Shown here: positions 1 through 64,000 of the stretch, one piece after another
Position numbering within the stretch: the stretch's first letter is position 1
Layout of the letters: every line of letters starts with the position of its first letter
Origin: Salibacter halophilus
Lineage (GTDB): Bacteria > Bacteroidota > Bacteroidia > Flavobacteriales_G > Salibacteraceae
Assembly (NCBI RefSeq): GCF_008806325.1
Contig: NZ_WACR01000004.1
Coordinates: 124,001 to 188,000, forward strand
Length of the DNA: 64,000 bases
Reading direction: 5' to 3'
The notes under the pieces: model-generated
Told to the model about the DNA's origin: nothing
The model's input: the letters and a program-made list of their open reading frames with translations, nothing else
Databases searched by the model: none
Translations under genes and position numbers: made by a program

Positions 1-3
1 TTT

Positions 4-1203
4 TTATTTTCTTATTTGTCCATTACCCAGGACATAATATTTATTAGTCACCAATTGTTTTAGTCCAAGCGGACCGCGGTGGTGAAGTTTGTCAGTACTA
101 ATTGCAAGCTCAGCACCAACTCCCATTTGACCACCATCAGTAAAACGTGTTGAAGCGTTGTGATAAACAGCCGCACTGTCAATCTGCTCCATAAACTTAG
201 AAGCATCAGCTTCATTTTCAGTCAATATTGTATTTGAGTGACCACCTGAATAATGGTTGATAGTTTCGATAGCGTCATCGAGTCCGTCAACTGCTCCAAT
301 TGCAGCTTTCATCGCGAGGAACTCCTCAAACCAAACATTTTCATCTTTGATTTCATCGTTTGTATCGAGTTTGTCGATTACATCGCTGCTTGCGATAATT
401 TTTACGCCTGCATTAGAAAGTTCAGACTCAATTTTCTTGAGCGTTCCTTCAAAATCAGGATGATTTTTATCGACTAATACTTTATCGAGAGCATTACATC
501 CTGATATTTTATCAGTTTTAGCGTTGATAATAACCGGAATAACTTTTTCCATATCAGCATCTGGAGCTACATAAGCAAAGTTATTTCCACGGCCACTGAT
601 CAGAACCGCACATTTAGCATGCTCTTTGACAAAATTGATCAACTTTTCACCACCGCGTGGCACGATGAGATCGAGTGGTTGATCTGGATTGCGCAAGAAT
701 TCTTGTGTCGTGGCGCGATCCATTTTGAGATACTGGATCCAATCCTCTTCAAGACCATTGTCTTTTAAAGCCTTGTGCCAGCATTTAACGAGTTCTTCGT
801 TACTGTTGTGGGCTTCTTTACCACCTTTTAGTAATATTTTGTTGTTTGCTTTAAATGCGAGAACAGCAGCTTCAATTGTAACATCTGGGCGAGACTCGTA
901 AATGATCATGATGGTTCCGAATGGAGCCGTTTTGTTCGTGATTTTGAGTCCGTTCTCGAGCGTATCATCACTGATAGTTTTACCTACCGGATCATCTTGA
1001 TTTTTCACTTCACGCACGGCTCTAATCATGTCATCAACTTTAGCTGAATCTACTACAAGCCTGTCGTAAAGCGCCTGATCATCACGATCAAATGCTTCGA
1101 GATCTTTTTTGTTTGCTGCAATGATGGCTTCCTTATCTTTTTCCATGTAGTCCATCATTGACTGTAATACTGCATTCTTTTTTTCTTCGCTTAAAAGCTT
1201 CAT
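4..1203 (-). CDS. proA: Gamma-glutamyl phosphate reductase (glutamate-5-semialdehyde dehydrogenase)
   Basis: Catalyses the second step of proline synthesis, NADPH-dependent reduction of glutamyl-5-phosphate to glutamate-5-semialdehyde, in the cytosol. The 399-residue length fits an ALDH-fold ProA. The catalytic cysteine is seen as SGCNALDK (Cys about 236), and the family signatures LLKGGKEAHNSN (about 125-135), VPRGGEKLI (about 181-189) and the C-terminal HHRGPLGL are present. It is the last gene of proC-proB-proA, read from 2903 downward. The 65-bp gap to proB holds a hairpin made of two inverted copies of the GGTCAGANCC repeat, which may lower proA expression relative to proB. Start is the ATG at 1201-1203. 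Confidence 0.95.
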   Translation of the reverse strand: MKLLSEEKKNAVLQSMMDYMEKDKEAIIAANKKDLEAFDRDDQALYDRLVVDSAKVDDMIRAVREVKNQDDPVGKTISDDTLENGLKITNKTAPFGTIMIIYESRPDVTIEAAVLAFKANNKILLKGGKEAHNSNEELVKCWHKALKDNGLEEDWIQYLKMDRATTQEFLRNPDQPLDLIVPRGGEKLINFVKEHAKCAVLISGRGNNFAYVAPDADMEKVIPVIINAKTDKISGCNALDKVLVDKNHPDFEGTLKKIESELSNAGVKIIASSDVIDKLDTNDEIKDENVWFEEFLAMKAAIGAVDGLDDAIETINHYSGGHSNTILTENEADASKFMEQIDSAAVYHNASTRFTDGGQMGVGAELAISTDKLHHRGPLGLKQLVTNKYYVLGNGQIRK

Positions 1204-1235
1204 ATATAAAATTGATTTTATTCGAAAATCTTGTC

Positions 1236-1262
1236 GGTCAGAGCCGATTTTCGGTTCTGACC
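1236..1262. repeat. Inverted pair of GGTCAGANCC repeats forming a hairpin between proB and proA
   Basis: A forward copy (1236-1245) and a reverse copy (1253-1262) face each other. With the adjoining bases they form a 12-bp stem with one G-T wobble (GGTCAGAGCCGA against TCGGTTCTGACC) and a 3-nt loop. No T-run follows on the minus strand, so it is not a strong classical terminator of proB. It could attenuate transcription or stabilise the upstream RNA. Inverted uptake sequences forming intergenic hairpins are known from Neisseria; the analogy is inference. Confidence 0.85.
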
Positions 1263-1268
1263 ATCACA

Positions 1269-2066
1269 TTACTCATCATCTTCCTGAAAGATGCGAGTTC
1301 CAACATCCTTGCCATGAACAATATCCATGATGATATCTGGTGTTTTACCGTTGGCAATAAATGTTGTTATGTCCTTGGCAGCAGTTTTCTTTGCAACATT
1401 TAGTTTGGATTCCATTCCTCCACGTCCTTCACCTTCTTTTTTGGTAGAAGACTGTACGAATTGTTCAACTCTTTGATCAGTTGTGACGTGTGTGATCAAT
1501 GATGAATCATCATGATCAGGGTGACCGTCATACAATCCATCAGTATCAGTGAGGAGGATAAGCATATCGGCATTGATCAACTCTGCAACAAGACTTGCTA
1601 ATTCGTCATTATCTGTAAACATTGACATGGATAATGATACTGCGTCATCCTCATTTGCAATAGGAACAATTCCCTGGCTCATGAGTCCTTCGTAACAGTT
1701 GATCATGTTTTCGCGATGCTTACCGGGATCGAAATCTCGTTTCGTAGCCAACACTTGTGCGCAGCGCATTCCGTAATCGTGGAACATGCTGTAATAGTGT
1801 CGCATCATGCGAGGTTGACCAACTGCAGAGTAAACCTGCCTGCGTACTGTATCATTTTCAATGTTATTGGTGTCCAGAACTTCTTTACCGGCAATTACAG
1901 AACCGGAAGAAATTAAGACTGTAATGACATCTTCCTCATATAACCTGGCTATTTGATCAACCAGTCTTTTGAGGATTGGGCCAACGATTCGGTTATCTTT
2001 ATTAACCATTACGTTAGTCCCTACTTTTACAACAACTCTCTTTTTGTACTGCTTTTCAGAATCCAT
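1269..2066 (-). CDS. proB: Glutamate 5-kinase, short form without PUA domain
   Basis: Phosphorylates glutamate to glutamyl-5-phosphate, the first and usually proline-inhibited step of proline synthesis. The 265 residues cover the amino-acid kinase fold only: VVKVGTNVM near the N-terminus, VLISSGSVIAGKEVL (about 50-64), IVPIANEDDAVS (about 133-144) and LLTDTDGLYDGHP (about 170-182). The C-terminal RNA-binding-like PUA domain of the E. coli enzyme (367 residues) is absent, as in several other bacterial lineages. It lies 18 bp after proC and shares its transcript. Start ATG at 2064-2066. Confidence 0.95.
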   Translation of the reverse strand: MDSEKQYKKRVVVKVGTNVMVNKDNRIVGPILKRLVDQIARLYEEDVITVLISSGSVIAGKEVLDTNNIENDTVRRQVYSAVGQPRMMRHYYSMFHDYGMRCAQVLATKRDFDPGKHRENMINCYEGLMSQGIVPIANEDDAVSLSMSMFTDNDELASLVAELINADMLILLTDTDGLYDGHPDHDDSSLITHVTTDQRVEQFVQSSTKKEGEGRGGMESKLNVAKKTAAKDITTFIANGKTPDIIMDIVHGKDVGTRIFQEDDE

Positions 2067-2084
2067 GTCTAAATGTGCGCGTTT

Positions 2085-2903
2085 TTAACTGTTTTCGTTT
2101 TGTTCTTTACCGAGTTCAACTGCGCGATTGAACGCGGCATATGCTGCTTCTTCAACGAGATCTTTGATATTGTTGTCCTCCATTGAATCAAGTGCTGCAC
2201 GGGTTGTACCGCCCTTAGATGCAACACGGTTCATCCATGATGCAGGACTGAGATCTGACTTGTTGAATAATTCTACAGCTCCTTCAAATGTTTGACTCAC
2301 TAAAACTTTAGAATCGTGTTCTGAGAAACCCATTTTGCGAGCTGCGTCCATCATGCTTTGCATGAAATAGAATACATATGCAGGACCACTACCTGAAATT
2401 CCTGTAGAGGCATCAACATCGTTCTCTGTGTCGAGACGAACAGAGCGACCTGTTGTATCGAGTAGTTTTTCTACAGTTGAAAGCTCAAGTCTTGAAACTT
2501 CGTCTGAAGCTGTAAATGATGTTAAACCTTTTCCAACCTGTGCTGGTAAGTTTGGCATTGCACGAACAACTTTTGTGATGCCGAGTCCATCTTTCATACT
2601 TTGAATTGTTACACCTGCCATGATGGAGATCGCAAGTTGATCTTTTGTCATCATCGGTTTTAACTGTTTAAACAATTCTTCAGAGTGATATGGTTTAACC
2701 GCGATAAAGATAATGTCTGCACTGGGAAGACAATCTTCTAGGTTCGTGTAAACATCAAAACGGCTTACTTTTTTGAGTTCTTCTGTTTTTTCCGGACTCG
2801 TATCCGAAATCATCAGGTTTGTTTTTTGGAGAAATTCTGATTTTACGAGGGCTTTAGCGTAAGCTAATCCCATATTTCCTGCTCCAATTACAAGTACTTT
2901 CAT
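2085..2903 (-). CDS. proC: Pyrroline-5-carboxylate reductase
   Basis: Catalyses the last step of proline synthesis, NAD(P)H reduction of 1-pyrroline-5-carboxylate to proline. The 272 residues start with a Rossmann loop GAGNMGLAYAKAL (about 7-19). The middle has FIAVKPYHSEEL and VRAMPNLPAQVGKG, and the C-terminal dimerisation domain has the P5CR signature region GISGSGPAYVF (about 168-178) and GTTRAALDSM. It is the first gene of the proCBA operon, so the complete glutamate-to-proline pathway is encoded here. I see no good TAnnTTTG element directly upstream, so the promoter is not located. Confidence 0.95.
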   Translation of the reverse strand: MKVLVIGAGNMGLAYAKALVKSEFLQKTNLMISDTSPEKTEELKKVSRFDVYTNLEDCLPSADIIFIAVKPYHSEELFKQLKPMMTKDQLAISIMAGVTIQSMKDGLGITKVVRAMPNLPAQVGKGLTSFTASDEVSRLELSTVEKLLDTTGRSVRLDTENDVDASTGISGSGPAYVFYFMQSMMDAARKMGFSEHDSKVLVSQTFEGAVELFNKSDLSPASWMNRVASKGGTTRAALDSMEDNNIKDLVEEAAYAAFNRAVELGKEQNENS

Positions 2904-3058
2904 GAATGAAAATTTTCAGTCTTAAAGTTAATTAATTTATTCACTCCTTAGCCGCAAGGTTTGTGCATTTTGTGGGTTTAAGAGATTATATGTCTGTTAA
3001 TGTCAAGATGATAGGTTTTTGTAAACAATTTAAAATCAATATTTAACAGCTTATTTCT
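2904..3058. other. AT-rich intergenic region upstream of proC
   Basis: Non-coding and AT-rich. It should contain the proC promoter (minus strand) and the end of the porin transcript, but I cannot point to a convincing promoter or terminator. Confidence 0.5.
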
Positions 3059-3220
3059 TTAACTAAAATAAAAAAATATTGTACTGGGTGTCATATTGTT
3101 TGCTTTTGCGCCATATAGTCTGAATGCTGCAAATGCGTCATATTTACCTTCGTGTTGTGTATTTGTTTCTACAATTCCGAGACTCTGATTTGTGGTGATC
3201 ACGGAGCTAGAAGTTGACAT
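3059..3220 (-). CDS. Possible small ORF (53 aa) overlapping the end of the porin gene
   Basis: An ATG at 3218-3220 lies inside the last codons of the porin gene, in another frame, and opens a reading frame of 53 codons ending in TAA at 3059-3061. The predicted peptide begins MSTSSSVITTNQSLGIVETN and ends in PSTIFFYFS. Its composition is protein-like, and the stretch is clearly less AT-rich than the non-coding DNA beyond its stop. I recognise no family. It could be a translationally coupled small protein, a remnant of a decayed C-terminal domain, or chance. Confidence 0.35.
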   Translation of the reverse strand: MSTSSSVITTNQSLGIVETNTQHEGKYDAFAAFRLYGAKANNMTPSTIFFYFS

Positions 3221-4607
3221 TTACAATTAAATTGTAGTGGCTGAAGTAAGTGCGGTAAAACATGTTCTTTTCAGGAATTGTGATATTCTCATCAGAGATC
3301 CGATAGATGTAAATAAACCTGAGATCAAGCCCTTTGAGCATCCCGTTGAAAGAATATTGGATATCAGATGTCAATTGGCTGTAAGGCGGAATTGCGTACT
3401 TGTTATTCTCAAGATCTTTTTGGGATACTGAAAAAATTCTGTTGTAAGCAAAGCCGGCATTTATATCACCGTATTTGGAGTTGTTGATACGGTAGTTCGC
3501 TTTTAGCTTCATCACATCAGAATTACCAAACCCGTCCTGCCAGCTTCTCGGTTCTGAAGTGAAGAAATTGTCTCTTCCCAATTCTCTCGGATAGAGAAAG
3601 CGACCTCCTTCAAAGGTATGCAGGTAATTCCCTGTGAGTAACCAGTTTGAAAGTTTTGTGCCGAGTTTTGCTGCAATGATATTTGCGTTTTCACCGGGTT
3701 GGTAGTAGCGATGGTTATAATCGAGCTGCTCTTGTTTAGGGAGTGCATGCTGAAATACGTACTGTACACCTGCCAATATATTTTCATTTTCGTAGTGTCC
3801 TTCAAGCCAGTGTATACCGTATATTCGGTCAAGCCAGTTAGTCCATAAGTTTACGCTCCATTTTTTCCCAATTTTATGTTGATGGCCTGCAACAACCAAT
3901 GCTCTTGTATCACTTTTCTTGCGGTAATTCGATATTGTTCCATCAGGTTGTAATCCTCTACCAATAATTCCGATTCCATCATTCAAAGAATACCAGTTTG
4001 TCATTCCGCGGGATCCTATTCCGTTGATTACTCCCAAAAAAGATTTGCCTTTTGCATGTTGATATTCGCTCCATATTCCCTGATAAACGAAAGGCATCAT
4101 TCGACCATCTAATTGCTGGAGAAGCGGTTCCTGATCAATATTTTGACTTCCAATTGTAACACGAATGTTTTCCTGTTCATAGCTGAGGTATAACTCATCA
4201 AAGCGAGTGTGTGTTTTATCAAAATTCGTTTCATTTAAATCGTAAAGTTCACTTTCCCATTTAGCACTTAATTGTGGGCTTGAATCGTTATACAATTCTG
4301 ATGAGAATGTTTTGAATGCGATGTTTCCTGTTACACCCAGACTAAAACCATGGAATTTTGCTGTTTGAAATTTTAGAGAACCGCCAGTGGCATTTGTCCA
4401 GTAGTTTGGAAGGGTGGAGTGGTGAACGGTTGCCATGAAGTAATTTCGGATCTGACCATTAAATTTACCTTTTGAGAAGAATTCACTCAGGTTTTCGATA
4501 TCGGTAGAGTCTGATTGTGAATTAGCGTGTGTTTCTAACGGGGTAATTAGAAGGAAGAAAACGTAAAAAAATAGTAATTTTTGTGAGTATATTTCCTTTA
4601 ATGACAC
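3207..4607 (-). CDS. Outer-membrane porin, OprD-like
   Basis: Probable outer-membrane beta-barrel channel. An N-terminal signal peptide (hydrophobic LLFFYVFFLLITP, cleavage near THANS) is followed by KGKFNGQIRNYFMATVH and TGGSLKFQTAKFHGFSLGV, matching the start of OprD-family barrels (short plug, then strands rich in alternating aromatic residues). The protein ends in phenylalanine (LIVNVNF), as barrel proteins do. At 466 residues the size fits the family. The start is a GTG (4605-4607); no in-frame ATG exists before residue 59. A GGTCAGANCC copy lies at 4448. The substrate is unknown. It is divergent from mscL. Confidence 0.75.
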   Translation of the reverse strand: MSLKEIYSQKLLFFYVFFLLITPLETHANSQSDSTDIENLSEFFSKGKFNGQIRNYFMATVHHSTLPNYWTNATGGSLKFQTAKFHGFSLGVTGNIAFKTFSSELYNDSSPQLSAKWESELYDLNETNFDKTHTRFDELYLSYEQENIRVTIGSQNIDQEPLLQQLDGRMMPFVYQGIWSEYQHAKGKSFLGVINGIGSRGMTNWYSLNDGIGIIGRGLQPDGTISNYRKKSDTRALVVAGHQHKIGKKWSVNLWTNWLDRIYGIHWLEGHYENENILAGVQYVFQHALPKQEQLDYNHRYYQPGENANIIAAKLGTKLSNWLLTGNYLHTFEGGRFLYPRELGRDNFFTSEPRSWQDGFGNSDVMKLKANYRINNSKYGDINAGFAYNRIFSVSQKDLENNKYAIPPYSQLTSDIQYSFNGMLKGLDLRFIYIYRISDENITIPEKNMFYRTYFSHYNLIVNVNF

Positions 4608-4674
4608 GATATGCTGAGTGTTTTAGTTTTTGATCGGCTGCAAAAATGATCCCAATATTATCAATTCACAGTGA

Positions 4675-4702
4675 TTGTTGTTACAAGAGCTGTTTATTTT
4701 TG
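4675..4702 (+). promoter_or_regulatory. Probable promoter of mscL
   Basis: TTG (4675-4677), a 17-nt spacer, then TATTTTTG (4695-4702), matching the Bacteroidota consensus TTG-N(17-23)-TAnnTTTG. It ends 18 nt before the mscL ATG. Confidence 0.55.
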
Positions 4703-4720
4703 GTTTAAATTGATTGAACG

Positions 4721-5140
4721 ATGAAAATATACAAAGAGTTTAAAGAGTTTGCCATCAAAGGCAACATGTTTGACATGGCGGTTGGTATTATAATCGGAAC
4801 CGCTTTTAGCAAAGTTGTTTCATCACTGGTTCAGGATATCATCATGCCGCCCATTGGTGTTTTGTTGGGGAAGGTGAAGTTTGAAAATTTGGCTTTTGTT
4901 TTGCAACCTCAAGAGCTCGATGCTTCAGGAAAAATGATACAGGAAGAGGTTGTGCTGAGGTACGGTGCTTTTTTACAGCTAACCATTGATTTTATCGTAA
5001 TAGCGTTTGCGATGTTTGTGGTGATTAAAGTATTCAACAGGGTTCGCAAGAAAGCAGAAAATGAAAAAGATACCTCTGAAGCAACTCCAAAAAATGTGGA
5101 GTTACTTTCAGAGATAAGAGATTTATTGAAAGAAAAATAA
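4721..5140 (+). CDS. mscL: Large-conductance mechanosensitive channel
   Basis: Inner-membrane pore that opens on membrane tension to release solutes during hypo-osmotic shock. The 139 residues show the family start FKEFAIKGNMFDMAVGIIIGTAFSKVV (TM1), a periplasmic loop, then TM2 (LTIDFIVIAFAMFVVIKVFNRVRKK) and a cytoplasmic helix ending LLSEIRDLLKEK. The stop codon is 1 bp from the convergent PspC-family gene, so no separate terminator fits between them. Confidence 0.95.
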   Translation: MKIYKEFKEFAIKGNMFDMAVGIIIGTAFSKVVSSLVQDIIMPPIGVLLGKVKFENLAFVLQPQELDASGKMIQEEVVLRYGAFLQLTIDFIVIAFAMFVVIKVFNRVRKKAENEKDTSEATPKNVELLSEIRDLLKEK

Positions 5141-5141
5141 A

Positions 5142-6866
5142 TCAAATTAAACTGAATAGGTTGGGGAAATTAAGAGAGGTGAACTTCATATTCACCTCTT
5201 CTTCATTGTCAGATTCTGAGTCTGCTGAGTCAGTATCCTGTAGATCTGGGGAAGACTCAACTTCTTCTTTTTCAAAATCCTTGCTCCAAAGCCCTTTATC
5301 AGTCATTGTCCAATAGTGACCAATCATTTTTCCATCGTACGTATTCGTAACGTTAGGAATATCATCGAGCATATTTCTAAGTCCGTTTTCAAAATAAATT
5401 GTCTTTCCCAACGGAACAAATAGCTCAATATCAATTTGTTGTTTTCGCCACTGATCATCTCTTGGGAACGTAAGCATTTCGCTGAAAAACAATCCGCTAC
5501 CGTTTTGGTAATATTCGTAATTGATTTCACCGGCTCTTTTTTGAGCTTCTTCTATCGAGCCTCCGTTTGAGGCCTTGATAAATTCCACTTTAAATGCCGA
5601 GTCACTAGAGCGGTGAACATGTAAGTCAATATCACCTAAATACACGTGGTGATCATCCAGGTTAAAAGGATAGTTTGAACGAAATGAACCCGTATTCAGG
5701 TTTATTTTTGACTTTAGTTTGTTTTCGGTCAGAGCCAAAATCAACGTATCGCCAGCTGTCTTATCAATCGTTATTTCCTCAGTGATTTCGGCATGACTTT
5801 TAAAATCACCACCAGTTGAAAGACCAGCATAAATAGTAAGGATCATACCCAGAATAAAAGCTCCCAGAGATCCCCATGCAACCTCTTTTTTGATCGATCT
5901 CCTGGTGAGCAAAATCCAACCGACCATGGTCAATACCAGTAGTGGAATTCCTGCTACCAAAATTGTCCCTGTTATGGCTGAAAAGTAGTCAAATCCATTA
6001 CTGAACAGTAGAGAACGCAATTCACTACCCGCTATAGAAGAGAACTCTTCAGCTTCGCCAAACATAATTGGACCATAGTTTGCGCCAAAGATTCCCATGA
6101 TAAAGGCAAACAGACTAACAGAGCCTGCTATGAGTAGTAGTACGCCCAGTACTTTTCCCAGGGCGCTAAAAAACAACTTGAGGATACGGATTAAAAACTG
6201 GCCGAGGTTTTCGAAAAATTGCCCAACTTTTCCTCCAAAATCCTTTTCTGATGCACTATCGCGAAAAGAGTTGAATTTTTCATTTACGTTTTGAAAACCT
6301 TCTTCAACCTCTTTCCCGATTGTATTAAAATTTACGGGTTCCCCCTTCATCTCTAATTTTTCAGCAGAAGTACGCGCTTTTGGGATAATAATCCACAATA
6401 AAATGTAAAGCAACAAGCCAAAACCGTAAATGATAAAGGCTAATCCGAGAGCCAGTCTTAACCAAATTGGACTGATTCCAAAGTAGTGACTGATACCGGC
6501 ACAAACTCCCCCAATAACTCTACTATCGGGGTCGCGGAAAAGTCGTTTTTTGGTTTTGCGCGTTTGGCTCTGACCGTGAAATTCCTCCTGTGTTTGTTCC
6601 TCGGGATCAATGAAATCCTCTGGCTGACCCATAGTAGCAATAACTTCATCGATGTCTTTATTCGTTACGACTTCACGCGTTTTGCCCAGTTTATCCTGCA
6701 ACATTTCGGCAATGCGCGATTCAATATCAGTCATGATTTCATCTCTTCCTTCAGAAGCGCTGAAATAGCCTTTTATCTTGTTGAGGTAGCGATTCAGTGT
6801 TTGGTAGGCATCCTCATCTATGCTAAAAACGATGCCGCCTAAATTGATTGAGAGTGTTTTTTTCAT
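5142..6866 (-). CDS. PspC-domain envelope stress membrane protein
   Basis: Residues about 1-90 form a soluble N-terminal region (MKKTLSINLGGIVFSIDEDAYQ) rich in acidic helices. A PspC domain follows (about 107-165: KRLFRDPDSRVIGGVCAGISHYF plus a hydrophobic helix), then several membrane segments (about 220-345), and an extracytoplasmic beta-rich C-terminal domain resembling the LiaF/DUF4097 type. PspC proteins sense or protect the membrane in phage-shock-type responses. The start at 6864-6866 is preferred because an upstream start at 6908 would run into the PadR gene; the gap to that gene is 7 bp. Together they form the PadR-PspC operon common in Bacteroidota. GGTCAGANCC copies lie at 5727 and 6566. 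Confidence 0.8.
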   Translation of the reverse strand: MKKTLSINLGGIVFSIDEDAYQTLNRYLNKIKGYFSASEGRDEIMTDIESRIAEMLQDKLGKTREVVTNKDIDEVIATMGQPEDFIDPEEQTQEEFHGQSQTRKTKKRLFRDPDSRVIGGVCAGISHYFGISPIWLRLALGLAFIIYGFGLLLYILLWIIIPKARTSAEKLEMKGEPVNFNTIGKEVEEGFQNVNEKFNSFRDSASEKDFGGKVGQFFENLGQFLIRILKLFFSALGKVLGVLLLIAGSVSLFAFIMGIFGANYGPIMFGEAEEFSSIAGSELRSLLFSNGFDYFSAITGTILVAGIPLLVLTMVGWILLTRRSIKKEVAWGSLGAFILGMILTIYAGLSTGGDFKSHAEITEEITIDKTAGDTLILALTENKLKSKINLNTGSFRSNYPFNLDDHHVYLGDIDLHVHRSSDSAFKVEFIKASNGGSIEEAQKRAGEINYEYYQNGSGLFFSEMLTFPRDDQWRKQQIDIELFVPLGKTIYFENGLRNMLDDIPNVTNTYDGKMIGHYWTMTDKGLWSKDFEKEEVESSPDLQDTDSADSESDNEEEVNMKFTSLNFPNLFSLI

Positions 6867-6873
6867 AGTTGTT

Positions 6874-7203
6874 TTATTTTTTTGAAGATGCACTTGAAAC
6901 GGCTGCATCTAACTCTTTCCAGGTATTTTGTAGTTCTGATAAAAATTTCTCACCCAGTGCAGTGAGTTTGTAATATTTGCGTGGCGGACCACTTTTTGAT
7001 TCTTCCCAGCGATAACTCAATACGCCAGCATTTTTGAGGCGCGTGAGCAGCGGGTAAAGAGTTCCTTCCACCACGATCAGTTTTGATTTTTTAAGCTCAT
7101 CAATGATCTCAGAAGGGTAGAGCTCGTTGTGTTTCAATAGAGATAGGATACACAACTCGAGCACTCCTTTCCGCATTTGAGCTTTTGTGTTTTCAATTTT
7201 CAT
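6874..7203 (-). CDS. PadR-family transcriptional regulator
   Basis: The 109-residue winged-helix protein has the typical PadR core: MRKGVLELCILSLL, YPSEIIDELKKSKLIVVEGTLYPLLTRLKNAGVLSY, and the wing GPPRKYYKLTALGEKFL. It lacks a long C-terminal extension, as in subfamily 2 proteins. PadR regulators repress their own operon and usually respond to a small ligand or envelope stress. The palindrome at 7701-7725 is the probable operator. Start ATG at 7201-7203, chosen over an upstream non-ATG start that would overlap the preceding gene by tens of bases. Confidence 0.9.
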   Translation of the reverse strand: MKIENTKAQMRKGVLELCILSLLKHNELYPSEIIDELKKSKLIVVEGTLYPLLTRLKNAGVLSYRWEESKSGPPRKYYKLTALGEKFLSELQNTWKELDAAVSSASSKK

Positions 7204-7207
7204 GGGC

Positions 7208-7660
7208 TTATTCTCCTTTTTCAACTGTGAGATCACCATTGATGATCATCACAATTCCACTTCCGTCATCATCCAATCCGATTATGGCGATTTGTGTAAT
7301 ATTTTTTCTTTTCCTGTCAGTTAGAATGTAAGGGTCGTCATCATCTCGATCTTTTTGTTCACGCTTTAGATCAAACTTTTTCGCAATTAACCTGATCTTT
7401 TCTTCCGGGTTGAATTTTCCTTCAAACTCTCCATCACCAATTATGGTCAGATCCACAGATTTAATGTCGCCCTCAATGCGTTCCATTTCATCGCGGATGT
7501 CTGTTTCAACGTCAATTTCATTGAGTTCATCACTCTCGTAGCTGAAAGAGAGTTTAGTTCCGTACTCGCCCAGTATTTTGACGATATCGTTAGCGCTAAC
7601 CTGTGCAACAGCCGCAAAGCTGCTGACTAAAGTTGCAATTGATAAGAGAAGTGCTTTCAT
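7208..7660 (-). CDS. Small secreted protein of unknown function, first gene of the PadR operon
   Basis: 150 residues with a signal peptide (MKALLLSIATLVSSFAAVAQ) and an acidic mature part (SFSYESDELNEIDVETDI, EQKDRDDDDPY). I recognise no family; the size and position resemble DUF4252-type proteins but I cannot confirm this. It lies 4 bp ahead of the PadR gene and is transcribed from the operator-controlled promoter at 7684-7713, so it should be co-regulated with PadR and PspC. Confidence 0.7.
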   Translation of the reverse strand: MKALLLSIATLVSSFAAVAQVSANDIVKILGEYGTKLSFSYESDELNEIDVETDIRDEMERIEGDIKSVDLTIIGDGEFEGKFNPEEKIRLIAKKFDLKREQKDRDDDDPYILTDRKRKNITQIAIIGLDDDGSGIVMIINGDLTVEKGE

Positions 7661-7683
7661 CGTGTTTCAGTTTTATTTCGCAG

Positions 7684-7713
7684 CAAACTTATAACTAAAA
7701 TAGTACTATGCAA
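7684..7713 (-). promoter_or_regulatory. Promoter of the PadR-PspC operon
   Basis: On the minus strand TTG (7711-7713), a spacer of exactly 19 nt, and TAAGTTTG (7684-7691) match the Bacteroidota sigma consensus. It reads toward the ATG at 7660 with a leader of about 20 nt. The -33 element lies inside the palindrome below, so binding there should block transcription. Confidence 0.8.
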
Positions 7714-7725
7714 AACATAGTACTA
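7701..7725. promoter_or_regulatory. Palindromic operator, probably for PadR
   Basis: Perfect inverted repeat with 10-bp arms TAGTACTATG and CATAGTACTA separated by CAAAA. A third half-site, AGTACTAT, follows at 7736-7743. The palindrome overlaps the -33 element of the PadR operon. Symmetric operators upstream of autoregulated PadR genes are standard; assigning this one to the PadR gene at 6874-7203 is inference. Confidence 0.75.
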
Positions 7726-7838
7726 AAATAATGAAAGTACTATTTGTTTAATTTGTTTTAAACCAGTGTGTTGGTGTGTTTTGATTTGCTTAACGAATAA
7801 TAATGACTTAGTTTAGAGTAAAATAAACCCTCAACATT

Positions 7839-8459
7839 ATGCATTACCGAATTATCGTCTTTTTAGCTCTCTTCATTAGTTCTGTCTCATCTGTTGCTCA
7901 AATTGATTCTGCCGTAAAAGAAATGCGGTGGAAAGTCACTACATTGTTGATGCAGGATAGATCAGAGTCTTACACTGAATTTCATCCCACTTATTTTAAT
8001 GGTATTGGAGTGAAATATAGAACCAGGTATTTGACTGTTCGAGCGGGAGTAGAACACTATGGTTACTTAGAGGATGAAAGGTCTAATAGAATCAAACTTG
8101 GAATTGAAAAGGGGATACTTTTACTAGATAGAATTAGACCATATCTTGCAGCTCAGGTATATACGTATCACAATAAAGATAAGTACTATGTTGAGCCATC
8201 AATTTACAATAATAATAGTGGTTATGTTGTAGAAAGTAATTATTTTGGGGTAGGTGGAATGTACTCATTAGGGTTGGAAGTAATCATAACTAAGTATATA
8301 TCATTAGCTGTTGAAACACGATTTATACACGAATCAATTACAAGGGATTCCAAAGCTGAAAACTTTAAAGGCGAGTTTTTATGGAGAGATTCAGGTAAAC
8401 GAAATTCATCTAAATACGAAAGTTTTGGTATGGTTACTTTTGAAATTCGATTGCCTTAA
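7839..8459 (+). CDS. Secreted protein of unknown function, probable small outer-membrane barrel
   Basis: 206 residues with a signal peptide (MHYRIIVFLALFISSVSSVAQ) followed by alternating polar/hydrophobic strands rich in tyrosine (RYLTVRAGVEHYGYL, YISLAVETRFIHESI) and a last strand SFGMVTFEIRLP. This suggests an outer-membrane beta-barrel of about 8 strands. No family recognised. The gene is AT-rich, with no GGTCAGANCC copy inside, unlike most neighbours of similar length. Confidence 0.6.
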   Translation: MHYRIIVFLALFISSVSSVAQIDSAVKEMRWKVTTLLMQDRSESYTEFHPTYFNGIGVKYRTRYLTVRAGVEHYGYLEDERSNRIKLGIEKGILLLDRIRPYLAAQVYTYHNKDKYYVEPSIYNNNSGYVVESNYFGVGGMYSLGLEVIITKYISLAVETRFIHESITRDSKAENFKGEFLWRDSGKRNSSKYESFGMVTFEIRLP

Positions 8460-8492
8460 ACAAATATTTAATACTATTTCGTGAAAATTGAC

Positions 8493-9200
8493 TCATTCTT
8501 TTCTACGATAAAACTCAATTAGAGTCATCAGTTTCTGAATATTCAACTTGAAATCATTATTTCGAATCTCAATTAATCTTTTACCAGAATGAGAAACAAA
8601 GATTAAAGTTGAATAATTCTTATGTTGTTCTCGTGTATAATCTCTTGATGCTAGAAACACATATGAATGACTCCAAGGGAAAAAAGTACTATTTAAGTTT
8701 ACTCCCTTTTTACTCAATATCATCAATCTATTACGGGTTTTCTTTTTTACTTGAATAATGAAAAATATTGAGAATACTATCAAAATCAAACTGATAATAA
8801 CTGATTGAGAAATATTGGTCCAATTATTTCGATAACTATTGAAGAGCAAGAGACTTATAATAAAAAGATCTCCGGCAAACGCCCATATTATTATCTTTTT
8901 GAAAGTATTAGGTTGTACTTCTATTTCTTCTTCAATTGATGTTGGCATTATCTGTGGTTGCTGATTTGTCTTATAAATTGGTGTGATAGATAACCGGTCT
9001 TCACCACTGGATAGTTTCTGTTCAAGACCTTGTTTTAATAAATACTCATTTTCATCTTCATCAAGTTTAAATGATGGACATTCATTCTTAAAGTTGGGGG
9101 GCGAATCAGTTAATCCACAAATTATTCCTTCTGATTTATTAAAATCTCTATTTGTACATCTTCTACAGATTTGTACATATTGTTCTCGTGTTAAACTCAT
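8493..9200 (-). CDS. Membrane protein of unknown function with N-terminal cysteine pairs
   Basis: 235 residues. The N-terminus has two cysteine pairs (CRRC at about 12-15, and C28 with C40), which could bind a metal. A long acidic linker follows, then two membrane helices (about 102-120 and 130-148), and a soluble basic C-terminal part (about 155-235) that may be PH-like (FLASRDYTREQHKNYSTLIFVSHSG). No family assigned. The sequence is more AT-rich than the core genes around it. Confidence 0.55.
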   Translation of the reverse strand: MSLTREQYVQICRRCTNRDFNKSEGIICGLTDSPPNFKNECPSFKLDEDENEYLLKQGLEQKLSSGEDRLSITPIYKTNQQPQIMPTSIEEEIEVQPNTFKKIIIWAFAGDLFIISLLLFNSYRNNWTNISQSVIISLILIVFSIFFIIQVKKKTRNRLMILSKKGVNLNSTFFPWSHSYVFLASRDYTREQHKNYSTLIFVSHSGKRLIEIRNNDFKLNIQKLMTLIEFYRRKE

Positions 9201-9300
9201 AATATGAAAAAGGCTAGTTGGAAAATAAAAATACGCTAAATACCGTAGTTTTTGAATAGCTCGTTGGGATTTCTTTGCTGAAAGTTAAATCCTGAGAATT

Positions 9301-9885
9301 ATGAAAAAGCTGATTGCACTCATGCTGGCCTTATCTACTGTAGCAGTATTCAGTTGTAATAAAGATGATGATGACGATCCCACACCAACATCAAATAACA
9401 ATAATAATTCTAACAATAATAACACTGTAGAGCGGCCTGCATCATACATTGTCATAGAAGGGGATTCATTCTTTGCTACGATGAATCGGCAAAACCCTGC
9501 TCAAAACGCTTTTCGTTACCAGTTTAATTTTAGCTCAGTCGATCAACTTGATCAAACCAATAATGATGGGCAAACGGAGTCGACAATTGGTATGGTTCTG
9601 ACCATGGCTGAAAAACCATCAAGCTCTATTCAGGCACCATTGACTACAAACCGATTTATCAAAGCAGGGGAAGACTCGGCTAACCTCTACTTTTCGTTTT
9701 TCATCAATACCGGACATCCTGAAGAGGGAAAAAACTATTTGAGTCCGCGCGGTGATGTTTTAGATGTTGTGATATCAAATGGGGATCTGACAACTGACTT
9801 ACCAGCGATGACGCTGATAGATGAAGGAGATAATAGCAGAACGCTAGACTTATCTGCCGGTCACCTCGAAGTTTCAGGTTGGTAG
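9301..9885 (+). CDS. Lipoprotein of unknown function
   Basis: 194 residues. A type II signal peptide with lipobox VAVFSC (Cys 19) is followed by an Asp run and an Asn-rich linker (NNNNNSNNNN), the usual spacer of Bacteroidota surface lipoproteins. The rest looks like a single beta-sandwich domain and resembles the next lipoprotein only in its NKDDD start. A strong terminator follows at 9908-9937. A GGTCAGANCC copy lies at 9594. Confidence 0.65.
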   Translation: MKKLIALMLALSTVAVFSCNKDDDDDPTPTSNNNNNSNNNNTVERPASYIVIEGDSFFATMNRQNPAQNAFRYQFNFSSVDQLDQTNNDGQTESTIGMVLTMAEKPSSSIQAPLTTNRFIKAGEDSANLYFSFFINTGHPEEGKNYLSPRGDVLDVVISNGDLTTDLPAMTLIDEGDNSRTLDLSAGHLEVSGW

Positions 9886-9907
9886 CCAACCTTTCAACTA
9901 AACCCAG

Positions 9908-9937
9908 CCCCGGTTCATTTGATCCGGGGTTTTTTTA
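9908..9937. terminator. Rho-independent terminator, lipoprotein gene
   Basis: CCCCGG (9908-9913) and CCGGGG (9924-9929) with a 10-nt loop, followed by a run of T to 9937. It terminates the plus-strand lipoprotein gene and abuts the stop of the convergent one. Confidence 0.85.
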
Positions 9938-10396
9938 TTATTCAAATGGGTGATTTTTAGTAAAAGTTGTATCCCCGGTTGATACTGTTATGTCAATACT
10001 TCCGTCACCATAGCCATTGAGCATACACTCTGCATTGCAGTCGTTTTCTTGCGATTCAAATGTGTTTTCCCAGTTGCCGGATTTTATATGTCGCCACCCA
10101 TATGCATTATTTGTGCTCCAAAAGAAACCAGTCTTGTCATCAGTATTATTGGAGTTTACCACTACAGTCATTTCCATGTTTTCGAGCAACACATGCAGTC
10201 CGTACTTGTGCCTCCTAAATGTGTCGCCATCATCGAGAGCCAGTAGATTGGGACCATATTCAGTAGAATCTGGAAAAGTATAGCTGGACTTAGGTGCTGA
10301 GGGTCGATTGTCATTTGAATTGTCATCATCTTTATTACAGGCAGCTCCAATTATCAATAACGCAGGTATAAAAAGTAAATTCAAGTGGATTTTCAT
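9938..10396 (-). CDS. Lipoprotein of unknown function
   Basis: 152 residues from the ATG at 10394-10396. The signal peptide MKIHLNLLFIPALLIIGAAC has a clear lipobox GAAC, followed by the Asp-rich NKDDDNSND. A possible TTG start at 10411 adds five basic residues and is less likely. The mature part has aromatic strands and two close cysteines (NDCNAECML) that may form a disulphide. On the minus strand TAGATTTG lies upstream (10425-10432), a probable -7 element. No family recognised. Confidence 0.65.
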   Translation of the reverse strand: MKIHLNLLFIPALLIIGAACNKDDDNSNDNRPSAPKSSYTFPDSTEYGPNLLALDDGDTFRRHKYGLHVLLENMEMTVVVNSNNTDDKTGFFWSTNNAYGWRHIKSGNWENTFESQENDCNAECMLNGYGDGSIDITVSTGDTTFTKNHPFE

Positions 10397-10494
10397 AATT
10401 CGTCTTTTCAAATTCGTAACAAATCAAATCTAATAGAAAAGAGATACTTTTTTAATTTTATGGGGAATTTTAAAAAAACAGACAATTAATTTAT

Positions 10495-12390
10495 ATGGAT
10501 TTACGAATTAAGTCTTTTGATGAATACAAAGAAAAATACGAGCAAAGTGTAAAGGACCCCAAAGGCTTTTGGGATGAAATAGCACAAAAATTCACATGGC
10601 AAAAGCCTTATGATGAGGTGCTCGACTGGAACTTTACCGATCCTGATGTCAAGTGGTTCATCAATGGAAAACTGAATATTACAGAGAATATACTCGATGC
10701 AAATCTTGAGAAACGCGGAAATAAATTAGCTCTTATCTGGGAGCCCAATGATCCGCGTGAGCGCTTTGTTCGTTGGACATACCGCGAGCTATACGAAAAA
10801 GTAAATCAGTTTGCCAATGCACTCAAAAATCAGGGGATTCAAAAGGGTGATGTGGTAGCTATTTACATGCCCATGATTCCGGAACTCACTGTTGCAGTTT
10901 TAGCTTGTGTGCGAATTGGAGCCATTCACTCGGTAGTTTTTGCCGGTTTTTCTGCTCATGCGTTAGCCGACCGAATCAACGATGCAAAAGCTAAAATGGT
11001 GATTACAGCTGATGGTCAGAACCGTGGCCACAAACAAATTCCACTCAAGCGTGTCGTGAATGAAGCTGTCCAAAATTGCGACTCTATCGAAACAGTTATC
11101 GTTTACGATCGTGTTGGCTGGAGCCCCGAGATGAAGGAAGGTCGGGACATCTGGTGGCACGATGCTATCGAGGGAATGGGATCTGACTGTGAACCGGAGC
11201 AGATGGATTCTGAAGATATTCTCTTCATTCTGTACACATCGGGCTCAACGGGCAAACCAAAAGGAGTTGTTCACACAATTGGCGGCTACATGGTGTATGC
11301 CGCGTATTCTTTCCAAAATGTTTTCCAGTATGAAGAGAGTGATATTTACTGGTGTACAGCTGATGTAGGCTGGATTACAGGACACTCTTACATTATTTAT
11401 GGTCCGCTTTTATCAGGAGCCACAACCATGATGTTTGAAGGTGTTCCAACATATCCTGATCCTGGCCGCTTCTGGCAAATTTGCGATAAGCACGGAGTAA
11501 ATCAATTCTATACGGCTCCTACAGCGATCAGAGCCTTGATGGCACATGGTGAAGATCATGTGATTTCATACAGCCTGGATTCATTGAAAGTCCTGGGTAC
11601 AGTTGGCGAGCCGATTAATGAAGAGGCATGGCGCTGGTATTATATTCACGTTGGAAAAGAAAAGTGCCCTATCGTAGATACATGGTGGCAAACAGAAACA
11701 GGCGGAATCATGATTTCAGGACTTGGAGAACACACTCCGCAAAAACCGGCTCACGCTGGTTATCCGTTGCCCGGTATTCAGCCGGTATTGCTCGATCAGG
11801 ACGGGAATGAAATTACTGAGAATGGAAAAGAAGGATTGCTGTGTATGAAATATCCCTGGCCTTCAATCCTCAGAACCACATACGGAGATCACGAACGTTG
11901 CAAGCTCACTTACTTTTCTACATTCAAAGATCATTACTTCACCGGAGACGGAGCAAAACGCGATGAAAACGGAATGTACAGAATCATCGGTAGAGTAGAT
12001 GATGTGATCAATGTATCAGGACACCGTTTTGGAACGGCAGAAATTGAAGAAGCGATCAACTCAAACGATAAAGTAGTGGAGTCTGCGGTTGTAGGATATC
12101 CTCACGAAGTGAAAGGACAGGGAATTTATGCTTACGTAGTGTGTGATAATATTCCTGAAGACAAAGAATCTGCTCGTGGTGAGATCGTAGAAACAGTAGT
12201 TGAAGAAATCGGTAAGATTGCGAAACCTGAAAAAATTCAGTTTGTATCTGCATTGCCAAAGACGCGTTCAGGAAAAATCATGCGCAGAATTCTGCGCAAA
12301 ATAGCAGAAGGCGAACCGGATAAATTGGGAGATACATCAACACTTCTCGATCCAGATGTTGTGGAAGAGATTGTTGAAGGTGCTTTGTAG
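10495..12390 (+). CDS. acs: Acetyl-CoA synthetase
   Basis: Converts acetate, ATP and CoA to acetyl-CoA through acetyl-AMP in the cytosol. The 631 residues match the length of the family. Signatures: the P-loop-like YTSGSTGKPKG (247-257), WWQTETGG near 400, the hinge region YRIIGRVDDVINVSGHR, and the C-terminal PKTRSGKIMRR with the lysine (about 594) that is acetylated in homologues. It is a single-gene unit with its own terminator at 12417-12446. It feeds acetyl-CoA pools that the Paa pathway in this window also supplies. Confidence 0.97.
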   Translation: MDLRIKSFDEYKEKYEQSVKDPKGFWDEIAQKFTWQKPYDEVLDWNFTDPDVKWFINGKLNITENILDANLEKRGNKLALIWEPNDPRERFVRWTYRELYEKVNQFANALKNQGIQKGDVVAIYMPMIPELTVAVLACVRIGAIHSVVFAGFSAHALADRINDAKAKMVITADGQNRGHKQIPLKRVVNEAVQNCDSIETVIVYDRVGWSPEMKEGRDIWWHDAIEGMGSDCEPEQMDSEDILFILYTSGSTGKPKGVVHTIGGYMVYAAYSFQNVFQYEESDIYWCTADVGWITGHSYIIYGPLLSGATTMMFEGVPTYPDPGRFWQICDKHGVNQFYTAPTAIRALMAHGEDHVISYSLDSLKVLGTVGEPINEEAWRWYYIHVGKEKCPIVDTWWQTETGGIMISGLGEHTPQKPAHAGYPLPGIQPVLLDQDGNEITENGKEGLLCMKYPWPSILRTTYGDHERCKLTYFSTFKDHYFTGDGAKRDENGMYRIIGRVDDVINVSGHRFGTAEIEEAINSNDKVVESAVVGYPHEVKGQGIYAYVVCDNIPEDKESARGEIVETVVEEIGKIAKPEKIQFVSALPKTRSGKIMRRILRKIAEGEPDKLGDTSTLLDPDVVEEIVEGAL

Positions 12391-12416
12391 AAAGTAGAAA
12401 AGTCTTCAAATAAAAA

Positions 12417-12446
12417 ATCCCGCTGGAAACTCCAGCGGGATTTTTT
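12417..12446. terminator. Bidirectional terminator between acs and the PCIF1-like gene
   Basis: Arms ATCCCGCTGG (12417-12426) and CCAGCGGGAT (12432-12441), loop AAACT, flanked by an A-run and a T-run, so it can work on both strands. A GGTCAGANCC copy follows directly (12447-12456, reverse). Confidence 0.9.
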
Positions 12447-12465
12447 GGTTCTGACCAATATTGAA

Positions 12466-13467
12466 TTAAGGCGTATAGCCTTCGATAATTGTTTCAGCTG
12501 AAAAGCCTTCAAGGTTTCCGTAACGGTGGATGCAAACATCTACCGGAAGTGGGTTCATTGTTCCTGCAAGACCTTCATAGTGGTGTGTTCCTGCTTTCAA
12601 CGTAACCGTTTCATCCGGTTTGTTTGCAGGAGTGTGACTTGCCGGAATGATGAGCAATATTGCGACTTCAGGATATTTTTCGCGCCATTCGCCAATGCGC
12701 TTGTCAACGCGATCCATCGTTTCCGTTAGGAATGGAGGATCGAGGCTCCAGTGTCCCGGGTTGTGTGGTTCTGAAAGATGGAAAAAGCTTCCTCCACTTC
12801 CAAAAACAGCATCGGTGTCTTTGAAGAGACTGTAGAATTGAGCGTCTTCTTTTCCCAGTACACGTGCATTGAACGGAGAGGCAAATCCTTCATTGCGAAC
12901 GCCCCATTTGTAAAATGCATCGTAAACTGTTTGTGGTGGGCCAATATGTCTTGTTTCAGAATAGATTGAAGCGTAACGCAGTGCACATCTCAACAAGTGA
13001 GCTGCAGCAGCTTCTTCGCCTTCTTTCTTCGCTACAAAGTTGTAGGCTTTATCGACATATTGGTTGCGCTCGAGCTTGAAATCACCCATTGTAAACTGCT
13101 CAGCAGTAATTGAGATTTCAGGAGCTTTTTGTGTTTCTGTATCGAATTTCTTGATTTCGCCTTCTTCGTTGACGATGGACATCATTTTGTCACCGTGTTC
13201 GTCCGTTACGCCTTTGATGTCAATACATTCAAAGCCGTAGATAAGCGTTGGCTTAGTGAGTAGTTCAAATAAGTCTTTTCCATCGTAATCGGCATGAAGT
13301 AGAAGGTACATGATGGCATTTTCGAGGCCGGCTTTTACCTGAGCACGTCCTATTTTACCATCAAAAACTTCTTTCTCAATGCGGTCAAGTAGCTTGATGC
13401 TTCTTTTCCAGGAATAGTATTCTTTTAATAGTTCAATGTTCTTTTCAACAGAGTTTGAAGTAATCAT
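12466..13467 (-). CDS. PCIF1/CAPAM-like adenine-N6 methyltransferase homologue
   Basis: 333 residues. The C-terminal half resembles the catalytic domain of eukaryotic PCIF1, which methylates the N6 of cap-adjacent adenosine. Matching features in order: GFASPFNAR (194-202, compare ASPLN in PCIF1), FKDTDAVFGSGGSFF (215-229, compare FPDTDGYFGSRG), the catalytic-type motif DPPF (243-246, NPPF in PCIF1), a strand ILLIIPASH, and HHY (295-297) before VDVCIHRYGN. The N-terminal 190 residues are helical. The WW domain of the animal protein is absent. A target (DNA, tRNA, mRNA or other) cannot be told from the sequence. It is a single gene between two terminators. The family call rests on remembered motifs and needs a profile search. 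Confidence 0.65.
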   Translation of the reverse strand: MITSNSVEKNIELLKEYYSWKRSIKLLDRIEKEVFDGKIGRAQVKAGLENAIMYLLLHADYDGKDLFELLTKPTLIYGFECIDIKGVTDEHGDKMMSIVNEEGEIKKFDTETQKAPEISITAEQFTMGDFKLERNQYVDKAYNFVAKKEGEEAAAAHLLRCALRYASIYSETRHIGPPQTVYDAFYKWGVRNEGFASPFNARVLGKEDAQFYSLFKDTDAVFGSGGSFFHLSEPHNPGHWSLDPPFLTETMDRVDKRIGEWREKYPEVAILLIIPASHTPANKPDETVTLKAGTHHYEGLAGTMNPLPVDVCIHRYGNLEGFSAETIIEGYTP

Positions 13468-13591
13468 GAATTGGATTTAAAAATTGGCTCGAATATAAAG
13501 CGATTGTTTCTATGCGAAGTAAAATTTAGCTCTTTTTTATGAATTTTTACCCCAAAATAGAGGCGTTTTAAATAAAACTTGAGAATTGCCA

Positions 13592-13624
13592 AAAAGAAAA
13601 GCGACCCGCAATTGAGTCGCTTTT
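13592..13624 (-). terminator. Terminator of the choice-of-anchor I gene
   Basis: Arms AAAAGCGAC (13597-13605) and GTCGCTTTT (13616-13624). Read on the minus strand, the stem is followed by TTTTCTTTTT. Confidence 0.85.
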
Positions 13625-13654
13625 CCAATAAACTGTCTAAAGGTTTATGTTAGA

Positions 13655-15937
13655 TTAAAGCTTCACGATCTTTTTGAATTGATCAGCTTCGTTTTTGAGG
13701 ATGTAAGTCCCTTTATTCAAATCTGATATATTCAAAACGTTTGTGTTTGAGTAAACTTTCACAAGTCTTCCGCTTAGGTCAAAAATCTCGTAATTCTCAA
13801 CGCGGTTACTTCTGATCAGGTCACGTGATGGGTTCGGATATACTGACCATTTGCTGTTTTCTTTCAACTCTTCAGATCCGGTAGATAACCCGGTGATTTC
13901 AAAAACTGAAACTGTTCCTGATATCTCATTTGATGTAACGATGTAGAATTTGCCATCAGGAGATTTTGAAGCATCGATGTACTCGATATCTTCAATACCT
14001 AGATCGCCAACACTGTCGTTTGTCACTCCACCATTTTCAACATCCATTACGCTGAAGTCACGGTTGTTGAAATACTTCACTAAAGATGGAGAAGTTGGGT
14101 TTGACATATCGTAGATCATCACACCACCCTGGCGCTCGAGACCGATCATGGCATAAGGAGTTCCTTGAATATAAGCTACTTCAGCTGCTTCAGGCTCAGG
14201 ACCTTTATTGTCAGAACGCGACTCAAACGAATCGTTTTCATCGTTGTTGCTGTTGAAGTTATCGGGATCTTCGCTGGCAATTGTTTGCTCAAACTCATCA
14301 CCGCTGTCGAATTCAAGTGCTCCGGTTGAAGCATTCCATACAGAGAAAGAACGACCACCGTAAGAGTAGAGCTCATCATAATCACCATCGTTGTCAGTAT
14401 CACCCATTGATAAAGTGATGTTCAATCTACCTAATGCAGTATCTTCCTGGAGAGTCGTAGCATTTGGAAAAGCTGACGGATCAAGTGTTATGTCTTTGAT
14501 ACGTTCTTCTTCAGAATAAGCATCGTAATCTCTGGCATCACCTTCGTTCGCTGAAATGATGTATCCCGTTCCGTTAACATTGATGTATTTGATTGCATCA
14601 GGTTGGTACATACCCATAACCGGGCGAGTAGTGATATTGATCATTCCATCATCATCACTTGCATCTAGTCCGTTACCTGACTGAGAGTGATCTTTAAACC
14701 CTAGAGGAATGATATTGTCAATTGTATTATTGGTCAGATCCACAATTGCTAATGCATTGTTTTCCTGTAGAATGACAAAAGCAGTTTCGCTGTTGTCTGA
14801 TACTGTAACATATTCAGGCTCCAGGTTATTAGCAAAGTCAAGTGGTGCTTTAACATGGAAGTTGTCGAGTTGCCATAAAGTAGCATTTCCAGGTCCCGGC
14901 TCTGCAGTGTAACGAAATCCGATATAAACGTCATCTTCGAGATAATTTGAAAGCGAGATGTCACCACTGGTTGTATCAGTATAATTTCCCGGTGACCAAA
15001 CAGCTTGGCTCGTAATTGTATCCCAGGTAAAAGACTCAGGGTTTCCGCTACCGTCATAATCAGTTGAAATCATCAGGTCTAAAGAACCACCTGAAAAACT
15101 GCGTGTGTTTTCAAAAGAGAAGAAAGCATCGTTGTATGCTGATAAATTCATTTTAGGAAGAATTAACCAGTCAAGGCTAAAAGTATCTCCACTAAAGCCG
15201 TTTATTTCAACAAAGTTGTCACCGTTATAATTGTCCCAGATATACGATACATCGCTGTAAACATCGTAAACAGTAACGTTATCGAGTGAGTCGGTTTCAA
15301 AATCATCGAAGAAAAGATTACTTGTGTCAGGGCCAAAGATGCGTACATCGCTGTCGAGAGTTCCTGTGAATGAACGCATTGAAACTGTAGTAGCGTTAGA
15401 CTGAGAAACGCTGTTGATTCCGCCTGAAATATCGATGATAGTAATTGAACCATCAGGGTCTGCTGTGTAATCGTCATCAGGTTCACCTTCATTGGCAGCG
15501 ATAACTTTTGATCCGTCAGGAGTGAAAGTTACCATGTCAGGAAGAGCACCGGCTTCAATTTGAGCGATGAAATTACCCGATCCGTCAAAGAAAACAACTG
15601 ATCCATTTTCCTGCTTGTTGTCAGCTTCAACTGCAACTACAAAGTAACCGTCAAAAGTTGCTACACTATTGACACCACCACCGTATTGCGACATATCAAT
15701 CGTAGAAAAGCTAGTGAGATTTGCCGGATCTGAAAAGTCGATCAACTCAACAGAGTTATCATCAGCATTTGTGAAAAGAAGGCGTTGATTAACTGAGTCG
15801 TGAACCACAATCTCAGCAGCTCCCTCATCAAATACATTAGTGCGGTATGTAGATAAGTATTCTACATCCAAAGATTGTCCATAGCCCATTGAAAACATGG
15901 CTATGAGAGAAGCAATTGTTAAGTAAATTTTTTTCAT
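13655..15937 (-). CDS. Choice-of-anchor I exoprotein with inserted choice-of-anchor J-like domain and T9SS sorting signal
   Basis: 760 residues, exported and probably attached to the cell surface. Signal peptide MKKIYLTIASLIAMFSMGYGQ. The beta-propeller-like choice-of-anchor I domain starts with LDVEYLSTYRTNVFDEGAAEIV and continues with NEGEPDDDY, NEGDARDYDAYSEE and ELYSYGGRSFSVWN. Between its blades (about 210-365) sits a jelly-roll segment starting FFDDFET and ending ATLWQLDNFHV, typical of choice-of-anchor J. The last 75 residues (SVYPNPSRDLI, then LSGRLVK and KGTYILK) are a type A Por secretion C-terminal sorting domain. Such proteins are often annotated as phosphatase-like, but no catalytic residues are evident. 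Start at 15937 (ATG, signal peptide begins here). Confidence 0.85.
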   Translation of the reverse strand: MKKIYLTIASLIAMFSMGYGQSLDVEYLSTYRTNVFDEGAAEIVVHDSVNQRLLFTNADDNSVELIDFSDPANLTSFSTIDMSQYGGGVNSVATFDGYFVVAVEADNKQENGSVVFFDGSGNFIAQIEAGALPDMVTFTPDGSKVIAANEGEPDDDYTADPDGSITIIDISGGINSVSQSNATTVSMRSFTGTLDSDVRIFGPDTSNLFFDDFETDSLDNVTVYDVYSDVSYIWDNYNGDNFVEINGFSGDTFSLDWLILPKMNLSAYNDAFFSFENTRSFSGGSLDLMISTDYDGSGNPESFTWDTITSQAVWSPGNYTDTTSGDISLSNYLEDDVYIGFRYTAEPGPGNATLWQLDNFHVKAPLDFANNLEPEYVTVSDNSETAFVILQENNALAIVDLTNNTIDNIIPLGFKDHSQSGNGLDASDDDGMINITTRPVMGMYQPDAIKYINVNGTGYIISANEGDARDYDAYSEEERIKDITLDPSAFPNATTLQEDTALGRLNITLSMGDTDNDGDYDELYSYGGRSFSVWNASTGALEFDSGDEFEQTIASEDPDNFNSNNDENDSFESRSDNKGPEPEAAEVAYIQGTPYAMIGLERQGGVMIYDMSNPTSPSLVKYFNNRDFSVMDVENGGVTNDSVGDLGIEDIEYIDASKSPDGKFYIVTSNEISGTVSVFEITGLSTGSEELKENSKWSVYPNPSRDLIRSNRVENYEIFDLSGRLVKVYSNTNVLNISDLNKGTYILKNEADQFKKIVKL

Positions 15938-16082
15938 GACATTGTTTTTTGGTTGCCCCAAAATTGATGTCATGTCGTCAAAATAATTTTAGATCATTAT
16001 TAATCGATCTTTAAAAACCATGCGGTAATGTTTACTCAAGTTTAGCTCAATGTTTACATGTTTCGGGAGAGTTAAAAGAAGT

Positions 16083-16475
16083 TTAAATATATTCTAAAAG
16101 ACTGGAAATCTTTGGAATGAAAATTATGAAGCCAATTATTATTGCGGTCAGAGCCGAGATTAAAACAGCTCCCGCACTCAAATCTTTTATCCGTTTGATG
16201 AGCGGATCCGTTTCTTCAGTCAGGTAGTCACAAATATTTTCCAAAGCTGTGTTTACGATTTCAGTTACCAGCACAAAACCAATTGCGATTGTAATCAACA
16301 TCCATTCAACTGAGCTGATGTCAAAGTAGAGTCCGCCAATGATGACAATGACCGCTGTTAGAACGTGCACCTTTGCATTGTCTTCTTCACGAAAAAGTGT
16401 TTTGATGCCCTGGATGGCAAACGAAAAGCTTCTGATTCTGGCTCTGACCGAAAAAGGCTTTGTGTTTTTTGACAT
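16083..16475 (-). CDS. dgkA: Diacylglycerol/undecaprenol kinase family protein
   Basis: Small inner-membrane lipid kinase of 130 residues with three membrane helices. The family signature TEIVNTALENICDYLTEE (about 71-88) includes the catalytic glutamate and the ExxxD metal site, and DPLIKRIKDLSAGAVL follows. In bacteria of this type the substrate may be undecaprenol rather than diacylglycerol; the sequence does not decide. A minus-strand TATCTTTG lies 19 bp upstream (16494-16501), a likely -7 element. The short gene carries two GGTCAGANCC copies in opposite orientation (16146 and 16440). Confidence 0.85.
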   Translation of the reverse strand: MSKNTKPFSVRARIRSFSFAIQGIKTLFREEDNAKVHVLTAVIVIIGGLYFDISSVEWMLITIAIGFVLVTEIVNTALENICDYLTEETDPLIKRIKDLSAGAVLISALTAIIIGFIIFIPKISSLLEYI

Positions 16476-16501
16476 AGCTCACTTTATTTTTTTCAAAGAT
16501 A

Positions 16502-16821
16502 TGAAGTCAATTTACCACATTGACTCAGACTCACAGTTGCTTTAGCTTGAATTGGCATCAGTACAATTTTGTTTATCGAGTTGCTGCTAATGATGAACTG
16601 ATATCAAAAGTTAGAGGCTATTGCCAGATAACTAAAAATAATGCAATTTGATAAGCTGGCTTTTATAAGAAATGAGAAGCATAGAGTCAGCGGTTTTTAT
16701 CCAGTCAATTTCAGATTAACTTTGAAAGTTTACAGGCGCTTCTTTCTCTAGTTGATATACTGTCGATCTTTTTTAGTAAGAAGAATTATCTGTGTTATTT
16801 TGAACTAAATAAATCCATAAT
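16502..16821. other. Intergenic region between dgkA and the TolC-like gene
   Basis: About 320 bp, AT-rich, no ORF of note. On the plus strand TAACTTTG at 16717-16724 fits the -7 consensus for the downstream gene but has no TTG at the right distance. Nothing else seen. Confidence 0.4.
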
Positions 16822-18006
16822 ATGTACAAAACATTTGTTGTCTTGTTGGCGCTGGTCGTTGGTATTTACAATCTGCAAGCTCAGCAATCTTCTATTGAAG
16901 AAATCTTGCAGACTATAGAATCTAACAATAATGAGCTAGCCGCTTTTCGTAGCTATATTGAAGGTGAAAGTTGGAAATTAAAAGCACAGAATAAATTACC
17001 TGATCCGCAGGCCAGTGCTTTTTATCTTCCATTTGGAGTGCATAATAGCGAAGACTACAGCGAGTTTCAAATCTCTCAGCAATTTGAATTCCCTACAGTT
17101 TATGCCGCACGAGGTAACTGGATTGATAAGAAAAAGGAAGGCCTGGAGCAAGAATATCAAAAGTTGAAACAGGATATTTTACTCGATGCCGAAAAGCTTA
17201 TTCTAGAATTTATTTTCTTACAAAAGAAGTACAGGTTGGTTGAACAAAGGGTTGACCAGTCAAAAGAGATGTATGGCGAAGTAGGAGATCTTTTTGAGAA
17301 AGAGCAGGTTGATATTCTCGATAAAAACAAAGCGAGGATTGTATGGCTCGATCAGCAGTTTGCTCTGGAGGAGTTGGAAACACAGCAAATGAATATTGTA
17401 CAGGATATTAAGGCATTAAACGGAGGAAATGAGATCAATCCTGAGCTATCGGTTTATCCCTATGGAATCGAAATTCCCTCAGAGGATAGTATTTGGAATG
17501 AATATTTAAATCAAGATGCGCAGATTGAATTATTAGAACAGGAAACTCAGGTGGCTCAGCAACGGTTGAAAGTTGAGCGAAACCAGCTCTTGCCAAATAT
17601 TACGGCCGGGTATAATTATCAGGGTGTAGCCGGAAATAATTACTCAGGTTTCTATGGAGGTATCAGTATTCCGCTATGGAGTGGTCATAGCAAGGTAAAG
17701 GTTGCTAAGGCACAAATCGATTATCAGGAACAACATAAAACGGATGTCATTACTTCTCTTAAAAGCAAGTTTAGTTCAAGGGTACAGCGTTATCAATTGC
17801 TACTCAAAAAATACAGGGAATACCAACTAGCTATGGATGAATTGAATGGTAAATTGCTGATTCAAAAATCCTATGAGCTGGGTGAAATTTCTTTCTCTGA
17901 ATATTTTAGTGAAGTAGCTTTTTATCATCAAGCTGAAGATAGAATGCTGGAAATTGAGAAGGAGCTTCAGCAGCTTAGGGCTGAGCTATTTAAATACAAA
18001 CTATAA
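16822..18006 (+). CDS. TolC-family outer-membrane efflux protein
   Basis: 394 residues with signal peptide (cleavage after LQAQ). Long helical repeats (about 30-190 and 220-390) and two barrel-like segments (DPQASAFYLPFGV and LLPNITAGYNYQG plus YGGISIPLWSG) are the pattern of the CusC/TolC type of periplasmic tunnel. The C-terminal coiled helix ends LQQLRAELFKYKL. The usual partners, an RND or MFS pump and a membrane fusion protein, are not adjacent, so it is an orphan here and may serve a pump encoded elsewhere. Confidence 0.8.
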   Translation: MYKTFVVLLALVVGIYNLQAQQSSIEEILQTIESNNNELAAFRSYIEGESWKLKAQNKLPDPQASAFYLPFGVHNSEDYSEFQISQQFEFPTVYAARGNWIDKKKEGLEQEYQKLKQDILLDAEKLILEFIFLQKKYRLVEQRVDQSKEMYGEVGDLFEKEQVDILDKNKARIVWLDQQFALEELETQQMNIVQDIKALNGGNEINPELSVYPYGIEIPSEDSIWNEYLNQDAQIELLEQETQVAQQRLKVERNQLLPNITAGYNYQGVAGNNYSGFYGGISIPLWSGHSKVKVAKAQIDYQEQHKTDVITSLKSKFSSRVQRYQLLLKKYREYQLAMDELNGKLLIQKSYELGEISFSEYFSEVAFYHQAEDRMLEIEKELQQLRAELFKYKL

Positions 18007-18191
18007 ACCTTTCAAATTACAAGTATCGTAGCCTCTTTGAGATTCAATAGTGTTTGAAAAAACTCATGCTATCATTGTTCAATGAAAGCAAAACAGGACA
18101 AGAAATAGTGATGGAATTCAAGCTTTTTTATTTCGTTTTTTCGCTGTCTTAAAAGAGTCTTAAACAGGTTACTTACGTTTCTTCAAGTTTT

Positions 18192-18229
18192 ATTTCAACT
18201 TCATTTATATCATACAGGAAGGTTGAAAT
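18192..18229. repeat. Inverted repeat upstream of the DUF4139 gene
   Basis: ATTTCAAC (18192-18199) and GTTGAAAT (18222-18229) form a stem, extended inward by TTC and GAAG with one bulge, about 50-85 bp before the ATG. It may be an operator or a leader hairpin. Low information content. Confidence 0.35.
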
Positions 18230-18277
18230 AATTAACATTGGTATGGCGTTTGATTATCTGATGAAAAACACACGAAC

Positions 18278-19873
18278 ATGAAACGATTAACAATTCTCTT
18301 TTTCCTGCTACCGCTGTTCAGTCTTGCAAATGAAAAATCGATCGACTCAAAAATTGTAAAAGCGCATGTTTTTGCACGTGGAGCCGAGCTTACTCGCACA
18401 GCTAGCCTAAATCTTGAAAAAGGCAATCAAACGATCGTCATGAGTGGTGTGAGCCGCAACATCGATGATCAGTCGATTCGAGTGAAAGGGCAGGGGAACT
18501 TTACGATTTTGAATGTGACTAAACGCATCAACTATCTCCGTAACATGCCTACACCGGATTATGTGAAGGTTTTGGAAGATTCACTCGATTTCTATGAAAA
18601 TGAGATTAAAAAGAATCGCGATTACGTATCGGTGCTGAATGAAGAGCGCTCGTTGATTCAAACGAATAAAAATATGAAGGGGAATGATCAGTCATTATCG
18701 GCTCAGGAGTTGAAAGAAATGGCTGAGTTTTTTCGCTCGCGATTGAATGACATTGCAGATAATCAACGCAAAACGAATAACACAATCACACAACTAGAAG
18801 AAGAAAAACGCAACGTTCAGAACCAGCTCAACGAATACAGGAGCAAGCTCAACCAACCGATTGGTGAAATCGTTGTTGAGGTTTTTGCTGAGAATGCAAC
18901 CAGGGCACAGCTTGAAATAATGTACATGACGCAATCTGCCGGTTGGACTCCCGTTTACGATATTCGCGGTTCCGGATCTGACCAACAGATTGAAGCTTCA
19001 CTTTATGCAAGTGTTTATCAAAACACAGGAGTAGATTGGGAAAATATTAACCTCACTGTATCAACGGCTACGCCTTCTATCAACGGAACGCGACCAAAGC
19101 TACATCCGTGGGTTTTGGATTTTTATCAGCCTGTTGAGCACAGAGGATCTCGTTCAAAATCGATGAATGCACCGCAACTAGATCAGGTCATGATTCAGTC
19201 TGAAGCAGTTTCTACGGGAGAGTCAAAATCGAAAACTCCTGCTCAGTTCTCTTCGGTTATTGAAAATATGTTGTCGATGGAAGTGGAATTGAATATTCCA
19301 TTCAGTGTTAGCGGAGATGGTAAGAGACGTAAAACTGAAATCCGCTCGTTTGAAATGAATGCCGATTATTCTCATTTTGCTGTTCCAAAACTCGATCAGG
19401 ATGCATTTCTCGTTGTCAATGTTGCAAACTGGGAGCAGTACAATTTGCTTCCCGGTGAAGCAAATGTTTTCCTCGATAACACTTATGTTGGGAATACTTA
19501 TCTCGATCCGCGATCGGTTGATGATTCTCTCACGATCACGATGGGCAGAGACAAAAGCATTGTGATCGATCGTGAGAAAATAACGAAAGAATCGGGACAA
19601 ACATTCTTTGGCAATAAGAAGGTCCGCAATTTCAGCTTTGAGATTACGGTTCGCAACACAAAAAGCACAGCGGTTGATCTCAAGATGATGGATCAAATTC
19701 CAATCTCAGCTCAAAACGATATTGAAGTGAAACTCGTCAACAGCAGTGGGGCTTCACTCGACACTGAACACGGTTTCCTCACCTGGAATATGAAACTGAA
19801 ACCCGGTGAAGAGCGAACATTCACCTTTGATTTTGAGGTGAAATATCCTAAAGACAAAAACATCAATCTGTAA
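18278..19873 (+). CDS. DUF4139 (MuiA-like) secreted protein
   Basis: 531 residues with a signal peptide (MKRLTILFFLLPLFSLA). The N-terminal DUF4140-like region (SKIVKAHVFARGAELTRTASLNLEKGNQTIVMSGVS, about 23-58) is followed by coiled coil (about 85-190), then DUF4139 (about 195-531) with MYMTQSAGWTPVYDIRG, YQNTGVDWENINLTVSTATP and the end NMKLKPGEERTFTFDFEVKYP. This is the layout of the mucoidy inhibitor A family. Biochemical function is not established. It has its own terminator downstream. A GGTCAGANCC copy (18974) encodes GSD in frame. Confidence 0.85.
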   Translation: MKRLTILFFLLPLFSLANEKSIDSKIVKAHVFARGAELTRTASLNLEKGNQTIVMSGVSRNIDDQSIRVKGQGNFTILNVTKRINYLRNMPTPDYVKVLEDSLDFYENEIKKNRDYVSVLNEERSLIQTNKNMKGNDQSLSAQELKEMAEFFRSRLNDIADNQRKTNNTITQLEEEKRNVQNQLNEYRSKLNQPIGEIVVEVFAENATRAQLEIMYMTQSAGWTPVYDIRGSGSDQQIEASLYASVYQNTGVDWENINLTVSTATPSINGTRPKLHPWVLDFYQPVEHRGSRSKSMNAPQLDQVMIQSEAVSTGESKSKTPAQFSSVIENMLSMEVELNIPFSVSGDGKRRKTEIRSFEMNADYSHFAVPKLDQDAFLVVNVANWEQYNLLPGEANVFLDNTYVGNTYLDPRSVDDSLTITMGRDKSIVIDREKITKESGQTFFGNKKVRNFSFEITVRNTKSTAVDLKMMDQIPISAQNDIEVKLVNSSGASLDTEHGFLTWNMKLKPGEERTFTFDFEVKYPKDKNINL

Positions 19874-19880
19874 AATTATG

Positions 19881-19905
19881 AATGGGCCTCAGGGCCCATT
19901 TTTTT
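19881..19905 (+). terminator. Terminator of the DUF4139 gene
   Basis: AATGGGCC (19881-19888) and GGCCCATT (19893-19900), loop TCAG, followed by T-run to 19905. Confidence 0.9.
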
Positions 19906-19921
19906 CGTTCTTTTGCACGCT

Positions 19922-20572
19922 ATGACAAAGGCGCTTATTTTTGATATGGACGGCCTCATGGTTGATTCTGAACCCATTTGGCGAGAGGCTGAAATAGCGG
20001 TTTTCAACGAACACGGTCTTTCGCTAACTCCAGCCGAGTGCAAGCAAACAATGGGGCTCCGTATTGATGAAGTGGTGCAGTACTGGAAAGCGAAAACAGG
20101 ACTTCCGTTTGACGCACAAAAAGTTGAAGAGTCGATCGTTGAGGAAATGCGCCAAAGATTGCTGAACGAAGCAAAACCAATGCCGGGTTTTATGGAGCTT
20201 TTTGATGAAGCTCATGGTCAGAACCTCAAGCTCGCAGTCGCGTCTTCATCTTATCCGGTTCTGATCAAAGCCGTAACAGAGCGCTTTCAAATTGCCGATA
20301 AATTAGATGCAATTGTCTCAGCAAGTGAGTGTGAGTTTGGCAAACCACATCCTGATGTATTTTTGAAGACCGCTAAAAAATTGAATGTAGCGCCATCTGA
20401 GTCGTTGGTTTTTGAAGATAGCCTGAATGGAGTAATAGCAGGGAAGTCGGCACAGATGAGTGTTGTTGCAGTTCCGGATGAGGAAGACTTCGAAAAACCA
20501 CAGTTTTCAATCGCTGATGAAACAATTGAATCGTTGAGCAGTTTTAATCTATCGAAATGGCTAAGCAAGTAG
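19922..20572 (+). CDS. hxpB: HAD-superfamily sugar-phosphate phosphatase (HxpB/YniC-like)
   Basis: 216 residues. HAD motif I FDMDGLMVDSEP (Asp 8 and Asp 10), motif II VASSS, motif III lysine in FGKPHPDVF, motif IV VFEDSLNG. The cap contains MGLRIDEVVQYW, close to E. coli YniC, a 2-deoxyglucose-6-phosphate/hexitol phosphatase, so a role in clearing sugar or sugar-alcohol phosphates is likely. The ATG at 19922 is preferred over a TTG at 19913. A TTCTTTTG lies 9 nt upstream, one mismatch from the -7 consensus, which would give a nearly leaderless mRNA. It overlaps the next gene by 16 bp. Confidence 0.8.
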   Translation: MTKALIFDMDGLMVDSEPIWREAEIAVFNEHGLSLTPAECKQTMGLRIDEVVQYWKAKTGLPFDAQKVEESIVEEMRQRLLNEAKPMPGFMELFDEAHGQNLKLAVASSSYPVLIKAVTERFQIADKLDAIVSASECEFGKPHPDVFLKTAKKLNVAPSESLVFEDSLNGVIAGKSAQMSVVAVPDEEDFEKPQFSIADETIESLSSFNLSKWLSK

Positions 20573-21075
20573 AGATTTTTAAGGAGAAACAACCATTTGA
20601 CAAGCCCATCCTGAAATTCGTTTTTGTGGGCGGATTCATCCTTTTTGCTTACGGATATATTCAGCAGGTTTATTTTGGAAAACCTTTTGGAAGTGAAGAA
20701 GGAGCTTCAAATGAAGGGTTGATGTGGGGAGCAATTATTTCATTGGTTCTTACCGTAGCCATTCAAATAGCAAAACTGGAGACCAGGATTGATAACAGCG
20801 GGATCAAGTTTCGTTTTTTTCCGTTTCATATCCGTTGGCGAAGTTATTCCTGGTCAGATTTAAAACAAATAAGGATTAGGCATTTTGAGCCTTTTGATGA
20901 ATTTGGCGGCTATGGATTACGATCTCGAAAAGGCGTTTGGTCTTTTGCCGTAGAGGGAAAATATTGCCTGGAATTATTCAAGCAAGATGGCCGAAAGACT
21001 GTGATAGGAACGCGTAATCCTGAGGAAGCTCGTAAAACGGCAAAGCATTTTGCGGGTAGTAAAGTGAAGAAATAA
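20557..21075 (+). CDS. Membrane protein of unknown function, PH-like domain
   Basis: 172 residues with two membrane helices (about 20-36 and 50-66), then a basic domain with RIDNSGIKFRFFPFHIRWRS, SWSDLKQIRIR and a C-terminal EEARKTAKHF. This looks like a bacterial PH-type membrane protein. The start overlaps the phosphatase gene by 16 bp, indicating translational coupling. No exact family assigned. Confidence 0.6.
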   Translation: MAKQVEIFKEKQPFDKPILKFVFVGGFILFAYGYIQQVYFGKPFGSEEGASNEGLMWGAIISLVLTVAIQIAKLETRIDNSGIKFRFFPFHIRWRSYSWSDLKQIRIRHFEPFDEFGGYGLRSRKGVWSFAVEGKYCLELFKQDGRKTVIGTRNPEEARKTAKHFAGSKVKK

Positions 21076-21086
21076 TTAACACTTTT

Positions 21087-21096
21087 GGTCAGAACC
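21087..21096 (+). repeat. Intergenic GGTCAGANCC copy
   Basis: Forward copy GGTCAGAACC preceded by a T-run, 12 bp after the stop at 21075 and 28 bp before the ATG at 21124. One of four copies outside genes. Confidence 0.9.
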
Positions 21097-21123
21097 AAAT
21101 GCTCGTTTTGCTGTTTCATCAAT

Positions 21124-21408
21124 ATGAAAGAACTGAACAATATTCCATTTATCACACCATTCGATTTTGCTGATATGAAGCAATGTGGTCGAATTACACA
21201 GCTCGATATGATTTCTCAACCTGAAGAGGCAATACTCTTTAGAAATAATGTTCCGGGAACAAGTTTATTCGGGAATTACGCTAATGATAACTACGGAATT
21301 TATTTTCCCGATAGTGGCGGATACATCAGGTTGTTTGACACCGTAATTTCAGCAAAGCGTTATTTTGAAGATGTTAATGAAGCGGAATCTGTAAAGGAAA
21401 AAGCTTAA
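21124..21408 (+). CDS. Small protein of unknown function
   Basis: 94 residues starting MKELNNIPFITPFDFADMKQ. No signal peptide or membrane segment; acidic C-terminus. The ATG at 21124 is chosen; an upstream TTG would place the GGTCAGAACC copy inside the gene. The last 4 bp overlap the convergent membrane-protein gene. No family recognised. Confidence 0.55.
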   Translation: MKELNNIPFITPFDFADMKQCGRITQLDMISQPEEAILFRNNVPGTSLFGNYANDNYGIYFPDSGGYIRLFDTVISAKRYFEDVNEAESVKEKA

Positions 21409-21902
21409 TCATCTTCCATTTGAGATTCCACGGCTTCCTCTGAACTGTGATTCTCGATTGTTTCGTTCCACAATTCCGGTCTGCGGATTTTGCCACCCTC
21501 TTGCGCGGTTCTGACCGTAAAATAAATGCTGATTGCTGTGAAAATAAGGGTGATAATTTTTGCAGTATTATTGAATTGTGGTTTCAAACGGTTAATGATG
21601 AAACCGATCATTCCTAATATCCCAACGATGATATTTAAGATATAACTCGTTTCACCCAACTCTTCATGTTCTTCAAGGTGATAGAAGGATATTTTTGAAA
21701 GTTCTTCAACAAAATGCTCAGCATCTTCGCCTGATAAGTAAGCCGGAATGCTTGTAATACCTGCTAAAAATAGTAGGCCATATCCAACAAGTGCGAGGTT
21801 TTTCTTTGAGGTGAAAAGACTGAGTAAAAGGATTATGAATCCAAAAATGATGCTGAAAACCGGAATGTGATTTACGATTAAATGCGTATAATTAGGGCTC
21901 AT
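21405..21902 (-). CDS. DUF2231-like membrane protein
   Basis: 165 residues from the ATG at 21900-21902. It begins MSPNYTHLIVNHIPVFSIIFGFIILLL, the HLIVNHIPVF pattern typical of DUF2231-like proteins, with four membrane helices (about 12-30, 38-56, 90-108, 118-134) and an acidic cytoplasmic tail. Conserved His residues in the first helix and in YHLEEHEE could bind heme or metal; not shown. Divergent from the aldo/keto reductase with only 28 bp between starts. Confidence 0.6.
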   Translation of the reverse strand: MSPNYTHLIVNHIPVFSIIFGFIILLLSLFTSKKNLALVGYGLLFLAGITSIPAYLSGEDAEHFVEELSKISFYHLEEHEELGETSYILNIIVGILGMIGFIINRLKPQFNNTAKIITLIFTAISIYFTVRTAQEGGKIRRPELWNETIENHSSEEAVESQMEDD

Positions 21903-21930
21903 GACTTCAAATATTAATTTATTCAAAGAT

Positions 21931-22944
21931 ATGAACTACAAATTATTTGGAAATACAGGATTGCGCGTGTCTGAATTGTGCCTTGGAACCATGACCTTTG
22001 GAACGGAGTGGGGAACTGGCGCTGATAGAGATACGAGCAAAAAGATTTTTGACATTTACGCTGAGGCTGGTGGTAATTTTCTCGACACCGCCAATTTTTA
22101 CACAAATGGAACGAGCGAACGTTTCCTGGGAGATTTCATCAAAAACGATCGCGATCACTTTGTTTTAGCGACTAAATATTCGCTTCACGATAGGGAGGGA
22201 GATCCAAACTTTACGGGAAATCACCGCAAAAACATGGTCAGATCCGTAAATGAAAGTCTGAAAAGATTACAAACCGATTACATCGACATTCTATGGCTAC
22301 ACATGTGGGATTTTACTACGAGTGTAGAAGAAGTGATGCGCGGTCTGAACAACCTCGTTGAACAGGGGAAAGTACTTTATATCGCTATCTCTGATACTCC
22401 GGCATGGATAGTAGCAAAAGCTAATATGATTGCCCGGCAGCACGGATGGGTTGAGTTTTCTGGATTGCAAACTGAGTACAGCCTTGTTGAACGAACACCG
22501 GAAAGAGATCTACTCCCAATGGCTGATGATTTTGGGTTATCTGTTACTACCTGGTCGCCACTTGGTGCAGGAATGCTAACTGGTAAATATCTCAATTCAA
22601 TGGACGGGCGCTTATCGGAAAAGAGCGCGAAAATGACAGATCACAATTTGGAAATAGCTAAAACTGTCAAATCTGTAGCTGATGAAATTGGAGCGAGTCC
22701 GTCTCAGGTTGCATTGCAATGGTTGAGACAACAAAACAAATCTATCATCCCGATTGTGGGTGCGCGAAAAGTTGAGCAGATTGAAGATAATTTGGGTTGT
22801 CTCAAAATAAATCTCTCAAATGATCAAATGGACAAGTTGCATGACTCTAGTAAAATTGACCTCGGTTTCCCGCATGAATTTTTAAAGAAGGATGCAACCA
22901 GAAGTCATCTTTACGGAGGAACAGATTCGCAAATTGAATGGTGA
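21931..22944 (+). CDS. Aldo/keto reductase
   Basis: NADPH-dependent oxidoreductase of 337 residues, cytosolic. The catalytic tetrad is visible: Asp in FLDTAN, Tyr in NFYTNG, Lys in LATKYS and His in LWLHMWD. NADPH-binding residues are in IPIVGARKVEQIEDNLG. It resembles the YajO/Tas-like AKR groups; the substrate is unknown. The ATG at 21931 (MNYKLFGNTGLRVSELCLG) starts at the usual family position. An in-frame ATG at 21901 would overlap the divergent gene. Confidence 0.85.
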   Translation: MNYKLFGNTGLRVSELCLGTMTFGTEWGTGADRDTSKKIFDIYAEAGGNFLDTANFYTNGTSERFLGDFIKNDRDHFVLATKYSLHDREGDPNFTGNHRKNMVRSVNESLKRLQTDYIDILWLHMWDFTTSVEEVMRGLNNLVEQGKVLYIAISDTPAWIVAKANMIARQHGWVEFSGLQTEYSLVERTPERDLLPMADDFGLSVTTWSPLGAGMLTGKYLNSMDGRLSEKSAKMTDHNLEIAKTVKSVADEIGASPSQVALQWLRQQNKSIIPIVGARKVEQIEDNLGCLKINLSNDQMDKLHDSSKIDLGFPHEFLKKDATRSHLYGGTDSQIEW

Positions 22945-23118
22945 GTTGGAGTTTAAATGTTTAGTAGTTTAACGTTTAATTGATTTGAGTTAGGGTTCGC
23001 TGGTTGGGATGTTTGAAGGTTTGTTAGAGACCCTATCATAAAATAAATACATACAGTACTTCAAAATAGAATTTAGGAAAGTGTAGAAAAAGCGAATTTC
23101 GAGAAATTAAACTAAAAG
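22945..23118. other. Non-coding gap between convergent genes
   Basis: 174 bp, AT-rich, with no recognisable terminator or repeat. Confidence 0.4.
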
Positions 23119-23550
23119 CTATTCTGAATCGGGATTAGTTTTTTCCTCAGTCTTTTTCTTTTGCCATTTCTCTATGGCGTTGTCATCGTACTTCACGAAA
23201 AGATGAATCCAAACAGATCGTGATAAACGAAAGAAAAGAGGTGTTAAAGCAATCAGCGATCCAACGGCAGTCACTAAATATTCCGTTACATTAAATTCGG
23301 GGTAGAGGATGATAAATGCTACCCAAACAGCTACTAAATACGCAATGCTGAGTCCGTAACTCACGTACATTGAACCGTAAAAGAAGCCTGGTTCAATTTC
23401 AAATTTTTGCCCGCATTTATCACAGCGTTCGGGCATTTGAAAGAGTTTAGATAAATTGTATGGATTGGGATCAGAAAATAAATTGGATTCCTGACACCGC
23501 GGACATTTCATTCTTATGATGCCATTTAGCATCGATCCTTTCATCGCCAT
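23119..23550 (-). CDS. DUF983 membrane protein
   Basis: 143 residues. Two CxxC pairs at the N-terminus (MKCPRCQESNLF and RCDKCGQKFEIEPGFFYGSMYVSY) form a probable zinc ribbon, followed by two membrane helices and the family motif RSVWIHLFVKYD. DUF983 proteins occur across Bacteroidota and alphaproteobacteria, often near respiratory genes; function unknown. Confidence 0.85.
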   Translation of the reverse strand: MAMKGSMLNGIIRMKCPRCQESNLFSDPNPYNLSKLFQMPERCDKCGQKFEIEPGFFYGSMYVSYGLSIAYLVAVWVAFIILYPEFNVTEYLVTAVGSLIALTPLFFRLSRSVWIHLFVKYDDNAIEKWQKKKTEEKTNPDSE

Positions 23551-23583
23551 TCAAAAAATAATTTAGCCTAACTACGCTAACCG

Positions 23584-24384
23584 TTAGTCTTTAGTTTCTA
23601 TCGACTGGCATTTGTCCTTGTTCGCGAAACGCAAAACATTCAATATAGCTGTACTGGGCTGAATAACTGAAGATCCAATTACTTCATCACCAGGAGCATA
23701 TACTTTATTAGATTTTGTGTTCCACGTAAACTCTTGCTCATTGTTCAATGTGATAATTCTTTCGTCAGCATCTGGGGAGATCTCGAATTTATCAGTTTTG
23801 TTTGAGTAAGTATCACCATTTGGAACTGTTAAAAACGTAGCAAATTTTGTCTCTTTAGGGTAAATTTCACAAATACATTTGCCCATAAAAACTTCGCTTT
23901 GAACAAAAACAGAGTTTATAAATGTAAGTTTCCATTCTTCTTGAATAGACTTTGCCGTGAGCGAAACGTTATAAGTTCCTTTTGAAATCATAGAACCGTT
24001 TTTATTGATCGTGAAATCTAATTGCATGCTCACGATTCCAGTATTTCCTTTAACTACAGCATTGTGGAAATCAGTTACTTCAAAATCAATTCCAATACCG
24101 TCTGCCATTCTGTAGCGCTCGTATTCTTTTTTCATTTTTTCAAAATCGAGCTGAGCGTATTCAACATTTCCCTGTAGATCAACGTCAACGTCAGATCCTA
24201 CAAATCCGTCATCAAAGTAGTTGCGGAAATTAGGAGAGTTGAGTGAGCGCGATTCATCGCTCAAATAACCTTCGTAAAAGCCTTCAACGAATCGTTTCAG
24301 TGAACCTTCGTCCTGGGCATTGGTTACGGATCCGACCAATAGGCAAATAATAATTGCTGTGATTGATTTTGTGAAGTAATGCAT
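23584..24384 (-). CDS. Secreted protein of unknown function
   Basis: 266 residues with a signal peptide (cleavage near SVTNAQ). The first half (about 25-165) looks like an NTF2/SnoaL-type fold (FVEGFYEGYLSDES, then EEWKLTFINSVF). The rest is beta-rich. Two cysteines in MGKCICEIYP. It stands alone between DUF983 and paaE, with about 100 bp on the upstream side. Confidence 0.5.
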   Translation of the reverse strand: MHYFTKSITAIIICLLVGSVTNAQDEGSLKRFVEGFYEGYLSDESRSLNSPNFRNYFDDGFVGSDVDVDLQGNVEYAQLDFEKMKKEYERYRMADGIGIDFEVTDFHNAVVKGNTGIVSMQLDFTINKNGSMISKGTYNVSLTAKSIQEEWKLTFINSVFVQSEVFMGKCICEIYPKETKFATFLTVPNGDTYSNKTDKFEISPDADERIITLNNEQEFTWNTKSNKVYAPGDEVIGSSVIQPSTAILNVLRFANKDKCQSIETKD

Positions 24385-24482
24385 TCCTGAAATATTTTTT
24401 ACAAGTATAAAGGATTTTAACGATGTATAGCCTGCAATGGCTTTACAACATACACCCAGTTCTTTGTTAGTAAAAAGCTCGA

Positions 24483-25571
24483 TTATTCATCGAAGCTCAC
24501 CGTCACATTTTTAGATGTCGGGTGAGACTGGCAGGTTAGGATATAGCCCTGTTCAACCTCTTCGTCAAGCAGTGCGTAATTCTTTTCCATTTCAGCATCA
24601 CCTTCTAATATTTTGCCGCGACAGGTCATGCAAACAGCTCCTTTACAAGCAAAAGGAACGTCAACACCGGCTTTGAGAGCGGCATCCAAAATGCTGTCAC
24701 CGTCAGATGCAATATTGATGATCGATTCCTCACCGTCAACAATTACTTTTACCTCAGCACTGTCAACTTTTTCGCCTGTGGACTTCGACTTTTTACGTGA
24801 AGTGGCGTGCTGAGCAGCATTTGGCTGATCAGGAGATGTGAAGAGTTCGTAGTGAATCCGCTTTTTATCCACCTTTTGAGCTTCCAGTTCGTTCGTAACG
24901 AGTTTGATCATGGCCTCAGGTCCGCAGAGGAAATACTCATCAACTCCTGCCGGATCAAAAAGCATTTGGCAAAACCTTCCGCACTTTTCCTCATCGATTC
25001 TTCCGTAAAAAAGATCAGCTCCGGGATTTTCTCGACTCAATACATGATAAACACTCAGTCTGTCAACGTAAGCGTTTTTCAAATCTTCAATATCCTCTTT
25101 AAAGATGATGCTCCCCGTATTTTTATTGCCGTAAAAGAGCGTGAAATTACTCTTTGGTTCTTCGGTCAGAACCGACTTCATGATCGACATAACCGGAGTG
25201 ATACCACTACCCGCAGCAAATGCGACATAATGCTTTGCGTTATTTTGATCGAGCTCAGTGTAAAACCTACCTTGCGGAGGCATTACTTTTAGGACATCAC
25301 CAGCTTTTAGCTCTTCATTGGCATAAGTTGAGAACTTACCACCATCAACTTTTTTGATAGCGACACGCAATTCACCTTCCTTTGGAGCAGAGCAAATGGA
25401 GTAAGATCTGCGAACATCTTCTCCGCTTATTTCGGCTCTGAGTGTAATATATTGTCCCTGGATAAACGAAAAAGCATCACTTAATTCTTCCGGTACATTA
25501 AACGCAACCGACACTGTGTCGGAGGTTTCCTCTCTTACATCCTTAACTTCTAAATCGTGAAATCGCGCCAT
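24483..25571 (-). CDS. paaE: 1,2-phenylacetyl-CoA epoxidase, reductase subunit PaaE
   Basis: Transfers electrons from NADPH via FAD and a [2Fe-2S] cluster to the PaaA oxygenase. The 362 residues contain a ferredoxin-NADP reductase module (about 1-235: RRSYSICSAP FAD motif, AAGSGITPVMSI nucleotide motif, FLCGPEAMI) and a C-terminal plant-type ferredoxin (about 270-362) with CKGAVCMTCRGK and a later Cys in ILTCQSHP. It is divergent from paaABCD, whereas it is often the fifth gene of that operon in other bacteria. ATG at 25569-25571. It has a well-formed promoter at 25604-25633. Confidence 0.93.
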   Translation of the reverse strand: MARFHDLEVKDVREETSDTVSVAFNVPEELSDAFSFIQGQYITLRAEISGEDVRRSYSICSAPKEGELRVAIKKVDGGKFSTYANEELKAGDVLKVMPPQGRFYTELDQNNAKHYVAFAAGSGITPVMSIMKSVLTEEPKSNFTLFYGNKNTGSIIFKEDIEDLKNAYVDRLSVYHVLSRENPGADLFYGRIDEEKCGRFCQMLFDPAGVDEYFLCGPEAMIKLVTNELEAQKVDKKRIHYELFTSPDQPNAAQHATSRKKSKSTGEKVDSAEVKVIVDGEESIINIASDGDSILDAALKAGVDVPFACKGAVCMTCRGKILEGDAEMEKNYALLDEEVEQGYILTCQSHPTSKNVTVSFDE

Positions 25572-25603
25572 TATCAATTTATGTTAATCCTAATTTCGAT
25601 ATG

Positions 25604-25633
25604 CAAATCTAATCTTTACCCGATATTTTCCAA
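25604..25633 (-). promoter_or_regulatory. Promoter of paaE
   Basis: On the minus strand TTG (25631-25633), 19-nt spacer, TAGATTTG (25604-25611), a full match to the Bacteroidota consensus, about 32 nt before the ATG. Confidence 0.75.
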
Positions 25634-25762
25634 TTCAACATGTTGGAGTAGGTGTGTTAATTAGACAGATTAAAAATTAGCCTGATTTGAGGTTAATTTT
25701 CAATGTGATGTGAACAATACGGCAAACACTAAGTTTAAATTTTCGTAAAATTGTAGTGAAAT

Positions 25763-26728
25763 ATGAGTGTTATGGAAAAAGAGAAGGATTTACAAAAGGA
25801 GTTTGACGCAAAAATCGATGCTGAAACGAAGATTGAACCACGTGATTGGATGCCTGATGCTTATCGCAAAAATTTGATTAGGCAAATATCACAACACGCT
25901 CACTCTGAGGTTGTGGGAATGCTTCCAGAAGCAAACTGGATTACTCGCGCTCCTTCTTTGAGAAGAAAAGTTGCACTTTTAGCAAAAGTTCAGGATGAAG
26001 CCGGTCACGGATTGTATCTGTACAGCGCTACTGAAACTTTAGGTGCTAAGAGAGAAGATACAGTAGATGACTTACATCGTGGAAAAGCAAAATATTCAAA
26101 TATATTCAACTACCCAACTGTAACCTGGGCTGATATTGGCGCAATAGGCTGGTTAGTTGATGGAGCAGCTATTCAGAACCAGGTGATGTTGACACGTACT
26201 TCTTACGGTCCGTATTCCCGCGCAATGGTTCGTATATGTAAAGAAGAGAGTTTCCACCAACGTCAGGGATATGAAATTATGTTGACGCTCGCTAATGGTA
26301 CTGAAGCGCAAAAAGAAATGGCTCAAGATGCACTCAATCGCTGGTGGTGGCCATCATTGATGATGTTTGGTCCAAGTGATAAAGATTCTCCACACTCTCA
26401 ACAATCGATGGCGTGGAAGATCAAGAGACAATCCAATGACGAATTGCGTCAGGAATTTATCGATAAAACCGTTCCGCAAGCTGAGTACCTGGGTCTGACC
26501 ATTCCTGATCCTGATCTCAAATGGAATGAAGAACGCGAGTCATACGACTTTGGACCAATTAATTGGGATGAGTTCTTCAACGTAATTAAAGGTAACGGCC
26601 CGATGAATAAAGAGCGTCTCAAAGCACGTAAAGATGCTAAAGACAACGGAGCTTGGGTGCGAGAAGCAGCCAACGCTTATGCTAAAAAGAAAAGAAAACG
26701 CGAAGCTGGTAAACAATCAGCAGCTTAA
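25763..26728 (+). CDS. paaA: 1,2-phenylacetyl-CoA epoxidase, catalytic subunit PaaA
   Basis: Diiron oxygenase that epoxidises the ring of phenylacetyl-CoA. The 321-residue ferritin-like helical protein has the iron-ligand regions [15 protein letters not shown] and [14 protein letters not shown], and the family segments [12 protein letters not shown] and [13 protein letters not shown]. The C-terminus is Lys-rich ([11 protein letters not shown]). First gene of paaABCD; paaB follows after 13 bp. A GGTCAGANCC copy (26491) encodes Leu-Gly-Leu-Thr in frame. Confidence 0.97.
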
Positions 26729-26741
26729 ATAGATTATAGTT

Positions 26742-27035
26742 ATGTCAGTAGATAATAAAGATTGGCCTCTTTGGGAGGTATTTATAAGGTCAAAAGCAGG
26801 ATTGAGTCACAAGCATGTTGGTAGCATTCACGCTGCTGATTACGAGATGGCTCTCGAAAATGCTCGTGACGTTTACACACGCAGGAGCGAAGGTGTGAGT
26901 ATTTGGGTTGTGGAATCAACTCACATTCATGCCAATTCTCCATCTGAGAAAGATCCGTTCTTTGATCCGGCAAATGACAAAATTTACAGACATCCTACAT
27001 TCTACGATATACCCGATGAAGTAGGACATATTTAA
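26742..27035 (+). CDS. paaB: 1,2-phenylacetyl-CoA epoxidase, structural subunit PaaB
   Basis: 97 residues, the usual length. Starts WPLWEVFIRSKAGLSHKHVGSIHAAD, a hallmark of PaaB, and continues ALENARDVYTRRSEGVSIWVV. PaaB bridges PaaAC heterodimers in the epoxidase complex. The start lies 13 bp after paaA. Confidence 0.97.
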   Translation: MSVDNKDWPLWEVFIRSKAGLSHKHVGSIHAADYEMALENARDVYTRRSEGVSIWVVESTHIHANSPSEKDPFFDPANDKIYRHPTFYDIPDEVGHI

Positions 27036-27056
27036 TAAATCGAATTTTTAATTATT

Positions 27057-27077
27057 GGCTTCTCTCTACGAGAGGCC
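27057..27077 (+). terminator. Intercistronic hairpin between paaB and paaC
   Basis: GGCTTCTC (27057-27064) and GAGAGGCC (27070-27077), loop TCTAC, with one T-G pair, followed by ATTCTTTT. The T-run is weak, so partial termination or RNA stabilisation within the operon is more likely than full termination. Confidence 0.5.
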
Positions 27078-27096
27078 ATTCTTTTAAAATAGTGGA

Positions 27097-27861
27097 ATGA
27101 CGAAGCAAGAAGCGCTTTACAAATACAGTTTACGTTTAGGAGATAGCACGTTAATTCTCGGTCACCGTCTCTCAGAATGGTGCGGTCATGGCCCAAAACT
27201 AGAACAGGATATTGCTCTCATCAATATCGCTCTGGATTTACTGGGGCAGGCAAGATCTTATTTGAGCTACGCGGCTGAAGTCGAGGGAAAAGGAAGGACA
27301 GAAGATGATCTCGCTTATCACAGAGTTGAGAGAAACTTCCACAATTTGTTACTGACTGAGCGTCCAAACGACAACTGGGGAAACACAATCATGCGCTCTT
27401 TCTTCTTTGATGTATTCCATTATTATTTTCTGTCAGAACTCACAAAATCAAAAGACGAACAGCTAGCAGCTATTGCAGCTAAGTCGTTGAAAGAAGTAAC
27501 CTATCACGTCAAGCACAACAGCGACTGGGTAATCCGTCTTGGAGATGGTACTGAGAAAAGTCACAAGATCATGCAGGATGCAATCGATGAGCTGTGGGAC
27601 TACACAGGTGAAATGTTCGACATGGATGAGGTAGACGAAACTCTAATCAAAGAAGGTATTGCTCCAGATTTGGCACCTATTAAAGATAAGTGGTTGCAAA
27701 AGGTGAAAGATGTTTTTCGTGAAGCGACACTTGAAATGCCCGAGGTTCAGGAATGGCACCATACAGGAGGAAAAATGAAAGGTATTCACTCAGAACACAT
27801 GGGGTATATCTTATCAGAAATGCAATATCTGCCACGCGTGCATCCGGATGCAACCTGGTAA
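27097..27861 (+). CDS. paaC: 1,2-phenylacetyl-CoA epoxidase, structural subunit PaaC
   Basis: 254 residues, ferritin-like. Family motifs: LGDSTLILGHRLSEWCGHGP (about 12-31), IALDLLGQARSYLSYAAE and KEVTYHVKHNSDWVIRLGDGTEKSH. PaaC pairs with PaaA but lacks an active diiron site in characterised complexes. Lies 61 bp after paaB, past a hairpin. Confidence 0.97.
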   Translation: MTKQEALYKYSLRLGDSTLILGHRLSEWCGHGPKLEQDIALINIALDLLGQARSYLSYAAEVEGKGRTEDDLAYHRVERNFHNLLLTERPNDNWGNTIMRSFFFDVFHYYFLSELTKSKDEQLAAIAAKSLKEVTYHVKHNSDWVIRLGDGTEKSHKIMQDAIDELWDYTGEMFDMDEVDETLIKEGIAPDLAPIKDKWLQKVKDVFREATLEMPEVQEWHHTGGKMKGIHSEHMGYILSEMQYLPRVHPDATW

Positions 27862-27897
27862 GCTTTGCCGCGTATTTTGTTGAGGAGGAAATAAACT

Positions 27898-28398
27898 ATG
27901 GCAGACGTTACAACACTTTCTAAAGAACAAGTATTCGATTGGTTATCGGAAGTTACTGACCCGGAAATTCCGGTTTTAACCGTAACCGACATGGGAGTTG
28001 TTCGCGATGTCGATTTTGAAGGTGATGAAGTCATTGTAACGATTACACCAACATACTCAGGTTGCCCTGCAATGAAAACAATCGAGAATGATATTGAAGA
28101 TTGTTTGGAAAAGCACGGCATTGAAAAATACAGAGTGATCACAAAACTTTCTCCTGCCTGGACGACTGACTGGCTTACAGATAATGGTCGTCAAAAACTA
28201 GAGGAGTACGGAATTGCTCCACCCGCTGAAAAAACGACTGATAAAAGTGCTATTACCGGAGGGAAAAAAGTTGTGAAGTGTCCGCAGTGCGGCTCTACAA
28301 ACACAGAGATGATTAGTCAGTTTGGTTCAACAGCCTGCAAAGCACTTTACAAATGCAACGACTGCTTAGAGCCGTTCGATTATTTTAAGTGTATTTGA
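27898..28398 (+). CDS. paaD: 1,2-phenylacetyl-CoA epoxidase assembly subunit PaaD
   Basis: 166 residues. A DUF59/MIP18 domain (about 8-85: VTDPEIPVLTVTDMGVVRDV, TPTYSGCPAM) is followed by a C-terminal zinc ribbon (KCPQCGSTNTE and YKCNDCLEPFDYFKC). Believed to help assemble the Fe-S or diiron centres of the epoxidase. It is preceded by an unusually good Shine-Dalgarno, GAGGAGG at 27882-27888, rare in this phylum, which may boost its translation within the operon. Confidence 0.95.
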   Translation: MADVTTLSKEQVFDWLSEVTDPEIPVLTVTDMGVVRDVDFEGDEVIVTITPTYSGCPAMKTIENDIEDCLEKHGIEKYRVITKLSPAWTTDWLTDNGRQKLEEYGIAPPAEKTTDKSAITGGKKVVKCPQCGSTNTEMISQFGSTACKALYKCNDCLEPFDYFKCI

Positions 28399-28417
28399 TT
28401 TAGGATTTAGAAGATTC

Positions 28418-28756
28418 TCAGCTATCTAATAACAGTATTACTTCTTTTTTCAATTTTGCTAAATGGTTAATGACGATACTCCAAATTAATTCGTCAGATA
28501 TGCTATCATAGCCGTGAATGATCCTGTTACGAGTACTTATTATCCTTTTAGCGTTATTGAGTTTGAAGCCTTTATCTTTTTTTAGAATCCTGTTTACAGC
28601 TTCTCCGATTATCTCTAAATCTCTTTCTACAGCTCTTTTCGTCCTAATATCTGAGACATAATTTTCAAAGATTAATTGAGTATCATCAAAATAACTCTCA
28701 ATCTCATTTATGGATTGTAATATATCAAAAAGCCATGTTTTGATTTCATTATCCAT
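28418..28756 (-). CDS. hepT: HepT-like toxin (DUF86)
   Basis: 112 residues, helical, with the HepT motif RX4HXY seen as RNRIIHGY near residue 85. In characterised pairs HepT is a toxic RNase kept inactive by AMPylation of the motif tyrosine by MntA. Overlaps mntA by 8 bp. The pair is on the minus strand, convergent with paaD, and AT-rich compared with its neighbours, consistent with acquisition as a cassette. Confidence 0.85.
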   Translation of the reverse strand: MDNEIKTWLFDILQSINEIESYFDDTQLIFENYVSDIRTKRAVERDLEIIGEAVNRILKKDKGFKLNNAKRIISTRNRIIHGYDSISDELIWSIVINHLAKLKKEVILLLDS

Positions 28757-29048
28757 AAATCAACTGCTTAGAGGAGTCTATAGACTTTTTTAAAAATGGA
28801 TTCTTAATTGCTTTATCTTCTAATAAATCAATATTCCGGTTCAATAATTTTTCAAGCGAAGATTTTAGAGCAAAATAATTATCAGCATAATCATATAGAT
28901 CAATTTGAGAAAAATCAACTATGAAATCTATATCACTTGATTCCTTGAAGTTGTCAGTTAATACTGAACCAAATACAAACAGTTTTGACACTTTATGCTT
29001 TTCGCAAAGCTTTCGAATTTTATCAATATTTTTATTAAGAATATTCAT
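28749..29048 (-). CDS. mntA: MntA-like minimal nucleotidyltransferase antitoxin
   Basis: 99 residues. The nucleotidyltransferase motif GSX10DXD is complete: FGSVLTDNFKESSDIDFIVDF. In known type VII systems MntA neutralises HepT by adding AMP to it. It is the first gene of the pair and overlaps hepT by 8 bp. Confidence 0.85.
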   Translation of the reverse strand: MNILNKNIDKIRKLCEKHKVSKLFVFGSVLTDNFKESSDIDFIVDFSQIDLYDYADNYFALKSSLEKLLNRNIDLLEDKAIKNPFLKKSIDSSKQLIYG

Positions 29049-29082
29049 TATGTCAAAAGTAAAACTTATCTATAATAAATAA

Positions 29083-30414
29083 TCACTCTTTATTCTTAAT
29101 AGCCTTCTTCAGGATAAAGAATCCGGCAACACCGGCAACAAAACTACCGAGCAGGATACCCATTTTAGCCGTATCTTCCAAAATACCTTTTCTGAATGCC
29201 AACTCAGAGATAAACATCGACATCGTAAACCCGATTCCTGCAAGTAATCCGGCTCCTATCATCATTTGCCAGTTTACTCCTTTTGGTAAATCTGCGAGTT
29301 TGAGCTTAATTGCGATCAGACTCAAACCAACAATTCCGATCGGTTTACCCAGTAAGAGTCCCAATCCAACACCCAAACTGAGTGAGTCGCCCATCATGGC
29401 TATCGGGTCATCAGGAAGTGTAACACCCGCATTGGCGAGCGTAAACATGGGCATCACAAAATAAATCACCCATGGATTTAAATTGTGTTCCAGTGTTTGA
29501 AGTGGAGGTTCATAGTTTTTACAGGCTTTTTTCACTTTGGTCACAACAGCCTGCTCTTCAAAGCTCAACAAATCGTGATGAAGTGGAGATATTGCTTTCG
29601 CCTTGATCAATACATTTTTAATGCGTTCTCTAAATCCTTTTAAACTGTAAGCGCTATCTGTTGGTATGGCTAGCGCAGCTACAACTCCGGCAACTGTAGC
29701 GTGAATACCAGATAACAGAAAGGCTGTCCACAAACCACCAATTCCAACTACAGCGTAAAAAGTTTTCTTGCGCACGCCAAGCATGTTGGCTCCGACCATT
29801 ACGACAAGAAATGCTACAGCAATTCCAAAATTGACGAGTGAAATATCTGATGAGTAAAAGAGTGCAATAACGAGAACAGCTCCAAGGTCATCGGCAATGG
29901 CAAGGGCTGTTAAGAACACTTTCAATGACAACGGAACCCGCTTTCCCAGCAGACTCATGACACCTAGCGTAAAGGCAATGTCTGTCGCCATCGGGATTCC
30001 CCAACCTTCGTGCTCGGGATAATCGCTGTTGAACATGATGAAGATAAGGGCCGGTACAGCCATTCCACCAAGTGCGGCTACAACGGGTAAAATTGCTTTT
30101 CGCTTGTTCGATAATTCACCAACCATCACTTCACGCTTGATCTCCAAACCAACCGTAAAGAAGAACATCGCCATGAGTCCGTCATTGATCCAGTGGTGCA
30201 AATTTTTAGTGAGGTGAGCACCTTCAAAACCAATGGTGAATTCAGTTTCCCACAGTTCGTGGTAATAATGAGCGAAATCTGAGTTAGCCCAAATCATGGC
30301 TACAATCATGCACAAAATCAGAATGATTCCTGAAAGCGCCTGTGCAGAACTGAAATCTTCAAAAGTTGATATAAATCGTTTGGCTACTACAGCAAGTCTT
30401 TTACTTCTCTTCAT
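29083..30414 (-). CDS. nhaA: Na+/H+ antiporter NhaA
   Basis: Inner-membrane antiporter that exports Na+ in exchange for protons, for salt and alkaline pH tolerance, which fits a marine-type host. The 443 residues have about 12 helices. Key acidic residues are present: MATDIAFTLGVMSLLG (equivalent of Asp133) and ALAIADDLGAVLVIALFY (Asp163/Asp164), plus the N-terminal NSDFAHYYHELWETEFTIG and LKNLHHWINDGLMAMFFFTVGLEIKRE. A single-gene unit. Confidence 0.95.
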   Translation of the reverse strand: MKRSKRLAVVAKRFISTFEDFSSAQALSGIILILCMIVAMIWANSDFAHYYHELWETEFTIGFEGAHLTKNLHHWINDGLMAMFFFTVGLEIKREVMVGELSNKRKAILPVVAALGGMAVPALIFIMFNSDYPEHEGWGIPMATDIAFTLGVMSLLGKRVPLSLKVFLTALAIADDLGAVLVIALFYSSDISLVNFGIAVAFLVVMVGANMLGVRKKTFYAVVGIGGLWTAFLLSGIHATVAGVVAALAIPTDSAYSLKGFRERIKNVLIKAKAISPLHHDLLSFEEQAVVTKVKKACKNYEPPLQTLEHNLNPWVIYFVMPMFTLANAGVTLPDDPIAMMGDSLSLGVGLGLLLGKPIGIVGLSLIAIKLKLADLPKGVNWQMMIGAGLLAGIGFTMSMFISELAFRKGILEDTAKMGILLGSFVAGVAGFFILKKAIKNKE

Positions 30415-30549
30415 TTTCCTCTTCTGGTGTCTTTATCTTCTCAATTAAAACTCGAAGTTTTGCGAAAATATAAAATCAAAACAGCAAGTATCTTTTATTT
30501 TCTAAAGCGCTGTTAACAATATTTAAAATTGCTCATTAACTTTGGGATC

Positions 30550-33483
30550 ATGGTAAATAGCGCTAATATTACGGTTCCTTTCAAAATAAAGAATTTTGAA
30601 GGAGAAATTCACACTTCTTCACTTTATCAAATCGTTTATTCAACTGATGCAAGCGCTTATCGAGAGCTCCCTCAGGGAGTAGCTTTTCCTAAAACAGAAG
30701 CAGATATAGAACGGCTTGTGAAGTTTAGTGGTCAGAACCGAATGGGCCTCGTTCCCAGGGCTGGCGGGACATCACTAGCCGGACAGGTTGTAGGGAACGG
30801 ACTCATCGTGGATGTGTCCCAATATATGCGAGAAATCATTGAGTTCAACGAGAAAGAGAAGTGGGTGAAAGTCCAACCCGGAATTGTACGCGATGAACTC
30901 AACCGATTCTTAAAGCCACACAAGCTCTTTTTCGCTCCTGAGACCAGCACATCTAACAGAGCCACAATTGGCGGAATGGTAGGCAACAATTCCTGCGGAT
31001 CAAATTCTGTGAAATACGGTTCTACCCGTGATCATTTGTTAGAGGTTGAAGCTGTACTGGCCGATGGTTCAAAAACTACTTTTAAACCCTTGAGTAAGGA
31101 GGAGTTTGAAAAGAAGTGCTCGGGAGAAACGACTGTAAGCCTGTTAGAGCAAAACATCTATCAGCAAACAAAAGAGTTGCTGAATAACGATCAGAACCGA
31201 GACAAAATAAAGAATCGTTATCCAAAACCTGAAATCCCGAGACGCAATCACGGCTATGCCCTCGACTTGTTGATGGATTGTGATGTCTTTGAAGAGAGTG
31301 ACAAGCCTTTCAACATGTGCAAAATGATTGCCGGTAGCGAAGGAACTCTTGTCTTTATCACATCAGTGAAAGTTGCTTTGGAGCCGCTTCCGCCTAAACA
31401 CGAAGGCCTGGTTTGTGTACACTTTCACGATTTGTACGACTCATTAAAAGCCACAGTCCTTTCATTGGATTTTGATCCGGGAGCGGTTGAGTTGATGGAT
31501 TACCACATCCTTGAACGAACAAAAGACAATATTCAGCACCGCAAAAACCGCTTTTTCGTAGAGGGAGATCCCGAAGCTATTTTGGTCGTTCAGCTATTTG
31601 CCGATTCTGCGGAAGAACTCAAGAAAAAAGCTGAGGATCTGACTAATGCTTTTAAAGAACAAAAATTCGGCTATCATTACCCGGTTGTCACCGGATCTGA
31701 CTGTGAAAAGGTATGGAACTTGCGAAAAGCAGGCCTCGGATTGTTGTCAAATGTCGTGGGCGATAGCAAGCCGGCTCCTGTGATTGAAGATACAGCAGTT
31801 GATGTACGCGATCTTGCACAGTACATTGAGGACTTTAACGAAACGCTCAAGAAATATGATTTGGAGTGTGTGCATTACGCACATGCGGGGTCTGGGGAGT
31901 TACATTTACGACCTGTTTTAAACTTAAAAACTGCGCGAGGACAAGAGCTCTTCAAAACCGTACTGGACGAAATTGCACATTTGGTGAAAAAGTACCGCGG
32001 TTCGTTGAGTGGAGAGCATGGAGATGGCAGACTGAGAGGAGAGTTTATTCCGTTTATGGTAGGAGAGGAGATCTATGATTGGTTTGTGGAAATCAAAAAA
32101 ACATGGGATCCGGAAGGTGTTTTTAACCCCAATAAAATCGTGGATACTCCGCCCATGAATGAACAGCTTCGCTACGAAAAAGACCAGGAAACGAAGAACT
32201 TTGAAACTATTTTTGATTTTAGCCATTACAAAGGCTATCAGCGAAGTGCAGAGCTCTGCAACGGATCGGGTGATTGCCGAAAATCACAGTTAGCTGGCGG
32301 AACGATGTGTCCAACTTACATGGCTACTGGAGATGAGTTACAAACTACTCGTGCCAGGGCAAATACGTTACGTGAGGTCTTGACAAGAGATGAAAAGCCT
32401 TTTCAAAATAACGATGTCAAAGAGGTGATGGACACCTGTATCGGGTGTAAAGGATGTAAATCTGAATGTCCGTCAAATGTCGATTTAACTAGACTCAAAG
32501 CCGAGTTTGATTACCAGTACGCAAATCAAAATGGTGTCGCTTTTCAAACGAGAGTAATCGGTTCGTTTGCCAGGTTGATGAAGTTGGCAAGTAAGTTCCC
32601 AGGAGTAGCAAATTACTTTGTGAAAAGTGAGTTTTTTAGCTCAATAGGGAAGTCTGTACTCGGTTTTGCAAAAGATCGTAGTCTGCCCGAGATCAGTAAA
32701 GTTACTTTGACAAAATGGTACAGGAAAAAATATCACCCTCAACAAAACCCGATTAAAAAGGTGTGGCTGTTTGCAGATGAGTTCATTGAATTTAACGAAG
32801 CTCACATTGGGATTGCTGCAGTTGAACTGTTGCAAAAGTTGGGATACGATGTTCGTGTCATCGATCACCCTGAGAGCGGTAGATCTTATTTTTCAAAAGG
32901 ACTTTTGAAGCAAGCGAAAGAGATTGCTCGCAAAAATGTTTCTATTTTCTCACCGAAAGTGAGTGAGGACGAGCCGCTAATCGGAATAGAACCTTCAGCA
33001 ATTTTGAGTTTCAGAGATGAGTATCCTGATATCGTGGGTAGTGATCTGACAGAAAAAGCCAAAAAGCTGAGTAAAAACGCTTTTCTAATCGATGAGTTTT
33101 TGGCTAGTGAATTGGAAAAAGGAAATATCAAAAGTGATCAGTTTCGGTCAGAGCCCAAAACAATTCATCTTCACGGACATTGTCACCAAAAGGCGCTTTC
33201 CTCACTATCAGATACAAAGAAGATTCTGCAATTCGCAGGATATAAAGTGCTGACAATTCCCAGTGGATGTTGTGGAATGGCCGGTTCTTACGGTTATTTG
33301 AAGCAAAATTTTGAGACGTCTATAAAGATTGGTGAAATGGTACTTTTTCCGCGGGTAAGGTCTGCATCAAAAGAGGATATCATTGCAGCAAATGGAACGA
33401 GTTGTCGCCATCAGATCAAAGATGGGGTACAAGTAAAAGCACTGCACCCGATAGAGATTATGAGAGATGCATTAAGTTTTTAA
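30550..33483 (+). CDS. Fused FAD/Fe-S D-2-hydroxyacid dehydrogenase (YdiJ-like)
   Basis: 977 residues. Residues about 30-250 are an FAD-binding_4 domain (VPRAGGTSLAGQVVG, GGMVGNNSCGSNSVKYGSTRDHL). About 270-530 are the FAD oxidase C-terminal domain (SGEHGDGRLRGEF). An Fe-S module follows with cysteines 570, 576, 587 and the cluster 630, 633, 636, 640 (CIGCKGCKSECP), then a CCG domain (HGHCHQKALS, SGCCGMAGSYGY). This is the E. coli YdiJ layout, a D-2-hydroxyglutarate dehydrogenase; D-lactate is another possible substrate. The ATG at 30550 is chosen because TAACTTTG (30537-30544) sits 5 nt upstream; a TTG start at 30529 would lie before this promoter element. The mRNA is probably leaderless. 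Confidence 0.88.
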   Translation: MVNSANITVPFKIKNFEGEIHTSSLYQIVYSTDASAYRELPQGVAFPKTEADIERLVKFSGQNRMGLVPRAGGTSLAGQVVGNGLIVDVSQYMREIIEFNEKEKWVKVQPGIVRDELNRFLKPHKLFFAPETSTSNRATIGGMVGNNSCGSNSVKYGSTRDHLLEVEAVLADGSKTTFKPLSKEEFEKKCSGETTVSLLEQNIYQQTKELLNNDQNRDKIKNRYPKPEIPRRNHGYALDLLMDCDVFEESDKPFNMCKMIAGSEGTLVFITSVKVALEPLPPKHEGLVCVHFHDLYDSLKATVLSLDFDPGAVELMDYHILERTKDNIQHRKNRFFVEGDPEAILVVQLFADSAEELKKKAEDLTNAFKEQKFGYHYPVVTGSDCEKVWNLRKAGLGLLSNVVGDSKPAPVIEDTAVDVRDLAQYIEDFNETLKKYDLECVHYAHAGSGELHLRPVLNLKTARGQELFKTVLDEIAHLVKKYRGSLSGEHGDGRLRGEFIPFMVGEEIYDWFVEIKKTWDPEGVFNPNKIVDTPPMNEQLRYEKDQETKNFETIFDFSHYKGYQRSAELCNGSGDCRKSQLAGGTMCPTYMATGDELQTTRARANTLREVLTRDEKPFQNNDVKEVMDTCIGCKGCKSECPSNVDLTRLKAEFDYQYANQNGVAFQTRVIGSFARLMKLASKFPGVANYFVKSEFFSSIGKSVLGFAKDRSLPEISKVTLTKWYRKKYHPQQNPIKKVWLFADEFIEFNEAHIGIAAVELLQKLGYDVRVIDHPESGRSYFSKGLLKQAKEIARKNVSIFSPKVSEDEPLIGIEPSAILSFRDEYPDIVGSDLTEKAKKLSKNAFLIDEFLASELEKGNIKSDQFRSEPKTIHLHGHCHQKALSSLSDTKKILQFAGYKVLTIPSGCCGMAGSYGYLKQNFETSIKIGEMVLFPRVRSASKEDIIAANGTSCRHQIKDGVQVKALHPIEIMRDALSF

Positions 33484-33513
33484 GAGTAAGCTAAACGCGA
33501 GGTCGAGGTTGAA

Positions 33514-33831
33514 GTTGAGAGTGTTCTAATCTTGCTTTTTGATTATTGAAAGTTTAAGTTGTTAAGGGTTTGAAGTTTATGGGTTTGGTGTTTGTTTTTA
33601 GCCGCCAGACCCGGATGCTGAGCGGAGCTTTGGCGAAGTCGAAGTAGTAGGGAGTTTGGAGGTCAAGCTGAAAGTGCTGATCGAAGCGTCAGCAGGCGAG
33701 GTTGAGTCCCGAAGCAAGTTCGGGATCTAAGTTCATCTAAGCTTTGGCTGGTGCCAAAGGCTAAGATTTACTAAGAGTTGAGAGTGTTCTGATCTTGCTT
33801 TTTGGATTATTGAATTTCTAAGTTGTTAAAG
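33514..33831. repeat. Direct repeat pair, about 53-55 bp, spaced 263 bp
   Basis: Both copies begin GTTGAGAGTGTTCT, continue ATCTTGCTTTTT then GATTATTGAA, and end near AAGTTGTTAA. They differ by a few substitutions and small indels. The segment between them (33567-33776) contains GCTTTGGCGAAGTCGAAG-type text that looks like another repeat. Confidence 0.7.
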
Positions 33832-33848
33832 GAGCTTAATGTCGTGTA

Positions 33849-33878
33849 GACCTGACAGGTTTCAAAACCTGTCAGGTC
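33849..33878. repeat. Palindrome with 13-bp arms
   Basis: GACCTGACAGGTT and AACCTGTCAGGTC around TCAA. The ends ACCT/AGGT and the centre GTTTCAAAAC resemble the palindrome at 34916-34948, although the rest of the arms differs. Confidence 0.85.
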
Positions 33879-33894
33879 TTGGGAAAAAGGTTAA

Positions 33895-33984
33895 GTGCCG
33901 TAGGCACGACTTAAAACTAACTCTGGGTTTTAGCCCAGAGCAAAATTCATCAGATTTGTAAAATGTGAACCGTACCTACGGCAC
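33895..33984. repeat. 90-bp element with terminal inverted repeats
   Basis: Ends GTGCCGTAGGCACG (33895-33908) and CGTACCTACGGCAC (33971-33984) are inverted copies with one mismatch. The interior has a hairpin CTCTGGG (33921-33927) / CCCAGAG (33934-33940). A MITE- or REP-like unit. Confidence 0.75.
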
Positions 33985-34109
33985 TCAATATCTAGCTATG
34001 ACACTTAGGCTCCGGGTGATAACCCAGAGATAGAAGTGTATCGAGTCCATGGCACTTGTACCTCGAGTGTAAGCGGATGAAGCTTGAATATTATAATGTT
34101 GGTTTTCGA

Positions 34110-34298
34110 TTAATCCTTTCTTTCTTTACCCTTTTTTAGGCTGAAAATCATTGAGATTATAACGAGCGTCATTGAAATGATACCGAGGTATTGACCACCA
34201 TTTTTAGACCAGGAGAGGTCGTTGTAGTCGATCAAAAATAGGTTTGCAATGAGAATAGTTGCAGCTATGAACAGGAGTGTGATTTGGAACTTTTTCAT
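34110..34298 (-). CDS. Small two-helix membrane protein
   Basis: 62 residues with two membrane helices (about 5-24 and 35-54) and a charged tail KKGKERKD. It starts MKKFQITLLFIAATILIANL, of a type common as unnamed small proteins in flavobacteria. Function unknown. It borders the repeat cluster. Confidence 0.65.
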   Translation of the reverse strand: MKKFQITLLFIAATILIANLFLIDYNDLSWSKNGGQYLGIISMTLVIISMIFSLKKGKERKD

Positions 34299-34379
34299 TT
34301 ACTTATTTTCAGAGTATAATCAAATGTGAAATTTAAAACCTTAGTTTGAATTACAACTCTTTTTTAATTCGTGTATTAA

Positions 34380-34844
34380 TTAAAAATACACTGAGACTGT
34401 ACTGGCGAATTCTATTGCTGCATCCATTGTTATTATAGTCATAAAGCCGATTTCATTTTTTAGGTTTTTACGATAGTTGATGAGTAGATAGAGGTAAATC
34501 CCTACTGGGATAATCATGCTTAATCCTATGATTCTTGCATGTGGGTAATGCTGAATTTGAGCTACAAACTTTCCAAAAATAAAAATGCTTGAAATTATGA
34601 TGGGAATATTTTTCTTGAAGTTTTCCTTTATGAGTGTCCTGAGTTCATAAATGACGATTAGTAAAAGTGATAACATAAATAAAATGAATCCCAATTGACC
34701 ATGTTCAGGAGTGACAGTGGCTAGAGGGACTGCTATAATTTGAGTTAACAATATTAATTTGGGTAGTTTTTCATTAGTCTTTTTAAAACTGTAGACTCCA
34801 AAAAGCGCAGATAAGAGAAAAAATACTTGAAAAGTAAAAATCAT
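34380..34844 (-). CDS. Membrane protein of unknown function
   Basis: 154 residues with about five hydrophobic helices (LSALFGVYSF, LPLATVTPEHGQLGFILFML type, then IIISSIFIFGKF and LSMIIPVGIYLYLL). No family recognised. Start ATG at 34842-34844, directly downstream of the terminator of the paaGH unit. AT-rich. Confidence 0.5.
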   Translation of the reverse strand: MIFTFQVFFLLSALFGVYSFKKTNEKLPKLILLTQIIAVPLATVTPEHGQLGFILFMLSLLLIVIYELRTLIKENFKKNIPIIISSIFIFGKFVAQIQHYPHARIIGLSMIIPVGIYLYLLINYRKNLKNEIGFMTIITMDAAIEFASTVSVYF

Positions 34845-34854
34845 TTTATCAGGA

Positions 34855-34903
34855 TAAAAACAAAAAAGCTTTGAAAGTGCAGTTGTACTACACCTCCAAA
34901 GCT
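34855..34903 (-). terminator. Terminator of the paaG-paaH unit
   Basis: Read on the minus strand, AGCTTTG (34897-34903) pairs with CAAAGCT (34867-34873), with an inner imperfect stem, followed by TTTTTTGTTTTT. It lies about 95 bp after the paaH stop. Confidence 0.6.
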
Positions 34904-34915
34904 AATGATTGTTAC

Positions 34916-34948
34916 ACCTTTTCCAAAGTTCAAAACTTTGGAAAAGGT
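34916..34948. repeat. Perfect palindrome with 15-bp arms downstream of paaH
   Basis: ACCTTTTCCAAAGTT (34916-34930), loop CAA, AACTTTGGAAAAGGT (34934-34948). It shares ends and centre with the palindrome at 33849-33878. It may protect or help terminate the paaGH mRNA. Confidence 0.9.
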
Positions 34949-34996
34949 TTTATTCAGTTAATGATATTTAAAATCCTTCTAAAAAATTTTTTCTAC

Positions 34997-36172
34997 TCAG
35001 TAATGGAAAAGTCGTTGTTCTTTAACCATTTTTTTGAGTAGCGGACTAGGGCGGTAGCGATCATCACCAAAGTGCTCCTGAAGATCCTCTAGTTGTTCCT
35101 GAACCCATTCAAGGCCCAGTTCGTTAGCCCATTTCAATAATCCTTTTGGATAATTGACACCTTTGGTCATTGCCACGTCTATATCCTCCTGTGTTGCGAT
35201 GTTGAGGAATACAGCATCAACGGCTTCGTTGATGAGCATCACAACCACGCGGTTCAGTATATATTTTCCAAGAGCCTCATCCTTTTCGGGTGCAGGGTTC
35301 TGACCGTTATCTTCGTGATTGTAAAAGCCCTGTCCGGTTTTTCTCCCGTAATGGCCTAGTTCTTTCAGGCGTTTTTGGGTGATTGAAGGTTTGTAACGCG
35401 GATCGTAATACATCTGTGTCCACACAGTTTCTGTTACCGTGTAATTCACATCATGACCGATGAGATCAGTAAGTTCGAACGGACCCATTTTAAATCCGCC
35501 AAGATCTTTGAGCGCCCAATCGATAGTAGCGACATCAGCTACGCCTTCTTCGAGCATTTTGAGCGACTCACCGTAGAATGGTCTAGCAACGCGATTCACG
35601 ATAAAGCCGGGAGTGTCTTTTGCTATAACTGTCACTTTTCCCCAGTCTTTGATGAGGTCACGAGTTGCATTTGTCACCTTGGAGTCAGTGGCCATTGAAG
35701 GGATAATCTCAACCAGTTTCATGAGCGGAGCAGGGTTGAAGAAATGCACGCCAATCACATTTTGCTTGTTTTTAACTGCTGCCGCAATTGAGGCAATTGA
35801 CAAAGATGAAGTGTTTGTCGCCAAAATACAGTCCTTATTGGTAACAGACTCCAGTTGATGGAAGATTTGCGTTTTAACATCGATATTTTCGATCACTGCT
35901 TCAATCACCATTCCGCAACCTTCAAAACGGCTGAGTCCGTCAACATATTCAATTCGGCTCAAAATAGTATCAGCTTCGCCCTGAGAGTATTTGCCCTTTT
36001 CTACAAGTCGGTTCATAATCTTCACGAGCGAATGACGAGCTTTGAGCAGCGCTTCTTCCTTTTTGTCGTACATCAATACTTTGTGGCCCGCTGTAGCTGC
36101 TACCTGCGCAATTCCGGTTCCCATTGTTCCGGTTCCAATTACGCCAATAGTTGTATGTTTTGTCAATTTCAT
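34997..36172 (-). CDS. paaH: 3-hydroxyacyl-CoA dehydrogenase (3-hydroxyadipyl-CoA type)
   Basis: NAD-dependent oxidation of 3-hydroxyadipyl-CoA in phenylacetate breakdown. 391 residues: Rossmann domain with GTGTMGTGIAQVAATAGHKV (about 12-31), catalytic His in IGVHFFNPAPLMKLVEII, Asn in NRVARPFYGESLKMLEEG, the first 3HCDH C-terminal domain (about 190-285), and a second shorter copy (about 300-391, LNRVVVMLINEAVDAVF). The extra C-terminal domain makes it longer than a 282-residue single-domain enzyme. Directly downstream of paaG (28 bp). A 3-hydroxybutyryl-CoA role is an alternative. Confidence 0.85.
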   Translation of the reverse strand: MKLTKHTTIGVIGTGTMGTGIAQVAATAGHKVLMYDKKEEALLKARHSLVKIMNRLVEKGKYSQGEADTILSRIEYVDGLSRFEGCGMVIEAVIENIDVKTQIFHQLESVTNKDCILATNTSSLSIASIAAAVKNKQNVIGVHFFNPAPLMKLVEIIPSMATDSKVTNATRDLIKDWGKVTVIAKDTPGFIVNRVARPFYGESLKMLEEGVADVATIDWALKDLGGFKMGPFELTDLIGHDVNYTVTETVWTQMYYDPRYKPSITQKRLKELGHYGRKTGQGFYNHEDNGQNPAPEKDEALGKYILNRVVVMLINEAVDAVFLNIATQEDIDVAMTKGVNYPKGLLKWANELGLEWVQEQLEDLQEHFGDDRYRPSPLLKKMVKEQRLFHY

Positions 36173-36200
36173 ATTCTCAGATTTATAGTGACTTTTCGAT

Positions 36201-36980
36201 TTACTTTCCTGTAAAATTAGGTTTTCTTTTTTCTAAAAATGCCTGAACTCCTTCGTTGTAGTCGTGTGTTTGACCGGCCTCCGTTTGAATATCATCTTCG
36301 CGTTGCAGTTGCTGGCTTAGGTCATTCGTCCAGGATTCGTTGAGCAGTTTTTTGGTCAGACCCAGCCCTTTCGTAGGCATTTTGGCCAGTTTCGTAGCTG
36401 TCTTCTCAATTTCTGAGTTGAAGTCTGCATCAGGAACAGCCTTGTAGATCATGTTCAGATCCTCAGCCTCTTTAGCCGAAACTTTATCTCCCAACATCAT
36501 CAATGCTGTTGCTTTTTGCATGCCCACTAATCGAGGTAGGAAGAACGTTCCACCGCTATCGGGGATTAAACCAATTTTGCTGAATGCCTGAATAAAACTT
36601 GCCGATTCAGTGGCAATCACAATGTCACAAGCTAAAGCAATATTGGCTCCCGCTCCGGCTGCCACACCATTCACAGCAGCTATGATCGGTTTTTCGATGG
36701 CTCTGATCAATTTTATAACCGGGTTGTAGTGTTCCGATACGATTTTTTGAAGCTCGATACCATTGTCATCAGCTGCTTCTTTGAGATCCTGACCGGCACA
36801 AAAAGCTTTTCCATCTCCGGTAAGCACGATGGATCTGACCGAGTCGTCTTTATCAGCTTTTTTCAATTGATTTTGTAACTCCAGAGCCATTTCGCGTACG
36901 AATGAATTGAATTTATCGGCTCTGTTAAAGGTAATGTATGCAACGCCATTTTCATGACGCGTTTGGATTAATTCAGACAT
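36201..36980 (-). CDS. paaG: 2-(1,2-epoxy-1,2-dihydrophenyl)acetyl-CoA isomerase
   Basis: Crotonase-fold enzyme that turns the ring epoxide of phenylacetyl-CoA into an oxepin, the step after PaaABCE. 259 residues. Oxyanion-hole segments are AFCAGQDLKEAA (about 59-70) and VNGVAAGAGANIALACDI (103-120). The segment FSKIGLIPDSGGTFFLPRLVG with Asp 141 is diagnostic for PaaG rather than a general enoyl-CoA hydratase. ATG at 36978-36980. Co-transcribed with paaH, 8 kb from paaABCD. Confidence 0.9.
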   Translation of the reverse strand: MSELIQTRHENGVAYITFNRADKFNSFVREMALELQNQLKKADKDDSVRSIVLTGDGKAFCAGQDLKEAADDNGIELQKIVSEHYNPVIKLIRAIEKPIIAAVNGVAAGAGANIALACDIVIATESASFIQAFSKIGLIPDSGGTFFLPRLVGMQKATALMMLGDKVSAKEAEDLNMIYKAVPDADFNSEIEKTATKLAKMPTKGLGLTKKLLNESWTNDLSQQLQREDDIQTEAGQTHDYNEGVQAFLEKRKPNFTGK

Positions 36981-37070
36981 AATCAATTTTATTTGCAGCG
37001 AAATTAAGGTTTTGGCTTTTTATAGCTGTAATATCTCGTGGAAAGTAAGTAGAAGCTGTTGAAAATAAAA

Positions 37071-37096
37071 AAAGCCACCCGAAAAGGAGTGGCTTT
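37071..37096 (-). terminator. Terminator of mscS
   Basis: AAAGCCAC (37071-37078) and GTGGCTTT (37089-37096); on the minus strand the stem is followed by TTTTTTTATTTT. Confidence 0.85.
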
Positions 37097-37116
37097 GCAA
37101 AATGTATGAATTAATT

Positions 37117-37959
37117 TTAATCTTCTTTTTTCATGTGAACATCGCGTTGCGGAAATGGAATTTCGATTCCTTCAGCATCAAAGCGTAATTTGACTTGTTC
37201 CATGAAATCCCAGTATGTAGGCCAGTAATCTGAAACTTTGGTCCATGGGCGGCAAAGAATATTAACTGAGCTATCAGCCAGCTCGCCAATCACAATTGTT
37301 GGAGCCGGATCATCGAGACAGCGCTCATCTTTTTCAACCATTTCAGTTAGTATTTCCTTAGCGCGTTTGAGGTCAGATCCGTAACCGATGCCAAATACCA
37401 TATCAACACGTGCTATCTCTTTAGCCGAATAGTTTGTAATACTATCGTTAGATAATTTGGCATTCGGAATGACGATTTCTCTGTTTTGAAAATTTCTCAT
37501 TTTGGTGTAAAAAAGCGTTATTTCTTCAACAACACCCATGAAGCCAGCACCATCGATAACATCATCAACTTTAAATGGCTTGAGAATTAAAAGAAGTACA
37601 CCTCCCGCAAAATTGGCAAGAGTTCCCTGGAGAGCTAAACCAACAGCCAAACCTGCGGCACCTAAAACAGCAATAAAACTGGTGGTTTCGATGCCTACCA
37701 TACTGGCTACTGAAATGACAACCAATATCTTAAATAACCAACCTACAATGTTACCGATAAAGGGTTTAAGCGTTGGGTCAAAATCGCGCTTATCAAGTGT
37801 TTTAATGAATCCTTTTTTGATTTTTCCAGCCAACCAAAAACCAATTATCAGTGCTATTATAGCCATGATAACTTTTGGGCCGTAATCGAGTAAATAATCA
37901 AATGCAATTTGTGAGTATTCGTTTACCTTACCGGCAGAGTTTGTAAGTTCTTCTTTCAT
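37117..37959 (-). CDS. mscS: Small-conductance mechanosensitive channel
   Basis: 280 residues, close to E. coli MscS. Three membrane helices, the third being the Gly/Ala-rich pore helix VLGAAGLAVGLALQGTLANFAGGVLLLI (about 94-121). The beta domain contains NREIVIPNAKLSNDSITNYS, and the C-terminal domain ends FPQRDVHMKKED. It releases solutes on hypo-osmotic shock and complements mscL at 4.7 kb. Confidence 0.93.
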   Translation of the reverse strand: MKEELTNSAGKVNEYSQIAFDYLLDYGPKVIMAIIALIIGFWLAGKIKKGFIKTLDKRDFDPTLKPFIGNIVGWLFKILVVISVASMVGIETTSFIAVLGAAGLAVGLALQGTLANFAGGVLLLILKPFKVDDVIDGAGFMGVVEEITLFYTKMRNFQNREIVIPNAKLSNDSITNYSAKEIARVDMVFGIGYGSDLKRAKEILTEMVEKDERCLDDPAPTIVIGELADSSVNILCRPWTKVSDYWPTYWDFMEQVKLRFDAEGIEIPFPQRDVHMKKED

Positions 37960-38012
37960 TTTTGTTTGGTTTATTTATTTGCTTTAAAACTATAAATTAT
38001 AATTTAAGTTAT

Positions 38013-38774
38013 TTATTGATCCAAATCGAGTGAGTAAAAAGCACCTATTTCTACCGTCATAACAGTGTAAGGCGACTCAATGTTGTAATTTCCTCTATTT
38101 CCATTCACAGTGTATTTGGCTTCATTGAAGTTGAAACGGGCAGATTGATAGGCTAAGTCTAAGGATAACCCCCACGCATTGTTAAAGTTGTACCGAAATT
38201 CACCCGAAAGTAAATAACTGAACGAAATGGCATTTTCAGAAAAGTAGGTTGATCGTATTTGATCATTACTTTGGTTCGATTGCGCCAGTAGTTCAACACG
38301 GGGTAGCTCACCGTAAGCGAGCCCGGGTTTAAATGACAAATTTAAAGATGAGGCTCCATTTGTAATAGCAAATTTAGGTCCGATCCAAAAGCCGTGAATT
38401 TTCCAGCTATCTGCATTTGCACGGTAATCGCCAGCTCGATCACGCGTGAGGTCAGCAGCAATCGATTTGCTATCCATTTGGTTCTGACTGTAACGGTAAT
38501 TGGCCGATATGAAAATGATGTTTTTCAAAAATTTATCTGCATGTAGGTTGACTGTATAACCTGTTTTAGCAAAACCGCTTTCGCTGTTTGAAAAGTTTTC
38601 CGTTTTGGCAAACATACCAAGAGGTTGAGAGAGTCCACCGGTCAACGAAAAAATCCAATCTGGTTTAGTTGGTTTTGGTTGATACTCGTTTCCGTATTGA
38701 TAATCAGGAGCATATTGAGCATTTGAAAATAGTGCTATAGAGCAGGCTAAGATGATTATAAGTAAATATCGCAT
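38013..38774 (-). CDS. Outer-membrane beta-barrel protein of unknown function
   Basis: 253 residues with a signal peptide (LACSIALFSNAQ). The mature part starts with a Pro-rich stretch and is then barrel-like (WIFSLTGGLSQPLG, IIFISANYRYSQN, AISFSYLLSGEFRYNF), ending YTVMTVEIGAFYSLDLDQ. It overlaps the previous gene by 1 bp (TAATG), so the two are translationally coupled and may work together. Confidence 0.65.
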   Translation of the reverse strand: MRYLLIIILACSIALFSNAQYAPDYQYGNEYQPKPTKPDWIFSLTGGLSQPLGMFAKTENFSNSESGFAKTGYTVNLHADKFLKNIIFISANYRYSQNQMDSKSIAADLTRDRAGDYRANADSWKIHGFWIGPKFAITNGASSLNLSFKPGLAYGELPRVELLAQSNQSNDQIRSTYFSENAISFSYLLSGEFRYNFNNAWGLSLDLAYQSARFNFNEAKYTVNGNRGNYNIESPYTVMTVEIGAFYSLDLDQ

Positions 38775-39379
38775 TATGAGTTGGGCGATTTTTGTGGGGT
38801 GATTTTATCCCACGAAAAGTTGAAGTTGACACCCAGTTTAATACTCAATCCAGATGCTATTTGGAATTGCCTGTCTTGTTTGGGAAGTTTCTTTTCAATT
38901 TTTCCTGTATTGCCGTGAGCACCCATCTCAATAAAATAGGTGATAGGAGGAAACTCACGTTCATCTGATGATGTGATTACTTCACAGCCAAATAAACCGT
39001 ATCCGCCAACATTAAAAGGGGTTGTTGTTAAGTCAGGTGCTATCAAAAATGAGAGACCGCCTTCACCGTAAAACCGAAAAGGAGAATCGAGTTGTGAAAC
39101 GATACCAACTGTTCCTACTTCAGCAGATTGAAAGGAACTGGTCTCACTGGAATACTCACTGTTTTTGAATTGAAGGTGATGAACTTTAAAAGTTGTTCTC
39201 ATTCTTTCAAAGTCAAAAAAAGGAGCGTTTAATTTACCACCATAGCCAAATGAATGCGGGTATTTTGTAATCTCAAAAGCGAGTCCGATTCGTTTTTTTT
39301 CTAAGTCGTATAAGTTATTGCCTGAGAAAGCAAGTGCGCTGCTACAAACAGCTAATAGCACGAGTACAAAATTTCTCAT
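38774..39379 (-). CDS. Outer-membrane protein of unknown function
   Basis: 201 residues from the ATG at 39377-39379, with signal peptide MRNFVLVLLAVCSSALAFS. Barrel-like strands KRIGLAFEITKYPHSFGYGG and FQIASGLSIKLGVNFNFSWDKI. First gene of a two-gene unit. A longer start (39418) would put 13 residues before the signal peptide and is not preferred. Confidence 0.6.
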   Translation of the reverse strand: MRNFVLVLLAVCSSALAFSGNNLYDLEKKRIGLAFEITKYPHSFGYGGKLNAPFFDFERMRTTFKVHHLQFKNSEYSSETSSFQSAEVGTVGIVSQLDSPFRFYGEGGLSFLIAPDLTTTPFNVGGYGLFGCEVITSSDEREFPPITYFIEMGAHGNTGKIEKKLPKQDRQFQIASGLSIKLGVNFNFSWDKITPQKSPNS

Positions 39380-39683
39380 GTAAAAATCTGATTCAAAATT
39401 TACGTTTAAAAGGCTCAAGGATTAACAATCATCAAAATAAATAAATATTGTTGATTTGAGTAGGATTAATAACAATGAACTGGCTTCTTTGAATATTTGA
39501 ATCTATAAATAATAATCGAACTCAGGTTAATACTAACACTCAATCCACTGTCCTTTCTCAATAATTCGCTATTTTCGGCAGCTACTTACAACCAAAAATA
39601 ATTAAGGTGAAATGATCGTGATATTTTGATTTTATAGTCAAATTGCGAACGTTTCATTAGACCGTTGAAAAATTATTTACAAG

Positions 39684-40430
39684 ATGAAATCACTCGAAGG
39701 AAAAGTTGTTCTCGTAACCGGAGCCACTCGCGGAATAGGAAAAGCAATTGCCCACACATTAGCTGATAATGGAGCATCTGTGGCTTTTACATTTGCTTCA
39801 TCTGAAGATAAAGCCAAAGCGATTGAAAAAGAACTTACTGATAAAGGGGTACAGGCAAAAGCTTATAAATCCAATGCTGCGAATTTCTCTGCTGCACAGG
39901 AGCTTGTAAATCAGGTTCTTTCAGACTTTGGAAATATTGATGCTCTTGTGAACAACGCTGGCATTACGCGCGACAATCTTCTTATGAGAATGAGTGAAGA
40001 TCACTGGGATGAGGTATTGGAAACAAACCTTAAATCTGTGTTCAACATGACTAAAGCAGTTCAGCGCACAATGCTCAAGAATCGCAAAGGATCAATTGTC
40101 AACATCAGCTCAGTTGTAGGCGTAAAAGGAAATGCCGGACAGGCAAACTACGCAGCTTCAAAAGCCGGAATGATCGGATTTACAAAATCTGTGGCACTAG
40201 AGTTGGGATCGCGCAACATCCGTTGTAATGCAATTGCTCCAGGATTTATTGAAACTGAAATGACAGAGAAACTCGATGAAAAAACAGTTCAGGAATGGCG
40301 CGATGCAATTCCGCTCAAGCGAGGCGGAAAGCCTGAAGATGTAGCTGACCTCGTTCTGTTCCTCGTTGGTGATCAGTCGGCATATATCACCGGGCAAACA
40401 ATCAATGTTGACGGAGGAATGTTAACGTAA
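39684..40430 (+). CDS. fabG: 3-oxoacyl-[acyl-carrier-protein] reductase
   Basis: NADPH-dependent reductase of fatty acid elongation. 248 residues with the SDR cofactor loop GATRGIGKA (about 13-21), NNAG near 88, and the Ser-Tyr-Lys triad in NISSVVGVKGNAGQANYAASKAG. The C-terminal GQTINVDGGM is diagnostic. The next gene starts 1 bp after the stop. Confidence 0.95.
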   Translation: MKSLEGKVVLVTGATRGIGKAIAHTLADNGASVAFTFASSEDKAKAIEKELTDKGVQAKAYKSNAANFSAAQELVNQVLSDFGNIDALVNNAGITRDNLLMRMSEDHWDEVLETNLKSVFNMTKAVQRTMLKNRKGSIVNISSVVGVKGNAGQANYAASKAGMIGFTKSVALELGSRNIRCNAIAPGFIETEMTEKLDEKTVQEWRDAIPLKRGGKPEDVADLVLFLVGDQSAYITGQTINVDGGMLT

Positions 40431-40431
40431 T

Positions 40432-42519
40432 ATGAGCATCACCACAGAGTATTCTCTTTGGTTAATCATAGGGTGTATAGCGCTTGCAGCGTTGTACACC
40501 TACCTTTTGTATTCACCTAACAAGAGTACAAAACCATTTTCCAAAACCGCCATTTGGGCACTCTCAGCCTTTCGCTTTATCTCAGTTTTTGTACTCAGCT
40601 TTTTGTTGCTTAATCCACTGCTCAAAACAACGGTGAGTGAAAGCGAAAAAGCACGCGTAGTAGTTGCCGTAGATAACTCACAAAGCATTGTCCTCAACAA
40701 AGACAGCAATTTTTTCGAAAATCAGTTTCGGTCAGATCTCGATAACTTTTTCACCAAACTTCAGGATCGTTACCAGGTAGAAAAACTCGTTTTTGGAGGT
40801 GAAGTCTCTGAATTACAATCAGCTGATTCGCTCAACTTTTCAGATCCCTATACCAATCATCAGGCGGTAATCGAAAATGTGGATGAAACACACGGTTATT
40901 CGAATCTAGGGGCTATGATCGTAGCAACAGACGGACTCACAAACGAAGGGCGAAATCCGCTCTACTATCAAAAAACCAATAACTTCCCGATTTATACAGT
41001 TGGAATGGGCGATTCATCACGACAACGCGATGTGTTGATCAGGAAGGTGCGTCACAACGATCTGGCTTTTTTGGGCAATACATTTCCTGTTGAGGTGATG
41101 GCCGCAGCTAATGATTTTGAGGGTAATGATGTAAAGGTTGAGATTAAGCAAAATGGGAATGTTCTCAAATCAAAGACCTTTTCAGTTTCAAAACGAAACG
41201 AGTTTAAAAGCTTTGAATTTCAACTAGAAGCGAAGGAGCCCGGTGTTCAAAAATATACTGTTTCATTATCTCGGCTCGATGGCGAGTTGACTTATGTGAA
41301 CAATACACGCGAGTATTACATCGAGGTGATCGACAATCGCAGTAAGATACTTTTTGTGAGTAGTGCACCACATCCTGATATTGGCGCTATGGTGAGATCA
41401 CTAAAACCGCTCGAAAATTATGAGCTCCAAACGCATCTGGCAATTAGTGACGAAGAACTTCCCAACCTGGAACAATTTCAGTTGGTAATCGCTTCCAATA
41501 TTTTTGGTGATCAACACAATGAATTGAGGAGGGATATTACAGAAAGTGATATTCCGGTGTTGTGGCATGGCGGACTCAACTTATCAGCGGGAAATATGTC
41601 TGACATCGGGATGGGAATGGAGCTTTCCAGAGTTAGCAACCAGGTGAGTGATGTTATGGCGTCAGCCAGTAATCAGTTTGATTTATTTGAAATTTCTGAA
41701 AAACTCAACGAGCGAATTGAAAGTTTTCCTCCGCTCAAAATGACTTTCGGGAATTACAATAGCACTGGTGGATTGTCAACGATTTACTTTCAACAGGTTG
41801 GCAACGTGGTAACCGATCAGCCACTTGTTGCTTTTCAGTCCGGCTCTGACCGTAAACAGGGAATCATTTTAGGAGACGGACTTTTCAGATGGCGATTATT
41901 CGATTATGCTCAAAATGGCGATGCGGCCGCTTTTGATGAACTCATTAGAAAATCCGTTCAGTTTTTATTGACTAAAGAGGATAAGTCGCGTTTTCGTTTG
42001 TCGTATGAAAATCAGTTCTCGATTGCACAGCGGGTAGAAATTGGTGCTTCACTCTACGATCCAAGTTACGAGTTGACGAACGAGCCTGATGTAGAGCTCA
42101 CGATCAACCGAAATGGAGAAGAAGTGCCGTACACGATGAGTAGGAGAGGTGATCGCTATGTGCTCGATCTCGGTTTTATGGAACCCGGTGAATATACTTT
42201 TACTGCTGCAACATCACTGGCAGGTGATCAATTTTCGAGAAGTGGAAAGTTTACAGTTAAAAGCATTAGTGTGGAGTCACAAAAAACACGAGCAGATTTT
42301 GGCTTGTTGATGGCTTTAGCTGATCGCAATAACGGCTCTTTTCACAGTGCTCGCGAGCTCGATCAATTAGCTGATGAGTTACTCGCTAAAGACTTCCCAA
42401 CGGTGGCTCACAAACACGATGAATATGCTGATGTAATCGAGCTGGAATGGTTGTTCTTCGTGATATTGCTCTTACTCACTGCCGAGTGGGCAACGAGAAA
42501 ATACCAGGGCGGTTATTGA
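40432..42519 (+). CDS. VWA-like membrane protein
   Basis: 695 residues. Two N-terminal membrane helices (about 8-25 and 38-62), then a VWA-like domain (VVVAVDNSQSIV, AMIVATDGLTNEG, PIYTVGMGDSSRQRDV), an Ig-like middle region, a glutamine amidotransferase-like region without catalytic residues (IIGDG-like IILGDGLFRWRLF), and a C-terminal membrane helix (LEWLFFVILLLLTAEWATRK). This layout is common in Bacteroidota and related to BatA-type proteins; function unknown. It overlaps the convergent DUF4199 gene by 7 bp. Confidence 0.7.
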   Translation: MSITTEYSLWLIIGCIALAALYTYLLYSPNKSTKPFSKTAIWALSAFRFISVFVLSFLLLNPLLKTTVSESEKARVVVAVDNSQSIVLNKDSNFFENQFRSDLDNFFTKLQDRYQVEKLVFGGEVSELQSADSLNFSDPYTNHQAVIENVDETHGYSNLGAMIVATDGLTNEGRNPLYYQKTNNFPIYTVGMGDSSRQRDVLIRKVRHNDLAFLGNTFPVEVMAAANDFEGNDVKVEIKQNGNVLKSKTFSVSKRNEFKSFEFQLEAKEPGVQKYTVSLSRLDGELTYVNNTREYYIEVIDNRSKILFVSSAPHPDIGAMVRSLKPLENYELQTHLAISDEELPNLEQFQLVIASNIFGDQHNELRRDITESDIPVLWHGGLNLSAGNMSDIGMGMELSRVSNQVSDVMASASNQFDLFEISEKLNERIESFPPLKMTFGNYNSTGGLSTIYFQQVGNVVTDQPLVAFQSGSDRKQGIILGDGLFRWRLFDYAQNGDAAAFDELIRKSVQFLLTKEDKSRFRLSYENQFSIAQRVEIGASLYDPSYELTNEPDVELTINRNGEEVPYTMSRRGDRYVLDLGFMEPGEYTFTAATSLAGDQFSRSGKFTVKSISVESQKTRADFGLLMALADRNNGSFHSARELDQLADELLAKDFPTVAHKHDEYADVIELEWLFFVILLLLTAEWATRKYQGGY

Positions 42520-43061
42520 ATCATCTTAGGAAATTTCCTTGCGAATAACACCAGCAACGCTCCGTAAATGAATGAAAGCATGATGAGTCCGAGGAGCGTA
42601 AAAGTAGCCCAGTTCAGCGGTGAAAAAATGTACTCGGTAACCTGTTCAAAGTTTTGAAGAACTTTGTTAGCCTCTTCAGTGCCAACATTATTCTCAGCGA
42701 TTGATTTTTCAAACTCGGCACGTCTTTCCATGATCATTTTATTGAAGAAGTCAGGAGAGACAAAACGGTAAAATATATAGGAAAAAGCAGAGTACAAAAA
42801 CGCCAGTATAGCTGATGGTCTTAGAGCTGCTTTCAGCTCCATGATGTAAGTGAGGTATTCCCTCGACTTGATTCGCTGCTCTCTGATTCCCATGTAGCCG
42901 GCAACGAGGATGAACAACAAAATGGGATAAACGCGTATTGTCCAATCCCAGTTTAAGGTTTCTATCAATAAACGAAATACCACCAATAGCCCGAATAAAA
43001 TCAGGGCTACGGTGGTACTATTTATATTTTTTGGACTGTTGAGTTGCTTTTCTTTAGCCAT
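42513..43061 (-). CDS. DUF4199 membrane protein
   Basis: 182 residues with four membrane helices (about 17-29, 44-57, 86-100, 155-173) and an acidic loop between helices 3 and 4 ([22 protein letters not shown]). This is the pattern of the Bacteroidota-specific DUF4199 family. It follows rho with an 8-bp overlap and ends 7 bp inside the convergent gene. Confidence 0.75.
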
Positions 43062-44799
43062 TCATCGAAATGAGGAATTCCTCGTTATCGCGTGTTGACA
43101 CAATTTTACTTCTCAAAAACTCCATCGCTTCAACAGCAGTCATATCACTGATATGCCTGCGGAGAATGTGCATGCGTTGTGAAACTTCTTTATCCAGCAA
43201 CAATTCATCACGTCTTGTAGAAGACGAAACGAGATCGATAGCAGGGAAAATACGTCTGTTCGCAATTTTGCGATCGAGCTGTAGTTCCATGTTACCGGTA
43301 CCTTTAAATTCTTCAAAGATCACTTCATCCATTTTAGAGCCGGTATCGATCAGAGCCGTAGCTAAAATTGTTAGCGAACCGCCACCTTCGATGTTTCTAG
43401 CTGCACCAAAGAATCCTTTTGGTTTGTGAAGAGCATTGGCATCAACACCACCACTCAATACTTTACCTGATGCCGGAGAAACAGTGTTGTAAGCACGGGC
43501 AAGGCGAGTTATTGAATCGAGCAGAATCACAACATCGTGACCAGATTCAACCATTCTCTTTGCTTTTTCCAGAACAATACCCGCAATTTTTACGTGTCTA
43601 TCTGCCGGTTCGTCAAATGTTGAAGCGATAACTTCCGCATCAACACTGCGCGCCATGTCAGTAACTTCCTCAGGTCGCTCATCGATGAGTAAAATCATCA
43701 AATAGCACTCAGGATGATTGTCAGCAATAGCGTTTGCTACTTCCTTGAGCAATTGCGTTTTACCTGTTTTAGGTTGTGCAACGATCAATCCGCGCTGTCC
43801 TTTACCAATTGGCGTGAACATATCCATGATACGCGTAGAAACACTGCTCTTTTTGTGACCAGTTAGATTGAATTTTTCCTGTGGGAAAAGAGGAGTTAGG
43901 TAGTTGAAAGGCTCACGATCACGAACCTGAACAGGTGTGCGACCATTGATCTTTTCAACTCTAATGAGAGGGAAGTATTTTTCACCTTCTTTTGGAGGAC
44001 GAATACCACCTTCAACGTTATCACCGGTCTTTAAACCAAATAATTTGATTTGAGACTGGCTCACGTAAATATCATCAGGAGAAGGAAGGTAATTGTAATC
44101 TGAAGAGCGTAAGAAACCGTATCCATCGCTCATTGTTTCCAAAACACCTTCACTCGTTACGATATTTTCAAAATCGTAGTCGAGTCCATCTTTTCTGCGC
44201 CTGTCATTTCCCTTACCGTTGTTTCTACCACCTTTGTCATTATTGTGGCGATTGTCATTGCGGTCGTTGTTTCTGCGCGAGTGATGATCGTTGTTATTAT
44301 TGCTATTGTCCTGCTTTTTGTCTTTATTAGGACCTTTGAAATCTTTCTTGTGGTTACTTTGGCGATCCTTGTTTTGGTTATCGCGCCCACCTTTATCATC
44401 CTTATTGTTGGATGGATGATTATTTCTTTTTCGGTCAGATCCCTGTTTAGACGGGCCGCCTGGTTTTTGATCCTTATTGGATTCAGGTTTAGGCTGTCTC
44501 TTATCAGGAGTCTTGTTATCGTCTTGTTTCTTTGCAGAATCTGACGGTTTATTTGAAGGGTGAGTAGAGCGAGTACGCGGTCTTCTATCCCCTTTACTGT
44601 CATCTGATTTTTTGTTGTCAGATGAATCTTTTTTTGGAGCGTTGTCCTGTTTTGTGAGTGGTTTTACCGCCTGGTAGTCGAGAATTTGATAGATGAGATC
44701 TTGTTTTTTCAAGCGGTTGATCTTAGGTACATCGAGTTCTTTAGCGATTTGCTTTAACTCTTCAACCTTTTTGTTGTTCAACTCAATAATGTCGTACAT
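43054..44799 (-). CDS. rho: Transcription termination factor Rho with disordered N-terminal insert
   Basis: 581 residues against about 420 in E. coli. The Rho_N helical domain (about 1-47, [31 protein letters not shown]) is followed by about 155 disordered residues rich in Lys, Asn, Asp, Arg and Ser (about 50-205). Then come the RNA-binding cold-shock-like domain ([28 protein letters not shown]) and the hexameric ATPase (Walker [10 protein letters not shown], Walker [18 protein letters not shown]-loop region). A similar insert in Bacteroides Rho promotes condensate formation. GGTCAGANCC at 44433 encodes GSD of the disordered part. Confidence 0.97.
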
Positions 44800-44946
44800 G
44801 AAAGTCTAATTAGAATAGTCAATTTAGATAGAATTCAATCACTTAATATGAAGAATCTTAAATCTTGATTTGTATTGAAATGGATTGAGGGGATAGTTGA
44901 AATCCCTCGAATACTGCAATAATACAATATTCTTGGGGATTGACAA

Positions 44947-44976
44947 TTGGGGGAGTTTATTTTTCGCATACTTTTG
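44947..44976 (+). promoter_or_regulatory. Promoter of the DUF4293 gene
   Basis: TTG (44947-44949), 19-nt spacer, TACTTTTG (44969-44976), full consensus match, 18 nt before the ATG. Confidence 0.8.
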
Positions 44977-44994
44977 GCGAAAATTTAAAGAACC

Positions 44995-45444
44995 ATGTTG
45001 CAGCGCATTCAAACAGTTTATTTGTTCATTAGTATTATCGTAGCAATTGTAGGAACGTTTTTGCCAATTTTCTATGCCACAGGACCTGATAATATGTACA
45101 GCGTCACTGCGTGGGATTTCTCTTTTGATTCAACTTCACTCATTGGGGGGTGGCCGGTTCTCATCCTGTTTATTTTATTTATCGTGATGAATGGAACCAC
45201 GATTTTTCAGTTCAAAAGTCGCACATCACAAATGACACGTATTAAGGCCAGCTATTTGGTTTTGGCTCTGACCATTGTTGCCCAGGGAGTGCTGTGGTAC
45301 TTTTGGAAAAATGAAGTTCAACTGGAAGTAATCCCGGGTTGGAGTTTTATCATTCCGGCTGTTGCTTTTGTCTTCAATGTACTTGCTTACAGGGCGATCA
45401 AGAAAGATGATGATCTTGTAAAATCTGTAGACAGATTGCGCTAA
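44995..45444 (+). CDS. DUF4293 membrane protein
   Basis: 149 residues, four membrane helices, with the family start MLQRIQTVYLFISIIVAIVG and the last helix FIIPAVAFVFNVLAYRAIKKDDDLVKS. DUF4293 genes are commonly found divergent from rho in Bacteroidota, as here; function unknown. The stop codon directly abuts the convergent phosphoesterase gene (0 bp). Confidence 0.9.
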   Translation: MLQRIQTVYLFISIIVAIVGTFLPIFYATGPDNMYSVTAWDFSFDSTSLIGGWPVLILFILFIVMNGTTIFQFKSRTSQMTRIKASYLVLALTIVAQGVLWYFWKNEVQLEVIPGWSFIIPAVAFVFNVLAYRAIKKDDDLVKSVDRLR

Positions 45445-45942
45445 TTATTTTCGCGTTTCCAGTTCGATCACATCCAAATCTTTAATCCGCTTGCCTTCAA
45501 TTGTAAAACGGAGTAATGTGCGGACTTTGTGAAAACCCACTTTTCCGCAAGCTCCGGGATTCATGTGTAGCAATCCTAGCTTTTTGTCGTTCATGACTTT
45601 GAGGATGTGCGAATGACCTGAAATAAATAAATCGGGCGTATTGGTTGTCAGTTCTTCGTAAATTCTGCGGTTGTACCTGCCCGGGTAACCGCCAATATGT
45701 GTCATAAATACTTTTACTTCTTCCACAGTAAAGCACTGATCGAGTGGGTGAGCGGCACGAATTCCCTGTCCGTCAATGTTGCCGTAAACGGCTCTGAGCG
45801 GTTTAAATGCTTCCAGTTCATCAGCAAGTGAAAGCCTGCCTATGTCACCTGCATGCCAAATTTCATCTACGTCTTTAAAGTGCTCAAACACCCGCTTGTC
45901 CAGGAAAGAATGCGTATCCGATAACAGACCAATTCGTTTCAT
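45445..45942 (-). CDS. Metallophosphoesterase, YfcE/MJ0936 family
   Basis: 165 residues from the ATG at 45940-45942. The family motifs are present: LLSDTHS (D-x-H), WHAGDIG (G-D), YGNID (G-N), MTHIGGYPG and SGHSHI. It is a Mn-dependent phosphodiesterase of the YfcE type; the substrate in the cell is unknown. The upstream start at 45960 gives a Cys/Met-rich extension not seen in the family. Confidence 0.85.
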   Translation of the reverse strand: MKRIGLLSDTHSFLDKRVFEHFKDVDEIWHAGDIGRLSLADELEAFKPLRAVYGNIDGQGIRAAHPLDQCFTVEEVKVFMTHIGGYPGRYNRRIYEELTTNTPDLFISGHSHILKVMNDKKLGLLHMNPGACGKVGFHKVRTLLRFTIEGKRIKDLDVIELETRK

Positions 45943-45989
45943 TGGCATCAAACATAACACAGTTGTATGTCTCTACAAACGTTATTCGC

Positions 45990-45997
45990 TACTTTTG
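45990..45997 (+). promoter_or_regulatory. -7 element of truA
   Basis: TACTTTTG matches TAnnTTTG and lies only 6 nt before the truA ATG (46004). The nearest TTG (45963-45965) is 24 nt upstream, slightly more than usual. This implies a leaderless mRNA. Confidence 0.55.
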
Positions 45998-46003
45998 CGC
46001 GGA

Positions 46004-46795
46004 ATGAAAAAGCGATACGCGCTCATACTTGCTTACGATGGTGCCAATTATTGCGGTTGGCAGATTCAGCCCGGTGTTGAAACAGTGCAGGGAACGCTGG
46101 AAAGTGCGCTCTCTACAATTTTACGGCAAGAAGTTGCTGTAATCGGTTGTGGTCGCACTGATACGGGTGTTCATGCCTCTTATTACGTGTCGCATATTGA
46201 GGCAGAGCTAAACAGGTCTGTTGCTGATTTGCATTATCATTTGAATAATTACTTACCTGCCGATATTGCGATTATCGATCTGCAGGAAGTGAGTAGTGAT
46301 TTTCATGCCAGATTTAATGCTGTTGAGCGCGAGTATCAGTATTTCATTCAATTGGAAAAGAATCCGTTTATGCATCGATACGCTGCGTTTAGTCACCAGG
46401 AACTGGATATAGAAAAAATGAATGAAGCGGCTAAAAAATTACTCATAGCTGAGGAATTTGGTGCATTTTGCAAAGCGGGTAGTCAGAACCAAACGAACAT
46501 TTGTGATGTTCGGGTAGCAGAGTGGGATGTGAATGAATCACAACTCACTTTTACGATAAGCGCAAACAGGTTTTTGCGGAATATGGTGAGAGCCATCGTT
46601 GGTACGCTTATAGAAGTGGGAAGAGGAAAATTAACTGTGGCGGATTTCGAAGAAATTATAGATTCGCAGGATCGTACAAAAGCAGGTTTCTCGGCTCCGG
46701 CCAACGGTTTGTTTTTGACAGATGTTAAATATGGATCTGACCAATTGAATACAACAAATTACAAACGAGTGAAGTTAGGTTTAAATGGCAAATAG
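46004..46795 (+). CDS. truA: tRNA pseudouridine(38-40) synthase
   Basis: 263 residues. The catalytic region GCGRTDTGVHASYYV contains the invariant Asp, and the N-terminus YALILAYDGANYCGWQIQP is typical. Further motifs are FNAVEREYQYFI and FLRNMVRAIVGTLIEVGRG. Modifies uridines 38-40 in the anticodon arm. The start at 46004 fits the family; the frame is open further upstream but overlaps the divergent gene. The 3' end overlaps the ABC transporter gene by 11 bp. Confidence 0.95.
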   Translation: MKKRYALILAYDGANYCGWQIQPGVETVQGTLESALSTILRQEVAVIGCGRTDTGVHASYYVSHIEAELNRSVADLHYHLNNYLPADIAIIDLQEVSSDFHARFNAVEREYQYFIQLEKNPFMHRYAAFSHQELDIEKMNEAAKKLLIAEEFGAFCKAGSQNQTNICDVRVAEWDVNESQLTFTISANRFLRNMVRAIVGTLIEVGRGKLTVADFEEIIDSQDRTKAGFSAPANGLFLTDVKYGSDQLNTTNYKRVKLGLNGK

Positions 46796-48548
46796 TGTAT
46801 CGGGAAGAGCTTTTGATGTGAGTTTGTTCAAGCGGGTAATGCGGTATGTTAGGCCGTACAATAAATTGTTCTACCTGACGGGAGCACTTACAATTTTGCT
46901 CGCTATTCTCACTCCACTCAGGCCTTATTTAATCCAGTACACGGTTGATAATGCCATCGTAAAACCGAATGGTCAACTTTTGATCACGCTCACGATCGTG
47001 ATGGTGAGTATCTTGATTGTTGAAGGCGGTGTTCAGTTTATTCAAACTTACATGGCCAATAAAGTTGGTCAGTCGGTGATCAAGGATTTGCGCAATGAGA
47101 CGTACGACAAAATCGTCAATTTTAAACTCAAATACTTCGATCGAACTCCAATAGGTAGGCTGGTTACGAGAGCTGTTAGTGACATTGAAACAATTAGCGA
47201 GATCTTTTCCCAGGGAATTCTCATCATTGTGGGTGACATTCTCAAACTTGTAGTGGTAATCGGGTTTATGTTTTATATAGACTGGCGATTGACGCTCTTT
47301 AGCCTTGTCCCGATCCCGCTACTCATCATCGCGACAAATATTTTTAAGAATTACATCAAGGCTGCTTTCCAGGATGTGAGAAATGCAGTTTCCAACCTCA
47401 ATTCTTTTGTCCAGGAGCATATCACGGGAATGAATATCGTTCAGATTTTCAACCAGGAAAAGCGCGAACACAAACGTTTCTCTGATATCAATAAAGAACA
47501 CATGAAAGCCCACATTCGCACGGTTTGGGCAAACTCAATATTTTTTCCGGTTGTGGAGATTTTAAGTGCTACTTCAATAGCGCTGCTCGTTTGGTGGGGA
47601 TCAAAAAGTGTTATTCAGGGTGAAGCTTCACTGGGTAATCTTGTTGCCTTCATTTTGTATATCTACATGTTGTTCAGACCCATTCGTCAACTGGCAGATC
47701 GTTTCAACGTATTGCAAATGGGAATGGTAGCCTCTGAGCGAGTTTTCAAAGTTTTGGATACTGATGCCAGAATTGAAGATTCGGGTGATAAAATACCGTC
47801 TTATTTAAAAGGGAAAATTGAATTTGATCACGTTTGGTTTGCTTATGAAGGTGAGGACTGGATTTTGAAAGACCTCACTTTTGATGTAAGCAAAGGTGAA
47901 ACAGTCGCTTTTGTGGGTGAAACCGGAGCTGGAAAAACGAGTGTAATCAATCTATTATCGCGTTTTTACGAGTTCCAAAAAGGATCGATCACGATTGACA
48001 GAGAGGATATTAGGACTTATGATCTCGCTAAGTTGAGAGAACGTGTTGGTGTTGTCTTGCAGGATGTTTTCCTCTTCAGTGATTCAATTTACAACAACAT
48101 CACGCTTTACAACGACAGTATCTCGAAGGAGAAAGTCATTGAAGCCTCAAAGCTTGTTGGCGCACATGAATTCATCATGAAGTTACCTGGTAATTATGAT
48201 TTTAACGTTCGTGAACGCGGTGGAATGCTTTCTGTTGGTCAAAGACAGTTGATTGCTTTCATTCGTGCTTATGTTTACGATCCCAGTATTTTAGTGTTAG
48301 ATGAGGCTACTTCATCAGTTGACACCGAATCGGAGATGATGATCCAGCGAGCTATTGAGGTTCTGACTAAAGGCCGAACCAGTATTGTCATTGCTCACCG
48401 TTTAGCTACTATTCAGAACGCTGATAAGATCATCGTTCTCGATAAAGGGCGCGTGATGGAAATCGGTAATCATCAGGAATTGCTGAAAAAGGACGGACAC
48501 TACAAAACGTTGTATGAGCTCCAGTTCTCAGATGCAGAAGAGAAGTGA
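46785..48548 (+). CDS. ABC exporter, fused membrane and ATPase domains (MsbA/MdlB-like)
   Basis: 587 residues. Six-helix ABC_membrane domain (about 20-305) with the coupling segment TRAVSDIETISEIF, then the ATPase: Walker A FVGETGAGKTS (about 382-392), Q-loop VVLQDVFLFS, signature MLSVGQRQL, Walker B ILVLDEATSSVD, and His switch IVIAHRL. Works as a homodimer or with a partner; the substrate may be lipid or drug. Coupled to truA by an 11-bp overlap. The stop abuts the convergent folD with no gap. Confidence 0.9.
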   Translation: MANSVSGRAFDVSLFKRVMRYVRPYNKLFYLTGALTILLAILTPLRPYLIQYTVDNAIVKPNGQLLITLTIVMVSILIVEGGVQFIQTYMANKVGQSVIKDLRNETYDKIVNFKLKYFDRTPIGRLVTRAVSDIETISEIFSQGILIIVGDILKLVVVIGFMFYIDWRLTLFSLVPIPLLIIATNIFKNYIKAAFQDVRNAVSNLNSFVQEHITGMNIVQIFNQEKREHKRFSDINKEHMKAHIRTVWANSIFFPVVEILSATSIALLVWWGSKSVIQGEASLGNLVAFILYIYMLFRPIRQLADRFNVLQMGMVASERVFKVLDTDARIEDSGDKIPSYLKGKIEFDHVWFAYEGEDWILKDLTFDVSKGETVAFVGETGAGKTSVINLLSRFYEFQKGSITIDREDIRTYDLAKLRERVGVVLQDVFLFSDSIYNNITLYNDSISKEKVIEASKLVGAHEFIMKLPGNYDFNVRERGGMLSVGQRQLIAFIRAYVYDPSILVLDEATSSVDTESEMMIQRAIEVLTKGRTSIVIAHRLATIQNADKIIVLDKGRVMEIGNHQELLKKDGHYKTLYELQFSDAEEK

Positions 48549-49424
48549 TTATTTTTTAATCGAATATGCGCGAAAGGTGTTGAGAAGTAACGCTGCACGG
48601 GTCATTGGGCCTACGCCTCCGGGAACCGGTGTGATGTGCGATGCTTTTTCTTTCACTTTATCAAAATCGACATCACCGGCAAGTCGGTAACCTCGTTTCT
48701 TTGAAGCGTCCTCAACGCGAGACATTCCAACATCAATAACAACAGCACCTTCTTTTACCATTTCAGCTTTGAGGAAATACGGATTTCCAATAGCTGCGAT
48801 TACGATATCAGCTTGTTGTGTGATTTCTTTGAGGTTTTTCGTGCGAGAGTGTGTAACAGTCACTGTTGCATTTCCAACCTTGTTGTTGCGTGACATCAAA
48901 ATGCTAATGGGAGTTCCCACAATATTACTCCTCCCGATAACAACACAGTGTTTACCTTCTGTTTCAATATCGTAACGATCGAGGAGTTCTACAATTCCCC
49001 TGGGTGTTGCTGATATAAAAGAAGGCAGGTTGAGCGCCATTCTCCCAAAGTTTTCGGGGTGGAAGCCGTCAACATCTTTATTGGGATTTATAGCTGCAAT
49101 GATTTCGTTTTCATCAATGTGATCGGGGAGAGGTAGTTGAACGATAAAGCCGTCAATATTATCGTCATTGTTGAGTTGATCGACTTTATCCAAAAGATCT
49201 TTTTCTGAAATAGTTGCAGGCAGATCGACAAGTGTGCTTTCGTAACCTATTTGTCGACAATCTTTGACTTTGGCGTTGACATAAGTATGGCTTGGACCAT
49301 CATCTCCAACTAACACAGCCGCAAGGTGGGGCGGTCGTTCACCGTTGTTTTTTAACGATTCGACTTTTTCTTTTAGTTCTTTCCTAATTTCCTGAGCCGT
49401 GCCCTTACCGTCAAGTATTGTCAT
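48549..49424 (-). CDS. folD: Methylenetetrahydrofolate dehydrogenase/cyclohydrolase
   Basis: Bifunctional enzyme of one-carbon metabolism, 291 residues. The motif YVNAKVKDCRQIGYES carries the catalytic Lys (Lys 54 region), followed by GFIVQLPLPDHI, NPNKDVDGFHPEN, the NADP site GRSNIVGTPISILM and the C-terminal PVPGGVGPMTRAAL. Lies 1 bp after ffh, an arrangement often seen in Bacteroidota. Confidence 0.97.
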   Translation of the reverse strand: MTILDGKGTAQEIRKELKEKVESLKNNGERPPHLAAVLVGDDGPSHTYVNAKVKDCRQIGYESTLVDLPATISEKDLLDKVDQLNNDDNIDGFIVQLPLPDHIDENEIIAAINPNKDVDGFHPENFGRMALNLPSFISATPRGIVELLDRYDIETEGKHCVVIGRSNIVGTPISILMSRNNKVGNATVTVTHSRTKNLKEITQQADIVIAAIGNPYFLKAEMVKEGAVVIDVGMSRVEDASKKRGYRLAGDVDFDKVKEKASHITPVPGGVGPMTRAALLLNTFRAYSIKK

Positions 49425-49425
49425 G

Positions 49426-50769
49426 TTACATTTTCATTCCGGGGATATTCTTCATTTTGTTCATCAAGCCGGCCATTTGCTGCTTGTTCCCCATCATTTT
49501 CATCATTTTGCGTGTTTCGCCAAATTGCTTGAGTAGTCGGTTTACTTCCTGCACTGAGGTTCCCGATCCTTTCGCAATTCTGTTTCTTCGGCTACCGTTG
49601 ATGATTTGTGGTTTTTCGCGTTCTTCAGGTGTCATAGAGTGGATGATCGCTTCAATTCCTGAGAATGCATCATCGTCAACGTCAACATCTTTTAAAGCTT
49701 TACCCATTCCGGGAATCATACCAACGAGATCTTTGACGTTACCCATCTTTTTGATCTGTTGAAGTTGCTGAAGGAAATCGTTGAAATCGAATTGATTCTT
49801 CGCGATTTTTTTGTTCAGCTTTCTCGCCTGTTCAGCATCGAACTGTTCCTGAGCGCGTTCAACGAGTGACACAACATCACCCATTCCCAGGATTCTGTCA
49901 GACATCCTCGATGGATGGAAAGGTGTGAGCGCATCCATTTTCTCACCCGTACCGATGAATTTGATCGGTTTTTGAACTACGGCTCTGATCGAGAGCGCAG
50001 CACCACCGCGAGTATCACCATCTAATTTTGTGAGAATAACACCTTCGTAATCGAGTCGTTGGTTGAATTCTTTTGCTGTATTCACAGCATCCTGACCCGT
50101 CATGGCATCAACCACAAAGAGCGTTTCGTTTGGATTGAGTGCATCTTTGAGCGATGAAATCTCATTCATCATGTCCTCGTCAATGGCGAGTCGGCCGGCT
50201 GTATCGACAATAACAGCGTTAAAGCCATTTTGCTTGGCGTATTCAACCGCATCTTTGGCGATTTTTACCGGATCTTTTTCTTCTTTATTGGAGTAAACTT
50301 CAGTTCCAACCTGTTCACCCACAACATGCAACTGGTCTATCGCAGCGGGACGGTAAACGTCACAGGCAACGAGTAATGGTTTTTTCCCTTTTTTGTTTTT
50401 GAGGAAATGAGCGAGTTTACCTGAGTGAGTTGTTTTACCGGAACCCTGTAAACCGGCCATCAATATTACAGCTGGATCTCCGCTGAGGTCGAGTTCTTCA
50501 TGTTCAGAACCCATTAGCTCTGTGAGCTCCTCGTGTGTGATTTTTACAAGTAACTGACCGGGAGAAACGGTGTTGAGAACATCGCGTCCCAGTGCTTTAT
50601 CTTTTACTCTATTGGTAAAATCTTTAGCGATCTTGAAGTTGACGTCAGCATCGAGTAACGACCTGCGGACTTCCTTCATGGTTTCGGCTACGTTCACTTC
50701 TGTGATCTGACCGTGACCTTTTAAAACTTTAAACGAACGCTCTAATTTATCCTGTAAATTTTCAAACAT
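49426..50769 (-). CDS. ffh: Signal recognition particle protein Ffh
   Basis: 447 residues: N domain (about 1-88), GTPase G domain with GLQGSGKTT (about 108-116), DTAGR, TKLDGD and GTGEKMD, and the Met-rich RNA/signal-binding M domain (about 330-447), ending MGNKQQMAGLMNKMKNIPGMKM. Targets ribosomes making membrane proteins. A minus-strand TACCTTTG at 50794-50801 is the likely -7 element. Confidence 0.97.
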   Translation of the reverse strand: MFENLQDKLERSFKVLKGHGQITEVNVAETMKEVRRSLLDADVNFKIAKDFTNRVKDKALGRDVLNTVSPGQLLVKITHEELTELMGSEHEELDLSGDPAVILMAGLQGSGKTTHSGKLAHFLKNKKGKKPLLVACDVYRPAAIDQLHVVGEQVGTEVYSNKEEKDPVKIAKDAVEYAKQNGFNAVIVDTAGRLAIDEDMMNEISSLKDALNPNETLFVVDAMTGQDAVNTAKEFNQRLDYEGVILTKLDGDTRGGAALSIRAVVQKPIKFIGTGEKMDALTPFHPSRMSDRILGMGDVVSLVERAQEQFDAEQARKLNKKIAKNQFDFNDFLQQLQQIKKMGNVKDLVGMIPGMGKALKDVDVDDDAFSGIEAIIHSMTPEEREKPQIINGSRRNRIAKGSGTSVQEVNRLLKQFGETRKMMKMMGNKQQMAGLMNKMKNIPGMKM

Positions 50770-50951
50770 GGAGTCTGCTGTTTTTGAGGGCTACAAAGGT
50801 ATAAAAATGACAGCATTAATCTACTAATACTACCTGTTCAAAGACTAAAGGATATGATAGAAGTAGTAATGAAGCGCATTTTGAGGTGAGATGTGGCATA
50901 TAAGAAATTGATTTTTACATTTGTAGGAAACTTAAACCTCACTGAAAACAA

Positions 50952-53774
50952 ATGTCTAACCCCTTAAAGACAAATTTGGTTGATGATCTTTTGTCTTTTT
51001 TAACGAGTCACTCTGAACTGATTCATGACTTGTATGAAAAGATTGAGAAGGATTCAAATGGCAATATTGACCAGAGCGAACTGTTGGGTAAACTCATCGA
51101 ACAAATATCTGATGTTGATGAGGGTGAATTGTCTTTGCTCAACCCCAGGATAGCTTACAGTATTCTCAAAACAATACCCGGAATCGTTTTCATGTACGAT
51201 TTGGAGAAGAAAAAGAGCTTTTACATCAATAATCAAATCAATAATATTCTTGGGTATTCTGATTCTGAGCTCAATATTGATGAACGATTTAATGAATTGA
51301 TTCACCCTGATGATGTTGAAGTATTTGCTCGTTTTTTTCCAAGATTATTGAGTTTGGGGGAAGATGAAGAAATGGAGTATTCCTACCGGGTAAAGCATGC
51401 TAATGGGAGTTATGTTTGGCTCTCTGTAAGGGAAATTGTTTACAGTAGAGATGAAAATGGACTCCCTTCCAAAACAGTTGGTATTGCGCAAGATGTTACT
51501 GATCAGGTGAGTAAAAAATACCGATTGAGGGAAAGTGAGATTTTGCAAAATGATTTGTTGAATAACACGAGTCAAAAATTCTTTTATCTCGATAAGAATG
51601 GCAGAATTCTCACATTGAATGAAAAGTCCAAAAATGAGTTTGTTGCCGCTAATAAAGTAGATCCAATTGGGAAGGTGTTGGGAGAATTTTTGCCAGATCT
51701 TCAAAGTGAAAATTTTTGGCATCATTTTAATCGCGCTTTAGCCAGTGAGCTTACGGTTTATGAGGATTTTCTCGATTACGGGCCAAACGAACGAAAATAC
51801 TACCGCATTTCGATGAACCCGGCTCTCGATGAAGAGGGAAGTGTGAGAGCTGTAACAGTTGAGCTCACTGAAATGACTCAGGAAGTTCATTATCGGGAGA
51901 GACTGAAAAGAAGCCAGGAAAGGCTTCAATTTGCGCTGGAGAGTTCGCGCGATGCTGTTTGGGAATGGAATTTAGACAGTAATGAAGTTTTTTACACCGG
52001 CTTTTTAGTGGATATACTCGGTTATGATAAACAATCAGAACCGTTTAACCGAAAAGATTGGCTCAATCACATTCACAGGGAAGATAAAAGACGTGTTTTC
52101 AGTGAGTTTGAGAAATTGTTGAAAGGGCAACAGGATCGTTATTCTCATGAATACCGGTTGAAAGGAGACGATGATAGTCATCGCTGGATCCTGGATAGAG
52201 GTCAGGTTGTGGAATATCGCGATTCCAGGCCTGTTCGCATCATCGGTACATTTACAGATATAACCGAAAGGATTGAACAGGAACAACGACTTCAAAAAAG
52301 CGAACAGCGTTTTCAGCTCGCAGCTAAGGGGATGGGAGTAGGTATTTGGGACTGGAACATCAAAACCGAAAGGTATTACTGGTCACCACAACTTTTTGAA
52401 ATACTGGGTTACGAGCCATTTGAATTGAAGTCTGGATTCGAAGGGATAGAAGGGTTTATGCACCCAGATGATAAACCCAAAGTAATTGCAACTCTCGCCC
52501 GGTATTTTAAGAAACAAATTGATGAATTCAGTGTTGAATATCGAGTGAAACATAATAATGGTGATTACATTTGGGTAAGAAGTAACGGACAGGCAGTTTT
52601 CAACAACAAAGGTGAGCCTAAGCGAATGGTGGGCTCTCTCGAAAATATTCACGATGGTAAAGTTGCACAAATTGAGTTGTCAAAAAGACAACAACTCCTC
52701 AACAATATCAATCAAAACATCAATGAAGGCATTTACCGCAGCACACCCGATCAAAAACTCCTCTACTGTAATGATGCTTTTTTGAGACTTTTTGGTGTCG
52801 AAAATCTATCTGAAGTTGAAAAGCAGGATTTTAGCACAATCGTGTTTTACGCTGATGGTAATGATCGTGAGACTCTTCGCAATGAACTCGAACAAAAGGG
52901 CTATCTCAATAACTGTGAAATAAAGTACCAAAGGAGAGATGGATCAACTTTTTGGGCACTTTTAAATTGCTCGGTCGGAACCGATGAGGAAGGCAATATG
53001 GTGTACAACGGAGCTATTCGTGATATTACGGAAATGAAAGGTATTAGGAAAGAGCTCATCGAAGCCAAGGAACGAGCCGAGGAAATGAACAAACTCAAGT
53101 CGAGCTTTTTGGCAAACATGAGCCATGAAGTACGCACCCCTATCAACGGTATTTTGGGTCTGACCGAGATAATTGAAGAAACCGATGATCTCAGCCAGCT
53201 CAAGGAGTATTCTGAAATGATCAGGGAGAGCGGAACCCGCTTATTGAATACGATTAACAGTATTCTGCATCTTTCCCAGATGGAGGCTTCATCGGGTAAT
53301 TTTGATCTTAACGAAATCGAGCTGAATAACTTTGTGAAAAGCAATGTGAACCTGTTCACCATGCCGGCTCAAAAAAAGAATATCAAACTCACATTTGAGC
53401 CACATAACAAGGATGCTAAAGTTTTAGGTGATGAATCGATGATCGATCAGATCCTCAATAACCTCATAGGTAACGCAATCAAATTCACTGATGACGGTGA
53501 AGTGAAGGTTTCCATTTCTGAAAAAACGAGAAGAAAAAAGCTTTTCTATCAGATTGCAGTGAGTGATACCGGAATAGGCGTATCAGAAGACTTTTTACCG
53601 CGTATTTTCAACGAGTTTGAGCAGGAGAGCTCAGGTTATGCCCGCAAGTTCCAGGGAAGCGGATTGGGTCTCGCAATCTGTAAAAAATACACTGAATTAC
53701 TGGGTGGAACCATCAAAGCCGAATCCAAAAAAGGTGAATGGACCAGGTTTATCGTGCAGTTGCCAGCTAAGTGA
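50952..53774 (+). CDS. Multi-PAS sensor histidine kinase
   Basis: 940 residues, no membrane helices, so probably cytosolic. About five PAS/PAC units can be read (about 65-180, 195-310, 325-440, 450-570, 580-695). HisKA follows with the phospho-accepting His 725 in NMSHEVRTPINGILG, then HATPase_c with the N box NNLIGNAIKFT, DTGIGV and GSGLGLAICKK. No receiver or output domain and no response regulator next door, so it is an orphan kinase. TACATTTG at 50916-50923 is a likely -7 element. A GGTCAGANCC copy (53156) falls at LGLTEI just after the H box. Confidence 0.9.
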   Translation: MSNPLKTNLVDDLLSFLTSHSELIHDLYEKIEKDSNGNIDQSELLGKLIEQISDVDEGELSLLNPRIAYSILKTIPGIVFMYDLEKKKSFYINNQINNILGYSDSELNIDERFNELIHPDDVEVFARFFPRLLSLGEDEEMEYSYRVKHANGSYVWLSVREIVYSRDENGLPSKTVGIAQDVTDQVSKKYRLRESEILQNDLLNNTSQKFFYLDKNGRILTLNEKSKNEFVAANKVDPIGKVLGEFLPDLQSENFWHHFNRALASELTVYEDFLDYGPNERKYYRISMNPALDEEGSVRAVTVELTEMTQEVHYRERLKRSQERLQFALESSRDAVWEWNLDSNEVFYTGFLVDILGYDKQSEPFNRKDWLNHIHREDKRRVFSEFEKLLKGQQDRYSHEYRLKGDDDSHRWILDRGQVVEYRDSRPVRIIGTFTDITERIEQEQRLQKSEQRFQLAAKGMGVGIWDWNIKTERYYWSPQLFEILGYEPFELKSGFEGIEGFMHPDDKPKVIATLARYFKKQIDEFSVEYRVKHNNGDYIWVRSNGQAVFNNKGEPKRMVGSLENIHDGKVAQIELSKRQQLLNNINQNINEGIYRSTPDQKLLYCNDAFLRLFGVENLSEVEKQDFSTIVFYADGNDRETLRNELEQKGYLNNCEIKYQRRDGSTFWALLNCSVGTDEEGNMVYNGAIRDITEMKGIRKELIEAKERAEEMNKLKSSFLANMSHEVRTPINGILGLTEIIEETDDLSQLKEYSEMIRESGTRLLNTINSILHLSQMEASSGNFDLNEIELNNFVKSNVNLFTMPAQKKNIKLTFEPHNKDAKVLGDESMIDQILNNLIGNAIKFTDDGEVKVSISEKTRRKKLFYQIAVSDTGIGVSEDFLPRIFNEFEQESSGYARKFQGSGLGLAICKKYTELLGGTIKAESKKGEWTRFIVQLPAK

Positions 53775-53817
53775 AAGCTTTCTTTTAACTTTATCTATTA
53801 GGGTTCTGTAAAAGTGG

Positions 53818-53891
53818 TGACCCTAGCAGGAGTCGAACCTGCAACCTTCAGAACCGGAATCTGACGCTCTATCCAGTTGAGCTATAGGGCC
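53818..53891 (-). tRNA. tRNA-Arg (anticodon CCG)
   Basis: 74 nt read on the minus strand. Acceptor GGCCCTA pairs with TAGGGTC, discriminator A, CCA not encoded. D arm GCTC..GAGC, anticodon stem TCAGA/TCTGA with loop TTCCGGT, giving anticodon CCG for codon CGG, and T loop GGTTCGACTCC. A complete cloverleaf. Confidence 0.95.
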
Positions 53892-53937
53892 GTTTCAAGA
53901 ATTTTGACAAAAGTATGCTTTTTAGAAAAAAAGAAAA

Positions 53938-53953
53938 CCGCTCGATTGAGCGG
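53938..53953 (-). terminator. Terminator of dnaN
   Basis: CCGCTC (53938-53943) and GAGCGG (53948-53953), loop GATT. On the minus strand the stem is followed by TTTTCTTTTTTTC. It separates dnaN from the tRNA. Confidence 0.85.
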
Positions 53954-54037
53954 CTTCCTTACCTTAGTAATTTTGTCTCGACCAAAAGACAAAATTAACT
54001 CTCCTACAACACACCAAAAAAGTGTAAGCCAAATATA

Positions 54038-55159
54038 CTAATTATTTAGCATTACCGGCATTACAAGCATTAAAATTTCTTCGTTATCGTCTGAGTTATC
54101 GGGGAGTAGAATACCAGCCCTGTTTGGTGCACTCATCTCGATGTTAACCTGGTCTGTTTCAATATTGTTGAGCATTTCGAGGAGGAAACGCGAGTTGAAT
54201 CCGATTTGCATATCATCACCTGCATAGTTACAGGTCAATCGTTCAACTGCTTCGTTTGAGTAATCCAAATCCTCAGCAGAAATATTCAGTTCACTTCCCG
54301 TCATTTTCAAACGCACCTGGTGAGTGGTTTTGTTCGAGAAGATACTCACACGCTTCACAGAATTGAGAAGTTCCTGGCGAGCAATTGTAAGTTTATTCGG
54401 GTTTTCTTTTGGAATTACAGCATCGTAATTCGGGTATTTACCATCGATGAGGCGACAAACGAGCTGAATGTGCTCAACTTTGAAGTGAGCGTTTGTCTCG
54501 TTGTACTGAACCTCTACGCTGCTGTCGATTCCGGAAGTGATATTTTTAAGTAAGTTGAGCGGCTTTTTAGGCATGATGAAAGAAGCCTCTTTACTGCTTT
54601 TTACATCTTTCCTGCGGTAGCGAACGAGCTTGTGCGCGTCAGTTGCTACAAAAGTTGCGCTCTCTTTGCCGAGCTCGAAAAGAACTCCGCTCATCACGGG
54701 GCGCAGGTCGTCATTACCTGTGGCGAAAATCGTTTTATCGATCGCGTTAAAAAGCGTACCCGATTCGAGCTCCAATTTGTTAGCTCCTTCGATTTCGGGA
54801 ACTTTTGGAAACTCTTCACCGTCCTGACCACTCAGTTTGTATTTACCGTTGTCAGAAGAGATCTCGATACCGAAACTCTCTTCTTCAATCGTGAAAGTGA
54901 GCGGTTGGTCAGGGAACGTTTTCAAAGTGTCGAGAAGCAACTTGGCCGGAATAGCGATTAAACCATCTTTTTCAGCTTTTTCGAGCTGAATAGTGGTTGT
55001 CAATGTTGTTTCCAGATCACTCGCTGAAATCGTGAGATCCTGATCTTTGATTTCAAATAAAAAATTATCGAGAATTGGGAGCGTATTGCTGCTGTTCAGC
55101 ACTCCTGATATTGTTTGCAATTGTTTGAGCAACGCACTGCTTGAAACGATGAATTTCAT
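54038..55159 (-). CDS. dnaN: DNA polymerase III beta sliding clamp
   Basis: 373 residues, three clamp domains. Typical text: FIVSSSALLKQLQTISGVLNSSNTLPILDNFLFE at the start, ATDAHKLVRYRRKDV near 175, and the C-terminal LVMPVMLNN in place of the E. coli PMRL end. A ring dimer that tethers the polymerase. It is not beside dnaA here. TAAATTTG on the minus strand (55195-55202) is a likely -7 element. Confidence 0.96.
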   Translation of the reverse strand: MKFIVSSSALLKQLQTISGVLNSSNTLPILDNFLFEIKDQDLTISASDLETTLTTTIQLEKAEKDGLIAIPAKLLLDTLKTFPDQPLTFTIEEESFGIEISSDNGKYKLSGQDGEEFPKVPEIEGANKLELESGTLFNAIDKTIFATGNDDLRPVMSGVLFELGKESATFVATDAHKLVRYRRKDVKSSKEASFIMPKKPLNLLKNITSGIDSSVEVQYNETNAHFKVEHIQLVCRLIDGKYPNYDAVIPKENPNKLTIARQELLNSVKRVSIFSNKTTHQVRLKMTGSELNISAEDLDYSNEAVERLTCNYAGDDMQIGFNSRFLLEMLNNIETDQVNIEMSAPNRAGILLPDNSDDNEEILMLVMPVMLNN

Positions 55160-55277
55160 GTAGCTGTTTTTGTTGTGTTTCTTTTAGAGAAGAGCAAATT
55201 TATAGTAAGGTCTCAGTTTAACTGACTTTTAGATCAATAAGAATTGAACATTTTATTAACAACCTGTAAATCGGTTG

Positions 55278-56285
55278 TTACTTTTTGAAATAATCCAACT
55301 CTGCAGTTACCGGATCAAACACAAAGTACTGAACAACAATAAAGTTGGAGTCGTTCAGTGTCGCGTAAAAGCGGTCCAGGTCGTATTCGATTTCGTTACC
55401 ATCGAGGTCTTCACCGTTTTCGATTCGCTTTTTGAATGTTTTAACTGTCGTTTTTTCTCCCGCTGTATCTGTCACGGATACGATCATTTCAGGAGTTTGT
55501 GCAGCCACGCTGTCCTGGAAACTCTGTGCTTCTATTTCTTCAAAGCTCTCGAAATTGCGTTCCTTGAACATGCTCACGTAGCTGAGGAGCTTCGGTTTGT
55601 CGATGTTTTCGACTTTTTGGCTCTGACCGTTATACAATTCAAAATTGTTGTTGCCGAGGCTTTTAATGGTGAAATCTTTTTGCGGTTCATCTGGGTATTT
55701 CGTGCTGATTTCAGCGATTTCACCAAAAGCGTATTTGAAAATATGTTTCTTGCGCCAGTCGTTTGAGCGCACGATAAAACGCGGAGTCAGATAGCCGTAA
55801 AATCCTTCAACGTGCATGAGGTAAGGGCGAGTCGCATTTTCCAAAAGCATGTAGTTTCCTGTGTGGTCGATGTTGCTGGAGCCCACATAAAACGTTTTGA
55901 AAGGCTTGTCGTGATTGTTGTTTTTGTAAATTTCAACTTTGATTCCTTCACTCGCGATTTTCTTCAGAACCGTTTCGTATTTGTTTTTGGAAACAGGTGC
56001 CTGAACAGCCAACTGATTTATCGTACTCAACAGCACATTCACGCCAGATTCTCTCGCTTCAAAATCTCCGTCAACGATCCAGTCATTTCCCTTTCTCTCA
56101 AGAGTAACATCGTTGCCGTTTTTATCGGCTAAAAACAACTTGGTAATGTTCCCGGTATCCTCAACGGCAAAAGCTGTTTGGTCGCTGACGATCGTTGAAC
56201 TCGTATTTTTTTGAGAAAAATAGATGGCAACTCCGGCAATGAGTGCCAAAACTAATATTGAAATGATGGTGTTTCTTCTTCTCAT
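55278..56285 (-). CDS. DUF4340 protein, gliding operon
   Basis: 335 residues with one N-terminal membrane helix (IISILVLALIAGVAIYF) and periplasmic repeats of the DUF4340 type (NDWIVDGDFEARESGVNVLLSTINQL). The position 3 bp after gldG suggests it acts with the GldFG transporter. Function unproven. Confidence 0.85.
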   Translation of the reverse strand: MRRRNTIISILVLALIAGVAIYFSQKNTSSTIVSDQTAFAVEDTGNITKLFLADKNGNDVTLERKGNDWIVDGDFEARESGVNVLLSTINQLAVQAPVSKNKYETVLKKIASEGIKVEIYKNNNHDKPFKTFYVGSSNIDHTGNYMLLENATRPYLMHVEGFYGYLTPRFIVRSNDWRKKHIFKYAFGEIAEISTKYPDEPQKDFTIKSLGNNNFELYNGQSQKVENIDKPKLLSYVSMFKERNFESFEEIEAQSFQDSVAAQTPEMIVSVTDTAGEKTTVKTFKKRIENGEDLDGNEIEYDLDRFYATLNDSNFIVVQYFVFDPVTAELDYFKK

Positions 56286-56288
56286 CCT

Positions 56289-58001
56289 CTAAGTGTATAG
56301 TTTTTTGCGAATGTAAAACTGAATGACTCCAAAAATCAAGATTAATATTACAGGAGCAGCTGTATTGAGAATTTGCCAAAAACGTCTTTCTCTTTCTACT
56401 CGTGGTTTGTCGAGTAATCGCATCTTGAAATCTTTTGATCGGGCAGTGATTAAGTTGTCATCTTCAAGGAGGTAATTCATCGCGTTGAGGACAAATTCTT
56501 TGTTCCCGTATATTTTGCGCGTGTACTTGTCATAGCCCAGCGTGAAGAACTTTTCTTCACTGCGGTTCACATTGTTTCGTATGATATCAGCATCAGAAAC
56601 TACAAGCATTTTGGTTGGTAAACTCTTCTCCTTGAAGCGGAATTCAGGATTCTCCGTAATTTTTCGTGTGAGTCTGTTTTTGAAAACGCTCTCAAATTCT
56701 CCTTCAAGCAGCGCTGCTACAATTTGGTGCGAGTTGTTGTACTGTCTTTGATCGGGCTCGTGACGCAAGATATTCAGAGCCACACGATGCGGAGCACTGG
56801 CAACTTTCGTGTATTTTGAGGTTCTGAGTAGTGGTGTCTTTTTGATAGCAGTATCACCAACGAGATCAATGCTACTCGCAAACTGTGTCTTGATTGCATC
56901 CAGATTGTGAACAATAGGATGTTGCGATTGCGGAAATAAGAGCGGATAGTAATACCACGGGAAAAATTCCTGCTTGGGCTGATTTCCAACCATTCCAGTA
57001 ACAACCGGAATAGGAACTGCCTGCAAGTCGAGGAGGAAGTCTGAATTGATGCGAGCTCCGTATTTGAAAAGCTGATCACTCAGATTAACATCTTGCGGAA
57101 CACCAAGTGTAATGCCTTTTTTACGAATACTGTCCATGCTAGCTGTAACAGGTTCTACAAACCACATTACTTTTCCGCCTTTCATGATGAACTGGTCGAT
57201 CACGTATTTATCTTTCTCGCTGATTTTCTCTTTAGGACCGGCAATGACGATAGCATCGTGGAGTTGAAGTGCATCGAGCTGACCATTAATTCGCACCGAG
57301 TCAACGATGTAGAAATCGCTCAGTGATTTTTGGATATCAGCTGTTTCGAGATCATCTAATTCTCCGTGTCCTCGGACAAATCCAACACGTTTTTTCGCGT
57401 ATTGTGTCATCACCTTCACCTTACTCATCAACTCGTATTCGAGCTGTTGAATCGAGTTGTTGAGCATCACCTCAGGCTTGGTTTGCATTTGGCTCTGAAG
57501 CAATTGAACAGCTTCTTCCTGATCTCTGTAAGTAACAATAGCACCCGGGAAAATAATTTGCTCGCTGCGCTTGTCGCCTTCATTGACGCGAACGTTCGTG
57601 TATTCCAGGCCTTTGTCAGAAAGCTTTTGATAAAACTGTTTCCGCTTTTCTTCATTGGGATTAGCTGACGGATCGATGAACTCGTACTGAATATTGTCGC
57701 CTGCGTAGGCTCTAAACTCATCGAGCATTTCCTGTGTGGCATCGCGCAATCGTTCATAGCCGGCCGGCAGATCACCTTCCAGGTACACTTTGATGAAAAC
57801 AATGTCTTCAAGTTCCTGCAGTTTTTCTGTTGTAGCATCAGTGAGTGAGTAGCGTTTATCTTCGGTCAGATCCAGCCTTGTGAACGTCATTGTGGCGAGG
57901 TAATTCAACAGCACAATAGCAGCCACAATCGACACAAACTGAATGATATCATTGCGTTTGCGCTGGTTCGATTTATTTTGTTTGCTTGTATCCTTCGCCA
58001 T
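56289..58001 (-). CDS. gldG: Gliding motility ABC transporter component GldG
   Basis: 570 residues from the ATG at 57999-58001. One membrane helix near the N-terminus (IIQFVSIVAAIVLLNYLATMTF), then RLDLTEDKRYSLTDATTEKLQELEDIVFIKVYLEGDLPAG, a large ABC_transp_aux region, and a C-terminal helix (NTAAPVILILIFGVIQFYI). With GldF and GldA it forms an ABC system needed for gliding in Flavobacterium johnsoniae. gldA is not in the window. Start is 2 bp from the gldF stop. Confidence 0.93.
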   Translation of the reverse strand: MAKDTSKQNKSNQRKRNDIIQFVSIVAAIVLLNYLATMTFTRLDLTEDKRYSLTDATTEKLQELEDIVFIKVYLEGDLPAGYERLRDATQEMLDEFRAYAGDNIQYEFIDPSANPNEEKRKQFYQKLSDKGLEYTNVRVNEGDKRSEQIIFPGAIVTYRDQEEAVQLLQSQMQTKPEVMLNNSIQQLEYELMSKVKVMTQYAKKRVGFVRGHGELDDLETADIQKSLSDFYIVDSVRINGQLDALQLHDAIVIAGPKEKISEKDKYVIDQFIMKGGKVMWFVEPVTASMDSIRKKGITLGVPQDVNLSDQLFKYGARINSDFLLDLQAVPIPVVTGMVGNQPKQEFFPWYYYPLLFPQSQHPIVHNLDAIKTQFASSIDLVGDTAIKKTPLLRTSKYTKVASAPHRVALNILRHEPDQRQYNNSHQIVAALLEGEFESVFKNRLTRKITENPEFRFKEKSLPTKMLVVSDADIIRNNVNRSEEKFFTLGYDKYTRKIYGNKEFVLNAMNYLLEDDNLITARSKDFKMRLLDKPRVERERRFWQILNTAAPVILILIFGVIQFYIRKKLYT

Positions 58002-58003
58002 AA

Positions 58004-58735
58004 TTACCACTTTCTACTTTCCAAACGCAATTTAGTGAGCATGATAAAGACAGCTATCAGGCTCAAAAAATAGATGAGATCTCTTGAGTCGATTACCCCT
58101 CTGCTGATCGAGATGTAATGCTCGTTGATGCCCAGGTTCATGATAACACTGTCAAAACTCCCCATCAAATCAAAACTGGCTATTTGCTCAAATCCAACAT
58201 AACAAAAGAATGAAAGGAACATTGCTATGATGAACGAGATGATCTGGTTCTGACTGAGAGAACTCGCAAATATGCCTATTGCTACAAAACAGCCCGCTAA
58301 AAACAACAAACCAATATAGGATCCGATTACAGCTCCGGTATCGATATTACCCGCTGTTGAGCCCAGTTCGTAAATCGAGAAATAATAGATAAGTGTTGGG
58401 AGCAGACTAAACAGAACGAGTAGGAAACCGGCTAAAAACTTGGATAAAATGATTTGTAAATCGCTGAGCGGTTTCGTGATGAGTAATTCGATGGTACCTG
58501 TTCGCTGCTCTTCAGCAAAGCTCCGCATGGTGACTGCTGGAGCCAAAAACATGAAAACCCACGGAGCGATGATGAATAATGTATCGATGTTGGCATATCC
58601 CGAGTCCATTACATTATATGAACCGGGGAAAACCCACATGAACAGGGAAATAGTAATTAAAAACACACCGATTACGATGTAACCGATTAGTGAACTCAAG
58701 AAGGCTGCAACTTCCTTTCTCAGCAATGTTAGCAT
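58004..58735 (-). CDS. gldF: Gliding motility ABC transporter permease GldF
   Basis: 243 residues starting MLTLLRKEVAAFLSSLIGYIVIGVF at the ATG 58733-58735. Six membrane helices of ABC-2 type with APAVTMRSFAEEQRTGTIELLITKPLSDLQIILSKF, a conserved permease segment. A longer start at 58804 is rejected because a TATTTTTG -7 element (minus, 58761-58768) lies between the two. First gene of gldF-gldG-DUF4340. Confidence 0.93.
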   Translation of the reverse strand: MLTLLRKEVAAFLSSLIGYIVIGVFLITISLFMWVFPGSYNVMDSGYANIDTLFIIAPWVFMFLAPAVTMRSFAEEQRTGTIELLITKPLSDLQIILSKFLAGFLLVLFSLLPTLIYYFSIYELGSTAGNIDTGAVIGSYIGLLFLAGCFVAIGIFASSLSQNQIISFIIAMFLSFFCYVGFEQIASFDLMGSFDSVIMNLGINEHYISISRGVIDSRDLIYFLSLIAVFIMLTKLRLESRKW

Positions 58736-58861
58736 GCGCTGTTTCTCTTTAAGTGACGAGCAAAAATAGATTTTCTCAACTACCTCGAATGACAACAACT
58801 TCACAAAGTCTTAAAAATTGTGAAAGTCCCCATTATATTTGCGGCAAATTAACAAGATAAA

Positions 58862-60193
58862 ATGAAGGTACTCAAGTTTGGAGGTACATCAGTTGGAGAA
58901 CCGGACCGGATGAGGCAGGTGCTCGATATCAGTTCGCAAAGTGACGAATCGAATATCGTGGTGCTATCGGCCCTTAGCGGCACCACAAATTCACTGGTGA
59001 AACTCAACTCGCTGTTGCGTGAAAACGCCAAAGAGCAATTTAGCAGGGAACTGGATAAATTGCAGAATCATTACGAAGACTTTATCCAAAAACTCTACAA
59101 GGAGGAAAAAGTCAAACGCGAGGCTGAGAAGACTATTTCCAAACACTTTGAAGTAATCAATTCTTTTGCGCAGGATGTTTACACAGCCAACGAAGAAAAG
59201 TTGATGCTCGCTCAGGGTGAGCTCATGTCAACGGCTCTGTTCAAACTACTGTGTGATGAACAGGGCGTAAATGCAGAGCTATTGCCGGCACTCGACTTCA
59301 TGCGCATCAATAACAACAAAGAACCCGATTACTACTTCATTGATATCAACCTCAAGCGATTGATCGAGGAGAATAAAAGCGATGAAAAAGTCATCTTCAT
59401 CACGCAGGGTTTCATTTGCCGAAATGCTTACGGAGAGGTGGATAATCTTCAAAGAGGAGGATCTGACTATACCGCATCTTTAATTGGTGCTTCGATCAGA
59501 GCCGAAGAAATACAGATTTGGACTGATATTGACGGGATGCACAACAACGATCCGCGAATCGTAAAACCGACACGCCCAATCCAGGAATTGTCATTTGATG
59601 AAGCAGCAGAGCTGGCTTATTTTGGAGCTAAAATTCTGCACCCATCGAGTGTACGCCCGGCTAAAGATGCCAATATTCCGGTTTACTTGAAAAGCACCCT
59701 TAATCCGGGAGCAAAGGGAACAATAGTGAGCCAAAAATCATCGAGCGATCGTATCAAAGCGGTTGCAGCCAAAGATGGTATTACGGCAATCAAAATAACG
59801 AGTGGCAGAATGCTTCTCGCATACGGATTCCTCCGTCACATTTTTGAAGTATTTGAGTGGTACAAAAAACCGATCGATTTGATCACGACATCAGAAGTGG
59901 CAGTTTCACTCACCGTTGATGACGATGAAAATCTGGATGCTATCGTGAAAGATCTTGAAAAATACGGATCGGTGGAGATTGACAGAGACCATACGATTAT
60001 TTGTGTGGTGGGCGATTTCCTCGCTCAGTCTGCCGGATACGGAGCTCAAATTCTCACAGCTCTCAAGAATATTCCGCTCCGCATGGTTTCGTACGGAGGA
60101 AGCAACAACAACGTGTCGTTTTTAGTGGAGAGTCGCTACAAAAAAGATGCGCTCACTGCTCTTAATTCACTTTTTGAAATCGGGAGATCATGA
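58862..60193 (+). CDS. lysC: Aspartate kinase, monofunctional
   Basis: 443 residues. Kinase domain with KFGGTSVGEPDRMRQV at the start, QGFICRNAYGEVDNLQRGGSDYTASLIG (about 180-207) and WTDIDGMHNNDPRIV, then a C-terminal ACT pair (about 300-443) for feedback control. No homoserine dehydrogenase domain. It is coupled to lysA by a 4-bp overlap, so it probably serves lysine/diaminopimelate synthesis. TATATTTG at 58834-58841 is a likely -7 element. Confidence 0.94.
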   Translation: MKVLKFGGTSVGEPDRMRQVLDISSQSDESNIVVLSALSGTTNSLVKLNSLLRENAKEQFSRELDKLQNHYEDFIQKLYKEEKVKREAEKTISKHFEVINSFAQDVYTANEEKLMLAQGELMSTALFKLLCDEQGVNAELLPALDFMRINNNKEPDYYFIDINLKRLIEENKSDEKVIFITQGFICRNAYGEVDNLQRGGSDYTASLIGASIRAEEIQIWTDIDGMHNNDPRIVKPTRPIQELSFDEAAELAYFGAKILHPSSVRPAKDANIPVYLKSTLNPGAKGTIVSQKSSSDRIKAVAAKDGITAIKITSGRMLLAYGFLRHIFEVFEWYKKPIDLITTSEVAVSLTVDDDENLDAIVKDLEKYGSVEIDRDHTIICVVGDFLAQSAGYGAQILTALKNIPLRMVSYGGSNNNVSFLVESRYKKDALTALNSLFEIGRS

Positions 60194-61353
60194 CGCGCAA
60201 CGAACAGATAAAATGGTTTAAAGAGCAGGAAACGCCTTTTTACTTTTACGATTTGGAAAAACTCCGCATGGTGCTCAAAGCCCTCGATCACGAAATGGAT
60301 CAATACGGCTATCACATGCATTATGCGCTCAAGGCAAATGCGAACTTCAAGGTTCTCACCGAAATGATCGACCACGGTTACGGTGCTGATTGTGTGAGTG
60401 GAGGAGAAGTAAAACGTGCACTGGAAGCGGGATTCGATCCGCAGAAAGTCGTGTTTGCCGGAGTAGGTAAGAGCGATAGCGAGATTAAATACGCGCTGGA
60501 AAATGAAATCGGTTGTTTCAATGTTGAATCGCTCGAGGAACTCGAAGTGATCGAGGAGCTCGCAAAAGAGATGAATAAAACCGCAAACATCGCCCTTCGT
60601 CTCAATCCGGATGTGGACGCCAAAACGCATCACTACATCACGACTGGTTTGAATGAGAATAAATTTGGGTTAAATCCAAACGATCTCGACAGCACGCTGG
60701 CTCTTCTCAAGAAATCGAAAAATTTGACATTCAAAGGAATTCATTTTCACATCGGTAGTCAGATCACGGAGTTGAGTGCGTTCAAGCACCTCTGCCTCAA
60801 AGCGAACGACTTTTTGCAGTGGTTCCGCGATCACAAACTCAAAGTAGAGTGGGTGAATGTTGGTGGCGGACTCGGAATCGATTACGAAAATCCGGATGAA
60901 AAACTCATCCCTGATTTTGCGAACTTCTTCCGTATTTTCCACCAGTTTTTGAACCTGGAAAACGGTCAGAGCCTGCATTTCGAACTCGGTAGGGCAATCG
61001 TAGCTCAAATGGGTGAGTTCATAACACGTGTGCTCTATATCAAAAAAGGGATTTCGCGCTCTTTTGCCATTGTAGATGGCGGGATGAGTGAACTGATAAG
61101 ACCTGCACTTTACCAGGCTTTTCACAAGATTGAAAATCTTTCTCAAAAAGGCGACCCCGATCACAAGTACGATGTGGTGGGCCCCATTTGTGAAACATCA
61201 GATACTTTTGGAAAACAAGTATCTTTACCCAAAACCAAACGAGGCGATTTGATCTCGGTCAGATCCTCAGGTGCTTACGGAGAAGTAATGGCGAGCCAGT
61301 ACAACCTCCGCGGACCTCTAAAAATTTTAACGTCAGATGATGAAATGGATTAA
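60190..61353 (+). CDS. lysA: Diaminopimelate decarboxylase
   Basis: PLP enzyme making lysine from meso-diaminopimelate. 387 residues. The PLP lysine is Lys 48 in HYALKANAN, followed by GADCVSGGEVKRALEAG, GIHFHIGSQI, NVGGGLGIDY, ELGRAIVAQMGEFITRVL and the CETSDTFGKQ substrate motif. Overlaps lysC by 4 bp and the peptidase by 17 bp. Two GGTCAGANCC copies (60964 and 61257) encode GQS and VRS, in two different frames of the repeat. Confidence 0.95.
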   Translation: MTRNEQIKWFKEQETPFYFYDLEKLRMVLKALDHEMDQYGYHMHYALKANANFKVLTEMIDHGYGADCVSGGEVKRALEAGFDPQKVVFAGVGKSDSEIKYALENEIGCFNVESLEELEVIEELAKEMNKTANIALRLNPDVDAKTHHYITTGLNENKFGLNPNDLDSTLALLKKSKNLTFKGIHFHIGSQITELSAFKHLCLKANDFLQWFRDHKLKVEWVNVGGGLGIDYENPDEKLIPDFANFFRIFHQFLNLENGQSLHFELGRAIVAQMGEFITRVLYIKKGISRSFAIVDGGMSELIRPALYQAFHKIENLSQKGDPDHKYDVVGPICETSDTFGKQVSLPKTKRGDLISVRSSGAYGEVMASQYNLRGPLKILTSDDEMD

Positions 61354-63694
61354 TATTCTTTTTGCGTTGTGTCTTTTCCAATCGGTTACGGCACAGGAGT
61401 GGACTTGCTATTTGAACGATGAAAAAGCACAACCGCGTGAGCGACTTGTCGATTTCAAACACATTGAGCTCGATATTGAAATTATGCCTTATCAGCATTT
61501 GGTGAAAGGAAGAGCTACGTTTGATATTGAACCACTGGCCATTCCAACTGATTCTATTTGGCTGGATGCTCCCGATATTTCGGTTTTGGGTGTGAGTTCT
61601 GACCAAAACGACTCTATAGCTTTCACGCAAAACCGCGAAGGAATAGCGATAAAATTAGAGAGCCCTATTCAGCCGGGCGGAATGTTCAAATTGTATGTCG
61701 ATTACAGCGCTCACCCGCAAAAAGGATTGTATTTCGTTGGTTGGAAAGACTCAGCCGATGTTCGTCAAATTTGGACGCAGGGACAGGGAATTGACAACCG
61801 TCACTGGCTCCCACATTTTGATTACATGGCTGAAAAGCAAACGACTGAGTTGATCGTGAAGTTTCCAAAAGGCTATCCGCTCTTGAGCAACGGGAAACTG
61901 GTTTCTAAAAAGGATGATGGCGATAAAACAACGTGGCATTACAAGATGGAAAAGCCACACTCCAGTTATTTGTTGATGTTGGCTGCGGGAACTTACGAGA
62001 GTGATACGATTACTAATGCACGCGGACTCGAAATTTCGCAGTGGTATTATAAAGGTCAGGAAGATATGGTTCCTTACACCTACAAAGGAACTAAAGAAAT
62101 GACAGAGGTGATCACCGACTTCATGGGAGTCGATTATCCGTGGGATCGCTACAGCATGGTACCAACACGAAATTACCTTTACGGAGGAATGGAAAATACT
62201 ACGGCTACCATTTTTGCTGAGACTTTTGTTTGTGATAGCCTTCAATACCATGATAAAAACTTCGTGTATGTCAATGCGCATGAATTTGCTCACCAGTGGT
62301 TTGGCGATTTAGTGACATCAGTAAGTCCGGAAGCTCACTGGATTCACGAAGGTTTTGCAACTTTTTTCCATCATTACTGGCTTGGCGAGTTCTTTGGAAA
62401 AGATGAATACTACAAACAATTAGATATTTATCGTTCAGCGAGCTTTGCTGCCAGTGAGAAGAACATCAGGCCGATATCGCACAGTGGAGCGGGAAGTGCG
62501 CGCCACTATTTCAAAGCATCAATCGTGATTGAAATGCTGCGCCAGGAACTGGGCGAAGACGCTTTTAGGACAACGCTCACCGAGTTCCTTAAACGCTACG
62601 CCCACAAAACGGTGAGCTCTGAAGATTTCCTCAGAACCGTTTACGATGTTACCGGAAAACCGATGAACTGGTTCTGGGATCAGTGGGTTTACAGAGGAGG
62701 AGAACCAATGGTCAGAGCCGAACTCACCAAAAAATGGGGTAAATCATATCTCATTTTAGAGCAAACACAACCCGATTCATTCGGAACATTTCGCCTGCCG
62801 ATGAACATGAAGTTCGCGGTTGATGGATCTGACCGTGAAATGGGCATAGATTTTAATGCCAGAAAAGACACGGTTGAACTTTCTTTTGATGTTAAAGATG
62901 TGGATTATTTTATTCTGGATAACGCGCACAAACTGCTGATGCAGGAAGATAAGCAACAAAAAGAGGAACAATGGTTGAATCAGATGCTCAATGATAACCA
63001 TCCGATGGACGTTGTGCAGGCGATGCGAAATTTGGAACTCACAGATTACGATAAAGAGTTGAAAAAACTCTTTGAAAAGAGCGAATTTGATTTTGTGAAA
63101 ATCAAGCTCATTTCGATGGTCAGTGAGAATAAAGAGTTGGTTGACGATTTATTGAAATTAGTTAAAGAGGAATCTGTAGAGGTGCGCAAAGCTTATGTGG
63201 AAAACTGTAAAGTTACTAATGTGGGTTTCCTCGAAACTCAATTGATTGCACCGAGCTATGAGTTGCGCAGGGAAGCTCTGAAAAAAATAATTGAAGCAGA
63301 TCGCGAGAATGCTGAAACCTACATGCGCATCACGGAGGAACTAAAAACAGATCACCAATTTTTGTACAGGATGGATTGGCTTCATTTGGCTCATTCGGTA
63401 GAGTACATTACTGAGGAAAAGTTCATCAGCGAAATGGAAAAATATTCTGGTCCGGGATATGATTTTGTGACGCGAAATAGAGCTTTGATGATTTTAAGGG
63501 CTAAAAATATCCAATCTGAAAAAGTTATCGACAACGCGATGGATGCCGCTCAATCTTTCAACAGGAGCTTGCGCAGCAGCGGTTGTCAGTACTTGAAAGA
63601 CCTTGATGAAGACACGAGAAAAGAACTTTTGCAGAAAGTTATGCTGAGTAGCAATAGTTTGAAAATTAAAAGGTTAGAGCGTTGTTTGAAATAA
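61337..63694 (+). CDS. M1-family metallo-aminopeptidase, secreted
   Basis: 785 residues with a signal peptide (ILFALCLFQSVTAQ). N-terminal beta domain, then the catalytic domain with YGGMEN (GGMEN at 283-287) and the zinc motif HEFAH (315-319) with the distal Glu 338 in HWIHEGFA. The C-terminal 240 residues are helical repeats. Cleaves N-terminal residues from peptides, probably in the periplasm. It overlaps lysA by 17 bp, an odd partner functionally. GGTCAGANCC copies at 62709 and 62825 are inverted, about 110 bp apart. Confidence 0.92.
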   Translation: MMKWINILFALCLFQSVTAQEWTCYLNDEKAQPRERLVDFKHIELDIEIMPYQHLVKGRATFDIEPLAIPTDSIWLDAPDISVLGVSSDQNDSIAFTQNREGIAIKLESPIQPGGMFKLYVDYSAHPQKGLYFVGWKDSADVRQIWTQGQGIDNRHWLPHFDYMAEKQTTELIVKFPKGYPLLSNGKLVSKKDDGDKTTWHYKMEKPHSSYLLMLAAGTYESDTITNARGLEISQWYYKGQEDMVPYTYKGTKEMTEVITDFMGVDYPWDRYSMVPTRNYLYGGMENTTATIFAETFVCDSLQYHDKNFVYVNAHEFAHQWFGDLVTSVSPEAHWIHEGFATFFHHYWLGEFFGKDEYYKQLDIYRSASFAASEKNIRPISHSGAGSARHYFKASIVIEMLRQELGEDAFRTTLTEFLKRYAHKTVSSEDFLRTVYDVTGKPMNWFWDQWVYRGGEPMVRAELTKKWGKSYLILEQTQPDSFGTFRLPMNMKFAVDGSDREMGIDFNARKDTVELSFDVKDVDYFILDNAHKLLMQEDKQQKEEQWLNQMLNDNHPMDVVQAMRNLELTDYDKELKKLFEKSEFDFVKIKLISMVSENKELVDDLLKLVKEESVEVRKAYVENCKVTNVGFLETQLIAPSYELRREALKKIIEADRENAETYMRITEELKTDHQFLYRMDWLHLAHSVEYITEEKFISEMEKYSGPGYDFVTRNRALMILRAKNIQSEKVIDNAMDAAQSFNRSLRSSGCQYLKDLDEDTRKELLQKVMLSSNSLKIKRLERCLK

Positions 63695-63789
63695 TTGCTT
63701 TAATTTATAGGTAGTCACATTGAAAGCATTAATTTTGCAAAATTCAAATCGCGACTCATTTTGAGTTAAAAGTAGGATTAAACAATTGA

Positions 63790-63824
63790 GGAGTCATTCC
63801 ACACACGGAGTGACTCCTTTTTTG
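63790..63824 (+). terminator. Terminator of the lysC-lysA-peptidase unit
   Basis: GGAGTCATTCC (63790-63800) and GGAGTGACTCC (63807-63817), loop ACACAC, one G-T pair, followed by T-run to 63824. Confidence 0.9.
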
Positions 63825-63879
63825 TTGATAAAAATGGAAGTGGCTTTATGAAGCTGTATTTTTGCACAAATATTCGATT

Positions 63880-64000
63880 ATGAGTAAATCATTTTTAGTA
63901 AAAACACTCCGTTATTCAGCTCTTTTGGAAGGGCTTTCATTGCTTTTACTTTTGTTTATTGCAATGCCGTTGAAGTACATGTTTGATCAGCCGTTGATGG
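63880..64000 (+). CDS. DUF3817 membrane protein (5' part)
   Basis: The window ends after 40 codons. The start MSKSFLVKTLRYSALLEGLS followed by LLLLLFIAMPLKYMFDQPLM matches DUF3817 (LEGxSxLLL...MPLKY). TATTTTTG at 63857-63864 is a likely -7 element, 15 nt before the ATG. Confidence 0.8.
   Translation, partial: MSKSFLVKTLRYSALLEGLSLLLLLFIAMPLKYMFDQPLM

Follow-up and report, generated by a model that had tools for sequence, protein, structure and literature searches.

The word GGTCAGANCC, together with its 5' flank (T at position -4, A/T at -2 and C/T at -1), is in our judgement a DNA uptake sequence, a reading to which we assign a probability of about 0.75. In two proteobacterial families, the uptake of self DNA makes use of self-recognition tags. 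The initial annotation had inferred a similar role from the window, i.e., the whole 64-kb stretch of Salibacter halophilus DNA analysed here, and nearly every genome-level prediction that we checked supports this view, uptake itself being putative.

Our recount of the window clearly revealed 36 perfect copies of GGTCAGANCC, 19 on the forward and 17 on the reverse strand, exactly as first reported, against 0.16 expected from dinucleotide shuffles (maximum 2). The copies were located by word counting and placed relative to the listed ORFs. They read GGTCAGAGCC at 1236–1245 (+), 5727–5736 (+), 6566–6575 (-), 16146–16155 (+), 16440–16449 (-), 33146–33155 (+), 41842–41851 (-), 45264–45273 (-), 55619–55628 (-), 60964–60973 (+) and 62710–62719 (+); GGTCAGAACC at 1253–1262 (-), 9594–9603 (-), 11014–11023 (+), 12447–12456 (-), 20216–20225 (+), 21087–21096 (+), 21507–21516 (-), 25164–25173 (+), 30730–30739 (+) and 35296–35305 (-); GGTCAGATCC at 4448–4457 (-), 7445–7454 (+), 14732–14741 (+), 18974–18983 (-), 22236–22245 (+), 36831–36840 (-), 37371–37380 (+), 44433–44442 (+), 46733–46742 (-), 57864–57873 (+), 61257–61266 (+) and 62825–62834 (-); and GGTCAGACCC at 26491–26500 (-), 36354–36363 (+) and 53156–53165 (-). 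While 33 copies lie inside ORFs, three lie outside; the copy at 1236 is found between proA- and proB-like ORFs, that at 12447 is outside the listed ORFs, and that at 44433 runs antisense in a rho-like ORF. The initial annotation had described the copies as unbiased with respect to transcription, which holds, although its tally of 15 sense and 17 antisense copies has to be corrected to 16 and 17. It had also noted that the in-frame readings differ, and we indeed observed sites in several reading frames, sense and antisense, with differing peptides.

A pyrimidine (C or T) precedes the word in 35 of the 36 copies, again in agreement with the first count, and only the copy at 37371–37380 follows an A. 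The fuller motif consists of T(-4), A/T(-2), C/T(-1), GGTCAGA, then A, G or T (not C), and finally CC. Relaxed variants accept A or T at the first two G, with unchanged flanks. The core (TCAGA.CC) is strict and has few near-miss sites, and no copies substituted at the third base (T) were detected in 564 kb.

Genome-wide, we counted 1,482 copies in 3.12 Mb (739 forward, 743 reverse), compared to 4 copies (3 + 1) of the reversed word, which served as a control. In 464 kb of the genome, 211 copies were observed versus 1.7 expected from a second-order Markov model; the enrichment over chance is more than 100-fold. The strands were balanced within every contig. Site statistics at the sequence level were obtained from genome stretches totalling 564 kb, corresponding to ~18% of the genome. 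Of the sites, 92% fell into ORFs (108 sense, 135 antisense), and the proportion of coding DNA was likewise 92%. Assigned by the sign of the GC skew in our own tally, ~128 sites were on the leading and ~135 on the lagging strand, and in 50-kb blocks the strand balance was independent of the GC-skew sign. Both analyses thus revealed no replication-strand polarity.

We compared 42 genomes of the order and 396 of the phylum, and the excess of GGTCAGANCC is limited to a single genus. Two congeners (G001 and G002, incomplete MAGs) have kept the core and use a different dialect, TTTTGGTCAGARCC against TTWYGGTCAGADCC; in G002, the shift was significant at position -1 (p = 7e-21) as well as the free base (p = 1e-34). 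G002 and the genome of the window (G000) share ~70% identity in alignable DNA, and only 1 of 19 alignable sites was common to both, most of the others differing by substitutions. The G002 loci aligned with the copies at 11014 and 26491 read GGTCAAAATA and TGTCAAGCCC, respectively, i.e., these sites are not shared, and the locus aligned with the copy at 37371 reads GGTCTGAGCC. The four longest gaps without the word, identified in 400 kb, comprise two cassette arrays, a type I restriction-modification island and an RHS-like region. In this descriptive analysis, which begins from the longest gaps, the DNA of these gaps is acquired-looking or accessory-looking. The density of the word was 0.17 per kb in the lowest-GC decile, whereas it was 0.42–0.65 per kb elsewhere.

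A cytoplasmic protein that organises or segregates the chromosome might also bind the word, and selection would then maintain it so that the chromosome is evenly covered. The dispersal at ~1 site per 2 kb chromosome-wide is consistent with this explanation, as are the counts per 4 kb, which did not exceed Poisson variability (mean 1.87, variance 1.62). Sites of this kind known to us are, however, either far fewer or polar. The absence of polarity, the rapid change of dialect between congeners and also between species of another genus, and the position of the longest gaps in acquired-looking DNA all argue against such a role, which we regard as unlikely.

Lower still is the probability of a Chi-like recombination hotspot that acts inside the cell and promotes RecA-dependent repair or integration once the DNA has entered, rather than entry itself. 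Chi-like sites can be over-represented and lineage-specific. Both Chi and KOPS show a leading-strand bias, however, which is missing here (128 versus 135 sites), and the more than 100-fold enrichment exceeds that of any Chi known to us. The doubt about a polar sequence of the KOPS or Chi type, already expressed in the initial annotation, is therefore upheld.

We attribute slightly less weight again to the idea that an orphan methyltransferase marks the word, as with HIP1, and gives it an epigenetic or uptake-licensing role. Restriction sites are usually avoided rather than enriched. Moreover, the word is non-palindromic, prefers a T-rich flank and shifts its dialect, and these are features of a protein-binding site rather than of a methylase target. 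In favour of a methylation mark, HIP1 is likewise repeated in very large numbers and linked with orphan methyltransferases (PMC4390886), and a passage of PMC7965970 cites methylation-dependent uptake in Campylobacter jejuni. Copying or coding as the source of the word, by way of a short repeat family, a terminator hairpin or a protein motif, is refuted by the present results: the copies at 1236 (+) and 1253 (-) do form a perfect hairpin, but close inverted pairs are at chance level in the genome sample (7 among 224 sites), the flanks lack homology beyond ~6 bases, which also disposes of the single repeat family considered in the initial annotation, sites arise mostly by substitution, and the variety of frames and peptides contradicts a protein motif.

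The uptake reading directs attention to the competence machinery. The genome of the window encodes ComEC (6.6e-51) and DprA (2.6e-74), both of which also occur in relatives without the word, and it contains a cluster of pilin, PilB, secretin and PilC. The initial annotation had suggested a search for type IV pilus and ComEC genes; ComEC was found as envisaged, while the pilus part holds for this genome but not for every word-bearer examined. PilB was not detected in G001 and G002, both incomplete, so that it was found in one of three genus members, nor was it detected in Ulvibacter, which carries another word (see below). The pilin of the window's genome matches the Pfam family ComP_DUS. This match does not support the pilin as a receptor, because pilins of wordless sister genera match the family too. 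Known uptake sequences depend on type IV pilus machinery with a minor pilin as receptor (ComP; ComN is a predicted one). Since PilB went undetected in several word-bearing genomes, a ComP-type pilin probably does not serve as the receptor here, and we rejected the type IV pilin as a candidate. With ComEC and DprA present but PilB not found in several word-bearers, the mechanism is therefore probably not of the Neisseria/Haemophilus type. The surface proteins of Riemerella were rejected as well: the outer-membrane barrel is absent from all three genus members, and DUF5689 is absent from G000 and gave a weak match in an unrelated-looking protein in G001 and G002. Of the carriers of the other two words, the Flavobacteriaceae and the g15 species do possess the barrel.

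From these patterns we infer binding, uptake bias and the nature of the receptor as follows. A surface or outer-membrane receptor of the genus would bind the word on extracellular double-stranded DNA, and fragments carrying it would be imported preferentially. A single strand would pass through ComEC, DprA would load RecA onto it, and the strand would replace the homologous stretch of the chromosome. Because word-bearing alleles would be imported more often than wordless ones, the word could spread by point substitution across the recombining parts of the genome, and mutated copies could be restored, whether or not the cell benefits.

Two further words, both unrelated in sequence to GGTCAGANCC, behave similarly. 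CTTCGGAAR reaches up to ~1,170 copies in Ulvibacter (1,166 copies), Psychroserpens and Arcticiflavibacter, with Ulvibacter antarcticus DSM 23424 and Psychroserpens damuponensis JCM 17632 as cultivable carriers, and TTTTGGGGGGATG was found in one species of the same order as the window's genome. These words are also dispersed and strand-balanced, all three cores have a T-rich stretch upstream, and in one other genus the dialect changes fast among species. Candidate words in G061, G417, G160 and Arcticiflavibacter (GCGCTCGT) turned out to be repeats and were rejected; 40-kb samples of the sister genera G003, G011 and G012 contained no prominent words of their own. We found no earlier report of these words, or of uptake sequences in Bacteroidota, in the literature. 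The best reading of the Bacteroidota words is that they are uptake sequences which arose independently and are kept by biased transformation. That several lineages independently evolved sequence-specific uptake with T-flanked words (GGTCAGANCC, CTTCGGAAR, GGGGGGATG) and outer-membrane receptors unrelated to type IV pilins has, in our estimate, an even chance of being correct.

A signature of this kind in a further phylum, carried by unrelated words in separate lineages and apparently independent of a type IV pilus, would demonstrate the repeated evolution of sequence-biased transformation. Self-recognition during transformation would then recur across phyla and change its specificity quickly, instead of being peculiar to two families of proteobacteria, and gene exchange so far hidden among environmental Bacteroidota would come to light. 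New words, dialect switches and word-plus and word-minus species within one genus would provide natural replicates for what drives uptake sequences, and the word could serve as a practical transformation tag for these bacteria and as a marker of foreign islands in their genomes.

Among known systems, HIP1 (GCGATCGC) of cyanobacteria is likewise a massively iterated short word. It is palindromic and identical in all described cyanobacteria (PMC4390886), whereas GGTCAGANCC is non-palindromic, genus-specific and has dialects. Riemerella belongs to the same phylum as the genus studied here and shows natural competence based on machinery of its own, and R. columbina has a preference for self DNA (PMC8459023, PMC7965970). 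Its transformation system comprises ComEC, DprA, ComF, a DUF5689 surface protein and an outer-membrane barrel (PMC8459023); ComEC and DprA occur in both, but the barrel is absent from our genus. An uptake word has not been established for Riemerella, PMC7965970 giving only A-rich k-mers.

The Pasteurellaceae USS AAGTGCGGT has a copy number in the same range as GGTCAGANCC. It also carries an AT-rich flank on one side, as the word does. The USS of H. influenzae occurs in ~1,300 copies (PMC5217627), 65% of them in ORFs (PMC2346458) compared to 92% for the word, and its singly mismatched copies are infrequent (PMC1939737), as are those of the word. Unlike the USS, the word lacks terminator pairs, and its machine apparently includes no conserved type IV pilus. 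Inverted pairs are in excess at terminators in Neisseria and Haemophilus but not for GGTCAGANCC, a feature that is not strictly defining for uptake sequences. The Neisseriaceae DUS (e.g., ATGCCGTCTGAA; receptor ComP) differs from the word in phylum and in sequence, in the latter's 92% share of sites in ORFs and in that the pilus ATPase is not found in all word-bearers; the TCTGA that it has in common with GGNTCTGACC, the reverse complement of the word, is probably due to chance. Both are nevertheless under-represented in acquired DNA, genomic islands in the case of the DUS (PMC7371117), and both are strongly enriched, non-palindromic words of 10–12 bases that are strand-balanced and form dialects.

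Recounting the window gave 36 copies of GGTCAGANCC (19 forward, 17 reverse), against 0.16 in dinucleotide-preserving shuffles. This recount bore out the figures of the initial annotation in all essentials; its 15 sense and 17 antisense copies became 16 and 17, with 3 copies outside ORFs. The genome assembly of S. halophilus (32 contigs totalling 3,122,189 bases, with the window at 124001-188000 of contig 4) contains 739 forward and 743 reverse copies, and the backwards-read control yielded 3 and 1. In 464 kb of this genome, 211 copies were seen, compared with 1.7 expected under a second-order Markov model. Translations of window positions 25763-28398 additionally revealed a cluster resembling the phenylacetyl-CoA epoxidase genes paaA-paaD.

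A motif profile was built on 263 copies from 564 kb of the genome. The core GGTCAGA is followed by a free base (A, G or T, rarely C, 0.03) and CC, and is preceded by T at -4 (0.70), A/T at -2 (0.87) and C/T at -1 (0.95); A is mildly preferred 3' of the word (+12). Since these copies showed no conservation further out, a repeat family is ruled out as the source of the word. The first two G were often singly substituted (74 and 75 copies); because the flanks of these variants equal those of exact copies, they look like relaxed versions of the same site. Inner-core substitutions were scarce, with 4 copies for each of two positions and 0 for the third base. Uptake sequences likewise have few singly mismatched copies, which has been ascribed to restoration through preferential uptake (PMC1939737).

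The share of copies inside ORFs (92%) equals the coding share of the DNA (92%), with 108 ORF-internal copies in sense and 135 in antisense orientation. The encoded peptides vary (GQN, VRS, SEP, GSD, LT and others), and no copies occupy the antisense frame in which the word would create a TGA stop. Strands were even in 50-kb blocks irrespective of the sign of the GC skew; by this sign, the leading strand carries ~128 copies and the lagging strand ~135, which excludes a polar word of the KOPS or Chi type. Close pairs showed no excess over chance (7 of 224). Thus, the hairpin at 1236/1253 of the window is incidental.

Among 42 genomes from 18 genera of the order, GGTCAGANCC was in excess only in S. 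halophilus and its two congeners G001 and G002 (1,482, 824 and 486 copies in the three genomes); the others had 2 to 28. Across 396 genomes of the phylum, the next highest count was 163, with a reversed control that was raised too. G002, only ~70% identical to S. halophilus over alignable DNA, keeps the core but places TTTT ahead of it and has A, sometimes G, as the free base; the dialect of G001 matches (18 sites). S. halophilus favours C at -1 and T/G/A as the free base, a difference from G002 with p 7e-21 and p 1e-34 at the respective positions. Over the 62 kb that could be aligned, both genomes had 1 of 19 sites in common, and the unshared sites differ mainly through point substitutions. 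Conservation of the word without its sites is the signature of a word under drive or selection across the genome, not of local regulatory sites. In G002, 67% of the sites lie inside ORFs, similar to the 65% reported for the USS of H. influenzae (PMC2346458), so that S. halophilus is the unusual one.

The initial annotation had proposed, from the sequence alone, that GGTCAGANCC is a DNA uptake sequence. Its abundance, strand balance and dialects agree with the genomic features of the uptake sequences of Neisseriaceae (DUS) and Pasteurellaceae (USS), and we put at roughly three in four the probability that it serves as an uptake sequence and that biased transformation maintains it. Extracellular binding, uptake bias and molecular drive are all three steps that we infer.

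Depletion of DUS in acquired DNA is already known (PMC7371117). In a descriptive analysis, in which the longest gaps were chosen first and their contents then inspected, the four longest GGTCAGANCC-free stretches of one 400-kb contig of S. halophilus measured 10-16 kb each. These four correspond to an RHS-like/large-secreted-protein region, a type I restriction-modification island (L094:13018-19961; HsdM, HsdS, AAA ATPase, PLD nuclease) and two contig 1 arrays whose orphan genes lie on a single strand (L084:4180-11526 and L090:6650-14020). In both arrays the genes are spaced by ~130-base attC-like repeats, as in integron-type cassette arrays; in one, a cyclase adjoins a weak Pycsar-effector match. 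In the decile of lowest GC, the word had a density of 0.17 per kb, versus 0.42-0.65 in the others.

S. halophilus encodes ComEC (6.6e-51) and DprA (2.6e-74), both also present in relatives without the word, and a Bacteroidota-type type IV pilus/T2SS-like cluster on contig 13 (5.3-15.9 kb; L113:5339-15880) with a pilin, a prepilin-peptidase-like protein, PilB, a secretin, PilC/GspF, minor-pilin-like proteins and a bactofilin-like protein. The bactofilin-like gene lies among the minor pilins, and the second half of the cluster falls inside a 10-kb GGTCAGANCC-free gap. In a superfamily survey, the so-called T2SS of Bacteroidetes groups with T4aP and functions in protein secretion (PMC6668835). 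The pilin matches Pfam ComP_DUS barely over the cut-off; pilins of wordless sister genera also match, above or below it, and we therefore dropped this match as evidence for a DUS receptor. PilB was not detected in G001 and G002, which are incomplete MAGs (83% and 94%), nor in word-bearing Ulvibacter (an isolate), Marixanthomonas, Salegentibacter, two Psychroserpens and G037, a species of another genus of the order. Since PilB does not track the words, the receptor is probably not of the ComP kind.

The Riemerella system comprises a surface DUF5689 protein, an outer-membrane barrel, ComEC, DprA and ComF (PMC8459023). The barrel was present in the tested genomes of Flavobacteriaceae and of the genus of G037, whereas it was not found in S. 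halophilus, G001 and G002. In the genus of G037, the corresponding competence operon (L194:2331-7701 and L195:6970-12337) encodes the barrel, a DUF5689 lipoprotein and a secreted third protein, and is bordered by two genes whose products, by sequence appearance, resemble endonuclease/exonuclease/phosphatase-fold proteins. Between G037 and its wordless congener G035, identity is 59% for the DUF5689 protein and 51% for the third protein, compared with 67% for the barrel and 81% for a neighbouring gene; this greater divergence may serve as a lead towards a specificity factor.

In 20-kb loci of named relatives we saw a second word that is likewise dispersed and has a T-rich stretch on its 5' side, CTTCGGAAA or CTTCGGAAG; it occurs in Psychroserpens and Arcticiflavibacter (L032, L045, L064, L025, L038) and Ulvibacter (L200-L202). 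Ulvibacter antarcticus, Arcticiflavibacter luteus and Psychroserpens damuponensis carry CTTCGGAAA 1,166, 1,170 and 1,134 times, respectively. Other Psychroserpens have 864 and 304-453 copies, a few genomes are intermediate (Marixanthomonas 313, Salegentibacter lacus 234), and most remaining genomes have roughly 5-130. Its strands are balanced genome-wide, and ORFs carry it in both senses. The word is limited to part of the Flavobacteriaceae, and the Ulvibacter dialect favours a final G. A third dispersed word, TTTTGGGGGGATG / TTTTTGGGGGGATG, is confined to G037, which belongs to the order of S. halophilus (L195, L261, L262); TGGGGGGATG has 151 + 150 = 301 copies there, 2 in G035 and at most 8 in other genomes. 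All three words share a G-containing core adjoined by a T-rich 5' flank. The palindromic AGTGNCACT of genome G066 (L229, L230; 13 sites in 40 kb, on one strand mostly AGTGKCACT, without a T-rich flank) is a candidate fourth, perhaps HIP1-like, word. In Robertkochia sediminum (L034), GGTGATCAC occurs 7 times in 21 kb, two of these being one palindromic place.

Our literature search found no earlier account of an uptake sequence in Bacteroidota. According to a 2025 paper, known cases are still restricted to two proteobacterial families (PMC12616744); in Riemerella, a search of k-mers returned A-rich words only (PMC7965970). The genus as a whole departs from the DUS/USS systems in its pilus genes; by function, GGTCAGANCC would act as DUS and USS do.

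Follow-up and report, generated by a model that had tools for sequence, protein, structure and literature searches.

In Neisseria and Haemophilus, short pairs of uptake words that face each other are concentrated at the 3' ends of genes, and the hairpins formed by such words serve as terminators, according to two studies (PMC1852404, PMC7811141). The first study places the uptake word in about 55% of high-confidence terminators of Neisseria, gives A before and T after the facing pair as the favoured arrangement in Neisseria and Pasteurellaceae, and already records an excess of opposite-strand words at very short range. In addition, PMC1939737 discusses whether uptake sequences are evenly spaced, and PMC2397512 reports a spacing that matches conversion tracts. 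The top short repeats listed for the naturally transformable Riemerella are AT-rich strings (PMC7965970), and a search of open literature turned up no paper that describes a word of the uptake-sequence type in Bacteroidota. Here, we describe a hairpin of Salibacter halophilus that is, taken alone, a minor feature; its importance is that it leads to such a word in Bacteroidota.

The hairpin between proB and proA

The window (the whole stretch of 64,000 nucleotides that was analysed) contains three proline genes on its minus strand. The first gene of the presumed operon is proC (pyrroline-5-carboxylate reductase, 272 aa, 2085..2903), followed by proB (glutamate 5-kinase, 265 aa, 1269..2066) and proA (glutamate-5-semialdehyde dehydrogenase, 399 aa, 4..1203). 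These names rest on NCBIfam equivalog models that score above cut-off, namely TIGR00112 for proC, TIGR01027 for proB, and NF001221 with TIGR00407 for proA, and the order proC-proB-proA is found again in related loci. An intercistronic gap of 65 nt (1204..1268, minus strand) separates proB from proA and contains the entire hairpin, which begins 6 nt past the proB stop and ends 32 nt ahead of the proA start.

Positions 1236-1262 read GGTCAGAGCCGATTTTCGGTTCTGACC in the window sequence, i.e. GGTCAGAGCCGA-TTT-TCGGTTCTGACC, and sequence and folding define an unstranded hairpin with its stem at 1236-1247 / 1251-1262 and its loop at 1248-1250. The first-pass annotation had described a 12-bp stem with a 3-nt loop and only one wobble pair in the proB-proA gap. 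Sequence and shuffle folding bear out the stem, the loop and their location, but the single wobble pair (G·U) belongs to the plus strand; in the mRNA, which corresponds to the minus strand, that pair is an A·C mismatch, and the hairpin consists of 8 bp, the mismatch and a further 3-4 bp. For a 41-nt stretch, the folding energy is -17.7 kcal/mol in the mRNA versus -22.1 on the plus strand, with z-scores of -5.0 and -6.5, respectively, and none of 200 shuffles folded equally well on either strand. The earlier remark that no T-run follows is also correct for the mRNA, where GACAAGATTTTCG comes next.

The arms were likewise rightly recognized as inverted copies of one word. Both match GGTCAGANCC, a genome-wide uptake-sequence-like word: copy 1 (GGTCAGAGCC) occupies 1236..1245 on the plus strand, and copy 2 (GGTCAGAACC) occupies 1253..1262 on the minus strand and faces copy 1 across a gap of 7 bp. 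The stem extends beyond the word by two base pairs (GA/TC) because the motif's own flanks are RR/YY.

No comparable hairpin is present in the proB-proA gaps of the six closest relatives. In Marivirga, which provides the nearest relatives of proCBA, this gap is 34-76 nt long and AT-rich. Rfam covariance models run against positions 1-3500 gave no match up to E = 1; with the hairpin missing in Marivirga and the other closest relatives, and with no Rfam match, a conserved proline-operon attenuator was rejected. The proA gene was not found in either of two congeners, both of whose genomes are incomplete. In some other Bacteroidota, the proB-proA gap is occupied by long insertions or by strong hairpin repeats of different, unrelated kinds (L029, L032, L081 and, in Gelidibacter, L038, L051, L058, L076, L077 and L091), and the spot therefore tolerates hairpins.

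A genus-specific word and its spacing

The window holds 36 copies of the 10-letter word GGTCAGANCC, where 0.16 are expected. Across the 3.12-Mb genome the total is 1,482 (739 + 743 on the two strands), against 4 copies (3 + 1) of a reversed-pattern control. An extended motif, TWWYGGTCAGADCCRRAA, was derived from 590 copies, among which the only common changes are G-to-A at positions 1 and 2; with its flanks, a facing pair is preceded by T and followed by A. The two congeners hold 824 and 486 copies. The word stands above background in all 3 genomes of the genus and in 0 of 32 others of the family, and a search for other dialects in sister genera, which covered five genomes with 80 kb apiece, gave no comparable word. 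Strand use is balanced on contigs of either GC-skew sign, and a polar site of the Chi or KOPS type was rejected for the lack of orientation skew along replichores.

Most of the genome statistics refer to 2.06 Mb of the 3.12-Mb genome, with genes from a custom gene caller; the word copies of the window (1236-62834) are part of this sample. In this sample, 92% of 995 word copies lie inside called genes. Of the 389 coding copies in sense orientation, 71 fall within the first tenth of the gene and 21 within the last tenth, a preference for gene starts, while antisense copies are commoner overall (523) and lean slightly to the second half of genes. One region of 43 kb is free of the word (G000 contig C3, 84941-128289; L134-L136), and its genes include a type I R-M system, a Piwi-domain protein, RND efflux and a BT4734-like/DUF3987 protein.

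How closely does this resemble the known uptake sequences? By published figures, on which all comparisons with Neisseria and Haemophilus rest, the likeness to the DUS of Neisseria and the USS of Pasteurellaceae is broad: about 1,500 copies with a 10-bp core and AT-rich flanks on both strands, restricted to a genus and spaced about 2 kb apart, to which the absence from a single mobile-type island may be added. The differences are the other phylum, an exclusion of same-strand copies within about 1 kb, the uptake role, which is here a probable one, and the share of copies in genes, 92% here versus 65% for H. influenzae and 35% for N. gonorrhoeae (PMC1939737).

ComEC is also encoded in the genome, alongside a type II secretion/type IV pilus-like operon with pilin, prepilin peptidase, ATPase and secretin (L237:231-722 and the next genes; G000 contig C13, 5384-13899), the pilin of which scores just above the cut-off of Pfam ComP_DUS, the uptake-sequence receptor. 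Relatives that lack the word have the operon too, its distribution in the family does not follow that of the word, and the two incomplete congener genomes gave no trace of it. It is therefore compatible with uptake but is no proof of it.

The arrangement of neighbouring words follows a rule that depends on strand. Under a null that keeps word positions, gene strand and in-gene orientation bias, the 2.06-Mb sample contains 87 same-strand pairs within 1 kb versus 195 expected, 188 convergent pairs versus 98 expected (a twofold excess), and 111 back-to-back pairs versus 93 expected. In-gene orientation bias is present, but the convergent excess survives the null that keeps it, and the bias is thereby rejected as the cause. 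The convergent excess reaches about 700-1000 bp, and the effect fades past about 1.5 kb; by distance, convergent pairs peak below 60 bp, dip at 60-200 bp, and show a second broad excess at 200-700 bp. The spacing sample from one congener (G024) is a small set of 47 words in 199 kb. To our knowledge, same-strand exclusion with a convergent excess within about 1 kb is without published counterpart. Strand-resolved exclusion was not found in the available parts of the literature on uptake-sequence spacing (PMC1939737, PMC2397512, PMC1852404).

Facing pairs, gene ends and terminators

A genome-wide search for inverted pairs, which the first-pass annotation had proposed, revealed a modest excess. 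With gaps of 0-30, there are 12 facing pairs in the genome versus about 5.4 by random placement, and 3 and 6 in the congeners versus about 0.8 and 1.9, so that the three congeneric genomes together hold 21 versus 8.1 expected (Poisson p ~1e-4); the genome of the window has 4 back-to-back pairs. Words in pairs this close amount to 24 of the 1,482, i.e. under 2%.

These pairs are not placed like other words: among the 12 strict facing pairs, 7 are non-coding, versus 71 of the 971 remaining words (Fisher p = 9e-6). Each of these 7 pairs overlaps a gene 3' end or is no more than 35 nt away from one. When the set is widened to 16 non-coding pairs (the strict ones, two with a tolerated mismatch, and those of the congeners), 14 are no farther than 35 nt from a stop codon or gene 3' end versus 30% of random intergenic placements, and short facing pairs are therefore concentrated at gene 3' ends. 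The parallel with Neisseria and Haemophilus that had been drawn for the hairpin thus extends to placement just past stop codons. This placement, with the separate peak below 60 bp, suggests that some facing-pair hairpins act at transcript 3' ends. Within the pairs, however, position 8 is free, and the two arms agree there in 3 of 9 non-coding cases, about as by chance; the gap between the copies runs from 1 to 29 with no preferred length. Both results are what a stem not under selection would give.

Are these hairpins terminators? In this genome, 36 of 101 convergent 3' ends have a U-tailed hairpin behind them, versus 1.3 in shuffles, and proA itself is closely followed, just outside the window, by a textbook U-tailed terminator, CCCTGACAAGCCGCAAGGCTTCGTCAGGGTTTTTTT. 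The proB-proA hairpin has no U-tract after it on the transcribed strand, and the other strict non-coding word hairpins likewise lack a U-tail. An intrinsic (Rho-independent) terminator was rejected here for the missing U-tail, which the real terminators of the genome possess. Only 3 of 182 U-tailed hairpins contain the word. Moreover, the motif does not supply a U-tail, since the polarity of its flanks, T before and A after, is the reverse of what a terminator needs. The hairpin thus shares with the terminator hairpins of Neisseria and Haemophilus the two facing copies and the position just past a stop codon, and differs in the lack of a U-tail, the opposite flank polarity, the small fraction of words that are paired and the free loop length. 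Like REP-like palindromic repeats, it lies between co-directional genes and may stabilise mRNA, but the repeated element here is one short word that in most of its copies has no partner and lies within a gene.

Explanations of the hairpin

We consider the best explanation, with a probability of roughly 0.6, to be that the hairpin is a convergent pair of genus-specific, uptake-sequence-like words in a tolerant 3' spacer, that it is not an intrinsic terminator, and that it gives at most weak protection to the proB 3' end. The word would spread and persist for a reason at the DNA level, most likely the recognition of self-DNA in natural transformation. Convergent pairs exceed chance throughout the genome, in the hairpin range as well as at 200-700 bp, with the proB-proA pair at the short end of that range; this pair would have landed in the tolerant spacer right behind the proB stop, where the transcript can fold, and the stem would be a by-product of two motif copies that face each other. 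Several results argue for this explanation: the copy number against that of the control, the expansion confined to the genus and the RR/YY flanks that give the extra pairs; the convergent excess far past hairpin range, under a null that retains orientation bias; the mismatch in the mRNA, the lack of a U-tail and the gaps of the six closest relatives; and the word-free island with its mobile and defence genes, along with ComEC and the pilus-like operon. Against it stand the non-coding pairs past stops, the peak below 60 bp, and the failure of the pilus operon to track the word. A regulatory effect of the hairpin is probably lacking, and a gene-control switch is unlikely.

If the hairpin instead blocked 3'-to-5' exonucleases, it would protect the proC-proB part of the mRNA, and the RNA levels of proB and proA would differ. 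Such an RNA-stability element would fit the position 6 nt behind the proB stop, the stable stem, the 14 of 16 non-coding pairs near gene 3' ends and the peak of facing pairs below 60 bp. Against it speak the A·C mismatch, complementarity at position 8 in just 3 of 9 pairs, the unconstrained gaps and the closest relatives, which have the same operon without the hairpin; the 3' placement could equally reflect avoidance of hairpins in leaders. We regard this role as rather unlikely. The hairpin could also act as an attenuator or a partial terminator, with less proA than proB as the result; the earlier annotation had considered an attenuator that sets this ratio. In favour are the location between co-transcribed genes and the uptake-word hairpins that act as terminators in Neisseria and Haemophilus (PMC1852404, PMC7811141). 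Against are the genome's own terminators, which have the U-tail that is missing here (the one after proA included), the scarcity of the word in U-tailed hairpins, the wrong flank polarity, the empty Rfam search and the lack of conservation, with no comparable hairpin in the gaps of the six closest relatives; such a role is unsupported and very improbable.

The pair could also matter as DNA, with the two facing words bound cooperatively by a protein (the uptake receptor or another) and the RNA hairpin irrelevant. Enrichment of convergent pairs and depletion of same-strand pairs out to about 1 kb would agree with such a site, as would the freely varying gap between facing copies, although the latter would not suit a single fixed helical phase. 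So close a pairing involves only 24 of the 1,482 words, no protein is known to bind them, and close pairs in Haemophilus gave no more uptake than single words (PMC7811141); a cooperative site is very improbable. Perhaps two of the 1,482 words simply landed face to face in the gap, with nothing else needed. For gaps up to 30, random placement would give about 5.4 facing pairs against the 12 seen, so the proB-proA pair could itself be a random one, but the overall excess in three genomes and the concentration at 3' ends make chance as the whole explanation extremely improbable.

What makes the hairpin worth following, under our preferred explanation of a convergent word pair, is the word, apparently unreported in Bacteroidota, with its strand-resolved spacing. 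We tentatively suggest that GGTCAGANCC may be a DNA self-recognition word that evolved in this Bacteroidota genus separately from those of Neisseria and Haemophilus, that the strand-resolved rule may point to a strand-specific step of uptake or integration, and that the proB-proA hairpin would be among the shortest of the convergent pairs. Should the word be an uptake signal, a third lineage would have arrived independently at self-recognition in transformation, and the spacing would offer a testable clue to the upkeep of uptake words.

A minor observation concerns the genes around the hairpin. The proA gene is 83-86% identical to that of Marivirga, whereas the Rho of the genome is nearest to those of Flavobacteriales among the genomes compared; by this difference, the proCBA cluster (4-2903 of the window) looks as though it has moved laterally.
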